Shown here piece by piece: positions 1 through 64,000 of a DNA stretch of 64,000 bases (position 1 is the first letter of the stretch; each line of letters starts with the position of its first letter). The DNA is from Auricularia sp. M13 (lineage: Eukaryota > Basidiomycota > Agaricomycetes > Auriculariales > Auriculariaceae): NCBI GenBank assembly GCA_037042915.1, contig CM073197.1:2852001-2916000 (forward strand). Reading direction: 5' to 3'. Under the pieces are notes generated by a model that was not told the origin of the DNA, did no database searches, and saw nothing but the letters and a program-made list of their open reading frames with translations. The position numbers and the translations under genes are program-made.

Positions 1-98
1 GTCGCGGACAATTCTATGAGACTGTGAGCCCGAACACTTCATGCAGATCTCCGAGGAGGTACAGCTCTGTCCTAGGAAATTTCTCGCACAACAGTTTC

Positions 99-387
99 CC
101 ATTAGGGCGTTTCACGGTACGTTTTTTGGGCCGTTTTTGATGAGTTTTTGATCTCGTTTTTTGTTTCGTTTTTTGTCCGTTTCCGAAGAACTGGATCAAA
201 AACGACCTAAAACGAGCGCAGAAACGACTCCTGAGTGGTTTTAGCATGACCATGCTTTTTTTTGCGTCATTTTTCGAGTTTGTTTTGATGGTTTCTCAGT
301 TGAATCTTTGCTAAAACGAACACAAAAAACGCAATCAAAATGGCCCAAAAACGGCGTCAAAAACGCTACCGTGAAACGCCCTAATGG
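99..387. mobile_element. MITE-like palindromic element
   Basis: The ends are inverted repeats of each other: ATTAGGGCGTTTCACGGTA at 101-119 and its reverse complement at 367-385, extendable by two bases (CC/GG). The inner parts are also roughly complementary, with T-rich runs on the left and A-rich runs on the right, so the whole element could fold into a long hairpin. No coding capacity is visible. TA dinucleotides flank GGGCG at both ends, which would fit a Tc1/mariner-type target duplication. A hAT origin (TAGGG ends) is also possible, but no 8-bp target duplication is visible. Confidence 0.65.
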
Positions 388-741
388 CCACCTGGCTCCA
401 GTTTTGGACTGAAATCTCCCTCCCAATGCGTAGTGGTTACCCACCACAGTTTGTTCCTCCACGAATCATTGTCTTCCAAACGCTCTCGAGTTAGCTTCCA
501 GCCGCAACTTGAAGATCATGTGTTGAAATGTGGTTCAGTGTCTACTTGCGCAACGTGCTCATCGCCCCGTTCTTCTAGGTACTGTAGCTTAGTCAGCGGG
601 CCTCGGCGGCCGATGACCCCGTCCCTGGCAGAAATTCAACTGTCCGGATCTCTCTGCAGCGGCCAGCGCCAGCCTGGTTCTATACTTTACTTAAGTAGCT
701 GTGGCGGTCGCGAGCAGCATCGTCTGTTTCACCCCGCCGTC
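388..741. other. Upstream region of MFS gene
   Basis: No gene is recognisable here. It lies between the palindromic element and the start codon of the MFS transporter and presumably contains its promoter. I see no clear TATA box. Confidence 0.4.
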
Positions 742-2903
742 ATGTCCGCGACACGGAATAGCCTCGACGAAGCACACGGCGCTACTGCCACAGCCTCTGC
801 GGACTTGTCTCATGAACATACGCTCGCGCACCGCGACACCGCCGAGCTCGAGGAGGAGTTTGAGATCAGCGGCATCCCGCAGCCTGATGACTGGGACGCC
901 GACCCTGACAACCCTCACAACTGGCCCCAGGGCAAAAAATGGGCGATGGCCGGCGTTGTCGCGTTGTACACCCTGGTTGCGTGCGTCTTTCCCACTAGCT
1001 GCGAATCCTGTTCTTACGCGTGCCACTGTAATCTCTTTGCAGACCTCTCGCGTCGAGTATGCTTGCGCCTGGCCTGATCGAAATGGCGCGGCATTTCAAG
1101 ACAACGAATCCCTCCCTCGTGTCGATGATCCTGTGGTAAGCACGCGCAGTTGGAATGTTTGGTTTGCATTGCTTATCATGCCGTGCAAAGCATATTCGTT
1201 CTGGGATTCGCAATAGGTAAGCTGATCTACACTGGTGCACCGACGCACGTAAATCGTCCCCACTTTTAAGGTCCAATGGTCTATGGCCCGCTCTCCGAGA
1301 TGTACGGCCGCACATGGGTGAGTGCCTAATCCACCGTGCCAAGCTCTGAGATACCAGTTATCTCTCGCGACGGCTTGGAACTGCCGCGTTAGTTAATGCG
1401 AATGCTCATTCCTGCATAGGTTCTGCATTTCTCGACGGCGTTTTTCTTGATCTTCAACACCGTGTCGATCTGGGCACCCAACCTGACAGCGATCCTACTC
1501 TTCCGATTCTTGGGTACGCGCTCCACGCTGCAGAGTATTGTTTATGACTTGTCCTCTCGTGCAGCTGGTCTCGGTGGTAGCGCCGCCGTAGCTATTGGTG
1601 GAGGGTGCATCGCAGATCTATTCCGCGAGAACGAGCGTGCGGCGGCCATGGGCCTCTTCTCCTTGGGCCCTTTGCTAGGTATCATCTCTTGCCATCAATC
1701 CTAGGCTCCCATATTTATCGTTGTCCCAGGTCCTGTCGTCGGCCCCGTCGCAGGCGGCTTCATCGTCGATAGCATTGGGTTCAAATGGGTCTTCGTCATC
1801 GTCTCGATTCTCGACGCCGTCAGCCTTCTCATTGGCATCCCCGTCCTGCGCGAGAGTTACGCGCCCGTGATCATTGAGAGGCGCACAAAGCGGCGCGCCA
1901 AGGACGAGGAGGCGCATGGGAAGGTTCCCGAGAAGGTTCCTGTGCCGCCGTCGCTTGGCCACGTCGTCTGGATTAACCTGTCGCGCCCGATCAACCTGCT
2001 CACCCGCAGCCTGACGTGTTTCATGCTCAGCCTCTACACCGGCGTGCTCTACGGATACATGTACCTGATGTTGACAACGTTCCCGACGCTCTATAGCCGT
2101 GTGTACGGCTGGGGTCCCGGCATCGTTGGCCTGGTATGCAAAAACGACACCATGCGCATGATGTTGGGCTCATGGCTTCAAGGCCTACCTCGGTCTCGGC
2201 ATAGGCTTCTTCCTCGCTGCAGTCGTCGGGTCTCAATGGATGAACAAACTTTACAACGTCGTGAGTCGCTCATTCGTACTTCTAACACGACGTGCCCATT
2301 CACGTCACGTTTAGCTGGTAGAACGTAACGGTGGCAAGTCCAGGCCGGAATTCCGCATTCCAGGGATGATCATTGGCAGCATAATTGTACCCATCGGCCT
2401 TTTGTGCGTCCACGGCCTAGAGTTCAGTCCAGCTGAGGCTGACCGTTTGCAGCTGGTACGGTTGGAGTGCGCACTACGCAATCCACTGGATCATGCCCGT
2501 CATCGGGACAGGCATATTCGGCTGCGGCGTCATGCTGACGTTCATCCCCATTCAACTCTATGTCAGAATTCCCCGTATTGTCCTTTGTTCATCCATACGC
2601 TAACGCCTATTCCAGCTCGTCGACACTTTCACCTTTGCCGCGAGTGCGATCGCCGCGTCGTCCTTACTGCGTTCACTCTTCGGATTCTCTTTCCCGCTCT
2701 TTGCATGTGCGTCCGTCACTCGCTTCCCACTGGCATCGCTCTTTAACGCCAGCCCCATAGCTCAAATGTACGCGAAGCTCAACACTGGACCGGGGAACAG
2801 CCTGCTGGGCGGCCTCGCGATTGTGCTCGGTGTGCCTTTCCCATTGTACCTGTACTTCTATGGAGAGCAAGTGCGTAGCAAGGATAAGTACACGCGTAAA
2901 TGA
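742..2903 (+). CDS. MFS drug/polyamine:H+ antiporter (DHA1-like)
   Basis: This is a multi-exon gene for a major facilitator superfamily transporter, expected in the plasma membrane and exporting drugs or polyamines by proton antiport. The N-terminal cytosolic tail carries DDWDADPDNPHNWPQGKKW, the fungal DHA1 signature just before the first membrane helix. Later exons give GPLSEMYGRTW (motif A loop), a GGGCIADLFRENERAAAMG segment, and GPVVGPVAGGF, the antiporter motif C. Then follow a central cytosolic loop and a second set of hydrophobic helices, ending in KDKYTRK. At least six short GT-AG introns are needed, for example after the first helix near 981-1041 and around 1136-1189. The reading frame IFVLGFAI|GPMVYGPLSEMYG across one splice confirms the model. 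The ATG at 742 is in frame with the conserved N-terminal tail. The exact substrate cannot be told from sequence. Confidence 0.88.
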
Positions 2904-3151
2904 AGACGCGGATTTGGATTCTTCGAGTGGGGTTGAAGATGAAATATCTAGCTTTTACGTCATTACTGTCTACTTTACCTCCATCCCTAAATTTACGCAT
3001 TCATGCATACATAACTGTCGCTACATAGAGTCTTCGGGAATTTAGTGATACGTGGCTTTTACATCTCATAGCTGAGACGGAATGACATGTTTGAGGACGT
3101 CCATTGCAACCTTCTGGTAGCCAAGTCCAAGGCTCTAAGTACATCGATATT

Positions 3152-5297
3152 TCATTCCTCCCATCCCGAGTCCCGTTTCAAGTCTTCGCTCAATCCCAGT
3201 ACCGTCGGCAGCTGCTCGACATCTGTCATTGTAGGCAGAAGGTTCTCGTGCCCAATAGGCTGCCTTGTAAAGGCGAAGTCGATGAGCACGAGGTCGAAGG
3301 CATCCGCGCCATTAATTTCCGCGGGCTTGTCTGAGAAGCCGGGCCTTGGAACACAAAGTATCTGATTTGTGTGCTAGTCTCCTTGAGAAATGAAAGACGA
3401 ATTCAAGACCGTGACTGCATTCCGGACGTCTTGGGACTAGATAATAGCGCGCGTGAGCGCGCATACCGATAAATCCAAAAGTGCTTACGAGTTTAACCTG
3501 CTCTTCATAGGCCCAACAAGCCACGACATAGGGCAAGACTTCGGACAGCGGTATGCCTTTGACATATTCCATAAGTATGCCGAATACCTTTTGACCATCG
3601 GGAAGCAAGAACTGCGGTGTGACACTTTAGGATACGCCCCAGAAGCTCAGTTGAATCTCGTACCTGATGACAGCCATAAAAATGAGGAATGAGTTGACCC
3701 TGATATTGCGAGAGGCGACGGTACGCTGCCTCCTCGCGTTTGAGTAAGCTATCGGCATCATGAAGCTCATTGAGAATGTGGTTGGCAGCGTCCTCAGATT
3801 CGAGTTCGAAGAGAGTTGGCAGAGGCACAGGAAACAACCGCTCGTCAAAGAGCTTTAAGCACATGGTGCTACTCACAGAGAAGCGCTGTTTCGAGAGCCT
3901 TCCGAAGTACACCTGGGACCATTTTCCCTTTCCCTGCTGCTTGATCTCGGTGATCTCAAATTCGATATTGTCGTGCCGGTCGATCGCGAGTAGCTCTCTA
4001 GCCCGAGAATCACGGGGCCGACGAACGTAACGCGATAGCATTTGGGTGACTTTCTGAGGCAAATCCGGTCCGTGATACCACGTCGGCAGTTCGAAGTGCC
4101 AAGGCGCAAGCAAATTGGGAATGATAAACGTGCGGGTAACGGTTAAGAAAGCCCCCGGGGTAGGACGATTGGAGAATGCAGCGATGCTGGCTTGTTTTTT
4201 CCAGCGCAAGAATGCGTCGTAGTATTTGGAATCTCGCCCAAGCCGATAGACGTCGAAATCCCCGAAACAAGTGGGCGTCCCCTCGACATCGACATCCGCC
4301 GAAGGTTGATTCATAGCACCGAGTAAGAGATATTGGGTATCATCCAGGCTTTCTGAGATATTGGAGATAATAGAAGCGACGCAATATGCGAGAGAGTACG
4401 TCGTCGACGGGAAGACTTCGACGAAACTGGTGACGCGTGTCGTGAGACCATCGAAGGTATTCATTTTGAAGCGAGCCAAAGCAGATGTTGTTCCATCGGA
4501 AATGATTCCATACGCGCATTTCTGCGCGTCGCATCGGAGGACTATGAAGTAGATGAGGTGTTCTAATGCTGTGGAAGGCTCCTGGACCTCGCGGCTATAC
4601 CGCAAATCGGTAAGTTCTTTCCAGTCCACAATACCTGATGGCTAGTTGTTCTTATCAGAATGTAATTGAGGGTGAGATGAGACAGGACAGACGGACGATT
4701 TGGAGAAGGACACATATGCATGTCTTATGAGCCGATGCGTTAAAACCGGACATCCCGCCGAACTGGTACTTCCAGCTCCGATTGTAGTTGCGCATGTCGT
4801 AGTCATCAGGCACATTGCTCAATACGAAGTCCACGACTACGCCAACTGCCGTTCATGTTAGACATATTATTGAACATTACGTAAGATGAGCAAACTCTTT
4901 GCGACGACTTGGACGTCCGTTGATAGGGTGCCATAATGTCCTTCGGGGAAGCAGAACCGCTTGGTCCACGTATGAATAATAGATAGCCATGCAGTCCATG
5001 ATGAGTTGTGCACGACCATAGCACGCACACTGTGGATACAATGTCAGAAACAGGATGTCAGTTACTTATGTATTCTGCGCACCTATCATCAAGATGACCA
5101 CGGAAGACAAGGCGCTTTAGGAGCAACTTGAAGCGTTCGTTCATGGCAGTAAAATTTATGGAGGAGCATATGCCGATACCGTGCCTAATGCGTCGTGCAT
5201 CTTTAACGGCCTCGGCGGCTGTAAAGTCTGGTTCGATGACCGCGGGAGGGGTAGGCCACGACCACAGCGCTTCAAGAACGGACGCCGGCGGTGACAT
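3152..5297 (-). CDS. Kinase-like family copy A (internal stop)
   Basis: Family member on the minus strand. The start at 5297 opens MSPPASVLEALWSWPTP; the next conserved block reads TAWLSIIHTWTKRFCF, then VGVVVDFVLSNV and KTCICVLLQIV. The main exon (about 3620-4629) carries FGDFDVYRL..FLRWKKQ, then the kinase-like N-lobe with LKLFDERLFPVP (Lys of the ATP site), KREEAAYRRL (helix C Glu) and IPHFYGCHQ. Next comes LLPDGQKVFGILMEY, the hinge region. In the last exon the catalytic loop reads SQGD-stop-HTNQIL: a TAG at 3374-3376 (complement) stands where all the other copies have TGG (Trp). Beyond it the frame continues to a DFAFTRQPIG motif and a natural stop at 3152. Either this is a young pseudogene, the stop is edited or read through, or it is a sequencing error. 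Confidence 0.72.
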
Positions 5298-5687
5298 GAC
5301 AGATCACTGAAGCTGGATGCAGACAATGGCACAAGTAGCGGAGCTTCGTGCCAATCGACGACGAGAACTTTAAAGCAAAGCCTAGGTCCGCTTTTTATAC
5401 TCCGCATGTTGACAGTTGATGCGTCTCAACCATTCATCAATAGATACTCAATGGATTCTCTACTCTACTCCCAGTGCCAGGAAGAACAAAGATTGAAAAT
5501 GTGTTCTATGCACCTTTTCCAACGCCAAAAGTGCGGTATGCAGAGCCAAGGAAATGGTATTCTGCTCCAGTCATAACATCCTTCAAGTTCGCGAGACACA
5601 GGAAATTGCGGTACTTGGAACCCTCAAATTCTGTCACAATGGGAGCCAACGACCGCGATGTCAGACACATCAGTCTAGATGCATATC
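5298..5687. other. Intergenic between copies A and B
   Basis: This holds the upstream region of copy A and the downstream region of copy B. No further gene or repeat is recognisable. Confidence 0.5.
5394..5399 (-). promoter_or_regulatory. TATA box of copy A
   Basis: The minus strand reads GTATAAAAAG about 97 bases upstream of the copy A start codon, a normal distance for a fungal TATA element. Confidence 0.45.
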
Positions 5688-7857
5688 TCATTCGTTCCAT
5701 CCCGCATCTCGTCGCAAGTCATCGCTTAGTCTCAACTCGAGCGCGAGCGCCCCCACATCTAGCATCTGAGGAAGGATGTTCGTCGTTCCCGTCGGCTGTG
5801 TTGCGAAAGCAAAGTCGACGAGCACGAGCTCGACAGCATCTGCACAGTATACTTCGTCGCCGTTGGCGTCGGTCTGGCGCATGAGGCACAGAACCTGCGC
5901 AGTGTGCCAATCTCTTTGTGATATGTGAGACGCGTTCAAGACGGCGACAGCGTTTCTGATGGATCGACACTGTACAATCGTGAGTGTTTGCGTGCAGACC
6001 GTTCATGCATGCAGGGCGCGGTGCTTACGAATTTCACTTGCTCGTCGTAGTCCCAATATCGGCCAGCGAAAAGCAGCATATAGGACAGCAATGTCCCTTT
6101 GATGTTCTCCATGAGAATGCCGAATACCTTCTGGCCGTCGGGCATCGTAAACTGCCAGCGCGCAACGTGGGGTCGGTCACTGCGTCCAAAGATAAATCAG
6201 ACTTGAACGACGCACTTGATGGCAGCCATAAAAGTGCGGCAGGAGCTGACCCTGGTGCTCTTCAAGGCAGTGGTACACGGCCTCCTCGCGACGGAGCAAG
6301 CTATCGGGATGGTGGAGCTCTTCGAGAAGCTGGTGTGCCCCATCCTCCTGGTCGAGGAGCCTCGGCGAAGGGACAGGGAAGAAGCGGTCGTCAAACAGTT
6401 TCAGACAGAGCTCGCTTCCTTCAGAGCTCCCGTCGCGCAAAAGCCTGCCTACGTAGACCTGCGACCATCGCCCTTTCCCGTTCTGCTTGACCTCTGTAAT
6501 CTCGAATGCGAGCTCACCGCCAGAGGCGAGCAGCTCATGAGCGTCAGAATCCCGCGGACGGCGAACGCGACGAGATATCTCTTCAATGACTTGCTCGGGC
6601 AGCTCGAGCCTTTCATAATACGATGGGCAGCGCCAAGGGTCGAGAATATCGGGTATCACGGACGTGCGGGCGATACTCAAGCGGGAACCGATCCCAGGCA
6701 GGGCAGCGAATCCGCTGATGCTAGCCGCCTTTTTCCAGACCAAGAAAGCCCTGTAGTAATCCTCATCGCGCGCCAATTGATAGGCGTCAAAGTCGCGGAA
6801 ACAGGTGTGGCCCACGTCCAAAGGAAGCGTCTTGACGATCTTCGGGTCGTTCATCGCGCCGAGCAGGCGACGTGGACTATCCCTGAGGCCAATCGAGACG
6901 TTTGAAAGCACGGCAACCAGGCGATAGGCAAGCAACTGTGATTCGGGACCGAAAATCTCCACAAATGTGTCTTTGGGGAAATAGTGTTGCGTTATCGGTC
7001 TTGGCCTGATGTTAATAAAGGCGGACGTCGCGCCGTCGGAGAGAATCGCATACGAGCAGCATCGCGCGTCAGAGCGAGCGCCCATGAGGTGCAGAAGATG
7101 TTCGACGCGTGTGGTTGGCTTCACGATTAACCGCCCGCCGCGCAGAGAACGCAATTCGTTCCAATCCACCGCATCCAGGGGCTGTTCAGCTCAATGAGAA
7201 AAAAATGCAACACAGTGCAAATAGTACAAACCCACCACTTGAAATAGTGTGCATATGCAGGTCTTGTGGGCCGACAAGTCGAAGCTCGTCGTCATCCCGC
7301 CTCGTTGCAGCTTCCAGGCGCGCTCGGTGTTACGAAGAACGTCGTTACCAGCAACATTGCTCAGGACAAAGTCCACTACTACGCCGACTGCACCGTGACT
7401 GCATATCAATAGACGCGCTCGCCGTCTGAAGGTTGACTTGGACGCACGTTTTTCGACGACCTCGATCTCCGTTGTGAGCCCGATTCCGAAGTCACCGTAA
7501 TCCCCTGTGAGAAAACAGAACCGGGCGGCCCACCACTTGAATATGGAAAGCCATTCTAACCACGAATCGTTCGTCGGAGCCGCGAAACTGGGCTCGCTCC
7601 TGCTTGATTGTGAGACCTAAATGTTTCTGGATGAAAAGTTCAACGTACTTGTTGTTGCCGGACCCTTGAAAGCGAAGCCGATCCAATCTATAATCTAAAT
7701 CCTTGCACAGCTTTGTGCAATGCGTTGAACCACTTGTTTTGGTACCGTGCACCAAGCGCGGCAAAGTCGACAGAGCTTCGGCTGGGGAAAAAGCTGGCTC
7801 GAGAACATCAGGTGGTTTCGGCCACGACGCAAGCTGTTCACGTATAAATGAGGCCAT
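5688..7857 (-). CDS. Kinase-like family copy B
   Basis: Minus-strand family member of the A-D type, apparently intact when spliced. The start at 7857 gives MASFIREQLASWPKPPDVLE, aligning with the N-termini of A and D. The exon around 7450-7560 reads EWLSIFKWWAARFCFLTGDY, the conserved family block. Next come VGVVVDFVLSNVAGND and HKTCICTLFQVV. The main exon (about 6215-7169) begins MDWNELRSLRGG and carries FRDFDAYQL, FLVWKKA, LCLKLFDDRFFPVP, RREEAVYHCL and LPHFYGCHQV. A short exon encodes MPDGQKVFGILMENIKG. The last exon gives the catalytic loop ISQRDWHTAQVL and DFAFATQPTG, ending at 5688. The HRD His is replaced by Gln, the loop Asn by Gln and the DFG Gly by Ala, so enzyme activity is uncertain. 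Confidence 0.75.
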
Positions 7858-8306
7858 GCCACAAGACGCCGTGGCGCTCCAACGCTCCAACGGGAGGTAT
7901 GGGTGGCAATGAAAGTGGAAAGGCAAGCAGGGCGCGAGTCTGAACTCCGCTGTTCATGTGAGCACGCGCACCGAAAATTATCGGAATTGTACGCACTGGT
8001 GCGCCTACCTGCCCAGACACAGGTTCGTACTGGACTCAATTCATTTTACCGTAGAGTCAGTGGCCCCTTATCGCTCGCGAGTAGGCCTAGCAAGGCCCTT
8101 GTCTTCCCTGTATGATCTCACTGGCAGAAAAAAAAGGTCGGGCCGGAAAAAGAAAACCTGCTACTGCCATTACTTGGTGCAAGCGCTGTAAGTCGCTGCG
8201 TTTGAATTGACTTCCCGAACCTCAGCGCCTTAGCCTCCTACAAAGACTCCAGCTAGCTGTTATGCTCCTTGATTCAGCTGTAAACGAAGATGGTGCTGTA
8301 TACAAT
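7858..8306. other. Intergenic between copies B and C
   Basis: Contains the promoter side of copy B and the 3' flank of copy C. The first ~50 bases next to copy C resemble the 3' flank of copy D, marking one edge of the inverted duplication. Nothing else is recognisable. Confidence 0.45.
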
Positions 8307-11148
8307 CTAGACTGGTTCCGGAGTGCCAGGGACCACCTCAGGCCATTCGTCCTCATCGTAATCGTTCCATCGAATGCTTCTCTTCATTTCCCCGTCTAGT
8401 CCCAGCTCAAACCCAAGGCGGAGACGGTCCGGCATTTCGGGGAGAATGTGCCTTTCGCCCAAAGGCTGAAAGGCGAAGGCGAAGTCGATAAGGACCAAGT
8501 CAATCGAATGCGGTGGCTCCGTGCCCCGCTCAATGCACATGATCTGGTTTTGATGCCAGTCTCTCTGAGAAATGCATGACGCATTCAGAAGCTTGACGAT
8601 GTCGCCGATCCGCTTGAACTGGGCGGGTGTGAGCGCTGAGTGAGGCGGCTGAAATCGATACAAGACCCACCAGTCCGACCCGCCGCTCGCGGTCCCAAGT
8701 GTTGCTGGTCTCCAATATCTGTGACAGATGCACACCTTCAATCTTCTCCATGAGGATTCCGAGAACCTTCTGACCGCCGTTAATGAGATTTCCGGGCAAG
8801 ACGAACTGCGAGCATCATCAGCATGAAAGAGCCAAAAGGCGGTGACAGTTACCTCATGGCACCCATAGAAATGAGGAAGGAGCGTTCCCTGGAACTCAGC
8901 AAGGCGATGATAAACGCTCTCCTCGCGCCTCGCCATCGTCTCGGCGTCGTGAAGCTCGTTGCTCATGTGGGTGTGCGGATCTTCTCTTTCAAAAATGTCG
9001 ATCGAGGGAACGTGGAAGAGCCGCTCGTCGAATAGTTTCAAGCAGAGACTCCGCGACGCCGTGCGTGTTTTGGACTTGAGCTTGCCGATGAAGACCTGAG
9101 ACCACCTATCTTCGCCTTCCTGCAAGACCGTCTCGATTTCGAACTTCAGGGGCACCGTCGATTCCAAGAGGTCAACACTCGTGTCGTCGCGGGCCCGATA
9201 TTCGCCTCTAACCGATTTCAAGACGTCTGCGGGGATAGCGACCTTCGAGTACGGGCAGCGCAAAGGGTTCAAGCGACGGGGAATCACTGCGCGGTTGACT
9301 GTCAAGGTCGTACCACTCGACGGCAGACGCTCAAGGGCGCGTTTGGCGGCTTTCTCCTTCCAGCGCAGGAAGTGCTCGAAGTAGGCACTATCCCAGCCGA
9401 GTCGGAAGGCGTCGAAATCCGCGAAGCATTCTGGACTGCCACCCAGAGATCTGATAGACGGCGACGGGCGGTTCAGTGCGCCAAGGTGTTGGGGCTTTGA
9501 ATCCAGAAAGCTCCACGAGTACTTGGAGAGTACGGTGGCAAGACAGCAGGGGACGGGAAACGTTGCGGCGGCGAACGACTGGCAGGTTAACGTGATCATG
9601 TATGTGTGATCGTTGAATTGCTCTGGCTGAACGCGCATGAGACACGTTACCCGACCATCCGAAACGATCGCAAAGTAACACTGTTGGCGTTGACACCGCA
9701 AGACCAAGAAATTCAGAAAGTGTTCCAGGTCTGTCTGTGGCTTCTTGAGTTTATGCAAGGCTTTGAACATCCCGTCCAACTCCGTCCAGTTCAACGTATC
9801 GCGGGGCTGAGCAAGTGTGAAAGGATTCGTGGGTCAGTCACTTCTGCACGCCACATAGCCTACTTACTGTCCGCTCACGCACCAGCTGAAAAAGAATGCA
9901 CATGCAATGCTTCTGGGTGGTACTGTCGAACAGTGTATTGACGCTTTCGTAATACTTCCATGCTCTGTTGGTGTCGCGCTCGTGTTTATCGAACGGCACG
10001 TCGCTCAATACGAATTCCACCACAACGCCGACTATGCGGGCATCAGCGCTCAGCAACCAATATCAACAAGGCCAAGCCCTGCTCACCGTTCTCGACGGCT
10101 TCGACGTCCGTAGACAGCCTGATGTTGAAGTTTCCGTAATCCCCTGGGAGAAAACAAAAGTCTTCGGACCACCTGTGGATGATCGACAGCCAGTCGTCCC
10201 AGCGAATAAGCGCGCCGTTGTCGCACGCTCTGCATATTCTGCGCGACGCGTCAGTGTCACATAGAGTCATCATGCACACAACACCAAAGGTGCGTACCCA
10301 TCACCAGCAGACAGCCAAAACTCGCCCCGAGCTGTTCTGAGGAAAACGTCAGACGAAGAACGCACTCGAGCATCAGCCATACTCAGTCCTAGTTTTCGTG
10401 GAACCCGCAAATGGCTGGAACCTCAGACGGCCGAGCAACAGACGCAGTTCTGCCTCGAGATGCGACCACGTCGACGGATGGGTGCCGTATACCGCGATGC
10501 CACTGCCAAAGACGGGCGTCCGAGCCGAATACGCTGTGGCCGGCGCGAAGTCGGACACTGCGACCTCCGGCGCGTCCGGCCTAGGGTGCTGTCGAAAACT
10601 ATTTGTTAATAACAATGTTATTAACAAAGTGTTATTAACACGTTAATAACATGGGACCCCGGGAGGGCTTTGTTAAAAACAAATTTGAACATATCAATTG
10701 CTGAGGCCCTGGCACTTTGCAGTGACATAAATCTAATTTTGTATGAGCCTGAGTGCCTCAACATGAACTCAAGCTCGTGTTTTGTAATTTCAGAAGGTAT
10801 GGAGACCTAGGCCAACGCTCTCAGCTGTGAGTGTATGATGACTAAGCACTGCTCTGAGGCTTGGCTAAGGCTCCAAAACGATCAACATGAGGTGTGGACA
10901 CCACAACAGCTTGTGGCATCTCCTTCGTGCAGTAATAGTTGAAAAGAATATTTACAAAGGGTCATAATTGGGTCATTACTGACTCTCAGAGCTTCCTTTG
11001 TTATATTATGTAAGTTTGTTATTAACAGTGTTTTTAACACTGTGTTAATAACAGATTTTGTTAAAAACATGTTAAAAACTCCCGGGGGGTTTTTAACAGC
11101 ACCCTAGTCCGGCCACGAGTATAGAAGGTCGCGGATGGCGTGCACCAT
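8307..11148 (-). pseudogene. Kinase-like family copy C, split by a hAT-type MITE
   Basis: Near-identical inverted partner of copy D. The start at 11148 gives MVHAIRDLLYSWPD; a 525-bp transposon then interrupts exon 1 after about 14 codons, and the coding sequence resumes with EVAVSDFAPATAY. The remaining exons match D: WDDWLSIIHRWSEDFCFLPG, VGVVVEFVLSDVPFDKHERD, HCMCILFQLV, a main exon with ECFADFDAFRLGWD, FLRWKEKA, LCLKLFDERLFHVP, RREESVYHRL and LPHFYGCHEV, then GGQKVLGILMEKIEG, ISQRDWHQNQIM and DFAFAFQPLG. In this copy the introns between the last three exons happen to be stop-free in one frame. The insertion should abolish a normal product unless transcription starts downstream or the insert is spliced out. 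Confidence 0.75.
10582..11106. mobile_element. hAT-type MITE (525 bp)
   Basis: Terminal inverted repeats TAGGGTGCTGT and ACAGCACCCTA bound the element, and an exact 8-bp target duplication GTCCGGCC flanks it at 10574-10581 and 11107-11114. The empty site is visible in copy D near 21195-21205, where one copy of the corresponding sequence is present, so the borders are certain. The interior is AT-rich compared with its surroundings, holds nested GTTAATAAC palindromes near both ends and has no transposase. The 8-bp duplication and TAGGG ends fit the hAT superfamily. Confidence 0.88.
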
Positions 11149-11662
11149 GAGGAGAGAGTGTAGCAAGACGCGATTATTCTGAACTCAGCCGCCTGTCACG
11201 GGTGACGAGGGGCAGGCTGACTGAGTCAAGCTGGGGCAGAACATCATTGTGACTGTCGTGAACGACGCGGCTGTTCGGGAATCGTGTATAGTCCGCAGAA
11301 CACTGCGAGCTACAAGCATGCTCAGCCTGCGCGTGGAAATCGATACACTAAATGCTGCTGCGAGCAGGGCCGGGCGAGGGAGCGGAGTGTCCACGTCGAA
11401 GTCGCGATCGAGTCGTTCGACTTGACACCCCGCCGCGGCATCAATACAAGAATACATAGGAGAACACCGCGCTGCGAATCGTCCGTGTATATCTAACGCA
11501 CAAAGCCGCGCCCAAAGAGGGGGTTATGTACCGTATTACAGCACCTATTATCACCCCGCGAACCCCAAAAAAGCAGTACGATAACTGAGACCCCCCAAGC
11601 CCTCAAAGCAAACTCCCAAAAGTACCGTAGGTCTGGCCGAGGCAGACCGCTCCGCAGCCAGG
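11149..11662. other. Duplicated promoter region upstream of copy C
   Basis: Inverted copy of the intergenic region 20607-21159 that precedes copy D. It carries the presumed kinase-like promoter and the 3' flank of the Ser/Pro-rich gene. No separate gene is recognisable. Confidence 0.6.
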
Positions 11663-12590
11663 CTACCGCAAGCTGCGAGCCACAAAGCTCAAGAACGCCG
11701 CGCGGTCGTCGTCCTCCCCGCCCCCGTTCGCGCTGTGCGTCGCACGCCAGACGCGGTACAGCCCGCGCACCGTCTCGCCCAGCGCGCCGTCCACATCCTC
11801 GTTCGCGTTCGAGTTGGACGAGACAGACGATGTGGACGAGCTGAAGGTGTGCGACGTCGCGAGCGGGTGGCTCCCGCGCCTCAGGAGCGCCGCGGAGGGC
11901 GCCGGGGTGGGGATGCTGTTCGCGCGGCTCGCGGGCGGGGAGATAGGGCTCGGCATCACACCGCGATTGCCATGACTGCTCGCCGTCGACGAAAGCGGCG
12001 ACGGCGACGCGGGGTTGAGGTTGATCGCGAGCGCGGACTCGCCGCCACCGCCACTGCCGGCACCGTTGCCGTCGACGAGCAACCGCGAGGGCCCGGCGAC
12101 GGGGCTACCGGTGATGAGCGCGCGCGTGGCGCGGCCCTTGCCCTTGTCGGCGATGGCGATGAACGACTGGTGGATGATCGACGGGCTCGTGGGCAGCGGC
12201 GCGGAGACCGTGGGGATCGACGGCGGCGGCGTGCCGAGCGTCAGCGTCAGGCCCTGCGGCGTGCCCGCGTGGTGCTGCTGCAGCGGGTGCGTCGGCGACG
12301 GCAGCAGGTCGAGCGGCGCCGTGCCCGCCGGCGCGGGCGGGAGCGTCAGGTTCGTGTCGAGCGGCGAGGGCGAGGGGACCGGCGACGGGCGCCCGGAGGT
12401 GTTGGTGTTGTGCAAAGCGTTGGCGAGCGCGTTGGCGTCGAGTGTCCCGGGCTTCGTGACGATGGCCGGTGCGGCGGGCGGCAGGATGGGCGAGTAGCCC
12501 GTGCTGCGCTCGGCGTTGTAGTGCGCCCAGTATGTGTCCTCGCTGCGCTGCCGCCGCCGCCGCCGGAGAGCGAGGCGGCCGCGAGCGAGC
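11663..12590 (-). pseudogene. 3' fragment of the Ser/Pro-rich gene
   Basis: The minus strand encodes the C-terminal half of the protein at 19040-20606 almost unchanged, from the region around AYWAxYxAERSTGYSPILPP to the shared end AFLSFVARSLR. The 5' half, including the start codon and first intron, is missing. The break lies near 12590, where similarity to the full gene ends. The reading frame of the remaining part is still open, which points to a recent duplication. It has no promoter of its own that I can see. Confidence 0.8.
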
Positions 12591-13472
12591 CAACAAATAT
12601 GGATGCGAAAAGTATGCTCCGGACCGCCAGACTTCTGAGGCTAACTGGATCATGAACATCAGGCAGTTTGGGCCATGACGCATGCTCTTCTGTGTGACAT
12701 GGACGGGGCCATTCACATGAGAAATCGGGTCGTGGTCGAAGGGCGCCAGAAGAAAAACTCCGAGCATGGCAGGAGACGACAATGACGAATTCTACCTTTC
12801 AGACACCGTGTCATATTTTGTTAATATAGCGCCTGGAAGAGCGAGCGGTCTGCGCTGTTGAACGTTGAAGGTCAACTTCAAGCCTGAAAGCGCTCAGCGG
12901 AGCTGTCAGCCTGCCGCCGCGCGAAACTCCGCTCGTCCCTTCTCTTCCTGATTCTCACGCATCCATCCTTCTTCCTTGCGTCGGTCCACGAGTGGTGTTC
13001 GAAGCTTACAAGAGTAAGCTCCGCGAAATGCTCGACACACTGGCGCTGCTCTCTCCGGAGCTCTCCGGGCCTTCAGATATAACTGACCGCCGGTCTACGG
13101 CAAGCACTGTAGAATGGCAGGACTGCATTTGCTCTAGTGTCACTGTCAATGGAGCGGGGTCGCGTCTTTTAACCGCTAGGCCATTTTGGGATTCGGAAAG
13201 CTCGCGGAGGCGCACATCTAACCTCATTCCCGAAGATGAAAGTCTGTCCGGGCATGACACCGATGCATGCGTAGAACATAGACGATCGAACTACCGCGCC
13301 ATGACCACACGTCTTACCACTGCCTTTTGGCGCTAAAGAGATCGTCTCGCCATAGTACGACCTACAACGCTTGTACAGAAGAAACTACCGCCTATAAATG
13401 GTCGCCTGAGGTCCTGGCAAAGACCTAACCAAGTCTCAGCTCGGCGTGCGGCTTCCATCCCCGATTCAAATC
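12591..13472. other. Intergenic upstream of decarboxylase
   Basis: No supported gene. Short open frames around 12992-13336 on both strands resemble nothing I know. The decarboxylase promoter lies at the right end. Confidence 0.45.
13393..13398 (+). promoter_or_regulatory. TATA box of the decarboxylase gene
   Basis: CCTATAAATG lies 75-80 bases before the ATG at 13473, a typical position for a fungal TATA element. Confidence 0.5.
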
Positions 13473-16400
13473 ATGTCCTACCTCGGTCCCGGACGTCTTC
13501 GTCCAGATGTTACTGCCTCTCAGCCAGTACTTCAAGAGAATCAGTTTCATGCCGTACCTGGACACCACCATTCAGGCTATACCACTGCACCGAGTCGTCA
13601 TGACATGCGCGCTGCCGCCGGTCGGCCGAATGATATCCACGAAGCTATCTCCGCCTGGTTTCTGGGCCCGCAGGCAGAGAACTACGACATCCTCCTCGAC
13701 CTCTTCAAAGCCGCTGCGGATGGACAGCGCGCCGCGCGCCTGGCCTATCACCCAGAGGATGGCGTTGGTATCTTCATTTTTTCCGCTTCAACTGGGCTCA
13801 GGTGTCCCCAATCAGGAATTCATCACTGATCGCCTCCAGGCGAGCTCCACATTCAAACTCAATGTCGCAAAGATGAAGCAGACATTCATGGAGGTGATCG
13901 CAATGCTCAACGCCTACTCGGTCCCATTCTTCTCGCCACGCTATGCAGGGCATATGTGCTTCGAAACCTCCATGCCAGCTATCGCGGGGATGCTCGCCAC
14001 GATGCTGTTCAACCCCAACAATGTCGCGTTCGAGGCAAGTCCATGGACGACACAGATTGAACTGCTGGTCGGGAGAGACATGTGCGAGATGCTGGGGTTA
14101 AAAGTTGAACCTGGTCACTCCAACGTCCCAGTCGGATGGGGCCATATAGCATGTGATGGTACTGTTGCCAACCTGGAGTCTATCTGGTCAGTTTCCCCGA
14201 AGCATACTCGATCGCGCGTAGCTGACTACTGAACGTAACATCTAGGGCAGGTTCGCTACTCGAAACATCGCGTTCTAAGTAGTCCGCTCACTCCATGTAC
14301 GCAGCGCGCAACCTCAAGTTCTACCCGCTTTCCCTCCGGGACGCAATGGAAGATGGAGAGCCGCTTCATTTCGTATCCAGCGCCTTCCGCGTCCCGCCCT
14401 GCGCGTTCGACCCCGCTCGCCCAGCGACCGAGTGGCCGCTCTTCAGCGAGCTCGAGGTCTGGGACCTTCTAAACCTGCGCGTCGAGGACATCCTCAACAT
14501 CCCCGAGCTCCTCCAAGCGCAGTTCGGGATCTCGCCGACGTGGTTGGACGACGTGCTGAAGCCGTTCCTCATCCAGACCTGCGGCAAGGACAAGCTGGAG
14601 AGGAAGTGGGGGATCGAAACACCACAGTATTTGATTTCAAACGTGAGTCGCGCATGCCCAACATCCTTGATACCACTATATTTCTGGTGCTCAACCTTCC
14701 CGCACGTGAAGACGAAGCATTACTCGTGGCCTAAAGGCGCAGGTACGGGATACCACGATCACTACCATGTATAGCGCATACGCTGACGTTGCGCACAGCT
14801 ATCGCCGGAATTGGCTCAGAGAACATGGTCGATGTCCAAGTGGACAATAAAGGCCACGTCGACATCCCAAAGTTGCGTGTTGCGCTCTCCGAGCGTCTCG
14901 CGCGCAAGCAGGCCGTCTATGCTGTCGTCGCCATCATCGGCTCGACTGAGGAAGGCGCCGTCGACCCGCTCGATGAGATTGTTAAGCTACGCACCGAGTT
15001 CCAGGCGGAGGGCATGTCCTTTGTTCTGCACGCGGACGCGGCGTGGGGAGGATACTTCGCCTCAATGATACGCGAACCCAGGGTGCACGGAGGTATCCGC
15101 ATCCCGAAGGACAAGAATCGCGAGTTCGTGCCTGAGTTGACACTCTCCGAGTGAGAATCCCAGTGTTCTGGCGCGGGCACCAGGCTGACGTTGCTAAAGG
15201 TACACCATCAACCAATTCCACGCCCTAAAGCATGCCGACTCGATTACCATTGATCCTCATAAGGTATGCATGATCTATTTGTGTGATTCTCTCTTGTGAC
15301 TGACACCATTGTAGGCTGGGTGCGCGTCGGATAACGCTCCACAGAAACAGTGCGCTCACTTACAGTTATCTGGCATAGCTACATCCCATACCCCGGTACG
15401 TCAGCTGAGGATGCATGAGCCACATGTACTGAGTGATATACTCAGCGGGCGGGCTATGCTACCGTGACGGCCGGATGCGCTACTTGCTAACCTGGTCCGC
15501 CCCGTACCTCAAGCAAGGCTCCGGAGGAGAGAGCATTGGGATTTACGGCGTGGAGGGTAGGTATGTACTTGAGGATGTCTGCTCCGTACTGCGAAGGATC
15601 CTTACAGACCTGCCTTAGCAAACCCGGCGCGCCTGCAGTTGCGTGCTACATGCACCACACGGTGATCCCTCTCGACAAATACGGTCATGGCGGTCTCCTA
15701 GGCGAAGCGGCTTTCACAGCTGGACGGGTATTGTCTTCATCTCATATTTTTCTCCCAGGAGAATTATTGACGTAGCCCTCTCTAGTTTGCGGCGCACTGG
15801 GCAGCCATGACCACCGATGATCAGCCGTACCTTGTCGTCCCATTCAACGCGTTGCAGAGCGAAGCTCAGGGCGAGCAGGCTGTCAAGAAAGAGAAGGCGT
15901 TCATCCGCGCCTACATCCTGGGCAAAGCGAACGAGGAAATCTTCGACAACCAGGACGCCATGAAGGAGCTTCGAATGATTGGTTCGGACCTCAACATCAA
16001 CAGCTTTTCCTGCAACTTCCGCGTGAACGGAATAATCAACGACGATGTGGAAGAGGTGCGCTAGGTGGCACTCTGATCGGCCGGTTCACGCTAATAACCA
16101 ACGCTCACAGGCCAACCACCTGAACGACCTCATCTTCGAGGAGCTGTCCGTAACGGACCCGTTGGATCCAGTGGCCAACACCGAGATGTTTTTGAGTTGC
16201 ACAACTTTTGCTCTCGCCGATTATGGCGAGTGTGCGAAGAACTTTAAGCGGCGTCTCGGGCTAGAGGACCAGTCGTCTCAGGGACTGCGCGTGCTGCGCA
16301 ATGTTGTCATGTCTCCCTTTCAGACGGCCGGAGACTTTGTTCAGAAGATCGCAGACATCTTCGAGAGGAGTCTAACAAAGCATACCAAGGTTCGCCGTAC

Positions 16401-17379
16401 TTCTATAGAATTTTTTTTGAGGGCTCAAGATGAGTTTTCGCAGACGCTTGTGTGGCGCAACACGATCAGTCCCCAGAAACACGTCTTCACGGTACAAGGC
16501 ACCGACCAGCTGTACCTGTGCTATCAGCCCCAGTTCCACCTTGCGAACGCGCGCTTCCAGCTTGTGCTCACCGCGACAGCGACGGACTGGGCGGTTTACA
16601 TTGGGCGCAAGCTCCCGGAGGAGGTGTATACGTTGACGACTGAGGATGATACGACTTTGGACGACATCATCCACAAGGGCGCATTCTCTGGGATAATCCA
16701 GTCGCTGTGAGTGGTCTGTCGGCTTTCTGCAGCGATGTTGGCACTCAGGCTATCTTCAATCTGCTGTCTCTCAAGTAACCCGGCGGCAGCGGCAGCGCCT
16801 CAGGCTCTCAAACTGCGCGTCCAAGTCTCCAACGTGGCAGTCGTCAAGAAGCGGCCGCTGAACGCGAAGTGGCGCGATGCCGCGTACCCGCGGGATAGCA
16901 CGCCCTTCTATCTCTACGGCACGCCGGCCGGCGCGCACGTCGACCACATGCTCCTCTGCGCGCCGAACTCGCAGCTCTCCGCGGAGAACGTCACGCTCGA
17001 GCTCGACCGCGCGCTCCCCGCCGCGCAGCTCGCCGCCGGCGTCCTCGCGTTCGTCGACGTCCCCGAGGCAGCGATGCAGCCGCTCACCGGCGGCTTCTTC
17101 GCGCCGCGCGCGCGCTTCCGCGTCACGGTCTACGAGGACCCCCGCGCCGCCGAGACGCACGGGCCGGGGCTGGCCACGATCAACGCGGGACAGGCGCCGC
17201 TGGCGACGGGCATGCTGGCGCTTGGGGATGCCGTGTATGTCGACACCGAGAGGATCAACGAGGACGTGGGCCTGCCGACCGCGCCCCGTCGTGTTCCCGC
17301 GCGCAGCGGCCAGGGCTCGGTGCACAAGATGAGTAAACATCTCGAGGGCATCAGGATGAAGGACGTGACCGAGCAGTAG
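13473..17379 (+). CDS. PLP-dependent group II decarboxylase, tyrosine-decarboxylase-like
   Basis: A large multi-exon gene (roughly ten or more exons). It opens MSYLGPGRLRPDVTASQP at 13473; exon 1 ends at GAGGATGGC before a donor at 13764. The enzyme core reads VPFFSPRYAGHMCFETSMPA, then VGWGHIACDGTVANLESIW, HADAAWGGYF (the Asp that contacts the pyridoxal ring) and SITIDPHKAGYIPYPAGG, where the Lys forms the internal aldimine. DPHK-x-GYIPY is typical of tyrosine decarboxylases and relatives, which release CO2 from aromatic L-amino acids to give amines such as tyramine. After the core come a NFRVNG segment, VANTEMFLS, and a long C-terminal extension (about 400 aa) with beta-rich sequence up to the stop at 17377-17379. 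The last intron is probably 16708-16803. Substrate is inferred from motif similarity only; glutamate or other amino acids are possible. Confidence 0.85.
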
Positions 17380-18403
17380 TGTGGAATGCTCCTGTACAGT
17401 ATGGCTGGCAGCGGAGGTTCTGCTGCGAATGTGTACATCGCTGGCGCGTTTGCGTCGAAGATGCTTCGGACGTCAAAGCATCTTGTAGTCCTTTCAGAAA
17501 GTGACGGGCCAACCTGCGGCCGAGGGAGATTGTCGATTAAGAGCCGTTCAAATTCCTGGCTGGCTGGTGCGGCGGATAAGTGGTCGGTGTCGGGGGACGC
17601 GTCCGAAGAGACAGAACAGCCGCAGACCATTGCTTAACCCATGAGCGAGCCGCGCGCCCCCAGACCACGAGCCTACATGCAACAGTCGACTTTGGAGTGC
17701 ACAGTGCAAGACGGAGACCACGACGGCGGCTTGAACCGCCAGTGGGCGATTAGCACCTAGATTCAGCGTGACCGGCGACGTGGAGAGCAATGTAGCAGGG
17801 GATAAGAATAGTATAGCTGGACCAGTCGTTGTCGACGTGCAGAAAGGGCAAGGCCGGATTAGGATGGATCACCGTGCTGTTGCAAGCGCACGGCGGGAAG
17901 GCTCGGGAAGGGCAGGTGGTTCACGGAAGTCGTGACAGTCAGGCGCGCCGACTTGCTTAAGTGGGAACTCCGGAGCTAGGGCCTCTTTGCTGCTGTCGCG
18001 GGCGGCGGCGCGCGCTGGTTGGATAATGATTGGGGAGAGATCTTGATGACGTGGTGCTGTCGCTCATTCAACTGGCTGAGACGAATGCGATTCCTCGAAC
18101 ACACTGAGCTTCGAGTTCATAGCTCGACGAGACGGAGGGAAGTAAGCAGCGCGCGACAGTGAAGATGACAGCAGGAGAACATAAAATGGACGGACAGACG
18201 GATGCAGAGGGCGGATGCAGTGCGTAAGGCAGGGAGGAGACGGATGCGATGGTCCGAGGTGGCCAAAGGGGGCGCAGGGGCACTATTCGGCGCGGGGTAC
18301 TGTAGTGTATAGTATGGCATTGCGCAGGGATGGATAATTCATGAACGAAAAGGGTGCGATGCAAAGTCATAAGCGTCCAGTGAACAGAACATTGCGCAGC
18401 GGT
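17380..18403. other. Intergenic region
   Basis: About 1 kb between two convergent genes, the decarboxylase and the secreted protein gene. I see no conserved coding stretch, RNA gene or repeat. Confidence 0.5.
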
Positions 18404-18972
18404 CTAGATGAGACCAACGGCGACGACGCCGAAGAGCACGGCGCCGATGCTGAGGGCGGCGGTGCGGACGCCCGCGGCGATGTAGTCGTCTGGCGGGCCG
18501 TAGACGCCGCCGTTGCTGTTCTGGCCGGGCGAGGGCGCGCCGTTGGTGCCGCCACCGGGACCGCCCTCGCGAGTTTTGGCAGCGGTGGGCCAGGTGCGGG
18601 TGTCGACGGTCGTGTTGTTCGCGTTGTCCTGCTCGCCGTTATTGCCGGGCGGCACCGTCGGACCAGAACTGTCGCCCTGGTCGGGCACGAACGTCACCAC
18701 GACCGGCACCGTCACGGTCACGGCCGTCCGACCCGAGAACGACTGCGACAGCGAGAATGACGTCGAGGTCACCGTCGTTCGCGATGCCGATGGCGTGGCC
18801 TGGCTATTCGCCTGGGTGTTCGACTGGCCGCCGGTGGTCTGGCTGTTGCTGTTAGTTTGTCCCTACAGGACGTCAGCAACGATGAGCAGCACGCCCGCTG
18901 TTGACTGGGGCGCACCAGGACGGGCAGCAGGGCGGAGGCAAGGACGAGCAGGAGGGCGCGCGGGAGGAGCAT
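18404..18972 (-). CDS. Small secreted, probably GPI-anchored Ser/Thr/Asn-rich protein
   Basis: Two exons on the minus strand. Exon 1 from 18972 encodes a signal peptide, MLLPRALLLVLASALLPVL, followed by an intron ending CCTGTAG. Exon 2 begins GQTNSNSQTTGGQSNTQANS and continues with a low-complexity Ser/Thr/Asn/Gly-rich stretch. A hydrophobic tail, TAALSIGAVLFGVVAVGLI, sits at the extreme C-terminus. Signal peptide plus Ser/Thr-rich body plus terminal hydrophobic segment is the layout of a GPI-anchored cell-wall or plasma-membrane protein. The protein is only about 160 aa and no enzymatic domain is visible. Its start codon is only 67 bases from that of the divergent gene at 19040, so both must share a compact promoter. 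Confidence 0.7.
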
Positions 18973-19039
18973 GGTCGCGGTTGCAGGACGAGGAGCGGAG
19001 TTCAGTTCTTGCCTCCTTGCCGCGACCAGCCCGCCCGCG

Positions 19040-20606
19040 ATGGCGCCCGCGCCGTTCCACGACTACCTCGTCTCGCTCGTCCTACAGCACAGTGCGCATA
19101 TATTCTTGTTATTGCGCGCATTCTCATTGGCTGACGGCGGCGGCGACAACAGTGGTGCCGCCGGGCACAACGCCGCTCCCGCCGCACCTCGTCTCGTCTG
19201 CGCTCGCGTCGCGGCACCATCTGCTCCATTTGACGCCGTCGGACGCAGAATACTACTGCTGGCCGCTGACGCCAGCGCTCGAGCCGTCGCACGGCCCGCC
19301 GGCCCGCGTCGTCGACGCCCTCGCGCGCCTCGACCTCGAAGTGCTCGAGGACACCGCGCTGCCCGTCCGCTACCTGCCCGGCGGGCCCCAGGCGCTCGTC
19401 CACGTGCCCCTGCGCGGCTCCCCGACGACGGGGCGCATGGAGCAGCTCGTCCTCGTGTTCTCCTGGCAGCAGAACGACGCCGACGACGGCGAATGGCGCT
19501 TCCACGACACCAGGCTCTTCACCGGCGGCCACGAGCAGCTCGACACGGGTTTTGCGACGCTCGACGAGGCCCTCGCGGCGCGCTCCCCGTCGCCCAGCGA
19601 TGGCGACGACAACGACTCAGACGCGTACTGGAACGGCTACGCCGCGAGCGAGCCGACCTCGCACTCACCCGGCTCCGCCGCAGCCGCCTCGCTCTCCGGC
19701 GGCGGCGCCGGCAGCGCGGGCGAGGACGCATACTGGGCGCGCTACGACGCGGAGCGCAGCACGGGCCACTCGCCCATCCCGCCGCCCGCCGCGCCGGCCA
19801 TCGTCACGAAGCCCGGCACGCTGGACGCCAACGCGCTCGCCAACGCTTTGCACAACACCAACACCTCCGGGCGCCCGTCGCCGGTCCCCTCGCCTTCTCC
19901 GCTCGACACGAACCTCACGCTCCCGCCCGCGCCGGCGGGCACGGCGCCGCTCGACCTGCTGCCGTCGCCGACGCACCCGCTGCAGCAGCACCACGCGGGC
20001 ACGCCGCAGGGCCTGACGCTGACGCTCGGCACGCCGCCGCCGTCGATCCCCACGGTCTCCGCGCCGCTGCCCACGAGCCCGTCCATCATCCACCAGTCGT
20101 TCATCGCCATCGCCGACAAGGGCAAGGGCCGCGCCACGCGCGCGCTCGTCACCGGCAGCCCCGTCGCCGGGCCCTCGCGGCTGCTCGTCGACGGCAACGG
20201 TGCCGGCAGCGGCGGGGGCGGCGAGTCCGCGCTCGCGATCAACCTCAATCCCGCGTCGCCGTCCCCGCTGTCGTCGACGGCGAGCAGCAATGGCAACCGC
20301 GGCGTGATGCCGAGCCCCATCTCCCCGCCCGCGAGCCGCGCGAACAGCATCCCCACCCCGGCGCCCTCCGCGGCGCTGCTGAGGCGCGGGAGCCACCCGC
20401 TCGCGACGTCGCACACGTTCAGCTCGTCCACGTCGTCCGTCTCGTCCAACTCGAACTCGAACGCGAACGAGGATGTGGACGGCGCGCTGGGCGAGACGGT
20501 GCGCGGGCTGTACCGTGTCTGGCGTGCGACGCACAGCGCGAACGCGGGCGGGGAGGACGATGACCGCGCGGCGTTCTTGAGCTTTGTGGCTCGCAGCTTG
20601 CGATAG
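19040..20606 (+). CDS. Uncharacterised Ser/Pro-rich protein
   Basis: The start at 19040 encodes MAPAPFHDYLVSLVLQH; an intron with a good GTGCGC donor and ACAACAG acceptor follows, and the second exon runs from about 19153 to the stop at 20606. The N-terminal ~170 aa look folded (RVVDALARLDLEVLEDTALP, EQLVLVFSWQQND, EWRFHDTRLFTGGHEQLDTG). The rest is low-complexity Ser/Pro/Ala/Gly sequence with a repeated AYW motif (DAYWNGYAASE, DAYWARYDAERS) and a more ordered C-terminus, ETVRGLYRVWRATHS..AFLSFVARSLR. I do not recognise the family; a regulatory or scaffold role is only a guess. A long partial copy lies inverted at 11663-12590 and a decayed fragment near 49035-49345. Confidence 0.7.
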
Positions 20607-21159
20607 CCTGTCCGCCGCAGCCAGACGCGTGAGCGGTCTGCGAGTGGTCTGCCTCGGCCAGACCGTGTCGACCAGACCTACGGTACTTTTGGGAGTTTGC
20701 TTTGAGGGGTTGGGGGGTCTCAGTTATCGTACTGCTTTTTTGGGTTCGCGGGGTGATAATAGGTGCTGTAATACGGTACATAACCCCCTCTTTGGGCGCG
20801 GCGTTGTGCGTTAGATATACACGGACGATTCGCAGCGCGGTGTTCTACTATGTATTCTTGTATTGATGCCGCGGCGGGGTGTCAAAGTTGAACGACTCGA
20901 TCGCAACTTCGACGTGGACACTCAGCTCCCTTGCCCGGCCCCGCTCGCAACAGCATTTAGTGTATCGATTTCCACGCGCAGGCGGAGCATGCTTGTAGCT
21001 CGCAGTGTTCTGCGGACTATACACAACTCCCGAACAGCTGCGTCGTTCCCAGTCAGGACAATGATGTTCTGCCCCGGCTTGACTCAGTCAGCCTGCCCCT
21101 CGTCACCCGTGACAGGCGGCTGAGTTCGGAATAATCGCGTCTTGCCACACTCCCTCCTC
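20607..21159. other. Intergenic region upstream of copy D
   Basis: Holds the 3' flank of the Ser/Pro-rich gene and the presumed promoter of copy D. It is duplicated, inverted, at 11149-11662. No gene is recognisable. Confidence 0.55.
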
Positions 21160-23458
21160 ATGGTGCACGCCATCCGCGACCTTCTGTTCTCATGGCCAGA
21201 CGCGCCGGAGGTCGCAGTGTCCGACTTCGCGCCAGCCACAGCGTATTCCGCTCCGACGCCCGTCTTTGGTAGTGGCATCGCGGTATATGGCACCGCCGGC
21301 ACCCATCCGTCGACGTGGTCGCATCTCGAGGCAGAACTTCGTCAGTTGCTCGGCCGTCTGAGGTTCCAGCCGTTCAGGGGTTTCACGAAAACTAGTACTG
21401 AGTATGGCTGATGCTCGAGTGCGTTCTTCGTCTGACGTTTTTCACAGAACAGCTCGGGGCGAGTTTTGGCTGTCTGCTGGTGATGGGTACGCACCTTGGT
21501 GTTATGGGCATGATTACTCACACTTACGCGTCGAGCAGAATGTGCAAATCCGGCGACAACGGGGAGCTTCGCTGGGACGACTGGCTGTCGATCATCCACA
21601 GGTGGTCCGAAGACTTCTGTTTTCTCCCAGGGGATTATGGGAACTTCAACATCGGGCTGTCTACGGACATCGAAGTCGTCGAGAACGGTGAGCAGGGCTT
21701 GCCCTTGTTGGTACTGGTTACTGATGCCTGCACAGTCGGCGTTGTGGTGGACTTCGTATTGAGCGACGTGCCGTTCGATAAACACGAGCGCGACACCAAC
21801 AGAGCATGGAAGTATCACGGCGAAAGCGTTAATACACTGTTCGACAGTACCACCCAGAAGCATTGCATGTGCGTTCTTTTTCAGCTGGTGCGTGAGCGGA
21901 CAGTAAGTAGGCTATGTGGCGTGCAGAAGTGACTGACCCACGAATCCTTTCACACCTGCTCAGCCCCGCGATACGTTGAACTGGACGGAACTGGACGGGA
22001 TGTTCAAAGCCTTACACAAACTCAAGCAGCCGCAGACAGACCTGGAACACTTTCTGAATTTCTTGGTCTTGCGGTGTCAGCGTCAACAGTGTTACTTTGC
22101 GATCGTTTCGGATGGACGGGTAACCTGTTTCATGCGCGTCAAGCCAGCACGGTTCAACAATATCACATACAAGATCACGTTAACCTGCCAGTCATTCGCC
22201 GCCGCAACCTTTCCCGTCCCTTGCTGTCTAGCTGTTGTGCTCTCCAAGTATTCGTGGAGCTTTCTGGATTCCAAACCTCAACGCCTCGGCGCACTGAAGC
22301 GCCCGTCGACGTCTATCAGATCTCTGGGTGGCACTCCAGAATGTTTCGCGGATTTCGACGCCTTCCGACTCGGCTGGGATAGTGCCTACTTCGCGCACTT
22401 TCTGCGCTGGAAGGAGAAAGCCGCCCAACGCGCCCTTGCGCGTCTGCCGTCGGCTGGTACGACCTTGACAGTCAACCGCGCAGTGATTCCCCGTCGCTTG
22501 AACCCTTTGTGCTGCCCGTACCCGAAGGTCGCTATCCCCGCAGACGTCTTGAAATCGGTTGGAGGCGAATATCGGGCCCGCGACGACACGAGTGTTGAGC
22601 TCTTGGACTCGACGGTGCCCCTCAAGTTCGAAATCGAGACGGTCTTGCAGGAAGGCGAAAACAGATGGTCTCAGGTCTTCATCGGCAAGCTCAAATCCAA
22701 AACACGTACGGCGTTGCGGAGTCTCTGCTTGAAACTATTCGACGAGCGGCTCTTCCACGTTCCCTCGATCGACATTTTTGAAAGAGAAGATCCGCACACC
22801 CACATGAGCAACGAGCTTCACGACGCCGAGACGATGGTTAGGCGGGAGGAGAGCGTTTATCATCGCCTCGCTGAGTTTCAGGGAACGCTCCTTCCTCATT
22901 TCTACGGGTGCCATGAGGTAACTCGTAATCACCGCCTTTTAGCTCTTTCATGCTGATGATGCTCGCAGTTCGTCTTGCCCGGAAATATCGTTTCGGGCGG
23001 CCAGAAGGTTCTCGGAATCCTCATGGAGAAGATTGAAGGTGTGCATCTGTCAGAGTTACTGGAGGCCAGCGACACTTGGGACCGCGAGCGACGGGTCGGA
23101 CTTGTAGGTCTTATATCGATTTCAGCCGCCTCACTCAGCGCTCACACCCGCACAGTTCAAGCGGATCGGCGACATCGTCAAGCTTCTGAACGCGTCATGC
23201 ATATCTCAGAGAGACTGGCATCAGAACCAGATCATGTGCATTGAGCGGGGCACGGAGCCACCGCATGCGGTTGACTTGGTCCTTATCGACTTCGCCTTCG
23301 CCTTTCAACCTTTGGGCGAAAGGCACGTTCTCCCGGAAATGCCAGATCGTCTCCGCCTTGGGTTTGAGCTGGGGCTAGATGGGGAGACGGAGAAAAGTAT
23401 TCGGTGGAACGATTACGACGAGGACGAATGGGTGGTCCCCACTCCGGATCCGGTCTGA
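21160..23458 (+). CDS. Kinase-like family copy D (best intact A-D type)
   Basis: The clearest complete member, about 650 aa after splicing. The start at 21160 gives MVHAIRDLLFSWPDAPEVAV. Exons: 21160-~21407; a short exon near 21450-21478; ~21538-21687 (WDDWLSIIHRWSEDFCFLPG); ~21737-21891 (VGVVVDFVLSDVPFDK..HCMCVLFQLV); ~21963-22917, the main exon; 22969-23103 (VSGGQKVLGILMEKIEG); 23156-23458. The main exon carries ECFADFDAFRLGWD, FLRWKEKAA, a beta-rich lead into the kinase-like N-lobe (WSQVFIGKL), LCLKLFDERLFHVP, RREESVYHRL and LPHFYGCHEV. The final exon has ISQRDWHQNQIM (catalytic loop position) and DFAFAFQPLG (DFG position), ending YDEDEWVVPTPDPV. The lobe order fits a protein-kinase-like fold; the HRD His and DFG Gly are replaced, so catalysis is uncertain. 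Confidence 0.8.
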
Positions 23459-23935
23459 ATTGTATCATTGATTTCGTATGCTGCTGAACCAGGGACTGCT
23501 TCAAATCAAGAATGGCGTTCCCACACGCCCCTCACTCTTGAGTTCCCGCCTGCGCTGTCACTACCATGTCACCTTGTGGCTCAGGCAAGCGCCGTCACAT
23601 GTGCTGCCCTCGCCTTCACGTGACCCGAGTGACCCGCTGAAGTTCTCACAGTCTTGGGCTGCTGAGTGCTCGGCTGCCTACATTTCAAAGTCTTGCTTTG
23701 AGGGATTCAACTGGCCGCTAGAGTCTTTGTCTCTCTTTTTCCGTGTTCGAGGGTGCTGTATGAATAACAGATGCAGGAACAATTCGCAGTCTGCGCTCAC
23801 TCAGATGGAGGAAGCTTGGTCTTATTCGCGGGCCCATCCGCGGCACACGGAACTGAAATTAATGTGGGTTCTATTCAGCTTCTAAAACGAGCACCAACGC
23901 CGTGATCATAGCATCTTCACGCCGATAATGCAGTA
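23459..23935. other. Intergenic between convergent copies D and E
   Basis: Lies between the 3' ends of D (plus) and E (minus). No gene, RNA or repeat is recognisable. Confidence 0.5.
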
Positions 23936-26026
23936 CTACTCGCAGATATCACGCTCAAACCATTGTAAATCCTCTTCCAACCGACCAGCAACACTCAAGA
24001 GAAGGCCCAACACAGCAACGTCGTCGGGGTACTCCATAGTAACACTCCTGCCGGAGGGCTGCGTCGCAAATGCAAAATCAAGGAAAACGGGACGGTAGCA
24101 CTTGACCAATCCTCCCGCCACAGTACGTATCGTGTGTGGCTCGCAGATGATCTGATCCGCGTGCCAATCTGTCTGTGTGATACTGCAATGGTTGATCTCG
24201 CGAATGAAGCCCCGGATGCAGGAGTACTAGCGTGAATTGTGAGATACACCGGGAACATGATGAGGGAGCGTACCAGATTCTTGACCTCCTCATAGGACGT
24301 CTGCTTCGCCAGGACATCCTCGATTTTCGATCCAGCAATGTCCTCCAGGAGGATACCTAGGACCTTGCGGCCATCGGGGAGCTGGACCTTGCGGACACAA
24401 CCAAAGTTGAGCGTTCGCATTTCCTAAATTCGATTTGTCTCACCTCGTGACTACCGTAGTAACGTGGAATCAGCGACCCTTGGAGTTTGCGCAAACGTCG
24501 ATAGGCGCTGTCCTCGCGTCTCAGGAGTTGGTCGGCAAAATTCACCCAGAAGCTGGCTTTGTGCTCCGGGTCCGACTCGGAAAAATTCTCGAGCTTCATC
24601 GGGAACAGTCGCTCGTCGAATAGCTTCAGAACGAGCGTCTGGGCCGACGACGCTCTGGCTCCGGGCACTTGCAGCTGCCCGCGAACAACACGCGAGTAAT
24701 GGTCGGGGCCATCCTGGATGACCTCCGTGACCCGAAATGCGGGGGCAGGCGATTTTAGAGCAGCTCGTCCGTCGTTCGATCACGAGTGCGCCTCCGTTTT
24801 ATCCAAGGGTTCATCTTTACGCGCTCTAGTTTCGACAGAGGATACCGGGGAAATTGACTGCGCCAACGAAGCATTTGACGCGGGAGAACATACCGCCCTG
24901 TAACAGAGAGCACATGGCCGACACGAAGCGAAGTGACAGTGGAGGATTGATGCTTCTTCCAGTCCAGAAAGTATCGCAGATAGTCGCCACCCTCAGAAAG
25001 CTCGTAATAGTCAAAGTCGCGGAAGCGTGTCGGAAGCTTTGGGAGCGGTGTCTGGAGCGATTCCCCTTCCTTGCGAACGGCAGCACCACTGTGGAAGATC
25101 GGATTGCGGAATTTCAGAGTAGGAGAGTATTTGGAGAGGATTTGTGCGATACAAAAGACCGCGGAGTGCTCAGCAGCCGTGAACAATTGGCACGAGGAGG
25201 TCTGATCTGTTGTCGTAGTCGAATATTTCTCGGGCTCTGCAACGACCACAATGAGGGTGTGTTGGCTATCCATGATTACTCCGTGGGCACACTTGACCTT
25301 GTTGCATTCATCGTGCAAAAATCGGATGAGGCGTTGGCTTCTGCTGGCATTTGAGACCTCGCGCCGACGATTGTCGTAAAGGTCTTTCAATTCGTTCCAG
25401 TCGACCGTGTTGTCCGGCTGTAGCAGCTTGAGTTTGCTATGGAGAAGGAAGTTCGAACATACCATCCGGAAGGCAATGCACATGCACAACTTGTGCTGCG
25501 CCCACTTAAATCGGCGATCGGGGGAAGTGTCGATGTAATCGCCAAACCACTCCCGTTCTGCGAGGACCTTGGGTTCTTCGGAATTGCTCAACAAAAATTG
25601 CAGCTCGATGCCCACTAGAGAGGAGTGTCAGGTCGGGTTCGAACCACGACTGGTACTGTGCGAACCATTTTTCCGACGTTTGATTTGGGTAAACATCATA
25701 GCGTCCCAATCCCCGCAGTCACCTGGTAAGAAGCAAAAGCGACGAGCCCAAGAGTGCAGTAGGCTCAACCAAGGAATCCAGGGTGGCGCGCGGCGAATTG
25801 TTTTGTCATCTTTGGCAAGAACAACATCCTGTTCGCGAGGCACCAACATTGACGACCGAAGCAACTTGAGCGTGTTGCGGAACGCGCGAGTCAGCTTGAT
25901 TTCAGTCATTTCGAGGGTGACTTTGTGGTCGAAATTTGGCGCTAGCGCATCGAACGAGACTGCGTCCAAGTGAGGGAGTCGAGCGTTCTTGTGAGCATCG
26001 AGGACGGCAGACAGCGAGGTGGCCAT
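23936..26026 (-). pseudogene. Kinase-like family copy E (7-nt deletion)
   Basis: Minus-strand member of the E/F/J/K type. The start at 26026 gives MATSLSAVLDAHKNARLPHL and the first exon carries WIPWLSLLHSWARRFCFLPG. The next exon encodes ELQFLLSNSEE..WFGDYIDTSPD and HKLCMCIAFRMV. The main exon has VDWNELKDLYDNRR, FRDFDYYELSEGGDY, FLDWKKHQSS, LSVTGRYVLPRQM and RRRTRDRTTDELL. Immediately after DELL the sequence is 7 nt shorter than copies F and K, giving a stop (TAA, complement, near 24757). The other frame resumes FRVTEVIQDGPDHYSRVVRG, LVLKLFDERLFP, RREDSAYRRL and IPRYYGSHEV. The last exon reads ITQTDWHADQII and DFAFATQPSG, ending at 23936. A sequencing error would restore it; otherwise it is a recent pseudogene. 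Confidence 0.72.
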
Positions 26027-26450
26027 GGCTTTGGGTCGGCGATCAGCGATGATGAGGGTAGGAGACTGAGGTTGGGGAACGTCAATTTAAACGCAGCCAG
26101 CAAACAAACCCGGTCGGATGCAACGGGCGTAACCATCGGCGAACGTTTACGTCACAAATACTCATGGCTTTCTGCACGATTCACAAGATGCCGGGCATAT
26201 CTGAAGGCTATATGACTGGCAAGCTGTGCTTGTGCGCAATAAGTTGCTACCCTTAATTCACACTTTGGGCAACCTGATTTGCACAAGCAGAATACATATG
26301 CTGACCCTTCCGCGTTGCTTCCGCGACTCACCCCAGAAAACTATGCCACAGCCATAATTCATCTACGGTGTATCTGTGATCAAGTGTCTGTTCTGCAGGA
26401 GAAATAGGCCTCGACCCGGACGGGCGATGCAGCTGGAGAACACGCCCCGT

Positions 26451-26614
26451 TGTAACTCGAGACTTGCTCTCTTGAAGCCACAAGGGCCTATGTTCACATG
26501 TGCTGGGACTTTGACACAAGACCGCACACGCTCAATTGTGACTCGAGACCTGCTCTCTTGAAGCCACAAGGGACTATGTTCACATGTGCTGGGACTTTGA
26601 CACAAGACCGCACA
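26451..26614. repeat. 86-bp tandem duplication
   Basis: Two nearly identical units begin TGTAACTCGAGAC at 26451 and TGTGACTCGAGAC at 26537. Each contains CTTGAAGCCACAAGGG and ends in ACACAAGACCGCACA. They sit about 75-240 bases upstream of the start codon at 26691, so they may duplicate a promoter element. Confidence 0.8.
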
Positions 26615-26639
26615 GAATCGCTGCCCTGGGGGACATTAT

Positions 26640-26646
26640 TATAAAA
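26640..26646 (+). promoter_or_regulatory. TATA box
   Basis: TATAAAA lies 45-51 bases before the ATG at 26691, directly downstream of the 86-bp tandem duplication. Confidence 0.5.
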
Positions 26647-26690
26647 GGTAATGGCTGCACCCCCCCGTCCAACTCACGACACCTCCTGCC

Positions 26691-28564
26691 ATGGCTCAAG
26701 CACCCGACGACAATCTCGACATCGACAATAATGTACCCGACGACAATCTTGTCATTGACAATGACCCCGCGCTAGAACGATTTCTCAATAGTCCTCTTCC
26801 CTGCTACGAGCTTCACGGAAGCACGGAGCTCATTGCGCAGGAATCGGGGGTGTCAAACAGCAGGACAACCGCTCAATGGGCGCCAGTGCATCTGGCCAAG
26901 CTAATGATTGCCGAGGTTGAAGGTAATAAGAGCGACAAAGAGTTCAGAGCATATTGGGAGCCCTTCATTACGGCTATGCTCACTCAATCCAGCCTCAGGG
27001 CCAAGTTCCCTGGGCCAGACGGGCCGGAGCTGCTCTCGTCAGCTGCGGCGTACACCGAAGCCTGTGGCTTGTAAGTGCGCACATCTTAGTCTACAACTTG
27101 TTTGAACACTCCTTTCAGGCTTGCCCACAATGATGTTTGCCTAAAACCCATCTTCACCCATGCATCCCGGAATTGGTTTACGGTTGAGCAGGATCACCTC
27201 GACGATCTCGGCGTCAAGGCTTTACACTTTGAACTTTTGGATGAAAATCCAGCCGCTGACTCTTCCAGTGAGTGCAACGAACCTTTGCATTGTGAAAGCG
27301 CTCAAATTTCCGCAGGTCGTGCCGCCCTTATTCGCGCAGACAGAGTTTTTAGCGTTGGAGCGACAGGCGATAAGACCGCATCAGATTCCGCGGCGACGCA
27401 GGCATATATGACCCGCATCCAATCAACAGACCAGAAGGCCGCGGATACAAAGCAGACCGATCGCTATAAATTCCTCAAGCTTGGTCTTTCCTGGGAAGTT
27501 GAGAAGGGCGTTGCGAAAATGCTTAAAGCTCGCAGGGCCATACTCCCGATCGAATACAAGGTGAGACCTGTTTTTTCTTTTTGAAGGATGGCAACTCAAA
27601 TAGTATTCAGAAATATGGAGCGTTGCATTGGTACTATTTCGACCACCTCAGGAGGTGCCGTCATGCGCTCGGTTCCGACCCCGAAAAGGTCCAAGTCCTG
27701 ACCGTACAACATCAGCCTAGTTTGGGCAAGGAAGTCGTCGACAAGGACGTCGTTGCCCAGGGGGCGAGAAATCTTGTATACATCCTGAGGCAGGTCTTGC
27801 ACTATTGCGATCGGTACGGCAGGAGAGAAATCATTATAAGCGATTACCAATCCACTGTGCTGCTTATTATTCCCGATGCCGCGTTTGTGGGGGGCAGCAT
27901 CAGCACCTCAGGAGCGACGGACAGGATTCCAATGTGGTTCATGCATATATTCAGTTGCACTGAGAAGTGAGTTACCCCATTTACGGTGTCGACTAGAGCT
28001 GATCATATGCACAGCACCAAGCTCAAGGAGGGACTCACGAGCCGCAATCTGATTGCATGCTTTCTATGGCGGAATCTTGAATATGCCAAGGAAGAATTGG
28101 ATGACGTGCGGAAAAAGGTCATTGAGGCGGCCAAGGAGAAAGCCGCCGGCAACGACAAAGCAGGCGGGGACGGCACTGCCGAGATTACAGCCCAGCTCGG
28201 CGGGATTAAGCTCGATTCGCGAGGCTCAGGCGGAGCGCGCGGCGGCGCCGACAAGTCAGAGCAGCGTGGATCTTCGTCCGCCGTTCCACCAGGGCAAGGC
28301 CAAGGACGCCAGCAGTCATCTTCCAGCAGCAGAACGGGTCCTCCGAGTCAGCAAGGCAGGTCGAACCAGTCATCGAGCTCAGGAAGGCAGGCTCCCGGGG
28401 CTCCCAGCAAGTCCGGCGGCGCCTCAGCTCCCAGCAAGTCCGGCAGTGCCTCAGCTCCCGGCACGGACAAGGGCAAGGACAGAAGCGCGCACTTTGCACC
28501 GGAAGAGAAGGACGACTCGGAGGATGAGGATGAGGATGAGGATGAAGAGGATGACGAGGAGTAG
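26691..28564 (+). CDS. Uncharacterised protein with acidic low-complexity tail
   Basis: Multi-exon gene starting MAQAPDDNLDIDNNVPDDNL. Short introns interrupt it after EACGL (about 27070-27118), near 27266-27315, around 27560-27610 and around 27968-28014. The central part (LAHNDVCLKPIFTHASRNWF, LKLGLSWEVEKGVAKML, GARNLVYILRQVLHYCDRYG) looks like a folded domain of about 350 aa. The last exon ends in a long Gly/Ser/Gln-rich, Lys-containing stretch and an Asp/Glu run (DSEDEDEDEDEEDDEE). I do not recognise the family. An acidic tail of this sort is common in nuclear or chaperone-like proteins, but that is only an inference. TATA and start codon are well placed. Confidence 0.65.
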
Positions 28565-29226
28565 ATTGCCCAGGCAACTGCTTAGATTTCCAAGACTATG
28601 CTCCGTCCTGTACAGATATTGTTTAGACTACGTGCGGTAGACGTCTCGCCAAATGGCGATCGACTCCCTGAAATGTGACTCAATGCTTTTTTCTCACTTG
28701 GAATGATGTCCGCGGAGGTCGAATGCACTTCCGAACGAACTGCGGATGCCCTGGGCATCATTGACGATCGGAGGACGCACCTCGCACGCGCTTGTAAACT
28801 CCAAGCTGCAATTTCACTATCGGTACTTAGGGTCTGTTTGCGCTGATGCTGGACAAGACGCGTGGCAGACACATGAATCATTCCGCGAGCAGCGCTACAT
28901 CACCGGTTGGAGTGAACAGTCCAGGAATAAAGAGTGGAACATGCCTGTGGTCTTTCCACACTCAACACTGGGAGGCCTAGGTCAGGAATATTAATCATAA
29001 TCAACCTGGGCGCAGCGCCGTTTTGCAGACGGTGAACAGCTCCCGCGGCGGCAGCAATCTTGACTCAACCAGCGAAATGCCCACGGAGACGGGTGATGGG
29101 ATGCATGGGATGCGGCATGGGATGCGCATGGAAAGAAGTAATTTTACATGAGGGGGAAGAATATAGCATGGCGGGGGAGACGTTCCATACAAGCGCAGCG
29201 CGACCAGCCCAAGCAAAATAAGACGC
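28565..29226. other. Intergenic, partly duplicated 3' flank of eS24
   Basis: No gene seen. From about 29015 rightward it matches the 3' flank of the full eS24 gene near 38810-39013, as part of the eS24 segmental duplication. Confidence 0.5.
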
Positions 29227-29651
29227 TTATTTCTTCTTTGCCGGCTCGGACGTCTTGACCTTCTTCGTGCCCCGGAACTACAGTAGCGGGTTAGGATGGC
29301 ATGGGGAATAAATGGATGGGAAGGACGGACCTTCTTTGAGCGGTTCTTGCGCTGCTTGCGCATCTGGCGCGAGAGCTTGTCGACCTTGGTCGCCAATCCC
29401 TTCTGCTCGGGGGCGTCACTGGATATTCGGAAGACGGGCGTGCGACTAACGCGTATCAGCCGGTGCTTGGGCTCGAACTTGAGCTGGGCGGCGTCCGAGT
29501 CGTAGATGAGGACGAAGCCGGTGGACTTGCCGCCGCCGAACTGGGTGCGGAAGCCGAAGGGGACGACGAGCTTCTTGTCCGTCTTGTACGTCGCGGCGAG
29601 CTTCTCGGCCAGCTCGTCCTTGGACACGTTCGGCCGCGTCGGGTGCAGCAC
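29015..29651. repeat. eS24 segmental duplication, partial arm
   Basis: Direct repeat of about 38810-39440, including the eS24 3' flank with the GGGATGCGCATGGAAAGAAG stretch. The two arms bracket kinase-like copy F. Confidence 0.8.
29227..29651 (-). pseudogene. Truncated copy of ribosomal protein eS24 gene
   Basis: The minus strand reads [48 protein letters not shown], then after a short intron [20 protein letters not shown] and the basic tail. This is almost identical to the complete gene at 39014-39698. The 5' end (ATG micro-exon and [20 protein letters not shown]) is missing: similarity stops at 29651. The tail codons and stop at 29227 are preserved. As the N-terminal strand is absent it cannot give a working 40S protein. 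Confidence 0.85.
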
Positions 29652-29820
29652 GGCCGGGCTCGGCGCGGTTGGCGACGGTCAGGCGGGTGTTGGAACGCCG
29701 ATGCTACCCTTCGCAGGCTGACCGCACGGTCATTGTGAGGTAGATAGGGCAATGCGCAAGCAGCGCGTTGTCCATTAGACACTGCGGGCGGCGGTCGCGC
29801 GGACGACTGCGGTGGGCTGG

Positions 29821-29998
29821 GGCAACCGTGATGCAAACATTAGCCAAAACAAATCCTACTTTCCGAAGCGCATGTCAAGCTGTAACTCGGCCTGCCTCAC
29901 TACAGTGTACAATCAGCCTGGCTCGCTCGTCGCAATGCGTGCATTTAATCCGTTTCCATCGAGGTTTATATGCCGAGCGAGCTCGCAGTATGCATGAG
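29821..29998 (+). repeat. 178-bp dispersed repeat, copy 1
   Basis: Matches 51928-52105 in inverted orientation over exactly 178 bp with only a few mismatches. It begins GGCAACCGTGATGCAAACAT and ends CTCGCAGTATGCATGAG, three bases from the stop codon of copy F. No clear terminal repeats or target duplication are visible; it could be a solo LTR, a SINE-like or a MITE-like element. Confidence 0.75.
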
Positions 29999-30184
29999 GC
30001 CCTATTCGCAGAGATCGCGCTCATACCACTGCAAGTCGTCCTCCAAGTCTCCGATAACGCCCAAGAGCATGCCGACCCTAGCCACGTCATCGGGCTCCTC
30101 CATCATGGCATTCCTGCCGGAAGATTGCGTCGCAAATGCGAAATCGAGGAACACGGGCCGGTAGCACTCGACAAAGCCTCCTGA

Positions 30185-30503
30185 TGTGATGAGTCGGCCT
30201 CCCTCGCATCACCCGGCTCCCGACCGACTCCTCGCACGACCCCGTGCTCCTCGCCGTCGTCCCCGTTCGCGATGACTACCTTCCGATGATCCCGTACATA
30301 CTTGCCTCGGTCCGCCTTGTTCCATTTCGATTATGACTGCCCTGCTCCTTTCTCTCACTCTGTATATCATTCCGGTTCTGTATGTACGTTCCCCTACGCT
30401 TGCAACGCCGCCTAGCTTTCCTTTGCACCTCGTTGCCCTCGCCTCGACCTCGCAAAGACTCTCGGCCTCGTGTGACCTCGCTCCGACGTAGCGAGTCCTC
30501 ACA
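30185..30503 (+). repeat. 5' LTR
   Basis: 319 bp, TG...CA ends, matching 36040-36358 without a difference that I can see. Confidence 0.93.
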
Positions 30504-30576
30504 GTTTGCAAGCGTACCTACAAGCACCTATTCGCGATAAGTGCTTCGTTCATCCGTTTTCACTGACGACGTCACT

Positions 30577-31716
30577 ATGCCCGAAGCCGCTCAAGTCACC
30601 ATGCAGGACTTGATCAACCAGATCAATGTCCAAGCTCAACTGATTCATGATCTGCAGAACCGCGCGCCTACCATCCAGTTTGATGCGGCAGCGTTCGCGG
30701 CAGCATTTCCTGCACCGGTTGTGCACGTTGCCGCGCCGACCGGTTCTGGTCCCGCGAACGTTCCTGCATCCCGCGCGCCCACACTACGTTTCGATCACGA
30801 CGTCGAGCCGTTCGATGGCAAGGCCGCCAGCCTCGAGTCGTTTCTATTCAACGTCCAGCTCCGGATCGACGCTCAGGCTGCTCAACTTCCCGACGACGCA
30901 ACCAAAGTCAAATTTTTCGCGTCCAACCTGGGCAAGGGACCCGGCTGGTCGTACTATCAAGGCCTGCGCGTCCAGAACGATCCTAGCCACACGGATTATG
31001 CGCTATTCATCCAGAACTTCAAAACCCACTTCGCCGACGCCAATCTGGTCGAGACGATGGACACCAAACTGGAGAATTTGAAGCAATCCGGTAACGTCTC
31101 CAACTATGCTGCCCGCTTCAACGAGTACGCCTCGTATCTTGATCTCTCAGAATTTACGAAGTGCAAGATGTTCTTCAATGGACTCAAGCAAGAAATCAAG
31201 GACGTCTTCCGCAATATTGAGCGTCCGGCGAAACTGCACGACCTGCAGAAGGCCGCAACATCCGCCGAAGCTCGTATTCGCAGCGTGGACAGTCACTCAA
31301 AGACTGAAGGTAAGTCCAACGGTCAGAAGAACTCATCCAATTCGCAGAATAACAATAACTCCAACCGTTCCGCGTCTAACCAACGCAACGGCTCATCTTC
31401 CTCGTCCTGGCGCTCTCAGCCCTCGAACTCGTCCCAGACCTCTTCGTCCTCGTCCTCGCGCGCGGGTGACACGATTTCTCTGCCAACGGACACGCCAATG
31501 CAAGTTGACGCCGTCAAGATGTTGAAAATGTCGCCCGCCGACCGCCTCAAAGAGAAAGCCCGCCGTCTCGCCCACAACCTCTGCTTCTGGTGCGGTTCCG
31601 ACGATCACAAGATTCAGGACTGCCCGACCGCCCCTCAAGATGTGAAGAATAAGTCCAAGATTCGCATCGTCGCCGCGTCCGACAAGCAGGCGGGAAAAGC
31701 CAGCCCGAAGGCGTAA
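30577..31716 (+). CDS. gag: Retrotransposon Gag
   Basis: About 379 aa. It contains a coiled-coil-like start (TMQDLINQINVQAQ), a retrotransposon-type capsid region (PFDGKAASLESFLFNVQLRI, YAARFNEYASYLDL), a Ser/Asn-rich linker and a single CCHC zinc knuckle, CFWCGSDDHKIQDC, for RNA binding. It is the structural protein of the element's particle. Part of the recent LTR insertion; it looks whole. Confidence 0.9.
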   Translation: MPEAAQVTMQDLINQINVQAQLIHDLQNRAPTIQFDAAAFAAAFPAPVVHVAAPTGSGPANVPASRAPTLRFDHDVEPFDGKAASLESFLFNVQLRIDAQAAQLPDDATKVKFFASNLGKGPGWSYYQGLRVQNDPSHTDYALFIQNFKTHFADANLVETMDTKLENLKQSGNVSNYAARFNEYASYLDLSEFTKCKMFFNGLKQEIKDVFRNIERPAKLHDLQKAATSAEARIRSVDSHSKTEGKSNGQKNSSNSQNNNNSNRSASNQRNGSSSSSWRSQPSNSSQTSSSSSSRAGDTISLPTDTPMQVDAVKMLKMSPADRLKEKARRLAHNLCFWCGSDDHKIQDCPTAPQDVKNKSKIRIVAASDKQAGKASPKA

Positions 31717-31769
31717 TTGACGCTTCTGCGTCTTCGGGGCCCGTTAGGAAGCATCAAGACAACGATTTC

Positions 31770-34700
31770 GTGCGCGCAACATCAGGCGACTGGATCGCGC
31801 GCATGGATTCGGCTCCACGATATGTGTTTGGTGCCCACATTCGTGCGGCGCCCCGCTCGGCTCAGCACCTGTTCCTCTCCATCTCGATCACTCTCCCCAA
31901 CCGCACCATAATTCGCACGTACGCATTTATCGATTGCGGTGCCACTCACTCGTTTGTCTCCCTCGAGTTCGTCAAGAACCACCAGATTCCACTCTCCCGA
32001 CTCTCCGAGCCGCGCCCAGTCTTTACCATCGACGATCGCCCTCTGGTGTCAGGTCTCATGACCCACGACACCATGGTACGCCTCTCCTGCGGTTCTCATC
32101 ACGAGTTTCTTCGTCTCGGACTCATCACTTGCCCGTACCCCGTCATCCTCGGCATGGACTGGCTGCAACGTCACAACCCGGCCATTGACTGGGTACGTCG
32201 ACATGTGGATCTTACTAAATGCGATCCACAGGACCATACTCTCGCTGCCTCGCCCACGCCGACCGGCCAAAGTCGAAACGCGTGCCTCGCTTATTCGGAC
32301 GATGACGACGCGCGCTACGGCTTCCAACCGTACTATCCGTCGAGCATCGAATACCTACGCGTCCCGCGCGACACTGGAGTAGCTACCCAGTCAGCCGACG
32401 CCTCCTCGGACACCTCGTCGCCCACGGACCTGCCTGGCCACTGTCAAAATGGTTCCTTCGCCTCCTTCGTCACCGGTGCCACCGTCGTCGAACCCACCGT
32501 TTCCCTCGATCCCAGCCCAAATATCGAACTACTGCCTTGGAAGCGCTTCTGCAAAGTCGCGAAGAACAAGGAAGTAGGCGTTTTGAATTATCTCAATGAC
32601 TTTCAGATCGGCGCTCGGCTTGCCGCTGAGCAGATCAACTCGACGTCCGCAGACGCTCCCTGCGGTGAGACACCGCCTCGCGCTACTGACGACCTCTTTC
32701 CAGACGACTCGGACCCTCTGCCGCCCGACAAGGCCGCCGAGGCGCTCCCAGACGGCCTCAAGGACTTCGCCGACGTTTTCTCCGCGGAAGACGCTGAAGT
32801 TCTCGCCGACCACCGCCCATATGACCTCAAAATCGATATCGAGGAGGGCAAGACTCCACCATTCGGTCCGCTCTATTCGCTCTCACGCGACGAGCGCGCG
32901 GCGCTCTTCAAATGGATCGAGCAGAACCTCGACAAGGGGTTCATCCGCAAGTCCCAGTCCTCTGCCGCATCGCCGATCTTATTCGCCAAGAAGAAAAACG
33001 GCGACCTGCGTCTCTGCGTCGACTATCGGGCGCTCAATAAAATCACCAAGAAGAATCGTTTCCCGCTACCGCTGGTCAACGATCTCCTCGCCAACGTCCG
33101 CGGCTGTACGGTGTTCACCAAACTCGACCTCAAGCATGCATACAATTTGGTGCGCATTGCTGAGGGCGATGAGTGGAAAACCGCCTTCCGCACTCACTAC
33201 GGCTTGTTCGAGTACTGCGTCATGCCCTTTGGGCTGACCAATGCTCCGGCCAATTTTCAGGCTTTCATCCAGGACACGCTGCGAGACCTGCTCGACATTT
33301 GCTGCGTTGTCTACCTGGACGATATTCTCATATTCTCGCGCAATACGGAAGACCATACTCAACACGTCCGCATGGTTCTCGAACGACTACGCAAAGCCAA
33401 ACTCTACGCCAACCTCGACAAGTGTGAATTTGCGCAATCTGAGGTAGAGTACCTCGGCTTTCTCTTATCAGCTGATGGCCTCCGTATGCACCCGCAGAAG
33501 CTCTCGACGATCTCAGACTGGCGCGCACCGCGCTCTGTCAAGGAGATTCAGTCGTTTCTCGGGTTCACCAACTTCTACCGGCGTTTCATCGACCACTACG
33601 CCGAACTCGTTATTCCGCTCAACCGTCTCACACATAAGGACGTCAACCCCGACCCACGCGCGGCGTTCTCGTTGCCTGACGACGCCCTTGCGGCATTCGA
33701 GGAGCTCAAGGCTGCCTTCCTCACTGGCCCGGTGCTACGGCACTTCGACTTCGAACGTCCGTGCACGGTCGTGACCGACGCCTCCGACTTCGCCCTCGCC
33801 GCAATCCTACATCAACCTGACGACTCTGGCGACCTTCACCCCGTCGCTTTCTATTCCCGCAAATTCTCACCCGCTGAGATCAATTACGATGTCCACGACA
33901 AGGAGCTCCTCGGCGTGGTCGAAGCTTTCCGCGAATGGCGACACTGGCTTATTGGCACCGACGATCCGATTCGCGTCGCATGCGATCACAAAAATCTTGA
34001 GTATTTCATGGATTCTCGCACTCTCAACCGGCGCCAAGCGCGCTGGTCTATGTTTCTCACCGAGTTTAATTTCAAGCTCGCGCACTTTCCTGGAACTCAA
34101 AATCCCGCCGACGCTCCCTCTCGACGCGCGGATTACGTTCCTCAAGAGGGGGATGATGTCCTCCGACAGCAGTATCAAGCGCTCCTCAAGCCCCAGCACT
34201 ATGCGGACGTCTTTCCGCACCGGGTGCCTGCTGTATCAGAGACCGTCGCCGCAACGTACGTTCCACCCTCTCTCTTTGTTCTCGACTCCTCCGAGCTTCG
34301 CGACAAGTTCTTCGATGCGTACAAGACTGACACAGAGTGGCGCGAGGGTCTCCTGGCACCGAACACGCTGTTCAGGGTGACCGAGGGCACTGTCTATCAC
34401 GACGGCCGCCTCTTCGTCCCCGCACCCTTGCGTGCTGAGATCCTCCGCTCTCGCCACGACTCTGTCATTGCAGGACATCCTGGCCGCGCGCGTACACTGG
34501 AGCTCGTCCAACGCGACTTCTCATGGCCAGGAATGACACGCTACATCCGGCTTTATGTCTCGACCTGCGTCACCTGCAAACGCATCAAAGCTGAACGCCA
34601 CCAACCATACGGCCTTCTTCAACCCTTGCCGATCCCAGCGACTCCCTGGTCGTCGATCTCAGTCGACATGATTGTCAAGCTACCGCTCTCGCACGGATGC

Positions 34701-36044
34701 GATTCAATTCTCGTGGTGTGTGATCGAATGCTCAAACTCTGTCACCTCATCCCCACCGTGGAATCCATCACTGCTGAAGACTTAGCTCGCCTTTTTATCA
34801 CTCATATTTTCAGACTTCACGGACTTCCGCAGTCCATCGTGTCAGACCGCGGACCAATCTTCGTCTCGCGTTTCTGGCGCGCGCTCCTTGAGCATCTCGG
34901 CATCGACTCCAAGACTTCGACCGCATACCATCCGCAGACAGACGGCCAAACAGAGCGCACGAACCAGACCATCGAAGCCACGCTCCGCGCCTACGTCTCG
35001 TATCAACAGGACGACTGGGTCGATTACTTACCTCTCGCCGAGTTCTCTTTCAACAACCTTCGTAACACTTCGACGAACGTCTCGCCTTTCTTCGCCTCTT
35101 ACGGTTTCCACCCCTCGTTTACCCCCTCGTTCTCCTCGCCAGCCAATAATCCGTCCGCCGAATCGCTCGCCAAACGCCTCGCCACCATTCAAGCTGAACT
35201 TCGCGCCGAACTACAACACGCTCAAGACATGTATTCTCTCTACGCCAATCGACACCGTCTCTCGCCACCTCAATTTCAAGAAAACGATCTCGTCTGGCTC
35301 TTGCGCCGTAACATCAAGACTACTCGCCCGTCCGACAAGCTTGACTATCGCCGCATAGGCCCCTACAAGATCATCAAAAAATATTCTCCTCTCGTATATA
35401 AGCTACGCCTTCCTCCTTCTATGTCTCGTCTGCACCCTGTATTCCATGTCTCACTTCTCGAACCTTTCGAAGATCCTTCTGTAATTCCCGATCGCGCTCC
35501 CGCTCCCCGTTTCGCTCCCATTCATCTCGACGACGAGGAGAACGGTCTAGTGCCCGTTGTGGACGACATCATCGATTGCCGCCGCATCGGCCGCCGCGTC
35601 GACTACCTCGTCAATTGGGTCGACCTTCCTGCGTCCGAACGCTCTTGGGTACCTTTCACGGACCTACCCAAACGCTGCAACGAGCTCATTGAGCGCTATC
35701 ACCGTCGCAATCCCGCTGTGCCGCGTCCGCCCGCTCTCGTCGGTGAACTCATGCATCCATTCGCTCCCACCGCCGACAGCGCTGCGCCCGCCGCACCAGC
35801 CGACGCTCAACACTCGCGCCCCGCCTCACCCGTGCACCCAGACGCTACGCCACTCGAGTCTCAGCCCGCCCGACGCATCGAGCCTGTCCGCTCTCGCACT
35901 CCCCCGCCCACTCGATCCGTTTCACAGCGCACTCAGTACGTCGTTCCACCCGTTACAACGACGCGCTCTGGACGGAAATCCAAACCTCGCGCTGGCTTGC
36001 AGGATCCCCCCGCGGATCCTCGCCGCAAGAGGGGGATGGTGTGA
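31770..36044 (+). CDS. pol: Retrotransposon Pol with chromodomain
   Basis: About 1424 aa. Domains in order: aspartic protease (IDCGATHSFVS), reverse transcriptase (DYRALNKITKKNRFPLPL, MPFGLTNAPANFQ, YLDDILIF), RNase H (VVTDASDFALAAIL), integrase with an HHCC-type zinc region (HPGRARTLELVQRDFSWPGM..CVTCKRIK) and catalytic core (DRGPIFVSRFWRA, AYHPQTDGQTERTNQ), and a C-terminal chromodomain (IGRRVDYLVNWVDLPASERS). The frame differs from gag, as is common when the family uses frameshifting or reinitiation. Its stop codon overlaps the first bases of the right LTR. Confidence 0.92.
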   Translation: MRATSGDWIARMDSAPRYVFGAHIRAAPRSAQHLFLSISITLPNRTIIRTYAFIDCGATHSFVSLEFVKNHQIPLSRLSEPRPVFTIDDRPLVSGLMTHDTMVRLSCGSHHEFLRLGLITCPYPVILGMDWLQRHNPAIDWVRRHVDLTKCDPQDHTLAASPTPTGQSRNACLAYSDDDDARYGFQPYYPSSIEYLRVPRDTGVATQSADASSDTSSPTDLPGHCQNGSFASFVTGATVVEPTVSLDPSPNIELLPWKRFCKVAKNKEVGVLNYLNDFQIGARLAAEQINSTSADAPCGETPPRATDDLFPDDSDPLPPDKAAEALPDGLKDFADVFSAEDAEVLADHRPYDLKIDIEEGKTPPFGPLYSLSRDERAALFKWIEQNLDKGFIRKSQSSAASPILFAKKKNGDLRLCVDYRALNKITKKNRFPLPLVNDLLANVRGCTVFTKLDLKHAYNLVRIAEGDEWKTAFRTHYGLFEYCVMPFGLTNAPANFQAFIQDTLRDLLDICCVVYLDDILIFSRNTEDHTQHVRMVLERLRKAKLYANLDKCEFAQSEVEYLGFLLSADGLRMHPQKLSTISDWRAPRSVKEIQSFLGFTNFYRRFIDHYAELVIPLNRLTHKDVNPDPRAAFSLPDDALAAFEELKAAFLTGPVLRHFDFERPCTVVTDASDFALAAILHQPDDSGDLHPVAFYSRKFSPAEINYDVHDKELLGVVEAFREWRHWLIGTDDPIRVACDHKNLEYFMDSRTLNRRQARWSMFLTEFNFKLAHFPGTQNPADAPSRRADYVPQEGDDVLRQQYQALLKPQHYADVFPHRVPAVSETVAATYVPPSLFVLDSSELRDKFFDAYKTDTEWREGLLAPNTLFRVTEGTVYHDGRLFVPAPLRAEILRSRHDSVIAGHPGRARTLELVQRDFSWPGMTRYIRLYVSTCVTCKRIKAERHQPYGLLQPLPIPATPWSSISVDMIVKLPLSHGCDSILVVCDRMLKLCHLIPTVESITAEDLARLFITHIFRLHGLPQSIVSDRGPIFVSRFWRALLEHLGIDSKTSTAYHPQTDGQTERTNQTIEATLRAYVSYQQDDWVDYLPLAEFSFNNLRNTSTNVSPFFASYGFHPSFTPSFSSPANNPSAESLAKRLATIQAELRAELQHAQDMYSLYANRHRLSPPQFQENDLVWLLRRNIKTTRPSDKLDYRRIGPYKIIKKYSPLVYKLRLPPSMSRLHPVFHVSLLEPFEDPSVIPDRAPAPRFAPIHLDDEENGLVPVVDDIIDCRRIGRRVDYLVNWVDLPASERSWVPFTDLPKRCNELIERYHRRNPAVPRPPALVGELMHPFAPTADSAAPAAPADAQHSRPASPVHPDATPLESQPARRIEPVRSRTPPPTRSVSQRTQYVVPPVTTTRSGRKSKPRAGLQDPPADPRRKRGMV

Positions 36045-36358
36045 TGAGTCGGCCTCCCTCGCATCACCCGGCTCCCGACCGACTCCTCGCACGACCCCGT
36101 GCTCCTCGCCGTCGTCCCCGTTCGCGATGACTACCTTCCGATGATCCCGTACATACTTGCCTCGGTCCGCCTTGTTCCATTTCGATTATGACTGCCCTGC
36201 TCCTTTCTCTCACTCTGTATATCATTCCGGTTCTGTATGTACGTTCCCCTACGCTTGCAACGCCGCCTAGCTTTCCTTTGCACCTCGTTGCCCTCGCCTC
36301 GACCTCGCAAAGACTCTCGGCCTCGTGTGACCTCGCTCCGACGTAGCGAGTCCTCACA
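36040..36358 (+). repeat. 3' LTR
   Basis: 319 bp, paired with 30185-30503. The following CCTGA is the right copy of the target duplication. Confidence 0.93.
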
Positions 36359-36723
36359 CCTGACGCATTACGCATTGTGTATGGCTCGCAGATAATCTGG
36401 TCCTCGTGCCAATCTGTCTGTGTGATGCCGCAATGGTTGAGGGCGCGGATGAAACCCCGGACGCATGAGTGCTAAGTAGATGTGCGTCAATCGCTGGATT
36501 CGTCGGGAAGTTAGCGGGGGACGCACAAATTTCTTGATATCTTCATACAGCTCCAGTTTGTTGATTGCAGATTCTGCTGTTGTACCGGAAATATCCTCTA
36601 GGAGGACAGCGAGGACCTTGCAGCCATCGGCAAGCCTGACCTTGACAGAGGAAAATAACTATTAGACACCGGTGCTGCCAGTATATTTTGCAGACCTCTT
36701 CATACCTCGTGGCTGCCGTAGTA

Positions 36724-36873
36724 CTGTACCATTTCGACCGTAGCTTCGTGTAATGTGTAATGCCCACCTTTTTAAATAAGGTTTGATGTACGGAATAGGC
36801 CGCCTTTCACTATCGAGACTCGATCAGATTAGATAAAAAGCGTGGGAACGAAGCTACGGTCGAAATGGTACAG
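36724..36873. mobile_element. 150-bp MITE with 26-bp perfect inverted repeats
   Basis: The ends CTGTACCATTTCGACCGT.. (36724-36749) and the exact reverse complement (36848-36873) are flanked by TA on both sides (36722-36723 and 36874-36875). Copy E shows the empty site (CCGTAGTAACGTGG), where a single TA is present, so the element duplicated TA on insertion as Tc1/mariner-type transposons do. It has no coding capacity and needs a transposase supplied in trans. Confidence 0.92.
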
Positions 36874-38429
36874 TATCGTGGAATGAGCGAGCCTTGAAAA
36901 TTTCGCAATCGCCTGTATGCGCTGTCTTCTCGTCGCAGCAGCTGATCGGCAAAGTTCACCCAGAATTTGGCGTCGCCTTCGAGAAAGAGTTGGAGCTGCT
37001 TAACCGGGAAAAAACGCTCGTCGAATAGCTTCAGAACGAGCACGTGGGCCGAAGACACGCTCGTCCCGGGAACCTCCAGCCGCCCGCGGACAACACGCGA
37101 GTAGTGTTCAGGGCCATCCTGGATGACTCCTGTGACTCGAAACGCGAGTGCAGGCGACGTGCAATTGAGAAGTAGGTCATCCGTCGTCCGGTCGCGGGGG
37201 CGCCGTCGTTTCGTCCAAGCGTTCATCTGTATGCGGTCCTGTTTTTCCAGTGGATGCCGAGGGAAGCGATTGCGCCAGCGAAGCAGCTGCCGCGGGAGAA
37301 CATAGCGCCCCGTAACAGAGAGCACGTCACCGACGCAAATGGAAGAGACGATAGCGGATTGACGCTCCTTCCACTTCAAAAAGTGCTGCAGATAGTTGCC
37401 ACCCTGTGAAAGCTCGTAATAGTCGAAGTCTCGAAAGCGGGTCGGATGCGCCGGGTGCCATGTCGCGCCGTCGAGATGTGAGACACCGCGGTGGTATATC
37501 GGTCCGGTGAAGTTGAGGCTGGGAGAATATTTGGAGATGATTTGTGCGATGCAAAATGCCGCGGAGTGCTCGTGAGCCCTGAACAACTGACACATAGATC
37601 TCCGAGGTTGAGCTCTGAAATAAATACTTGCCTTTGGGATGACGAGTATGAGTGTATGCTCGCTATCCATGATCACTGCGTGAGCACACTTGACCTTGTC
37701 GCATTCCTCGTGCAAAGATCGGATGAGGCGCTGACTTGTAGTTGCATTTAAAACTTCCTGCTCATTATCAAGGTAGAGGCGTTCCAATTCGTCCCAGTCG
37801 ACCGCATTATCCGGCTGCAGAGCCTTGAGTCTACATGGGAAAAAGAAAACGAAGGAGTGCGTACCACCCGGAGGGCAATACACATGCACAACTTATGTTC
37901 CGTCCAATTGAACGCGCGGTCGGGAGTATCTTGCATGTAATCACCGAACCACTCTCGTTCTGCGTAGGTATCTGGCTCGATGGAATTGCTCAAAACAAAG
38001 CGCAGTTCGATGCCGACTAAGGAGGAGCATTAAGGTCAGCTTGGAATGGAAACAGATGCACCGCAGACCATTGTCCAGAGGCGTTATTTGCGTAAGCATC
38101 GTAGCGTCCAAATCACCGCAATCGCCTGCTAGGAAGCAAAAGCGACGAGCCCAAGCGTACATGAGGCTCAACCAACGAATCCAGGCGGGAGCGCCGCGGC
38201 CGATTGCGTCACGTTTGGCAAGAAGAATATCCTGCTCTCCCGGGTCCAACGTTGCAGAACGAAGCAAGTTGAGAGTGGTGCGGAATGCGCGAGTCAGATC
38301 AAGTTCCGTCATGGCGAGGGAAACATCGTCGTCGAATTGCGGCGTTTTGACCTCGAACGACACTGCGTCTGAAGGCGGGAGACGAGAGTACTCGTGAGTA
38401 TCGAAGACCATGGATAGAGGGGTGGGCAT

Positions 38430-39013
38430 GGCCTTGTGCCCGTGATGAGCAATACTGGATGATGAAAGTAGAAGGTAGAGGTTCACTCCGTTTTTAAGGA
38501 CAGCCGCTACCATGCAAACAAGGACGTAAAAACAAGTTTCTGTCCAAGTTCAGCGAGGGTAGTGCCTCGCACATGATCCGACCCTGAGGTGCTGTTCCAG
38601 TGAGTCGAATGCGAACTGAACGAGTCTTGGAAGCCTGGTTCGTAAGATTTGCAACGGCTTGCATAAATAAGCAACGGCAGGAATAACTGTGAACAAGGGA
38701 TTCGACGGTGTATCCTTGAAGCACCCCAGTCGAGCACTTCGTCTTGCCTCAGTAGCACATCTCGAGGACTGTTCAGTACGCAGCGCCATCATCGCAGAAA
38801 GGAAGGACATCACACTGCCCGCCCCGCGGACAGAAACCGTTCCCGCCCTGGCCGCTGTAGCGGTCCTGACTCAGCCAGCGAGATGGGAAACGAGAAAGGA
38901 TTGCATGGGATGCGCATGGAAAGAAGTGATTTTGCATGAGGGGGAAGAATGTAGCATGGCGGGGAGACGTTCCATACAAGCGCAGCGCGACCAGCCCAAG
39001 CAAAATAAGACGC
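38430..39013. other. Intergenic between copy F and eS24
   Basis: The left part is the promoter region of copy F. From about 38810 it is the 3' flank of eS24 that is repeated at 29015-29226. No gene is recognisable. Confidence 0.5.
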
Positions 39014-39698
39014 TTATTTCTTCTTTGCCGGCTCGGACGCCTTGACCTTCTTCGTGCCCCGGAACTGCAGTAGCGGATTAGAATGGCATGGGGAATAAAT
39101 GGATGGGAAGGACGGACCTTCTTTGAGCGGTTCTTGCGCTGCTTGCGCATCTGGCGCGAGAGCTTGTCGACCTTGGTCGCCAATCCCTTCTGCTCGTGGG
39201 CGTCAGCGGATATTGGGAAGAGGAAGACGGGCGGGCGACTGACGCGTATCAGCCGGTGCTTGGGCTCGAACTTGAGCTGGGCGGCGTCCGAGTCGTAGAT
39301 GAGGACGAAGCCGGTGGACTTGCCGCCGCCGAACTGGGTGCGGAAGCCGAAGGGGACGACGAGCTTCTTGTCCGTCTTGTACGTCGCGGCGAGCTTCTCG
39401 GCCAGCTCGTCCTTGGACACGTTCGGCCGCGTCGGGTGCAGCACGTCCACCACCATCTGGCGCCGCTGCAGCAGCCGGTTCGTCAGGAACTTGCGCGTCC
39501 GAATGGTCACTGCGCCGGAGGGATCCTGGGGCGGGCGTCAGCTAGCGGTTCAAGTCTACGAGGCCGTGTGGGGTAGCGCCAGCAGGCGAGCCAGCACTGT
39601 GGCTGGCTACGCAACCATACTGATATGGGCGCAGAAAAGCGCGGAATCGGGGCATACGGGCAGCAGGACGGGATCGACGGGCAACCGGGACTGACCAT
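39014..39698 (-). CDS. RPS24: 40S ribosomal protein eS24
   Basis: Small-subunit ribosomal protein that takes part in pre-rRNA processing and 40S assembly. On the minus strand the start codon at 39696-39698 forms an exon by itself, with the donor GTCAGT directly after ATG. Exon 2 begins at GATCCCTCC and encodes [60 protein letters not shown] and EPKHRLIR. Two further short introns separate [20 protein letters not shown] and [16 protein letters not shown], ending at 39014. The length (about 135 aa) and all family landmarks fit eS24. Part of the gene was duplicated to 29227-29651. Confidence 0.93.
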
Positions 39699-40002
39699 GA
39701 TTTTAGTGTCTTGAGGAGGGGGCGGGAAGAGCGACTCGGAGGGCGAGTCTTTGTTTTGTGGACGGGAGCGGGAGCAGCGGCGAGATTAAGGTTTCGTCGG
39801 CTCGTCCCGGTTGCCTCCATCAGCGCGCCCCGACGCGCTCCCTCTAATGTCCTTGCGAGCTCGATTTCCTTCATTGCTGGCTACTCTGAGTGGGCTGTAT
39901 TATTGGGCTGCACCTGGGGTGAAGAATGAATTTATTCCCTGGCGTTGAGACGGTATCTGAGGCGCCGGCTGCAGCCGAGTGACGCTCTCGCGCTCGACGA
40001 CC
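39699..40002. other. Divergent promoter region
   Basis: About 300 bp between the start codons of eS24 (minus) and the Cys-rich membrane protein (plus). It presumably contains both promoters. No repeat is seen. Confidence 0.45.
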
Positions 40003-40747
40003 ATGCTCAGATTACGACGCCATGCTCGCTCGTTGCTGCTGCTCCTCTTGTCGTTGCTCTTGAGCCCAGTACGCGCGCCCGGCCTCCTTCCCGCGCGTGC
40101 AGCACGCTAAGACCCGCGGCAGCAGCGCGTCTCGGCCAACGGGCGCTGGGACCCCGAATGGTGGTGCAAATGTACGTCGCCCAGTATGTACGCATACAGC
40201 CCAAGCTCAAGCTCACCGCTTGCAGGCACCTGCTTCAACGAGTACACGATCCTGCCCATCCTGCGGCCCGAGCGGCCCAGCAAGCCGTGCCTGACGTGCA
40301 CGAAGCAGTGGTGCCTCGGGGCGAAGCTGACGATCTGCACGAACGCGACGCTGGGCGAGAGCGACCCGGACACGGCGACGGGCAGGGAGGGCGACGTGCA
40401 GGCGCTGTGCTTCCAGCGCGACCGCCCGCTCGACCAGATGGTCGTCACGCTCTTCCTGCTCGTCGTCTTCGGCCTGCTCGTCGGCGCCGCCGTCAAGGGC
40501 CAGATGGAGCGCCATGGGATTGATGCAGAGGCCCGCCGTGCGTGGTGGAGGGTGCGTGCTGTCCGCCCGTTTGTCCTGCGATGCTGATTGCGTTTTGAAG
40601 AGTGTTGTGCCCCGCCTGCGCGGCCGCGACGAGCTCGGCATGGCGGACCTCACCGCGCGCAGACGCCAGCGCGAGCAGCAGGGCCGCAGTCCGAACAGCG
40701 GCGGCTACCAGCGTCTGGAGGACCCAGACACGCCGCGCACCCTTTGA
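40003..40747 (+). CDS. Small Cys-rich type I membrane protein, possibly Psg1-like
   Basis: The start at 40003 opens a signal peptide MLRLRRHARSLLLLLLSLLL. After an intron the sequence SANGRWDPEWWCK joins, across another short intron ending CTTGCAG (near 40226), to CTCFNEYTILPILRPERPSK. A luminal Cys pattern follows: PCLTCTKQWCLGAKLTICTN and ALCFQRDRP. Then come one membrane helix, MVVTLFLLVVFGLLVGAAV, and, after a last intron, a basic cytosolic tail ending RLEDPDTPRTL at 40747. From memory this Cys pattern resembles a fungal family including yeast Psg1, which stabilises the Pma1 proton pump in the Golgi, but I cannot verify it. The topology itself is well supported. Confidence 0.65.
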
Positions 40748-40978
40748 CTCGAGCTTGCATGCACTCTCTTCTCGTGTAATTGTACCCGTACCCTTAATAA
40801 CCATCGCCCAAAGAAAGTCTGCATAGAATACTCTAGACGCTTGCTGCGGCCACACAGCAGTCGTACTCATCCCGCGCGGGCCCGCCGAGCGCAAGCGCTG
40901 ATGTGACAATGTTGCGCCCAGCTTGATCGCCGCCACCAAGAGCGGCTGCTGAACACCCCTCACTCCCTCCCTTCCACC

Positions 40979-41457
40979 ATGGGCAACCAGCAAAGCCAGA
41001 CGAAGCCCTTCTCCACGCCCGGGCGCACGCTGGGCGGCGGCTCGCCCCCTGTGCCAAGTCCGGCGTCCAGGCCGCCCGCACCCACCCAGACCAGTGCGCA
41101 AGCCAAATCGGCGTCCGCACCAGCCCCAGCACCGACCCCTGCGCCGACGCCAGCGCGCCCGGCGAATAACGACGAGGCGCGGACGGCTGCGGCGCGGGCT
41201 GCTGATGCGCGTGCGCAGGTACGGGTGTCCCGTTTTCAGTTGGAGTTGGAATGTGGCTCACGGTGACGATGGTGGACTCTAGGCGACGGCCGCGCAGAGT
41301 AAGGGCACCGGCAAGCTCAAGCCCGCTGCTGCTACGACGAGCACGCCGGGGCGCGAGGAGGAGCGGATGGTCGTACGTTGCGTTCCTTCCCTTCCTTTCG
41401 TGCGTTGTTGCATCTGGTCTGACTGCGTTCGCTATTGTGCATTTGCAGTGGGATTGA
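40979..41457 (+). CDS. Small predicted N-myristoylated protein
   Basis: The start MGNQQSQTKPFSTPG has Gly-2 and Ser-6, the pattern for N-terminal myristoylation. The body is Pro/Ala/Thr-rich and low in complexity, ending the first exon in ARTAAARAADARAQ. Exon 2 (about 41283-41370) encodes ATAAQSKGTGKLKPAAATTS and EEERM, and a tiny last exon after the acceptor TTTGCAG adds WD and the stop at 41457. The protein is about 110 aa. Membrane attachment is inferred only from the start. I do not recognise the family; a role as a membrane-anchored adaptor would be a guess. Confidence 0.55.
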
Positions 41458-42954
41458 TATCCGTTCGCGATTTAGGAGGTTCATGGGTGCTGCATAGGGC
41501 GATGTACTGTACAATAGCGTAGATGGATGGCTGGCTGGGGATACAGATGGTTTCGACTCTTGCTCGTCTGCGTCGGGGTGGCCCCTGACAGGCCCGGCAC
41601 CGATCGCCGTGATCATGACCCGGACCGTCTCAAATCCCCAACATTGACAGGACTCGCGCTCGCTCGCACGGGACTGCACGCGACCGCCCTTATCTTCCCC
41701 GTTTGTGTTGCCGTCGTCGTCACCCATGTACGTGTGAACTTCTGAAAATTTTCGTCCTCCCCCGCGCGCGTGCAGTCCACGAGGCCCGCCTTCCGGGAGA
41801 AGCGGCGCCCATTGCCAACTTCCACCACGGGCGGCATTGACAGGGCACGCTGCAGTCACGTTTTCAGATGCATCCTGTCAAGCTCGGAATTAAACCGCTT
41901 CGCATCAGGACCCGGGAACCAGTGGACCACGCTTCACAAGACCGCCCGTCCATTCAGCTCTTGCCCGCGCTCCAAATTGTACAGTCCTGGAGAGCACAGG
42001 GCATGTCGAGGCGCCCCGCGGAAGTGCGGGACAAGAGTGCACTGTGAACCCAGGGCGCGGCGGGGACCCAGCTGGAAGTTGAACCACGCTCGCGCGCCGG
42101 GGGCTGTGCCGCATTTCGCCTTCGTTGCTTCCGACGGCCCACCACGCCTCCTTGGGTTCCTTCCTGTTGTGCTTTTGTGCGTGCGAGCGTGGTGCGCGGT
42201 TGGATTGCGGGCTTATAAAAGGGCGGGCGGGGCGGGCCTCAGTTTCCCCACCTCCCTCCCGTCCTCGCCATGGCCGGTGCTCACCTCCCTCCCTCCCTCT
42301 CCTCCATCATCGTCCATCTCCCCCCTCCTCTCGTCGAAGTCCACCTTACTCTCTTGGTCGTCGTCGTCGTCGTCGAACTCTCCCCATCACCCTCACCCTC
42401 CCCGCGCCCGACGACGACGACGACGACGACGGCAGCTCAGGCTGCAATCCACCGAGGTTCGCCCGCGTCCGCGCCCCCGTGCCTTGCTGATCATCGGCCC
42501 TGTCCATCCACATCAATCGTTATCTCTGTCTGCATCGCGGGATCTATTGCTCCCGCACGACCCCCATCTCCGCGGCCTCCGGTATGCACCCATCCACCCC
42601 GCATCCCCTCCCCTCCAGAGCACCGCCATCGACAATGGTTGCCATGGCGCATGGTCACGGCGGCGACCACCACGCTTGGCGGTGGCCGGTGCCACCCCCG
42701 AGCGTGGTGCGTGGTGCGTGGTACGGTTGGGCCTTTATAAGGCGCGGCTGCGTCGATGGATTTCCCTCATCCCCCCACTCCCTTCCACACCCCGCGCGGC
42801 GTTGGCGCCCTTCACGGCTGGCGTCGGCGTCCTCGGGCTCATTGCCGGCGTCCTCAACGTCCAGCTCATCGTCGGCCACGGCCCTCAGCCCCTTCCCCTC
42901 CCTTCTCTCGGTCGTGTCAAAGGTGTGACCTCGTTGCCGCGCGCGTCGCTGATG
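41458..42954. other. Region without a supported gene; two TATA-like units
   Basis: No recognisable protein. Long stop-poor frames exist but encode only Ser/Pro/Arg-rich low-complexity sequence. Two related units contain a GAGCGTGGTGCG stretch followed by a TATA-like box (CTTATAAAAGGG near 42213, CTTTATAAGG near 42733) and a C-rich tract, so promoter-like sequence seems to be duplicated here. A short (GAC)n microsatellite lies near 42410-42430. Confidence 0.4.
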
Positions 42955-43555
42955 ATGGTCGAAGAGGCGTATGCCCATGTTGGTCAAGAGGCATATATGC
43001 CCACACGGTCAAGAGGCTCGATGACCCACACGGTCAAGAGGCGCAATGCCCACTACGGTCAAGCGGCGCAATGCCCATATGGTCAAGAGGCGCAATGCCC
43101 ACTGCGGTCAAGAGGCTCAGTGCCCACGCTGGTTCACGGGCTTCGTGCCCATGCTGGTCAAGAGGCTCTATGCCCATCGCACGAGGTGTGCTTTCGTCAC
43201 CGCGCTCGTCGCTGACATTACATTGGTTGAAGAGGCGTATGCCCACGCGGTCAAGAGGCATATATGCCCACACGGTCAAGAGGCACGATGCCCGTGGGCG
43301 ACACGCCCATATGGTCAAGAGGCGCAATGCCCACTGCGGTCAAGAGGCTCAGTGCCCACGCTGGTTCACGGGCTTCGTGCCCATGCTGGTCAAGAGGCTC
43401 TATGCCCATCGCACGAGGTGTGCTCTCGTCGTCGCGCTCGTCGCTGACATTACATCGGTTGAAGAGGCGTATGCCCACATTGGACAAGAGGCCCAGTGCC
43501 CACGCATGAAGAGGCCCTCGCGCCCACAACCGCACGCTGTTGAAGAGGCCTAGCG
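42955..43555 (+). repeat. 25-bp minisatellite with higher-order repeat
   Basis: About twenty imperfect units of consensus GGTCAAGAGGCNCAATGCCC plus about 5 bases, in tandem. After a run of units a 44-bp spacer, ACGAGGTGTGCTTTCGTCAC.., appears twice (near 43182 and 43408) followed by GGTTGAAGAGGCGTATGCCC, so blocks of about 226 bp are themselves repeated. The 25-bp period is not a multiple of three, arguing against selection for a protein repeat. Confidence 0.85.
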
Positions 43556-43699
43556 CCCACCTCTATGACTCTCACGACTGTTACGACCTTCATGACTTTC
43601 ACGCCCGTTGAGTGCTTGCTCTTCTTCCCGTTTCCCTCTGCGCGCTGCTCCCCTCCCCATCCCCACCGCCATTCCCTGCCGCAGTGCAAGCTTGGACAG

Positions 43700-46270
43700 A
43701 CCGCTCGCAAGTTGAGCCGTCACGCGAAGATCAGGTTGCTCTCAGGTTCAACTTCAAGACGCCGCGCTCTAGCTGAGTCCCATTCCCGCTCGTGCTTGCT
43801 CTTCTCTCCGTCCCGTTGGCTGGCTCAGCGTCTCGTCCCGTCTCCTTCCGCGCTCTCCACGCAGGTAAGGAGACTCCCCGCTGCGGATCCGACGCGCCAC
43901 GAGGCGCGTCGCAGGTAGCCGGCTGGCTTCCGGCCCCGCCCAGAGTTTGGCGGGCGAAACATTCCTCTTCCTCAAGACTCCAAGACTCGAAGGTGTCGTC
44001 TTTGCTTCCCTCCCTCATGCGGTTGATTCGTTCTCCCGCTGCTGCGTCCGAATCGTGCTGGACAGGATTTGTTGCTTGGTACGTTCTGTTCGCTCGTGTC
44101 GTGAAGCCCGCTGACGCGTGTTTGTAGAGTTTAAGATTGAGTTCGCCATCGCAAGTTGGAAGAGGCAAGACTGCACGTTCACGACAGTTTGAAGACGCAA
44201 GTGCAAGTTGAACACCGACATCATCAGTCACTCGCTTTCGCCCGCACGTTGAGCTCGCTACGCCCTCACTGGCTGCATTGATCGTTCCTCGCAGTCAATT
44301 CTCATCGTCCGAGGACCGTGGACACAGGATTTTCGACTCGCATTTCCCCTTTCAACTGTATCTTCAAGACATCAACGTTGAGCCGCGCTCGGCTCACTCT
44401 CCTTCTCGGTACGCCTCCGCTTATCCTACCTCCGCATCCCGACCTTACTAACCGCCGTCCTTCAGAATCATTTGATCATCTTTCCCTGGGCGTGTGGCTC
44501 CGGCCTGGCGCTCGAGGGCGCAGGCGTCGGCACACCGACGCAGGCGTTCGCGAGGGCTGGCCGGGCACGATCGTCCAGCTGGCTACATCCTCTCCGACTG
44601 CGAGCACGGCGACTTGTTCATCTTTTACTTTTGACGCGCGCTGCATTAAGTTCAGACTTGATCGGCGAATTTTGCCACGATGGCTTCGCGAGGAGTGCAA
44701 CGTTCAACTTCCCGCTCGGTCCTCCTTCAAGATGCGTTACGCGAGCTTGATCTTCGTTTTTGGTGCGTTTGTGGTCGCTGATACGCTTTGCGAACTGGAA
44801 CTGACGATGCGCTTGCAGAGGGATTTTATCTCACCGGTTCCGGCCGGGACTTCACCAAATCGGTGCGCCTTGGTCGTTTGGACTCACTTAGGGCACACGC
44901 AGGGCACTGTCGGGGAAGAACAAGCCAAACCAAAAATCTTTCTACAACTCGCGCTTTCCCGAGGTGCTCTCCGCGAGCTTGAACATCTTTTTCGGTGCGT
45001 CTCACGTGCACTGTGTCCGCAGCGCGTGCATGAGCTCACATTCGGCTTTGCTGCAGCGCATGCGCCGCCCGGCGCCCCTTACTCGCACGGCGCCGTTAGG
45101 ATCATGGCTCGAGGGCGCCCGCGTCGTTTTAGCGATGCGGACGTCCTCGAGACACTTTCGCTCTCTGCTTGCGGACGGTGCGCCGTATACTTTCCCTCAT
45201 ATCTGACCTGTGGTGCAGACTGCTGCTTCTCGGGCTCAAAGACTCGGAGAGGTTCGCACGGGCGTAGCTGGCGCCGGTGCGGACTTCTTCGAGGCGCGTG
45301 CTGCTGTGCAACTCTGGTGCCTCGGCAACTCTCTGCTGCGCTCTCCTTCGACTCTGATGCTTGTGTAATTTGGTTTACTGGTGCGGGACTTGCTCTCTGC
45401 GCACGCTGCTCATGTCTTTCCGTTACGGCTCCACGGGCTCGCGGCTTCTTTTCTCAGGTTCGGTGTCGAGGCGGGGCTCATCGTTCCGATGAGCTCGCCT
45501 CGACACGCGTTTGGCGGATGTTCCCTGGCTTTTCTCTGTGTGCGGACGTCGCCCTGCTGTCTCGGAAGCTCTGCGTGGCGGTTTTTTGCCCTGCTTTATC
45601 TTTGACTTCGACGCTCTGGCAGACGTTCTGCAAGCTGACTTGAACTGCTATCTCGCGAAGAATCCTTTACTCCTCAATGCACTTTGCACCACAGACTTTG
45701 ACATTAACTTTCTCACCCACCAGCGCAGTTGCTCGTCAAGGCCGTCTGTGAAAAGGTGCGGTGTACAATCTACCTCTCCTCGACGCAGTAAACAAGCAGG
45801 CCGCAGTTTAAATTCACCCCATTACCTCAAGCCTCAACGCTATCAACAATCGATTTTCTGCGGTGCGTCGTATGGAAAGTTTATTCGCTCACATTGCATG
45901 CCTCCAGCCTTCAGCTTCACGTTGTCGTCCTGCCAAGGTATGCGACGTCGCGCGGCACTGACATGGCTTCGACGCAGGTCGCCTTGGTCTCTGATCGTTA
46001 CAGCTGCTCTAGTTCTCCCGCTTGTCGCACCGCCCTCGCGCTCTCGTCACCGCCCGCCCTTCGTGAGTCCGCGCGCTCTGTGGGCACGTCGTCCCGCTGA
46101 ATCGTTTGCCCTTTCAGAAAAACCACCCGCTCCCCCCGTGAGTACATTTCCTACACCCTATTGCAAGGAAATTGACTCTTCTACACGGCAGACACACTTG
46201 AATGGCGTCCAGCGCTCGGGAGCGAGGGGAACTCTGGTAACGGTGCGCGATTGCGCGGTTTGTCCATCGT
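43700..46270 (+). other. Possible many-intron gene, identity unknown
   Basis: No known domain. Several short stretches look coding and are bounded by plausible 40-60-nt GT-AG introns: QFSSSEDRGHRIFDSHFPFQ near 44297, MASRGVQRSTSRSVLLQDAL near 44681, QAKPKIFLQLALSRGALREL near 44925, TAASRAQRLGEVRTGVAGAG near 45221, FDFDALADVLQADLNCYLAK near 45604. The 3' part, WSLIVTAALVLPLVAPP then EKPPAPP then EIDSSTRQTHLNGVQR, is separated by clean GTGAGT introns, stops near 46270, and an AATAAA lies near 46374. One frame (44318-45643) is open for over 440 codons, which is unusual for noncoding DNA. It may be a real gene, a decayed one or a stop-poor repeat. Confidence 0.3.
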
Positions 46271-46625
46271 AGGTCGTCACCGAGTTTTATAGGCGTCGGC
46301 ACATGGCGATTGCTAACTGTCTGAGCCTCACTTGTGAGGTGCATGGCGCATGTAGTTACTGTAATAATATGGCAATAAAGCAAAGATTTCTTCACCAGAA
46401 TTATTCATGTTCGTTTTCGGTTATGCATTCCGCCCAGTTCGGTCATTGTGCATGGAGAATCGGTGCTTTGACAGGGCTAGCCCTTGTCCAGCAAGGCCAC
46501 CTGTGTCTTTTGCGTCTTACGGCTTGGAGCCTTTGTTTACCTTTGTTGTCCCGTCGCCGAACTTCGTTTTATAAGAAGCTGCTAGCTATTTCTCCGTCCC
46601 TCTCGTCAACTAATCCACGGATTCG
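46271..46625. other. Promoter region of copy G
   Basis: No gene; it contains an AATAAA-type signal near 46374 for any upstream transcript, the conserved GTTTAC/TTGTTGTC motif at 46531-46550 and a TATA box (46570-46574) about 52 bases before the copy G start codon. Confidence 0.5.
46531..46550 (+). promoter_or_regulatory. Conserved upstream motif of G/H/I copies
   Basis: CTTTGTTTACCTTTGTTGTC lies about 75 bases before the copy G start. Related sequence lies before copy H (49588-49604, TGTTTGCTTCTGTTGTC) and copy I (52124-52143, TTTGTTTACTTTTGTTGTCC) at similar distances, while most surrounding upstream sequence differs. A shared transcription-factor site or leader element is likely. Confidence 0.55.
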
Positions 46626-48802
46626 ATGCAGGTCAGCATGGAGGACTTTCAGAGCCTGCTCCAGGGCTCGCGGTTACCTCAGCCCGGACGCGCGGCCATC
46701 GACCTCAAAGCACTGGACCTCCACGTCATGGAGAACTTGAAGGAGCATTACCCCCGGCGCGCAACTACCTTTAACGACATGCGCGACTCACTCCAAGGAG
46801 TGATGCATCAACTTCGATTCAATAAGATCACACTTCCCAGGTTCGTGTCCATCTGCACTTCAGGGACTGGGGATCTGACCTCGTCACCTCAGTGACAGTG
46901 CCAACGACGCGGCTAGCTGGCAAACTCTACTGAATGCTTTGGCAAGCCAATGCTGCTTCCTTGATGGCGATTATCCAGACTGCAATGTCCGCATGTCATT
47001 CGAGGAACAAGGATTGGCCAAAGGTGCGCGCCGGCCTGCATTCTGTGTTTGACCGCTGACACTGTGATATCTACCAGTTGGGACGGTCCTGCGCTGCATT
47101 TTACATCCACGATCCGACGCACTGGATACCTGCGAGTGGATAACGTTAAAAGCGTACTTCGAGAATCAAATCGAGCCTCAACAGAAACTTTGCATGTGCA
47201 CCGTCATTCAAGTGGTAAGAAGGAAAACTTCTCTCGGCATTTATTCACGCCCACTCGTAGCCGGACGGCTGCATACCTTGGGCGCAGTTTGATATGCTGG
47301 CGAGGGACAAAATTGTGCTTGCCTCCTCATTGCCACCGGGTTCTCCTGTGAGGGCACTCATTTCGACACTGCTGGCCGAGTGCGAAGTCGCGCATTGTGA
47401 TTACGGACTAATCGCAGATTCGACTCATGCAGTGTTCGCGCAGTGGACACCACGCGCGGCTTTAGATCCCTTCCACATCCTGGTTTATTATCAAGTCATT
47501 CCCGCGGCAACTCATTCGACAGTGTACTGCATTGCCGCGGCCATGATACACTGTTCTTTCAGCGTCAGCTATCAATCTCGGGCGCGGCGGATTGCAGGCG
47601 CCGCAAATCAATCCCAAAACGGGCGCAGAGTATTCGCCGTGAATGCGCACCCCCAGCATTTCCGCGACTTTGGGCTCTACGAGATGGAACATGACCGTAA
47701 GCAGTACAAGAACTTTTTGCATTGGAAGGCCAAGAAGTCTGCCCAGGCGCTCGAATCGCCTCTCTTGCCCGGCGCGGAGCTCTCTCTTCAGCGCGACGTG
47801 ATACCCAGGAAGCTCGAGCCGTGGCGCTGTCCATTTCCGTGGGTGCCTGTACCAGATGACTGTGTCAGCTCCATATTCGATCGTCGGCCACGGTGCTATC
47901 AGGTTGAAAATCTGTTACGCTCTGACAGCCCTCTTGTGTTCCGCGTCACCAAGCTTGTCCGCACCAATATTCAGGCGTTCTCGCAGGTTGTCGCGGGAAA
48001 GCTAGGTCGTGCTTCCGATGGCAAATTTGCGGAAACGCAGCTGTGCTTGAAGCTATTTGACGAGCGACTGTTCAACGTTCCGAGCCTCCGGGAATACGAC
48101 GCAGTAAAGCTCTACCATGCTCGCCTTTCCAGCCTCAACTTTGCTGACGAGATGCTCCGTCGGGAGGAGGCCATCTACACCGCTTTCTCTGGCGGGGAAC
48201 CTGAGAGGGGACCCTATCTTCAGGGACTGTCGGTTCCTCACTGCTATGGTTTCCACGAGGCTCGTCCGATAGCTTGCTCATCGCAGCGCGTGACTTATCC
48301 CATCACAGTTCACCGTCCAGGATGGAGCAGGAAGCCGCACCATGTTGGGATTACTCATGGAGTATATAGACGGCATTCCTTTCCAGGACTTGCTTGACGA
48401 GATGTTCGCTGAGGACTCGAGATGGGAGAAGGACGAGAAGGTTGTGGTGGTGCGCACCCGTTGCATCTCGAGCTCAGGCAATTCACACTGACATACTGCC
48501 GCCAGCTGAAGCGTCTTCGAAACATGATCAGGATCCTCAATCATGCCCATATTACTCAGGGCGACTGGCGTAGTGAACAAATTCTGTGCGTCAGACGCGA
48601 GACTAGCGACAAACGACGCGATCGCAACGTCGACCTCGTGTTTTTCGACTTTGCATTTGCGACGCAGCTCAACAATAGACGCCTTTTAGTCCCCCCGATC
48701 AATGACGTGGGTACAGCGTGGGGTATGCTGGATGACTGCGGTGTCCCTCACGATGTTATTGAGGCGACTGGCTGGGCGACTCGTGACGAGTGCGAAGACT
48801 GA
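46626..48802 (+). CDS. Kinase-like family copy G
   Basis: Plus-strand member of the G/H/I type. The start at 46626 gives MQVSMEDFQSLLQGSRLPQP. The second exon reads WQTLLNALASQCCFLDGDYP, the counterpart of the WLS..FCFLPGD block, then VLRCILHPRSDALDT and LCMCTVIQV. The main exon has LIADSTHAVFAQW, FRDFGLYEMEHDRKQYKNFL, LSLQRDVIPRKLEPWRCPFP, LCLKLFDERLFNVP, RREEAIYTAFSGGE and VPHCYGFHEA. The last exons give TMLGLLMEYIDGIPF, HITQGDWRSEQIL and DFAFATQLNN, ending DECED at 48802. At the conserved donor after FHE the sequence is GAG|GCTCGT where all sisters have GT, so splicing there would need a rare GC-AG intron or fail. Otherwise the copy looks intact. Confidence 0.72.
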
Positions 48803-49703
48803 ATGAATGGACACCCAGGAGCCTTGTTCTACGCATTAGTTGTGATGTATGTAGCGTAGCACTCAAGTCGAATCGTTCCGGAGAAACCATGCGTCGAAGT
48901 TGCGTCTGCAATTGCTCGAAAGCCTCGCCAAGCTTCGGATAATCAATCCTCACCTTCTTTTGTCGTTGTAGGGCAAAGTTCGCAACACGACCAGTGTCTC
49001 TAGAACTTGCATTACACGGCATTACGGGCGAAACCATGCCACATGCGGCACAACACGCATCGTCTCACCCAACGAGCCCTCCGCATCCTCTGCGTTCGGG
49101 TCGGACAAGACGACGTGGACGAGTTGAACGCATGTGACGTCGCGAGCGGGTTCAACTGCCTGCGCTATGGAGATTCTGTTCACGCTGACGTAGTGGCGGC
49201 GAGACAAACAGCTATGCACCATTGGAATAGATAACGGTGGTGTACCCAGCGTCAACGTCAGGCCCACGGTGTCTGCGGGTGTGTCAGCGACGGCAGCAGG
49301 TCGAGCGCGCCGGCGCGCGCGGTCGCGGGTCATGTCGAGCTGAGTCTCCAATGACTCTCGCGGCCAAGGTGAAATCAGGTGAGTGGCCAGAGGGATTGTG
49401 CAGAGCATTGCGAACCCGTCAATGTCGAAGGTGTCGCGCTTTATAGCACGGGTGGCGGAAGCAGTTGCACGTCCTCCGAGTCGCAGACGCTGCTGACGAA
49501 GGTCAGTTGTATTATATACATACGTGGCTATAAGCCCCGGCATACATAAGTATATGATATGTAGACTGGGAGCCAGGTGTGTCGCTTCTGTTTGCTTCTG
49601 TTGTCGCGCCGCGGTTGTCAGCTCTTTGCTTCCTTTCTTTCCCATGCAACTTGAACCGATGCTTTTCGCAGATCATCCTTACCAACCTCGAGCCTCTCGT
49701 TCC
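48803..49703. other. Intergenic between copies G and H
   Basis: Contains a decayed fragment of the Ser/Pro-rich gene (about 49035-49345) and, near its right end, the conserved upstream motif of copy H. Nothing else is recognisable. Confidence 0.45.
49035..49345 (-). pseudogene. Decayed fragment of the Ser/Pro-rich gene
   Basis: The plus strand carries GTGACGTCGCGAGCGGGT and a GACGTGGACGAGTTGAACGC stretch matching 11800-11870, and further on a GTCAACGTCAGGCC..GACGGCAGCAGGTCGAGCG stretch matching the region 12230-12310. On the minus strand this corresponds to pieces GLTLTLGTPPLSIP and GSLGETMR of the C-terminal half. It is much more diverged and shorter than the copy at 11663-12590, hence an older duplication. 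Confidence 0.65.
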
Positions 49704-51887
49704 ATGCAAGTCGTCGTGAAGGAGTTTGAGGACTTGCTGAAGGCCTCGGCACCCCTGCCTCCCCCCCAGAGCGTATCGGCCATCGATTTTCTTGCGTTGG
49801 ACAACAGTGTAAAGAACGACGCCCGCATCGAGGACTATTGTCCCCACCATATACGAGCCTTCTGGGACACGCACGTGTATTATGAAGAACTACTGAAGCA
49901 TCTGCGATTTCTGAAGCTACAACTGCCTATGTTCGTGTTGCGTTCATGACATTTATCGAGGTTTGACGCAGCGACAGAGAGTCTCCGGTCCTCGGCTGGC
50001 AAGCCCTTCTTGAAGTTTGGGCCAGCCAATGTTGCTTTCTTGAATCTGACTATCCAAACTGGAATGTCCGCATGTCGCTACCGGCTGAACACCTGGATAA
50101 CGGTGCGCCTGTCGCCGGACTGCGCCAAATATTTTCTTATTCATTTTTCTCAATAGTTGGACTGGTCACCCGCTGCATTCTGGCTCGACGAGACCTCGAC
50201 AAAAAATCTGAATGGATACCACCGGAAGCGTACTGGAGAATGGATACCATCACCAAGGAGGAGAAATTCTGCTTGTGCACCATCATTCGCGTAGTAAGTC
50301 TGCATCCCCATAGTCAATGTCCATCCACTAACGCTCCCAGCCCGACGGCTGTGTTCCTTGGGAGCTGTCCAATATGCGTATAGGACTCCTGTCAATACCT
50401 GCCTCCACGATGCCTGAAGGGTCCCCCATCAGAGCGCTCATCTCGACCATGCTCTCCACGTGTGCAGCTACGCATTGCAGATACGGGTTCATTGCGGACG
50501 CAGCGTACACAATGTTCGTGACATGGGAACCACGCAAGCCCCAGGACAACAGCCCTACAAAGATCTGGTACGAGCTGATTCCCAGAGCTACTCATTCAAC
50601 CGTATTCTGCATTGCGGCCGTCATGCTCCGGTATTCTTTCAGCGTCAATACACATGTGTATTCGCGACAGGTTGCAGGCGCCGCGAATCAATCCCAAAAC
50701 GGGCGCAGAGTATTCGCCGTAAATGCGCACCCCCAGCATTTCCGCGACTTCGGGCTCTACGAGATGGAACATGACCGTAAGCAGTACAAGAACTTTTTGC
50801 ATTGGAAGGCCAAGAAGTCTGCGCTGGCGCTCGAATCGCCTCTCTTGCCCGGCGCGGAGCTCTCTCTTCAACGCGACGTGATACCCAGGAAGCTCGAGCC
50901 GTGGCGCTGCCCATTTCCGTGGGTACCTGTGCCGGATGACTGTGTCGCCTCTATATTCGATCGTAGGCCACGGTCCTCTCAAGTGGATGGTCTATTGCGC
51001 TGTGACAGCCCCCTTGTCTTCCGAATCAACAAGGCCGTCCGCGTCAGCAGCGAGGCGTTCTCCCAGGTCTTTACGGGAACGCTAGGTTGCGCTCCTAATG
51101 GCATGGTCTCGGATACGGAGTTGTGCTTGAAACTCTTTGACGAGCGACTATTCCCCGTTCCGAGCATCAATGACTACCATAACGCAGCAACCCCCCGTAT
51201 TGCCCACCTCGCCGCACTCAATTTCCCCGACGAGATGATGCGCCGAGAGGAAGCCGTGTACACTTATTTCTCTGCCGAGGAGCCTTCGAGGGGGCCCCAT
51301 CTACAAGGACTCTCGATTCCTCACTGTTATGGCTTTCATGAGGTGCGTTTGAATTAACCACTAGTTGCACCGCGACTCATCAGGTTCCAGTTTACGGTAG
51401 AAGATGGGGCAGAGAGGCGCACCATGCTGGGATTTCTGATGGAATATGTAAAGGGTGTTCCTTTCGAGGAGGTCCTTGAGGAGATGTTCATGGAAGACTC
51501 GAAATGGAAGTACGAAGAGAAGTTCGCGTTGGTGCGTACTTACTACTGGCATGTTATGCGCAGGCGCTTTCAGTAACATCCCGCGACTAGTTAAAGCGTT
51601 TACGGAATCTCGTCAGAATCCTGAACCACGCTCATTTCACCCACGGCGACTGGCACCCAGCTCAAATTATATGCACGAGAGATCAATCGGACGGCAAGCC
51701 GCTAGATCAGCAATACGACTTTGTGCTTCTGGACTTTGCGTTCACACGGCAGTTGGATGACAGGCGCATCACGGTCCCTAGGCTCCGTGACCTTGGCGAA
51801 ACATGGGACTTTCTCGCGCAGTGGGGCATGTCTGAAGAAATGACTCGGGCGCTTGGATGGATGGAGCGCGACGAGTGCGACGTTTGA
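49704..51887 (+). CDS. Kinase-like family copy H
   Basis: Plus-strand G/H/I-type member, apparently intact. The start at 49704 gives MQVVVKEFEDLLKASAPLPP. Exon 2 reads DRESPVLGWQALLEVWASQC, CFLESDYPNWNVRMS; exon 3 has RCILARRDLDKKSEWIPPEA and LCTIIRV. The main exon carries ALISTMLSTCAATHCRYGFI, FRDFGLYEMEHDRKQYKNFL, IPRKLEPWRCPFPWVPVPDD, LCLKLFDERLFPVP, RREEAVYTYFSAEE and IPHCYGFHEV. The next exon gives ERRTMLGFLMEYVKGVPF. The last exon has HFTHGDWHPAQII, the most canonical catalytic loop in the window (HGD as in aminoglycoside/choline kinase-like enzymes), then DFAFTRQLDD, ending WMERDECDV at 51887. Confidence 0.78.
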
Positions 51888-52226
51888 ATGGCTTTTGAAC
51901 GTTTTTACGGCGTAACTTGTTCAATAACTCATGCATACTGCGAGCTCGCTCGGCATATAAACCTCGATGGAAACAGATGAAATGCACGCATTGCGACGAG
52001 CGGGCCAGGCTGATTGTACACTGTAGTGAGGCAGAACGAGGTGCAGCTTGACATGCGCTTCGGAGAGTAGGATTTGTTTTGGCTAATGTTTGCATCACGG
52101 TTGCCCTCGAGCGGTACTTCCCCTTTTGTTTACTTTTGTTGTCCTTTTGTCGTCTGTTTCTCCTCCCTCCTACATAAACCGATCCTTTTTGCATATTGTG
52201 TTTATCAACATCCACACTCTGGTTCG
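51888..52226. other. Intergenic between copies H and I
   Basis: Holds the second 178-bp dispersed repeat (51928-52105) and the conserved upstream motif of copy I (near 52124-52143). Confidence 0.55.
51928..52105 (-). repeat. 178-bp dispersed repeat, copy 2
   Basis: Inverted relative to 29821-29998 and the same length. It follows the 3' end of copy H by about 40 bp. The corresponding 3' flank of copy I continues past the insertion point (after CAATAA) without it, so it was inserted or lost independently of the gene duplication. Confidence 0.75.
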
Positions 52227-54408
52227 ATGCAAATCAGTGCAAAGGAATTCGAAAACTTGCTGGAGGTCTTGGCGCCCCTACCTCCTCCCGAGAGCCCGAA
52301 GACCATCGATTTCCTTGCGCTGGACGTCAGTATGAGGAACGACACCCGCATCTTGAAGGAGTATTATCCGAACTGCGCACGGGCCTTCTGGGATACGGAC
52401 ATGCTGTGGCAAGAATTATTGAAGTATCTTCGATTCCTGAAGCTTCAACTTCCAACGTTCGTGTCGTATCCACGACGTCTCCGAGATCTAACCCAGCGAC
52501 AGAAATTCTCCAACCCTCGGCTGGGAAACCCTTCTTCAAATTTGGGCTAGTCAATGTTGCTTTCTTGAACATGACTATCCAAACTGCAATGCTCGCATGA
52601 CTTTACAGTCCGAACACTTGGACAACGGTACGCCCGCGCAACTATACCAAATGTCTGCTTATTCAACTTCATTCCATAGTTGGCCTAGTCACGCGTTGTA
52701 TCCTGCACGATGAAGCGGTTGTCGTTGACTACGAATGGATCCCGCGCAAAACGTACTGGGAAAAACAGACTATGACAAAAATGCAGAAATTGTGCATGTG
52801 CACCATCATTCGCGTGGTAAGTCTGCCTTTGTCAATGTTCGACCACTTTGTAACGCGTGCAGCCCGACGGCTGCATTCCTTGGGAGCGATCCGATTTCCG
52901 TATCGAAGGGACGTCAATACTCGCTTCCTCGATGCCTGAAGGGTCACCCATCAGAGCGCTCATTTCGACGGTGCTATCTGCGTGTGCAAATACACATTGC
53001 AGATACGGACTAATAGCGGATGCAGCGTACACAATGTTCGTGAGGTGGGAACCACGACCACCCCACGAGCCCAGTCCTACTAGGATATGGTACGAGCTCA
53101 TTCCAAGAGCTGCACATTCAACCGTATTCTGCATTGCGGCCCTCATGCTCGAGCATTCCTTCAGCGTCAATCGACGTGAATATTCGCGGCAGGTTGCAAG
53201 CGCCGTGAATCAACCCCAGAATCAGAAATGGCGCAGAGTATTCGCCGTAAATGCGCGCCCCCAGCATTTCCGCGATTTTGGGCTCTACGAGATGGAACAT
53301 GACCGTAAGCAGTACATCAACTTTTTGCATTGGAAGGCCAAGAAGTCTGCCCAGGCGCTCGAATCGCCTCTCTTGCCCGGCACGGAGCTGTCTCTTCAGC
53401 GTGACGTGATTCCCAGGAAGTTCGAGCCCTGGCGCTGTCCTTTTCCGTGGGTACCTGTACCTGACGACTGTACCGCCTCCATATTCAGTCGCAGGCAACG
53501 GTCCTTTCAAGTGGACAGACTGTTGCGCTCTGATATGCCCCTTGTCTTCCGTATCAACAAGGCTGTCTGCGTCAGGGCGGAGGCGTTCTCGCAAATCTTC
53601 GCGGGGAAGCTAGCTTGCGCTTCCAACAGTCTGGTTTCGGATACACAGTTGTGTCTGAAGCTATTCGACGAGCGACTGTTCTTCGTTCCGAGCCGCTATG
53701 ACTTCGACTCCGTGGCAGGCCCTCTCGTTGCCCGCCTTGCCGCACTCAACTTCGCTGACGAGATGATGCGCCGGGAGGAGGCTGTTTATTCAGCATTCTC
53801 TGCCGATGAGCCTGAGAGGGGACCCCATCTGCAAGGTCTCTCGATTCCTCACTGTTATGGCTTTCACGAGGTGCGTTTGGTTGACAACACTCCGTACACC
53901 GCGACTCAATGTGTCCCAGTTCACTGTGCATGATGGAAAACAGAGCCGCACAATGCTGGGATTCATCATGGAATATATCGAGGGTGTTCCTTTCCAGCAA
54001 GTCCTCGAGGAAATGTTCACGGAAGGCTCAAAGTGGAAGCATGAGGAAAAGATCGCCTTGGTGCGTACTGCAATTGAAGCGCCTGCCGATGAATTAAGAT
54101 CTCGCCACTAGTTGAAGCGTTTACGGAACCTCATTAGGATTCTTAATCACGCTCATTTCACCCAGTGCGGCTGGCACACAGGTCAGATTATATGCACGAG
54201 AGAAAAGTCGGACAGCAAGCCGCTGGATCAGCAATTCGACTTCGTGCTCGTAGACTTTGCGTTCACACAGCAGTTGAGTGACAGGCGCATCATGGTCCCT
54301 AGGCTCCGTGACCTTGGCGAAGTCTGGAATTTGCTGGTACAGTCCGGCATGCCTAATGAAATGACTGAGGAACTTGGATGGATGGAGCGCGACGAGTGCG
54401 ATGTTTGA
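52227..54408 (+). CDS. Kinase-like family copy I (catalytic Asp lost)
   Basis: Plus-strand G/H/I-type member. The start at 52227 gives MQISAKEFENLLEVLAPLPP. Exon 2 reads DRNSPTLGWETLLQIWASQC, CFLEHDYPNCNARMT. The main exon has LIADAAYTMFVRWEP, FRDFGLYEMEHDRKQYINFL, IPRKFEPWRCPFPWVPVPDD, VFRINKAVCVRAEAFSQIFA, LCLKLFDERLFFVP, RREEAVYSAFSADE and IPHCYGFHEV. The next exon gives SRTMLGFIMEYIEGVPF. The last exon reads HFTQCGWHTGQII, where Gly replaces the Asp that all other copies keep, followed by DFAFTQQLSD and WMERDECDV at 54408. Splice sites look normal, so it may encode a true pseudokinase. The following gene on the opposite strand is a broken lectin-like copy. Confidence 0.78.
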
Positions 54409-54539
54409 ATGGCTTTTGAACGTTTTTACGGCGTACCTTATTCAATAATGTCCTAATATCCAACGACCAATATCCATACAAACGGTGATAGCGGATGAGC
54501 CTTCCAAACATGCCTTCTGGGGGTCGACATTCCACAACA

Positions 54540-56095
54540 TCAGGCCGGGGGCGGAAGCCCGATGTTCACTTCGTAAGTATAGGTGTCATCGCTCGCGCCA
54601 GACAGAGCCGGAGTAAAGCAGTCGACCGTATAGCCACCCGTCGACGTCTGGCAGTTCTTCCCACTGACCCACTGGCCGTTATTGTAGTAGTCGCTCAGGT
54701 TAAACGCGCTGCCGCTGCCGTCGATGCCTTCCGCGCCGATCTGGTTGTCCGAGAAGCGGTGCCCGACGTACTTGACCGCCAGGCCTGCGATATCCGCCTA
54801 TAAGTCAACGCCCGTGCGTGGTTGGAGGGATGGGGCAGACGTACCCGCCTTAGAGTCGTCACGGTTCATGACAATTCCTTCTCCGAGGCCTTGGAAGACG
54901 GTGCTGTCGTTCTGGAAGTTGACGTTGAGGCAGGTGACCACGTTGTTCAGCGTCTTAACGGGGTTGAAGCCGGTGGGGGGCGATCTTGCCGCCTATAGCC
55001 GTCATCAGCAGCTCCTCGCGAGTCGCAAGAGGGACAGCCAACCTGCGAGCACAAACGCGGCGATGGTCTGGTCCTTCCACGAGCCGTTGGACACGACAGA
55101 ATTGTCCTCGTAATGCACGGTCGTCCACTGGTGATTCGTATCGAAGTTGTAGACATTGATAATGCGGAAGTATAGTATTGCTTGAAGATCACGCTGGCGA
55201 GCGCGATGCAGCCCAAGACGAGGGCGACGCCGAGTGCGCCGGCAATAATGAGTCTAGAAGGCATAATTCAGCTCCTGTACAACTGAAGTTGCAGTTCAAA
55301 CGCACCCGCCAGTAGAAGCAACCCTCGGGGGAACGAGAACTGCGGCGCCCTTGGACGCCAGCCGCGGCCAGGCCTTCGACAAGAAGGTTTGCAGCAGCCG
55401 CAATGCCCATTTTCAATGCCGGTCAGGATGATCGGCCTGACGAGGTACGCAAAGCCGAGCCCGAGGAGGCTTGGAAATGATAGTGGTCTACACACGAGTA
55501 GTGAGCAAGGAATATCAAGCTTTGGACAGACGTTGAGCTCACCGGCAAGTTCTTCCAATTGTACAAACTGATACCCAAGAAGTTCGCCGTCGACGAGTAC
55601 GACCCAATAGAAACGATGACGTCCATGGTCGGCGCGGCGTCCGCCACGAGTGCAGCGGAGGGCTGGGGCTGCGTGTACGCCCAGATGACGCCGTTGGTGG
55701 TGTACGAGAGGGAGTACGTCTCGCCGTCGTCGCTCTCGACCTTGACCCACGCGTCGTCGCCTTTATTCTCAATGTTGGTCGCCATGGTTGATGGGTAGCC
55801 GTTTAGCTGCAGCGGAGGGTCGTCGCTGACCTTCGCTGCCAAGATGTTCAATACTGTGCACAAGTCTATGCGTGAACGGAAGAATGTACCGTTGGTTGGC
55901 CACTGGTACGATAGTCCGAGACTAGTGACCTTGGCTCCAGCTGGAGGATAATTATTAGTTCGCCGTCAAATATGTAGGGCAAACAGGGACACATACTCTC
56001 GGTGCCGTCGAAGGCAACGACCTGGTGGTTCTCGGGCACGTGGAACTCGAACGCGTCGCCGCCTTTGCCGTCAACGACAGTGACCTTTCTCTTTG
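54540..56095 (-). pseudogene. Broken jacalin-like/membrane-segment gene, copy 1
   Basis: One of three related copies on the minus strand. It retains a small part of an N-terminal jacalin-like lectin region, a region with GVIWAYTQPQP and DVIVSIGSYSSTANFLGISL, hydrophobic helices (RLIIAGALGVALVLGCIALA) and the C-terminal part around FNLSDYYNNGQWVSGKN and TPALSGASDDTYTY. It is broken in several places and treated here as a fossil. The family is unknown to me. Lectin-like plus membrane-type segments would fit a membrane-acting defence protein, but nothing in the sequence proves that. Confidence 0.55.
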
Positions 56096-56231
56096 CTCAC
56101 CGATACCGCTATGGGCTTTCCCGAAGGCGCGTCCGGGAAATCGCCGAAAAACGCGTTCCCGACGCGCCGCGACCGCCCGCGTTATTGCGCGCCCGTCCGC
56201 AAAGCTTCATTCTCCAGAAATTAGGAGCGTT

Positions 56232-58322
56232 ATGAATATTCCTCTTGCTGCCGTCTTAAATAAGCACCCACGCTCTCTTCTGCCTCACGTGGCTATACAG
56301 GACTTCAACCCGCCTGCGTCGACGCTTCGTATCAGTCTCGCCATGGTTAAGCTTGCACTGACAGACGTATCCAACCTCACGCTCGGAATCCTTCGATCCA
56401 TCAGATTGGTGCCACGCGAACAAGATGTCGTTATAGCTGGAAGTTCTGCAAGCCACCAGGATACCCGGGCTTGGATTCCTTGGCTCTCTCTACTGCACTC
56501 TTGGGCTCGCCGGTTTTGCTTCTTGCCCGGTGACTCTGGCGACTGGGATGTGGTTATGTTTACGAACATTCAACATTGGAAACATGGTCCGTATTATTAT
56601 TCTCGCTCATTATATTCCATGTTAACGTTGCACTCCAGTGGGGATTTTGCTCCGATTCACCTTGGGCAACACCTTGGACCCGGCTACACTTTCTGGTAGA
56701 GCGTGGTTTCGTGATGATGTTGATTCAGCTCTGCCCAATAAACGGTTCAACTTGAAGATCCATAAACTCTGCATGTGTCTCGCCCTTCGCGTGGTATGTT
56801 CTCCGGCAATCTTACCATCGCTCTATGTATTCACAGCTTTTCAGCCTTCTGAAAGCATAGATTGGAATGAAACGATACGACTTTCTAGCGTTGCGGTGCC
56901 TGAGCTTTCCAATGCGACGCAGACCCAGCGCCTCATCCGATCCCTTGTCGAGGCATGCGATGAGATTGAATGCTCATACGCAGTGATTATGGACAACAAA
57001 AACACCCTCGTCATTCAACTGTCCGATCCCAAGGAACAAGTGTCACCGCGGTCTGCGAAATGCCAGCTATTCACTGCTCTGGAGCACTCTGCAGCATTTT
57101 GCATTGCTCAGATTATTCTCAAGCATTCTCCTAGTCTCAACCGCCGCGGAAAAATTCTCCATCGCGGAGTTTCTAATCTTGGTGCTGTTTTTCCGGTTGA
57201 ACATGCCACTCGATTTCGTGACTTCGACTACTACGAGCTTTCCCGCAATCGCCGATACGTGAAGCACTTTCTGGAGTGGAGGTCCCGCCAATCCAGCACC
57301 GTCCAGGCCATCCGCATTGACGACATGCTCTCTATTACGGGTCGTTATGCTCTCCCGCGCCAGGTGGCTCGCTGGCGCTCCCATTTTCCTCGCTATACAC
57401 TGGACAAGCAGGACCGCGTGCGCTTGAATGCTTGGACTAAATATCGCCGGCCTCGCAGCGGGACGACCGATCAAATGCTCCGCGATGCGCACGGGCTCGA
57501 GTTCCGCGTCACCAACGTCATCCAGGATGGCGACGGCCACTACTCCCGCGTTGTACGTGGATATCTGCAAATACCCGGTGTCTCCGAAGCATCCGCCCAA
57601 ATCCTCGTCTTGAAGCTCTTCGACGAGCGGTTTTTCCCAGTGGGTCGACTGTATGACTTCCTGAATCGCGAGGCCGAATTTTGGCTGAACTTTGCGGACC
57701 AACTCGTGCGACGCGAAGCCAGCGTGTACAAGCGCCTATGCAAGCTCCAGGGTTCGTTGATACCGTGGTATTATGGCTGCCATGAGGTGAGAGGAAGTGG
57801 CTCGTTCTAGCAATATCAAGCAGCTGATGATCTCCGGGTTCAAGTTTGAGCTTCCCGACGGTTGTAAGGTTCTCGGCGTCTTGATGGAAGAAATTCGCGG
57901 AACGAGCATAGACAGCGTGATGTCCAAGCAGACGTCTTACGAGGAGCGCGGGATGCTCGTATGTTCCTTGCATTTCTTTTGCAGCTGCCGCTTGCTTAGA
58001 TTCTGACGCGTACACATAGCTCTCATGCATGCGGGGCTTCATCCGCTGCCTGAATCATAGCGACATCACACAAACCGACTGGCATTTAAATCAAATCATA
58101 TGCGAGCCATACACCATCCGGGTCGGGTCGGCCAGCGACGGTGTGCATCATACTCATAGACCTGTTTTCGTCGATTTTGCATTCGCCACACAGTCATCCG
58201 GAATTACAGCCTGGATGGACGAGAAAAATGATGTTGATGAACTGGGTCTCCTCCTGGGTGTTGGTACCAACTCTACGGAAGAGAGCAAGTGGTGGTTCGA
58301 ACGCGACGTATGCGAGTACTGA
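56232..58322 (+). CDS. Kinase-like family copy J
   Basis: Plus-strand E/F/J/K-type member, apparently intact. The start at 56232 gives MNIPLAAVLNKHPRSLLPHV; exon 1 carries WIPWLSLLHSWARRFCFLPG. Exon 2 gives LLRFTLGNTLDPATLSGRAW and HKLCMCLALRVV. The main exon has LIRSLVEACDEIECSYAVIM, FRDFDYYELSRNRRYVKHFL, LSITGRYALPRQVARWRSHF, RVTNVIQDGDGHYSRVVRGY, LVLKLFDERFFPVG, RREASVYKRLCKLQ and IPWYYGCHEV. The next exons give ELPDGCKVLGVLMEEIRG, then HSDITQTDWHLNQIIC, where Thr precedes the loop Asp, and DFAFATQSSG, ending RDVCEY at 58322. It stands head-to-head, at about 136 bp, with the broken lectin-like copy 1. Confidence 0.8.
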
Positions 58323-58429
58323 AATTATGTTCTTGTGGTTGGTACAATATACAAAGGCTTGAGATATGCAACCTCCGGATCACGGCCGGCGAGCAAGCAA
58401 GCAAGCTGTTTGCGGAGCGACTGGCGCCA

Positions 58430-59880
58430 CTAGCATCGTAAGTAGGTGTAGGTGTCATCGCTCGCGCCAGACAGAGCCGGAGTAAAGCAGTCGACCGTGA
58501 AGCCGCCCGTCGACGTCTGGGAGTTCTTCCCACTGACCCACTTGCCGTTATTGTAGTAGTCGCTCGAATTGAAGGCGCTGCCGCTGCCGTCGATGCCCTG
58601 CGCGCCGATCTGGTTGTCCGAGAAGCGGTGCACGATGCACTGGACCGCAAGACCTGCGACACCCGCCTCCAAGTCAACACTCGTGCGTGATCAGAGGGAT
58701 GGGAAGACGTACCGGCCTTAGAGTCGTCGCGGTTCATGGCGATCCCTTCTCCAAGGCCCTGGAAGACGGTGCTGTCGTTCTGAAAGTTGACGTTGAGGTA
58801 GGTGACGACGCTGTTCAGCGTCTTCACGGGGTTGAAGCCCGGCGGGGCGATCTTGCCGCCTACCGCCGTCAGCAATGGCTCCACGCCAGTCGCAAAGGGG
58901 ATAACTCACCTGCAAGCACAAACACGGCGATGGTCTGGTCCTTCCACGAGCCGTTGGACACGACAGAGTTGTCCTCGTAATGCTGTACGGTCGTTCACTG
59001 GTGGTTCATATCGCAGTTGTAGATATTGGTGAGGAAGTATTGCTTGAAGATGACGCTGGCAAGCGCGATGCTGCCCAAGGCGAGGGCGACGCCGAGTGCG
59101 CCGGCGATGATGAGTCTAGAAGGCATAAATCAGCACCTGTGCAACTGAATGTGCTGCTCAAACGCACCCACCAGTAAGAGCAACGCTCACGGGAACGAGG
59201 ACAGCAGCGCCTTCCACGCCACCAGCGGCCAGGCCTTCGACCAGCAGGTTGGCTGCAGCGGCGATGCCCATTTCAATGCCAGTCTGGATGATCGGCCTGA
59301 CGAGGTAGGCGAAGCCGAGCCCGAGGAGGCTTGAAATGATAGTAGTCTGCGAACGAGTCTTAGTGAGCAAGGAATATCAACCTTTGCACAGACGTTGAGC
59401 TCACCGGCAAGTTCTTCCAATTGTACAAACTGATACCCAAGAAGTTCGCCGTCGACGAGTACGACCCAATAGAAACGATGACGTCCGTGGTTGGCGCAGC
59501 GTCCGCCACGAGTGCAGTGGTAGGCTGGGGCTGCGTGTACGCCCAGATGACGCCGTTGGTGGTGTACGAGAGGTAGTACGTCTCGCCGTCGTCGCTCTCG
59601 ACCTCGACTCACGCGTCGTCGCCTTTGTTCTCGATGTTGGCGTAGATCGGGAGCAGGTCCTGCGACGCCTGCACGCGGATCTTCTCGATGGTCGCCATGT
59701 CGTTCCGCGCCCACGCGCTCTGCGTCGGCGCGTCGAGCCACTGCGTCGATGGGTAGCCGTTTAGCTGCAGCGGAGGGCCGTCGCTGACCTTCGCTGCCAA
59801 GATGTTCAATACTGTGCAGAAGTCTATGCGTGAACGGAAGAATGTACCGTTGGTTGGCCACGGACTCGAGGCGCCGGACG
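58430..59880 (-). pseudogene. Broken jacalin-like/membrane-segment gene, copy 2
   Basis: Minus-strand relative of copy 1. It shows TQSAWARNDMATIEKIRVQA and DLLPIYANIENKGDDA, GVIWAYTQPQP, the membrane-type stretch LLGLGFAYLVRPIIQTGIEM and a C-terminal region FNSSDYYNNGKWVSGKNSQ to TPALSGASDDTYTYLRC. The N-terminal lectin-like part is not seen. Broken in several places; an old duplicate. Confidence 0.55.
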
Positions 59881-59997
59881 TGTTTCCGTCCATGTGCACA
59901 GGCTCTCAATCTTGTGAGTCGTCCAATGACCCTGTGACAAGAGTGAGTCATCGTAAGCTACGCATGAGACAACCCGTAAGGAGCTGTTCGAGATAAT

Positions 59998-60003
59998 TAT
60001 AAA
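59998..60003 (+). promoter_or_regulatory. TATA box of copy K
   Basis: ATTATAAATTTC lies about 92 bases before the copy K start codon at 60095. Confidence 0.5.
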
Positions 60004-60094
60004 TTTCAAAAGCGTCGGAGTTCAGAGTTGGAACATACGCAACCGACATCAACTCGACTGCAATCGCTCCTCGACCTTACCCCAGAGTGCCAGG

Positions 60095-62181
60095 ATGGTG
60101 ATCCCTCTCGCTGCGGTCCTTGACCAGCACCCGCGCTCTCGTCTGCCTAGTTTGGCTGTAGCCTCCTTCGCTGTACCGCAGCCAGAGCTCAAACCTCAAG
60201 TCATGCTCGCTATGACAGAGCTTGAACTCACAAACAAATTTATCACCACGCTTGGCAAGGTCTACCGATCCTTGAAGCTGGTGCCGCATGAACACGATGT
60301 TGTCCTTGCTGGACAACGCGAATGCCTTCAGAATGCACAAGCCTGGACCCTCTGGCTCTCCGTACTGCACTCGTGGGCTCGTCGTTTTTGCTTTTTACCA
60401 GGTGACTACGATGCTTGGGATGCAGTTATGTCTACAAGTATCAAACACTGGGAAAATGGTTCGTCGTTCTGTCAACTCTGTCTTTCGGGCTGACGTTCTC
60501 CCTGCAAGTGGGCCTCATGCTACAATTTACCCTGAGCAGCTCAAGCGACGTGGCTATACTTAATAAGCGGCCGTGGTTCGGCGATTACGATCCAAGTCGG
60601 CCCAATGCTCAGTTCAAGTTGACGGATCATAAGCTATGTATGTGCATCGCTCTTCGCGTGGTATGTTCCCAAACTCCCTTACCATTGCGCTACGTATTCA
60701 CGGTCTATTAGCTAGAACAATCCGTAGATTGGGAGGAAGTCAAACGGCTTTCGCGTTTTGGGGCGTCTGTAGTTTCAGATGCGACGCAGACTCAACGTCT
60801 TATTCAATCTCTGGTTGCGGAATGCGACGAGGCAAAATGCGCATATGCAGTGGTTATGGACAACAGAAACACCCTTGTCATTCAACTCTCGGAGCCCAAG
60901 AAATCCCCGTCCTCGAGCCAACGACGGTCTGCGACATGTCAATTGTTTCCCGCTCAGGAGCACTCTGCAACATTTTGCATCGCGATGATCATCTTCAAAT
61001 ACTCTCGTAGTCTATATTACCGTGGCCAGCTTCTCGGGCGTGGGGCTGCGAACTGCGAGCTGGCTTGGCCGATTGATAACCCGACTCGATTTCGCGACTT
61101 CGACTATTACGACCTTTCTCAGAATCGCCCATACTTGAAAGAGTTTCTCGCGTGGAGGGCCCGTCAACCTCAAATTGTTCCGGCCATCCGCATCGGTGAC
61201 CTGATCTCTGTTACGGGTCGCTATGCTCTCCCGCGTCAGATAGCCCGCTGGCGCAGTCAATTTCCTCGCTATCCACTGGACAAGCAGGAACGCATGCGCT
61301 TGAATGCTTGGACCAAACAACGCCGGCCTCGCGATGCCACGACAGATCTATTGCTCCGTGACGCCCATGCGGTGGAGTTTCGCGTTACTGACAATATCCA
61401 GGATGGCAATGATCACTACTCCCGCGTCGTACGTGGGTATCTGCAAGTGCCGAGTAGATCCAAAGCTTCGGCCCAACGGCTTATCTTGAAGCTCTTCGAC
61501 GAGCGATTCTTCCCTGTGGATCTGCTCTATGACTATCTCGCAAACGAAGCCCAGTTTTGGATCAACTTCGCCGATCAACTTGTGAGACGCGAAGCCAGTG
61601 TCTACAAGCGCCTGAGCAAACTCCAGGGCTCCTTGATACCATGGTACTATGGCTGCCACGAGGTGCAGCGATAAAGTTGCCCATCTGTCGAGGCAATATG
61701 AACCGGCTGATTGTCCCCTCTCAGTTCGAACTTCCCGACGGTTGTAAGGTTCTGGGTATCTTAATGGAAGAAATCAGCGGGAAGACCCCGGACGAGATAA
61801 TCACGGAGAAGATGCCGCCAGAGGAGCACAAGATGCTGGTACGTTCTCAGCATTTCCTTTGCGACACCTCGCTCGGCCGCACTTACGCACACGCAGCTCA
61901 CATGCATACGAGGCTTCATCCGCGTTCTGAATCACAGCGACATCACGCAGACAGATTGGGGCTTAGATCACATTATATGCGAGCCGTACACCAGCCCGGC
62001 GACGGAGGCCATACGCCACCGACCGGTGTTCCTCGATTTCGCGTTCGCAACACAGTCTTCTGGAATAAGGGCTGCGATGGACCCACACACGGATGTCGGT
62101 GAGGTCGGCTTACTCCTTGGCGTTGGCATGGAATCTGGGGATGAGAGGAAGTGGTGGTACGCCCGCGATGAATGCGAGTAG
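60095..62181 (+). CDS. Kinase-like family copy K
   Basis: Plus-strand E/F/J/K-type member, apparently intact. The start at 60095 gives MVIPLAAVLDQHPRSRLPSL; exon 1 carries WTLWLSVLHSWARRFCFLPG. Exon 2 gives LMLQFTLSSSSDVAILNKRP, WFGDYDPSRPN and HKLCMCIALRVV. The main exon has VDWEEVKRLSRFGASV, CAYAVVMDNRNTLVIQ, FRDFDYYDLSQNRPYLKEFL, LISVTGRYALPRQIARWRSQ, FRVTDNIQDGNDHYSRVVRG, LILKLFDERFFPV, RREASVYKRLSKLQ and IPWYYGCHEV. The next exon gives ELPDGCKVLGILMEEISG. The last exon reads HSDITQTDWGLDHIIC, in which the otherwise conserved His and Gln after the Asp are changed, then DFAFATQSSG, ending ARDECE at 62181. It is closest to copy J. Confidence 0.8.
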
Positions 62182-62554
62182 CCGTGCCTTTGCGCGTTGG
62201 ATCATTCACAAGGGCTTGAATTAGATCCATATGTACATATATTCCAGCAATTTGCGTGGCACTGTGCCAATGATTTCCCCTGCTCTTGATGCGATTGAGG
62301 TGCGAAGTACGAAAGCCACAATGTTGCGTATTGCAGGATTGGCATGGGAAATTTCTGTGGAGAAAGGAAAACCCATTTCGTCCTCTTCCGTACCGTCCCG
62401 GTCGTCATCGTAGCCTCGTAGGTACATGCTATCCGAGCCGCGTCACGGTTTGCACTTGTGAGATATATGGCACGAGTAAAACTGTAAATAGCACGGAAAT
62501 AAAACAAATTTTCTTCACAAAAATTAGCTATCCTTGTATGAGTAAATCAACAGC
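62182..62554. other. Intergenic, convergent 3' ends
   Basis: Lies between the 3' ends of copy K and the third lectin-like copy. No gene or repeat is recognisable. Confidence 0.45.
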
Positions 62555-63569
62555 TATAGCCCCCGGTCGACGTCTGGCAGTTCTCGTTAGAGGGATGGGG
62601 CAGACGTACCCGCCTTAGAGTCGTCACGGTCCATGATAATTCCTTCTCCGAGGCCCTGGAAGACGGTGCTGTCGTTTTGGAAGTTGACGTTGAGGCAGGT
62701 GACCACGTTGTTCAGCGTCTTAACGGGGTTGAAGCCCCGGGGGGCGATCTTGCCGCCTATAGCCGTCATCAGCAACTCCTCGCGAGTCGCAAGAGGGACA
62801 GCCAACCTGCGAGCACAAACGCGGCGATGTTCGCTGCCAAGATGTTCAATACTGTGCGTAACGGTGTATGCGCGAATCGAAGAACGTACCGCTGTTGGCC
62901 ACGGACTCGAGGCGCCTCTGGTATGACAGTCCGAGGCTGGTGACCTTGGCGCCAGCTATAAAACATCTATCAGCTCGCCGCCGACATGACGGGCGAAACG
63001 GAACACGCACTCTCGGTACCATGGAAGGCGACGACCTGGTGGTCCTCGGGCACGTGGAACTCGAACGCGTCGCCGCCTTTGCCATCAACGACAGTGACCT
63101 TCCTCTCGTTAGTGTGGATAATAAGGCCGGTAATGTACTGCGTCGCGGTACCTTCGAGATTGTCAGTGTCAGCCAGCAAGTAACAAAACGAGTCGACTAA
63201 CTGCAACTGACCGCTGATACCAGTGACGAACTCGCCCTCGCCGAGCTTGACGGTCGACTTGTGCGCGCCCTCCTTGCCCATAAGGCGCGTCTTGCGGACG
63301 TGGTAGTGCCCGCGGAAGCTCTGCAGCACGCCCTTGCCCGCGCCGTCGGAGGTAAACTCGAGCGCGCGCAGCGGGTGCCACAGCTTGCCCTCGTCGAATG
63401 CCGCGCCCTCCGCGCTGCCAAACGCCGGAGACGCCTTGACCGCAAAGTTGAACTTGTCCTGCAACGGCTGGCGCTGCACGGGGCCCCTGACCTTGAAGCT
63501 GAGGAAGTCGGGCAGCGACTGGCCGCCGACGCTCGCGGGGAGCTTGGGGAAGTTCGGGAGCGTCGACAT
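62555..63569 (-). pseudogene. Jacalin-like/membrane-segment gene, copy 3 (rearranged)
   Basis: On the minus strand from 63569, MSTLPNFPKLPASVGGQSLP opens the best preserved N-terminal part of the family. The stretch HKSTVKLGEGEFVTGISGQL and ITGLIIHTNERKVTVVDGKG, then FEFHVPEDHQVVAFHGTE, resembles the beta-prism repeats of jacalin-like lectins, which bind carbohydrates. The start codon and upstream region look normal. A short part of the C-terminal region (VKTLNNVVTCLNVNFQNDST) follows. The copy is shorter than the others and looks broken; treated as a fossil. Confidence 0.55.
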
Positions 63570-64000
63570 TCGGGAGACTGGTAGTAGTGCTGGTACTCGG
63601 GGGAGTTCTGAGGCCTCTGGAGTGCGCGACGACCTGCGTTTTATACGCAAGAAAATTCCAATAGTGTCCGCAGGCGCTTCATGGCACAATCCTGTTTGCA
63701 CGATCTGAGTCGCTCTTCGAGCGTGCAGAAGTCGGCGCTCGGTCCACTTCTGGATGCCCGACCATCCGGAGATGCCGCCCGGCGTGCTCCGCACACAGCT
63801 ACCCCAGAGCACGCAGTATGTGTCGGAGCGAACGGCCATCGTCACGGTAGCATTCGATGCGCACTGTTGGGCAAATGCAGGGTCTTGCTTGGGAGTGCCT
63901 GTATTCCGCGATGAAGTGCCAGCCGTATGGAGCACACGGGCAAGGAAACTTCCAGTGTCGCGGGAGCACTGAGCAGCGGAAACGATGTAGGTACGCCGGG
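63570..64000. other. Right-end region
   Basis: Upstream flank of the third lectin-like copy, with a TTTTATACG stretch near 63640 that could serve as its TATA element. No gene is supported up to the end of the window. Confidence 0.4.

Follow-up and report, generated by a model that had tools for sequence, protein, structure and literature searches.

Two groups of fungal proteins in the literature are among those closest to the genes described here. FunK1, according to the part of its description considered here (PMC3203195), is a family of fungal kinases that has expanded locally, and SPOK3 of Podospora is depicted, in a partial account, as carrying an N-terminal domain, a middle domain and a C-terminal kinase described as nearer to eukaryotic-like kinases (PMC6660238). 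The locus compared with them lies in a 64,000-nt stretch of DNA (the window), in which spliced alignment recovered eleven related genes on both strands, copies A to K, between 3152 and 62181 (the ends of the stop codons of A and K, respectively). The K protein aligned to each copy's own region with scores from 467 (I) to 3229 (K itself) in 11/11 cases, while the reversed K protein, used as a control over the entire window and both strands, never scored above 60; the eleven copies proposed by an earlier sequence-only reading were thus all recovered. The features of the window are as follows:

3152..5297, minus strand: copy A, 6 exons (5297-5083, 5029-4896, 4845-4697, 4641-3664, 3611-3489, 3436-3152)
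5688..7857, minus strand: copy B, 6 exons, 627 aa, frame open
8307..10579, minus strand: copy C, close to D, 5' end of exon 1 severed by an insertion
10582..11106, no strand assigned: insertion interrupting exon 1 of C, ~525 bp, inverted terminal repeats, DNA-transposon-like
21160..23458, plus strand: copy D, 6 exons, modelled at 659 aa
23936..26026, minus strand: copy E, large exon frameshifted between ~24760 and ~24825, frame open in its counterpart
30005..30163, minus strand: copy F, 3' end of the last exon, separated from the rest
30182..36336, plus strand: Ty3/gypsy LTR retrotransposon splitting copy F, right edge may extend to ~36358
36309..38429, minus strand: copy F, first four exons and beginning of the last
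46626..48802, plus strand: copy G, 6 exons, 639 aa, frame open
49704..51887, plus strand: copy H, 6 exons, 644 aa, frame open
52227..54408, plus strand: copy I, 6 exons, 647 aa, frame open
56232..58322, plus strand: copy J, 5 exons, 622 aa, frame open
60095..62181, plus strand: copy K, 5 exons, 621 aa, frame open

The cluster proteins, ~620-660 aa in size, are built of three parts: an N-terminal region that varies, a middle region and, at the C-terminus, a protein-kinase-like domain. Four introns recur, in phases 1, 0, 0 and 0, after approximately aa 121, 172, 489 and 527 of K, as tabulated for the ten window copies other than F, with one false intron in the row for E. Additional introns are found in C (two) and near aa 70 in A, B, D, G, H and I; note that the exon 1/2 border of D is uncertain, with a weak acceptor and a 92-nt intron. 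Copy B has the most canonical-looking motifs (GKGRWSQVYVG, LCLKLFD, RREEAVY, SQRDWHTAQV, DFAF), and departures from the shared motifs occur in A (KREEAAY), in J and K (FL.WR), in G-I (FRDFG) and, within the catalytic loop, in I (CGWH) and K (DWGLDHI). The common exon order claimed from sequence inspection is upheld by the four recurring introns, and the shared motifs hold apart from these exceptions; 4/11 window copies, namely A, C, E and F, are not intact.

In copy A, codon 554, within the catalytic loop, is a premature TGA; the frame of its counterpart in a second cluster (see below) is open. Copy F has received, besides the retrotransposon, a second insertion of ~150 bp near 36724-36871. 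The Ty3/gypsy element encodes gag, protease, RT, RNase H, integrase and chromodomain, and its repeats (30182-30481 and 36037-36336) are near-identical. A decayed twelfth piece of the family was also observed outside the window, at C5:2919611-2920198.

A genome search with the large exons of D and K placed the family at the window cluster and at C5:3.42-3.51 Mb only, with weaker matches, chiefly to the kinase part, on C11 and C2. A genome-wide count had been proposed along with the sequence-only reading; as this search scored the best candidates only, its result of two clusters on C5 plus the weak C11 and C2 matches is a lower bound. The second cluster, on the same contig, holds eight counterparts of window copies (designated a2, j2 and so on) and differs from the window by inversions, absences and a different set of broken copies: own counterparts of C, G and H were not found there, and j2 is the broken copy, split by an insertion that has inverted ends. 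Along the contig, the offset separating the two copies of the region drifts from 504 to 627 kb, so the structural difference extends beyond the cluster. In a tree, 6/7 modelled second-cluster copies pair one-to-one with a window copy, and the seventh, f2, stands unpaired as its partner F was left out. The second cluster is most likely the other haplotype, probably from the partner nucleus. A true segmental duplication within one nucleus would fit the presence of both clusters on a single contig, where they stand head to tail in the parts sampled, but it is unlikely in view of the one-to-one pairing, of an identity of 98% and 100%, respectively, at two sampled points, and of other places of the assembly that are doubled too, with equal kinase scores on C9/C12, C1, C11 and C8. 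The losses on the two sides fall in different gene groups, but this was not used as evidence, as disjoint losses have a chance of ~0.29 (10 groups, three lost per side).

Other matches in the genome include the STE3 receptor and KN-homeobox; together with the Ty3/gypsy element they are consistent with a fungal family, as had been proposed. STE3 matches lie on C7 and the single KN-homeobox match on C3, in a homeodomain search that covered the KN-homeobox family only. The cluster lies at neither place, and we rejected the reading of it as a mating-type locus.

We then turn to the C-terminal domain. A profile built from the family only, with eight kinase domains, matched 28 PDB sequences at E<=0.01 (best 3.7e-4), all 28 of them protein kinases, including MK2, MK3, ULK1, ULK2 and STK33; these matches span the hinge, catalytic loop and DFG and are confined to the C-terminal half of the domain. 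With the full-length profile of six copies (B, D, G, H, J and K), the best PDB match was 1.3e-3 and kinases made up 48/51 sequences at E<=10, while a single large exon searched against PDB gave one chance match only, at E 1.5. The family also aligned with a dispersed kinase-like protein encoded on C11 of the same genome over 202 columns, N-lobe included, with an hhalign E-value of 2e-15; this is a pairwise value with no database search behind it, and the C11 protein was spliced with copy D as guide, which somewhat biases the comparison. As PDB cover is lacking for the N-lobe, its assignment rests on the motifs and on the C11 protein. Overall, these matches support the assignment of the C-terminus of the cluster proteins to a protein-kinase-like domain, in line with the kinase-like order of motifs first noticed by eye.

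The eight-member alignments comprise B, a2, D, e2, J, K, G and H, where a2 and e2, whose frames are open, stand in for A and E; C, F, I, b2, d2, f2, i2 and k2 are missing. In the one that also includes the C11 protein, the beta-3 Lys, the alpha-C Arg-Glu, the hinge Glu, the catalytic Asp and the Asp-Phe-Ala are invariant in 9/9 sequences, copy I lying outside this alignment. Among 17 gene models from both clusters, a set that omits F and the interrupted j2, the beta-3 Lys, the alpha-C Glu and the Asp of DFA are present in all 17, and the catalytic Asp in 16, the exception being I with a Gly where its counterpart has Asp; the Asp of A lies just ahead of its stop. The metal-binding Asn of the catalytic loop is replaced by Gln in 15/17 models and by His in K and k2, the His of HRD is mostly Gln, DFG reads DFA, the Gly loop is degenerate in the cluster domains, and only 38-55 aa remain after DFAF in the gene models. 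Given that this Asn is replaced throughout, pseudokinases may account for some or all of the copies.

Searches against named families returned no Pfam match over the curated cut-off from exon frames, six spliced members, k2 and f2, or eight middle regions, the best being PIP5K at 21.1 bits against a cut-off of 27. Membership of FunK1 (PF17667) was rejected, with none of the six scanned members matching at E up to 10; a genome search found four FunK1 matches, three over cut-off, none in either cluster, and the family aligned to the best FunK1-like place of the genome over 13 columns only (hhalign probability 0.2). Among the proteins scanned, these results agree with the statement, made before any database search, that no named family could be matched by eye. 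NCBIfam gave nothing below 0.18, and the weak PADLOC matches (MkoA 7.8e-5, PD-T4-6 2.2e-4, REase_II 0.01) each concerned one or two of six members. No profile match was obtained for the N-terminal and middle regions, nor a nuclease match for the middle region, and, among the titles and abstract openings listed in a literature search, none describes the family.

SPOK membership was likewise rejected, the cysteine cluster that precedes the kinase (C-x3-C-x13-C-x5-H-x7-H) being found in 0/17 models with the strict or the relaxed pattern; a loose PD-x(8-30)-(D/E)xK pattern occurs in 3/17 models (E, e2 and f2), irrespective of its place in the protein. Selfish spore-killing genes of the SPOK kind, in which one protein would combine a middle domain that harms with a kinase domain that protects, are a very unlikely reading of the locus: the size and order of parts resemble SPOK3, as partially described (PMC6660238), and copy number and integrity differ between the two clusters, but the cysteine cluster is absent, the middle region has no nuclease match, and SPOK was compared by description only.

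Paralogues differ widely in age, with dS of ~1.8 for A/B, ~0.95 for G/H and J/K, 0.57 for H/I and ~0.2 for C/D. The high dS values imply a local expansion mostly long ago. The data thus support an expansion of the family within this genome, as the sequence-only reading had it, but a mostly old one, with members now being lost. For these five pairs, dN/dS is 0.23-0.32, and in 5/5 of them it is lowest in the kinase part (0.15-0.28): the old paralogues are under purifying selection, strongest in the kinase part. Between the putative alleles D/d2 and A/a2, which show few changes, constraint is not highest in the kinase part, and no clear sign of diversifying selection was seen between alleles. G, H and I show gene conversion: nucleotide identity of G/H and G/I rises to 97% along a tract in the middle region, compared with 50-68% for the N-terminal region.

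Birth and death that is largely neutral, in a stretch rich in transposons and with only a few copies of continuing use, would account for the LTR element, the two inverted-end insertions, the frameshift, the premature stop and the decayed twelfth piece; we regard it as improbable given the paralogue dN/dS and the catalytic residues that are kept. Lineage-specific signalling kinases or pseudokinases, e.g. for development or stress, expanded as FunK1 has been elsewhere in fungi, are a possible but doubtful alternative: purifying selection among paralogues without clear fast change between alleles fits, as do the expansions of that other fungal kinase family in the part of the source considered (PMC3203195), but four broken copies out of eleven and copy sets that differ between the clusters are unusual for genes with a fixed role.

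The explanation that we favour, at about even chances, is that these atypical kinase-like proteins form a locus-bound family evolving by birth and death, with partner-binding N-terminal and middle regions, an ATP-binding kinase domain and, preferably, a role in conflict. The proteins would probably be intracellular; their N-terminal and middle regions would most likely bind a partner, and the kinase-like domain would bind ATP and either phosphorylate a target or act as a nucleotide-controlled switch. The family would have grown via old tandem duplications; gene conversion, inversion and transposon insertion reshape it, and different working subsets are kept in the two copies of the region. A role in conflict or in self/non-self recognition accords somewhat better with such birth and death than a fixed housekeeping one does. 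A more specific version, an undescribed single-protein conflict system of a mushroom-type fungus in which the N-terminal and middle regions would harm or mark non-self nuclei or cells, the altered kinase domain (QxDWHxxQ, DFA) would restrain them and nucleus-specific sets of working and broken copies would serve to match or screen partners, is speculative and has little chance of being right.

What is new here is a kinase-like family missed by the Pfam version used, whose catalytic loop is altered throughout and retained under purifying selection, and whose cluster occurs in two alternative versions within a single assembly. Should the conflict reading be true, the locus is a concrete candidate for drive or non-self recognition in a fungus; should it be false, the description still aids the annotation of genes now without a name.

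Compared with conventional kinases (ULK1/2, MAPKAPK2), the family has the hinge, catalytic loop and DFG in the same order and register, but the match is weak, with the HRD His mostly replaced, the Asn replaced, DFA for DFG and a short tail. The dispersed kinase-like proteins of the genome (C11:48623, C11:2400360, C11:2525007, C2 and others), compared over the kinase domain alone, are homologous to the family in this domain and, unlike it, are scattered over contigs; the C11 protein shares with the family SQVYxGxL, the beta-3 Lys, RE..Y, QG..P..YG, the hinge Glu, the catalytic Asp and DFA, but retains the catalytic-loop Asn (QDLALRNIL). FunK1, within the part of its description considered, is alike in comprising locally expanded fungal kinases (PMC3203195). 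The Podospora SPOK proteins, set against the family by their partial description only (PMC6660238), share with it the three-part order, the C-terminal atypical kinase and copy-number differences; the SPOK cysteine cluster is absent from the family models, and a nuclease domain has no profile match in the family.

The protein of copy K, one of eleven members (A–K) of an atypical kinase-like family in the window, was aligned with a custom spliced aligner to the region of each copy and then to the whole window on both strands; the assembly searched comprises 52.1 Mb in 14 contigs, with the window at positions 2852001–2916000 of contig 5 (C5). All 11 copy regions scored at least 467, and the reversed K protein, used as a control, scored at most 60 across the window on either strand, which bears out the eleven copies that the sequence-only reading had placed at 3152–62181. 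The span itself is exact: the stop codon of A ends at 3152 and that of K at 62181. Using B and H as alignment seeds gave better N-termini for clades A–D and G–I. For the ten window copies whose models reach the end (all except F, the frameshift of E being bridged), the lengths are 613–659 aa, and the modelled copies have in common four intron positions of phases 1, 0, 0 and 0, with one additional intron near residue 70 in A, B, D, G, H and I, and two in C. The border between exons 1 and 2 of D depends on a weak acceptor.

Single family sequences yielded nothing over the cut-off in Pfam and no real match in PDB; below the Pfam cut-off, the spliced members pointed to PIP5K, Kdo and ABC1, all kinase-like. 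A full-length profile of six copies matched MAPKAPK2 in PDB at E = 1.3e-3, with kinases accounting for 48 of the 51 PDB sequences listed at E ≤ 10. A profile of eight kinase domains retrieved 28 PDB sequences at E ≤ 0.01, every one a kinase (five different; best 3.7e-4), the matches spanning hinge, catalytic loop and DFG. We also spliced, with copy D as guide, a dispersed kinase-like protein from contig C11, whose large exon was first found unguided. It aligned with the family in hhalign at 2e-15 across 202 columns, a similarity that the D-guided splicing may inflate somewhat, and by itself matched PK_Tyr_Ser-Thr at 0.0014, below cut-off; once it was added to the profile, ULK2 was reached at 6.1e-8, a value that depends in part on this addition. 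Invariant in an alignment of nine sequences (eight family members and the C11 protein, copy I being outside) are the beta-3 Lys, the alpha C Arg-Glu, the hinge Glu, the catalytic Asp and Asp-Phe-Ala. A and B have a recognisable Gly loop (GKGxWSQVYxG), which is worn in G–I; the HRD His is replaced by Gln in most copies and kept in H, the catalytic-loop Asn is replaced by Gln (His in K), and just 38–55 residues follow DFAF. Owing to the profile matches, the hhalign alignment and the invariant kinase residues, the kinase homology first proposed for the C-terminus is well supported by sequence profiles, most strongly for its C-terminal half.

Genome searches with the large exons of D and K located the family, besides the window, at C5:3.42–3.51 Mb; elsewhere, they returned just weak matches, mainly to the kinase part, on C11 and C2 (lower bounds). 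A dispersed kinase-like family occupies some ten places besides the two clusters, on C11, C2, C1, C9 and C5, its C11 member having a catalytic loop of QDLALRNIL type. Modelling in C5 3415001–3525000 gave eight counterparts (of A, B, D, E, F, I, J and K), seven with open frames in the models and that of J broken by an insertion with inverted ends; own counterparts of C, G and H were looked for in this interval and not found. J, K and the stretch at 38.9–46.3 kb are inverted between the clusters. Protein identity is 94–100% in the six pairs comparable as proteins, and in a tree of 17 models from both clusters, six of the seven second-cluster copies are sister to their own window copy. The seventh, f2, is placed beside E because its partner F was left out of the tree; F/f2 and J with its counterpart were paired on DNA identity (94.9–98.6%).

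In the window, the models have an open frame in seven of the 11 copies (B, D, G, H, I, J and K). Copy A has a TGA within the catalytic loop, and exon 1 of C, judged against the counterpart of D, holds an insert of ~525 bp with inverted terminal repeats. The large exon of E differs from its counterpart, which matches it elsewhere, by a frameshift that could be an artefact of the assembly. Copy F has one insertion of ~150 bp and is split by a Ty3/gypsy element, which probably inserted recently since its long terminal repeats are near-identical. Copy I has Gly at the catalytic Asp position, where its counterpart has Asp. The two clusters differ in the working subset that they retain. Other sequences in and near the cluster are as follows (window positions unless indicated):

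38776–39537 (minus), ribosomal protein S24e gene within the cluster (Pfam Ribosomal_S24e, 2.6e-35)
29001–29678 (minus), S24e-like, truncated-looking frame
11663–12640 (minus) and 18504–20606 (plus), two oppositely oriented copies of a Ser/Pro-rich gene, close to C and D, the second copy having no Pfam match
13429–16710, between C and D, pyridoxal-dependent decarboxylase with a tyrosine-decarboxylase-like C-terminus
26652–28564, unnamed gene whose frames contain the segment EIIISDYQSTVLL and have an acidic tail rich in Ser; no Pfam match
41746–43553, long frames built up from numerous imperfect short repeats (QEAQCP, VKRRNAH and similar)
C5 2919611–2920198 (minus), 3.6–4.2 kb past the window, decayed twelfth fragment of the family, of the E/F type and interrupted by stops (score 179 vs 44 for the reversed control)

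The second cluster holds stretches related to the S24e frames, and 957 bp of the gene at 26652–28564 match a stretch there at 99.7%. The Ser/Pro-rich gene was perhaps duplicated along with C/D, and the frames at 41746–43553 are perhaps a tandem repeat, not a gene.

From the cluster counterparts, two sampled matches (2980001 with 3554755, 100%; 3160001 with 3787190, 98%) and the pairing of 2696132 with 3200055 by equal kinase scores, about half a megabase of C5 appears to occur in two copies, arranged head to tail. As other places in the assembly are apparently doubled too, the two C5 copies look like a pair of haplotypes joined end to end, and we consider it unlikely that the doubled stretch is a true segmental duplication. 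The offset between the two copies shifts along the whole stretch; the structural difference is thus not specific to the cluster.

By the Nei–Gojobori method, dS is ~0.2 for C/D, 0.57 for H/I, ~0.95 for G/H and J/K and 1.8 for A/B, the larger values being near saturation and hence rough. In these five paralogue pairs, dN/dS is 0.23–0.32 and is always lowest in the kinase part (0.15–0.28). For the allele pairs, overall dN/dS is 0.12–0.53, on few changes, and the kinase part is not the lowest in every pair (D/d2 and A/a2). A middle-region tract reaches 97% nucleotide identity in G vs H and G vs I, as against 50–68% in the N-terminal region, a difference that points to gene conversion among G, H and I; the contrast is smaller for H/I (up to 93% vs 56–84%). 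The family is old, constrained and found at one locus in this genome.

Matches to Ty3/gypsy, STE3 and homeobox sequences are consistent with a fungal source, and those of STE3 and homeobox at C7 and C3 argue against the cluster being the mating-type locus. We read the proteins, from their sequences, as atypical kinases or nucleotide-controlled switches, for which a conflict or self/non-self role is somewhat more likely than fixed signalling. In PDB and Pfam, only chance-level matches were obtained for the middle region, which carries FxDF and FLxWK (as a profile and singly), and for the N-terminal region (as part of the full-length queries). Membership of the SPOK family is rejected, its cysteine cluster being found in none of the 17 models; a loose PD..(D/E)xK pattern occurs in three of them (E, e2 and f2). 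The order of parts in SPOK proteins (PMC6660238) nevertheless resembles that of the window family.
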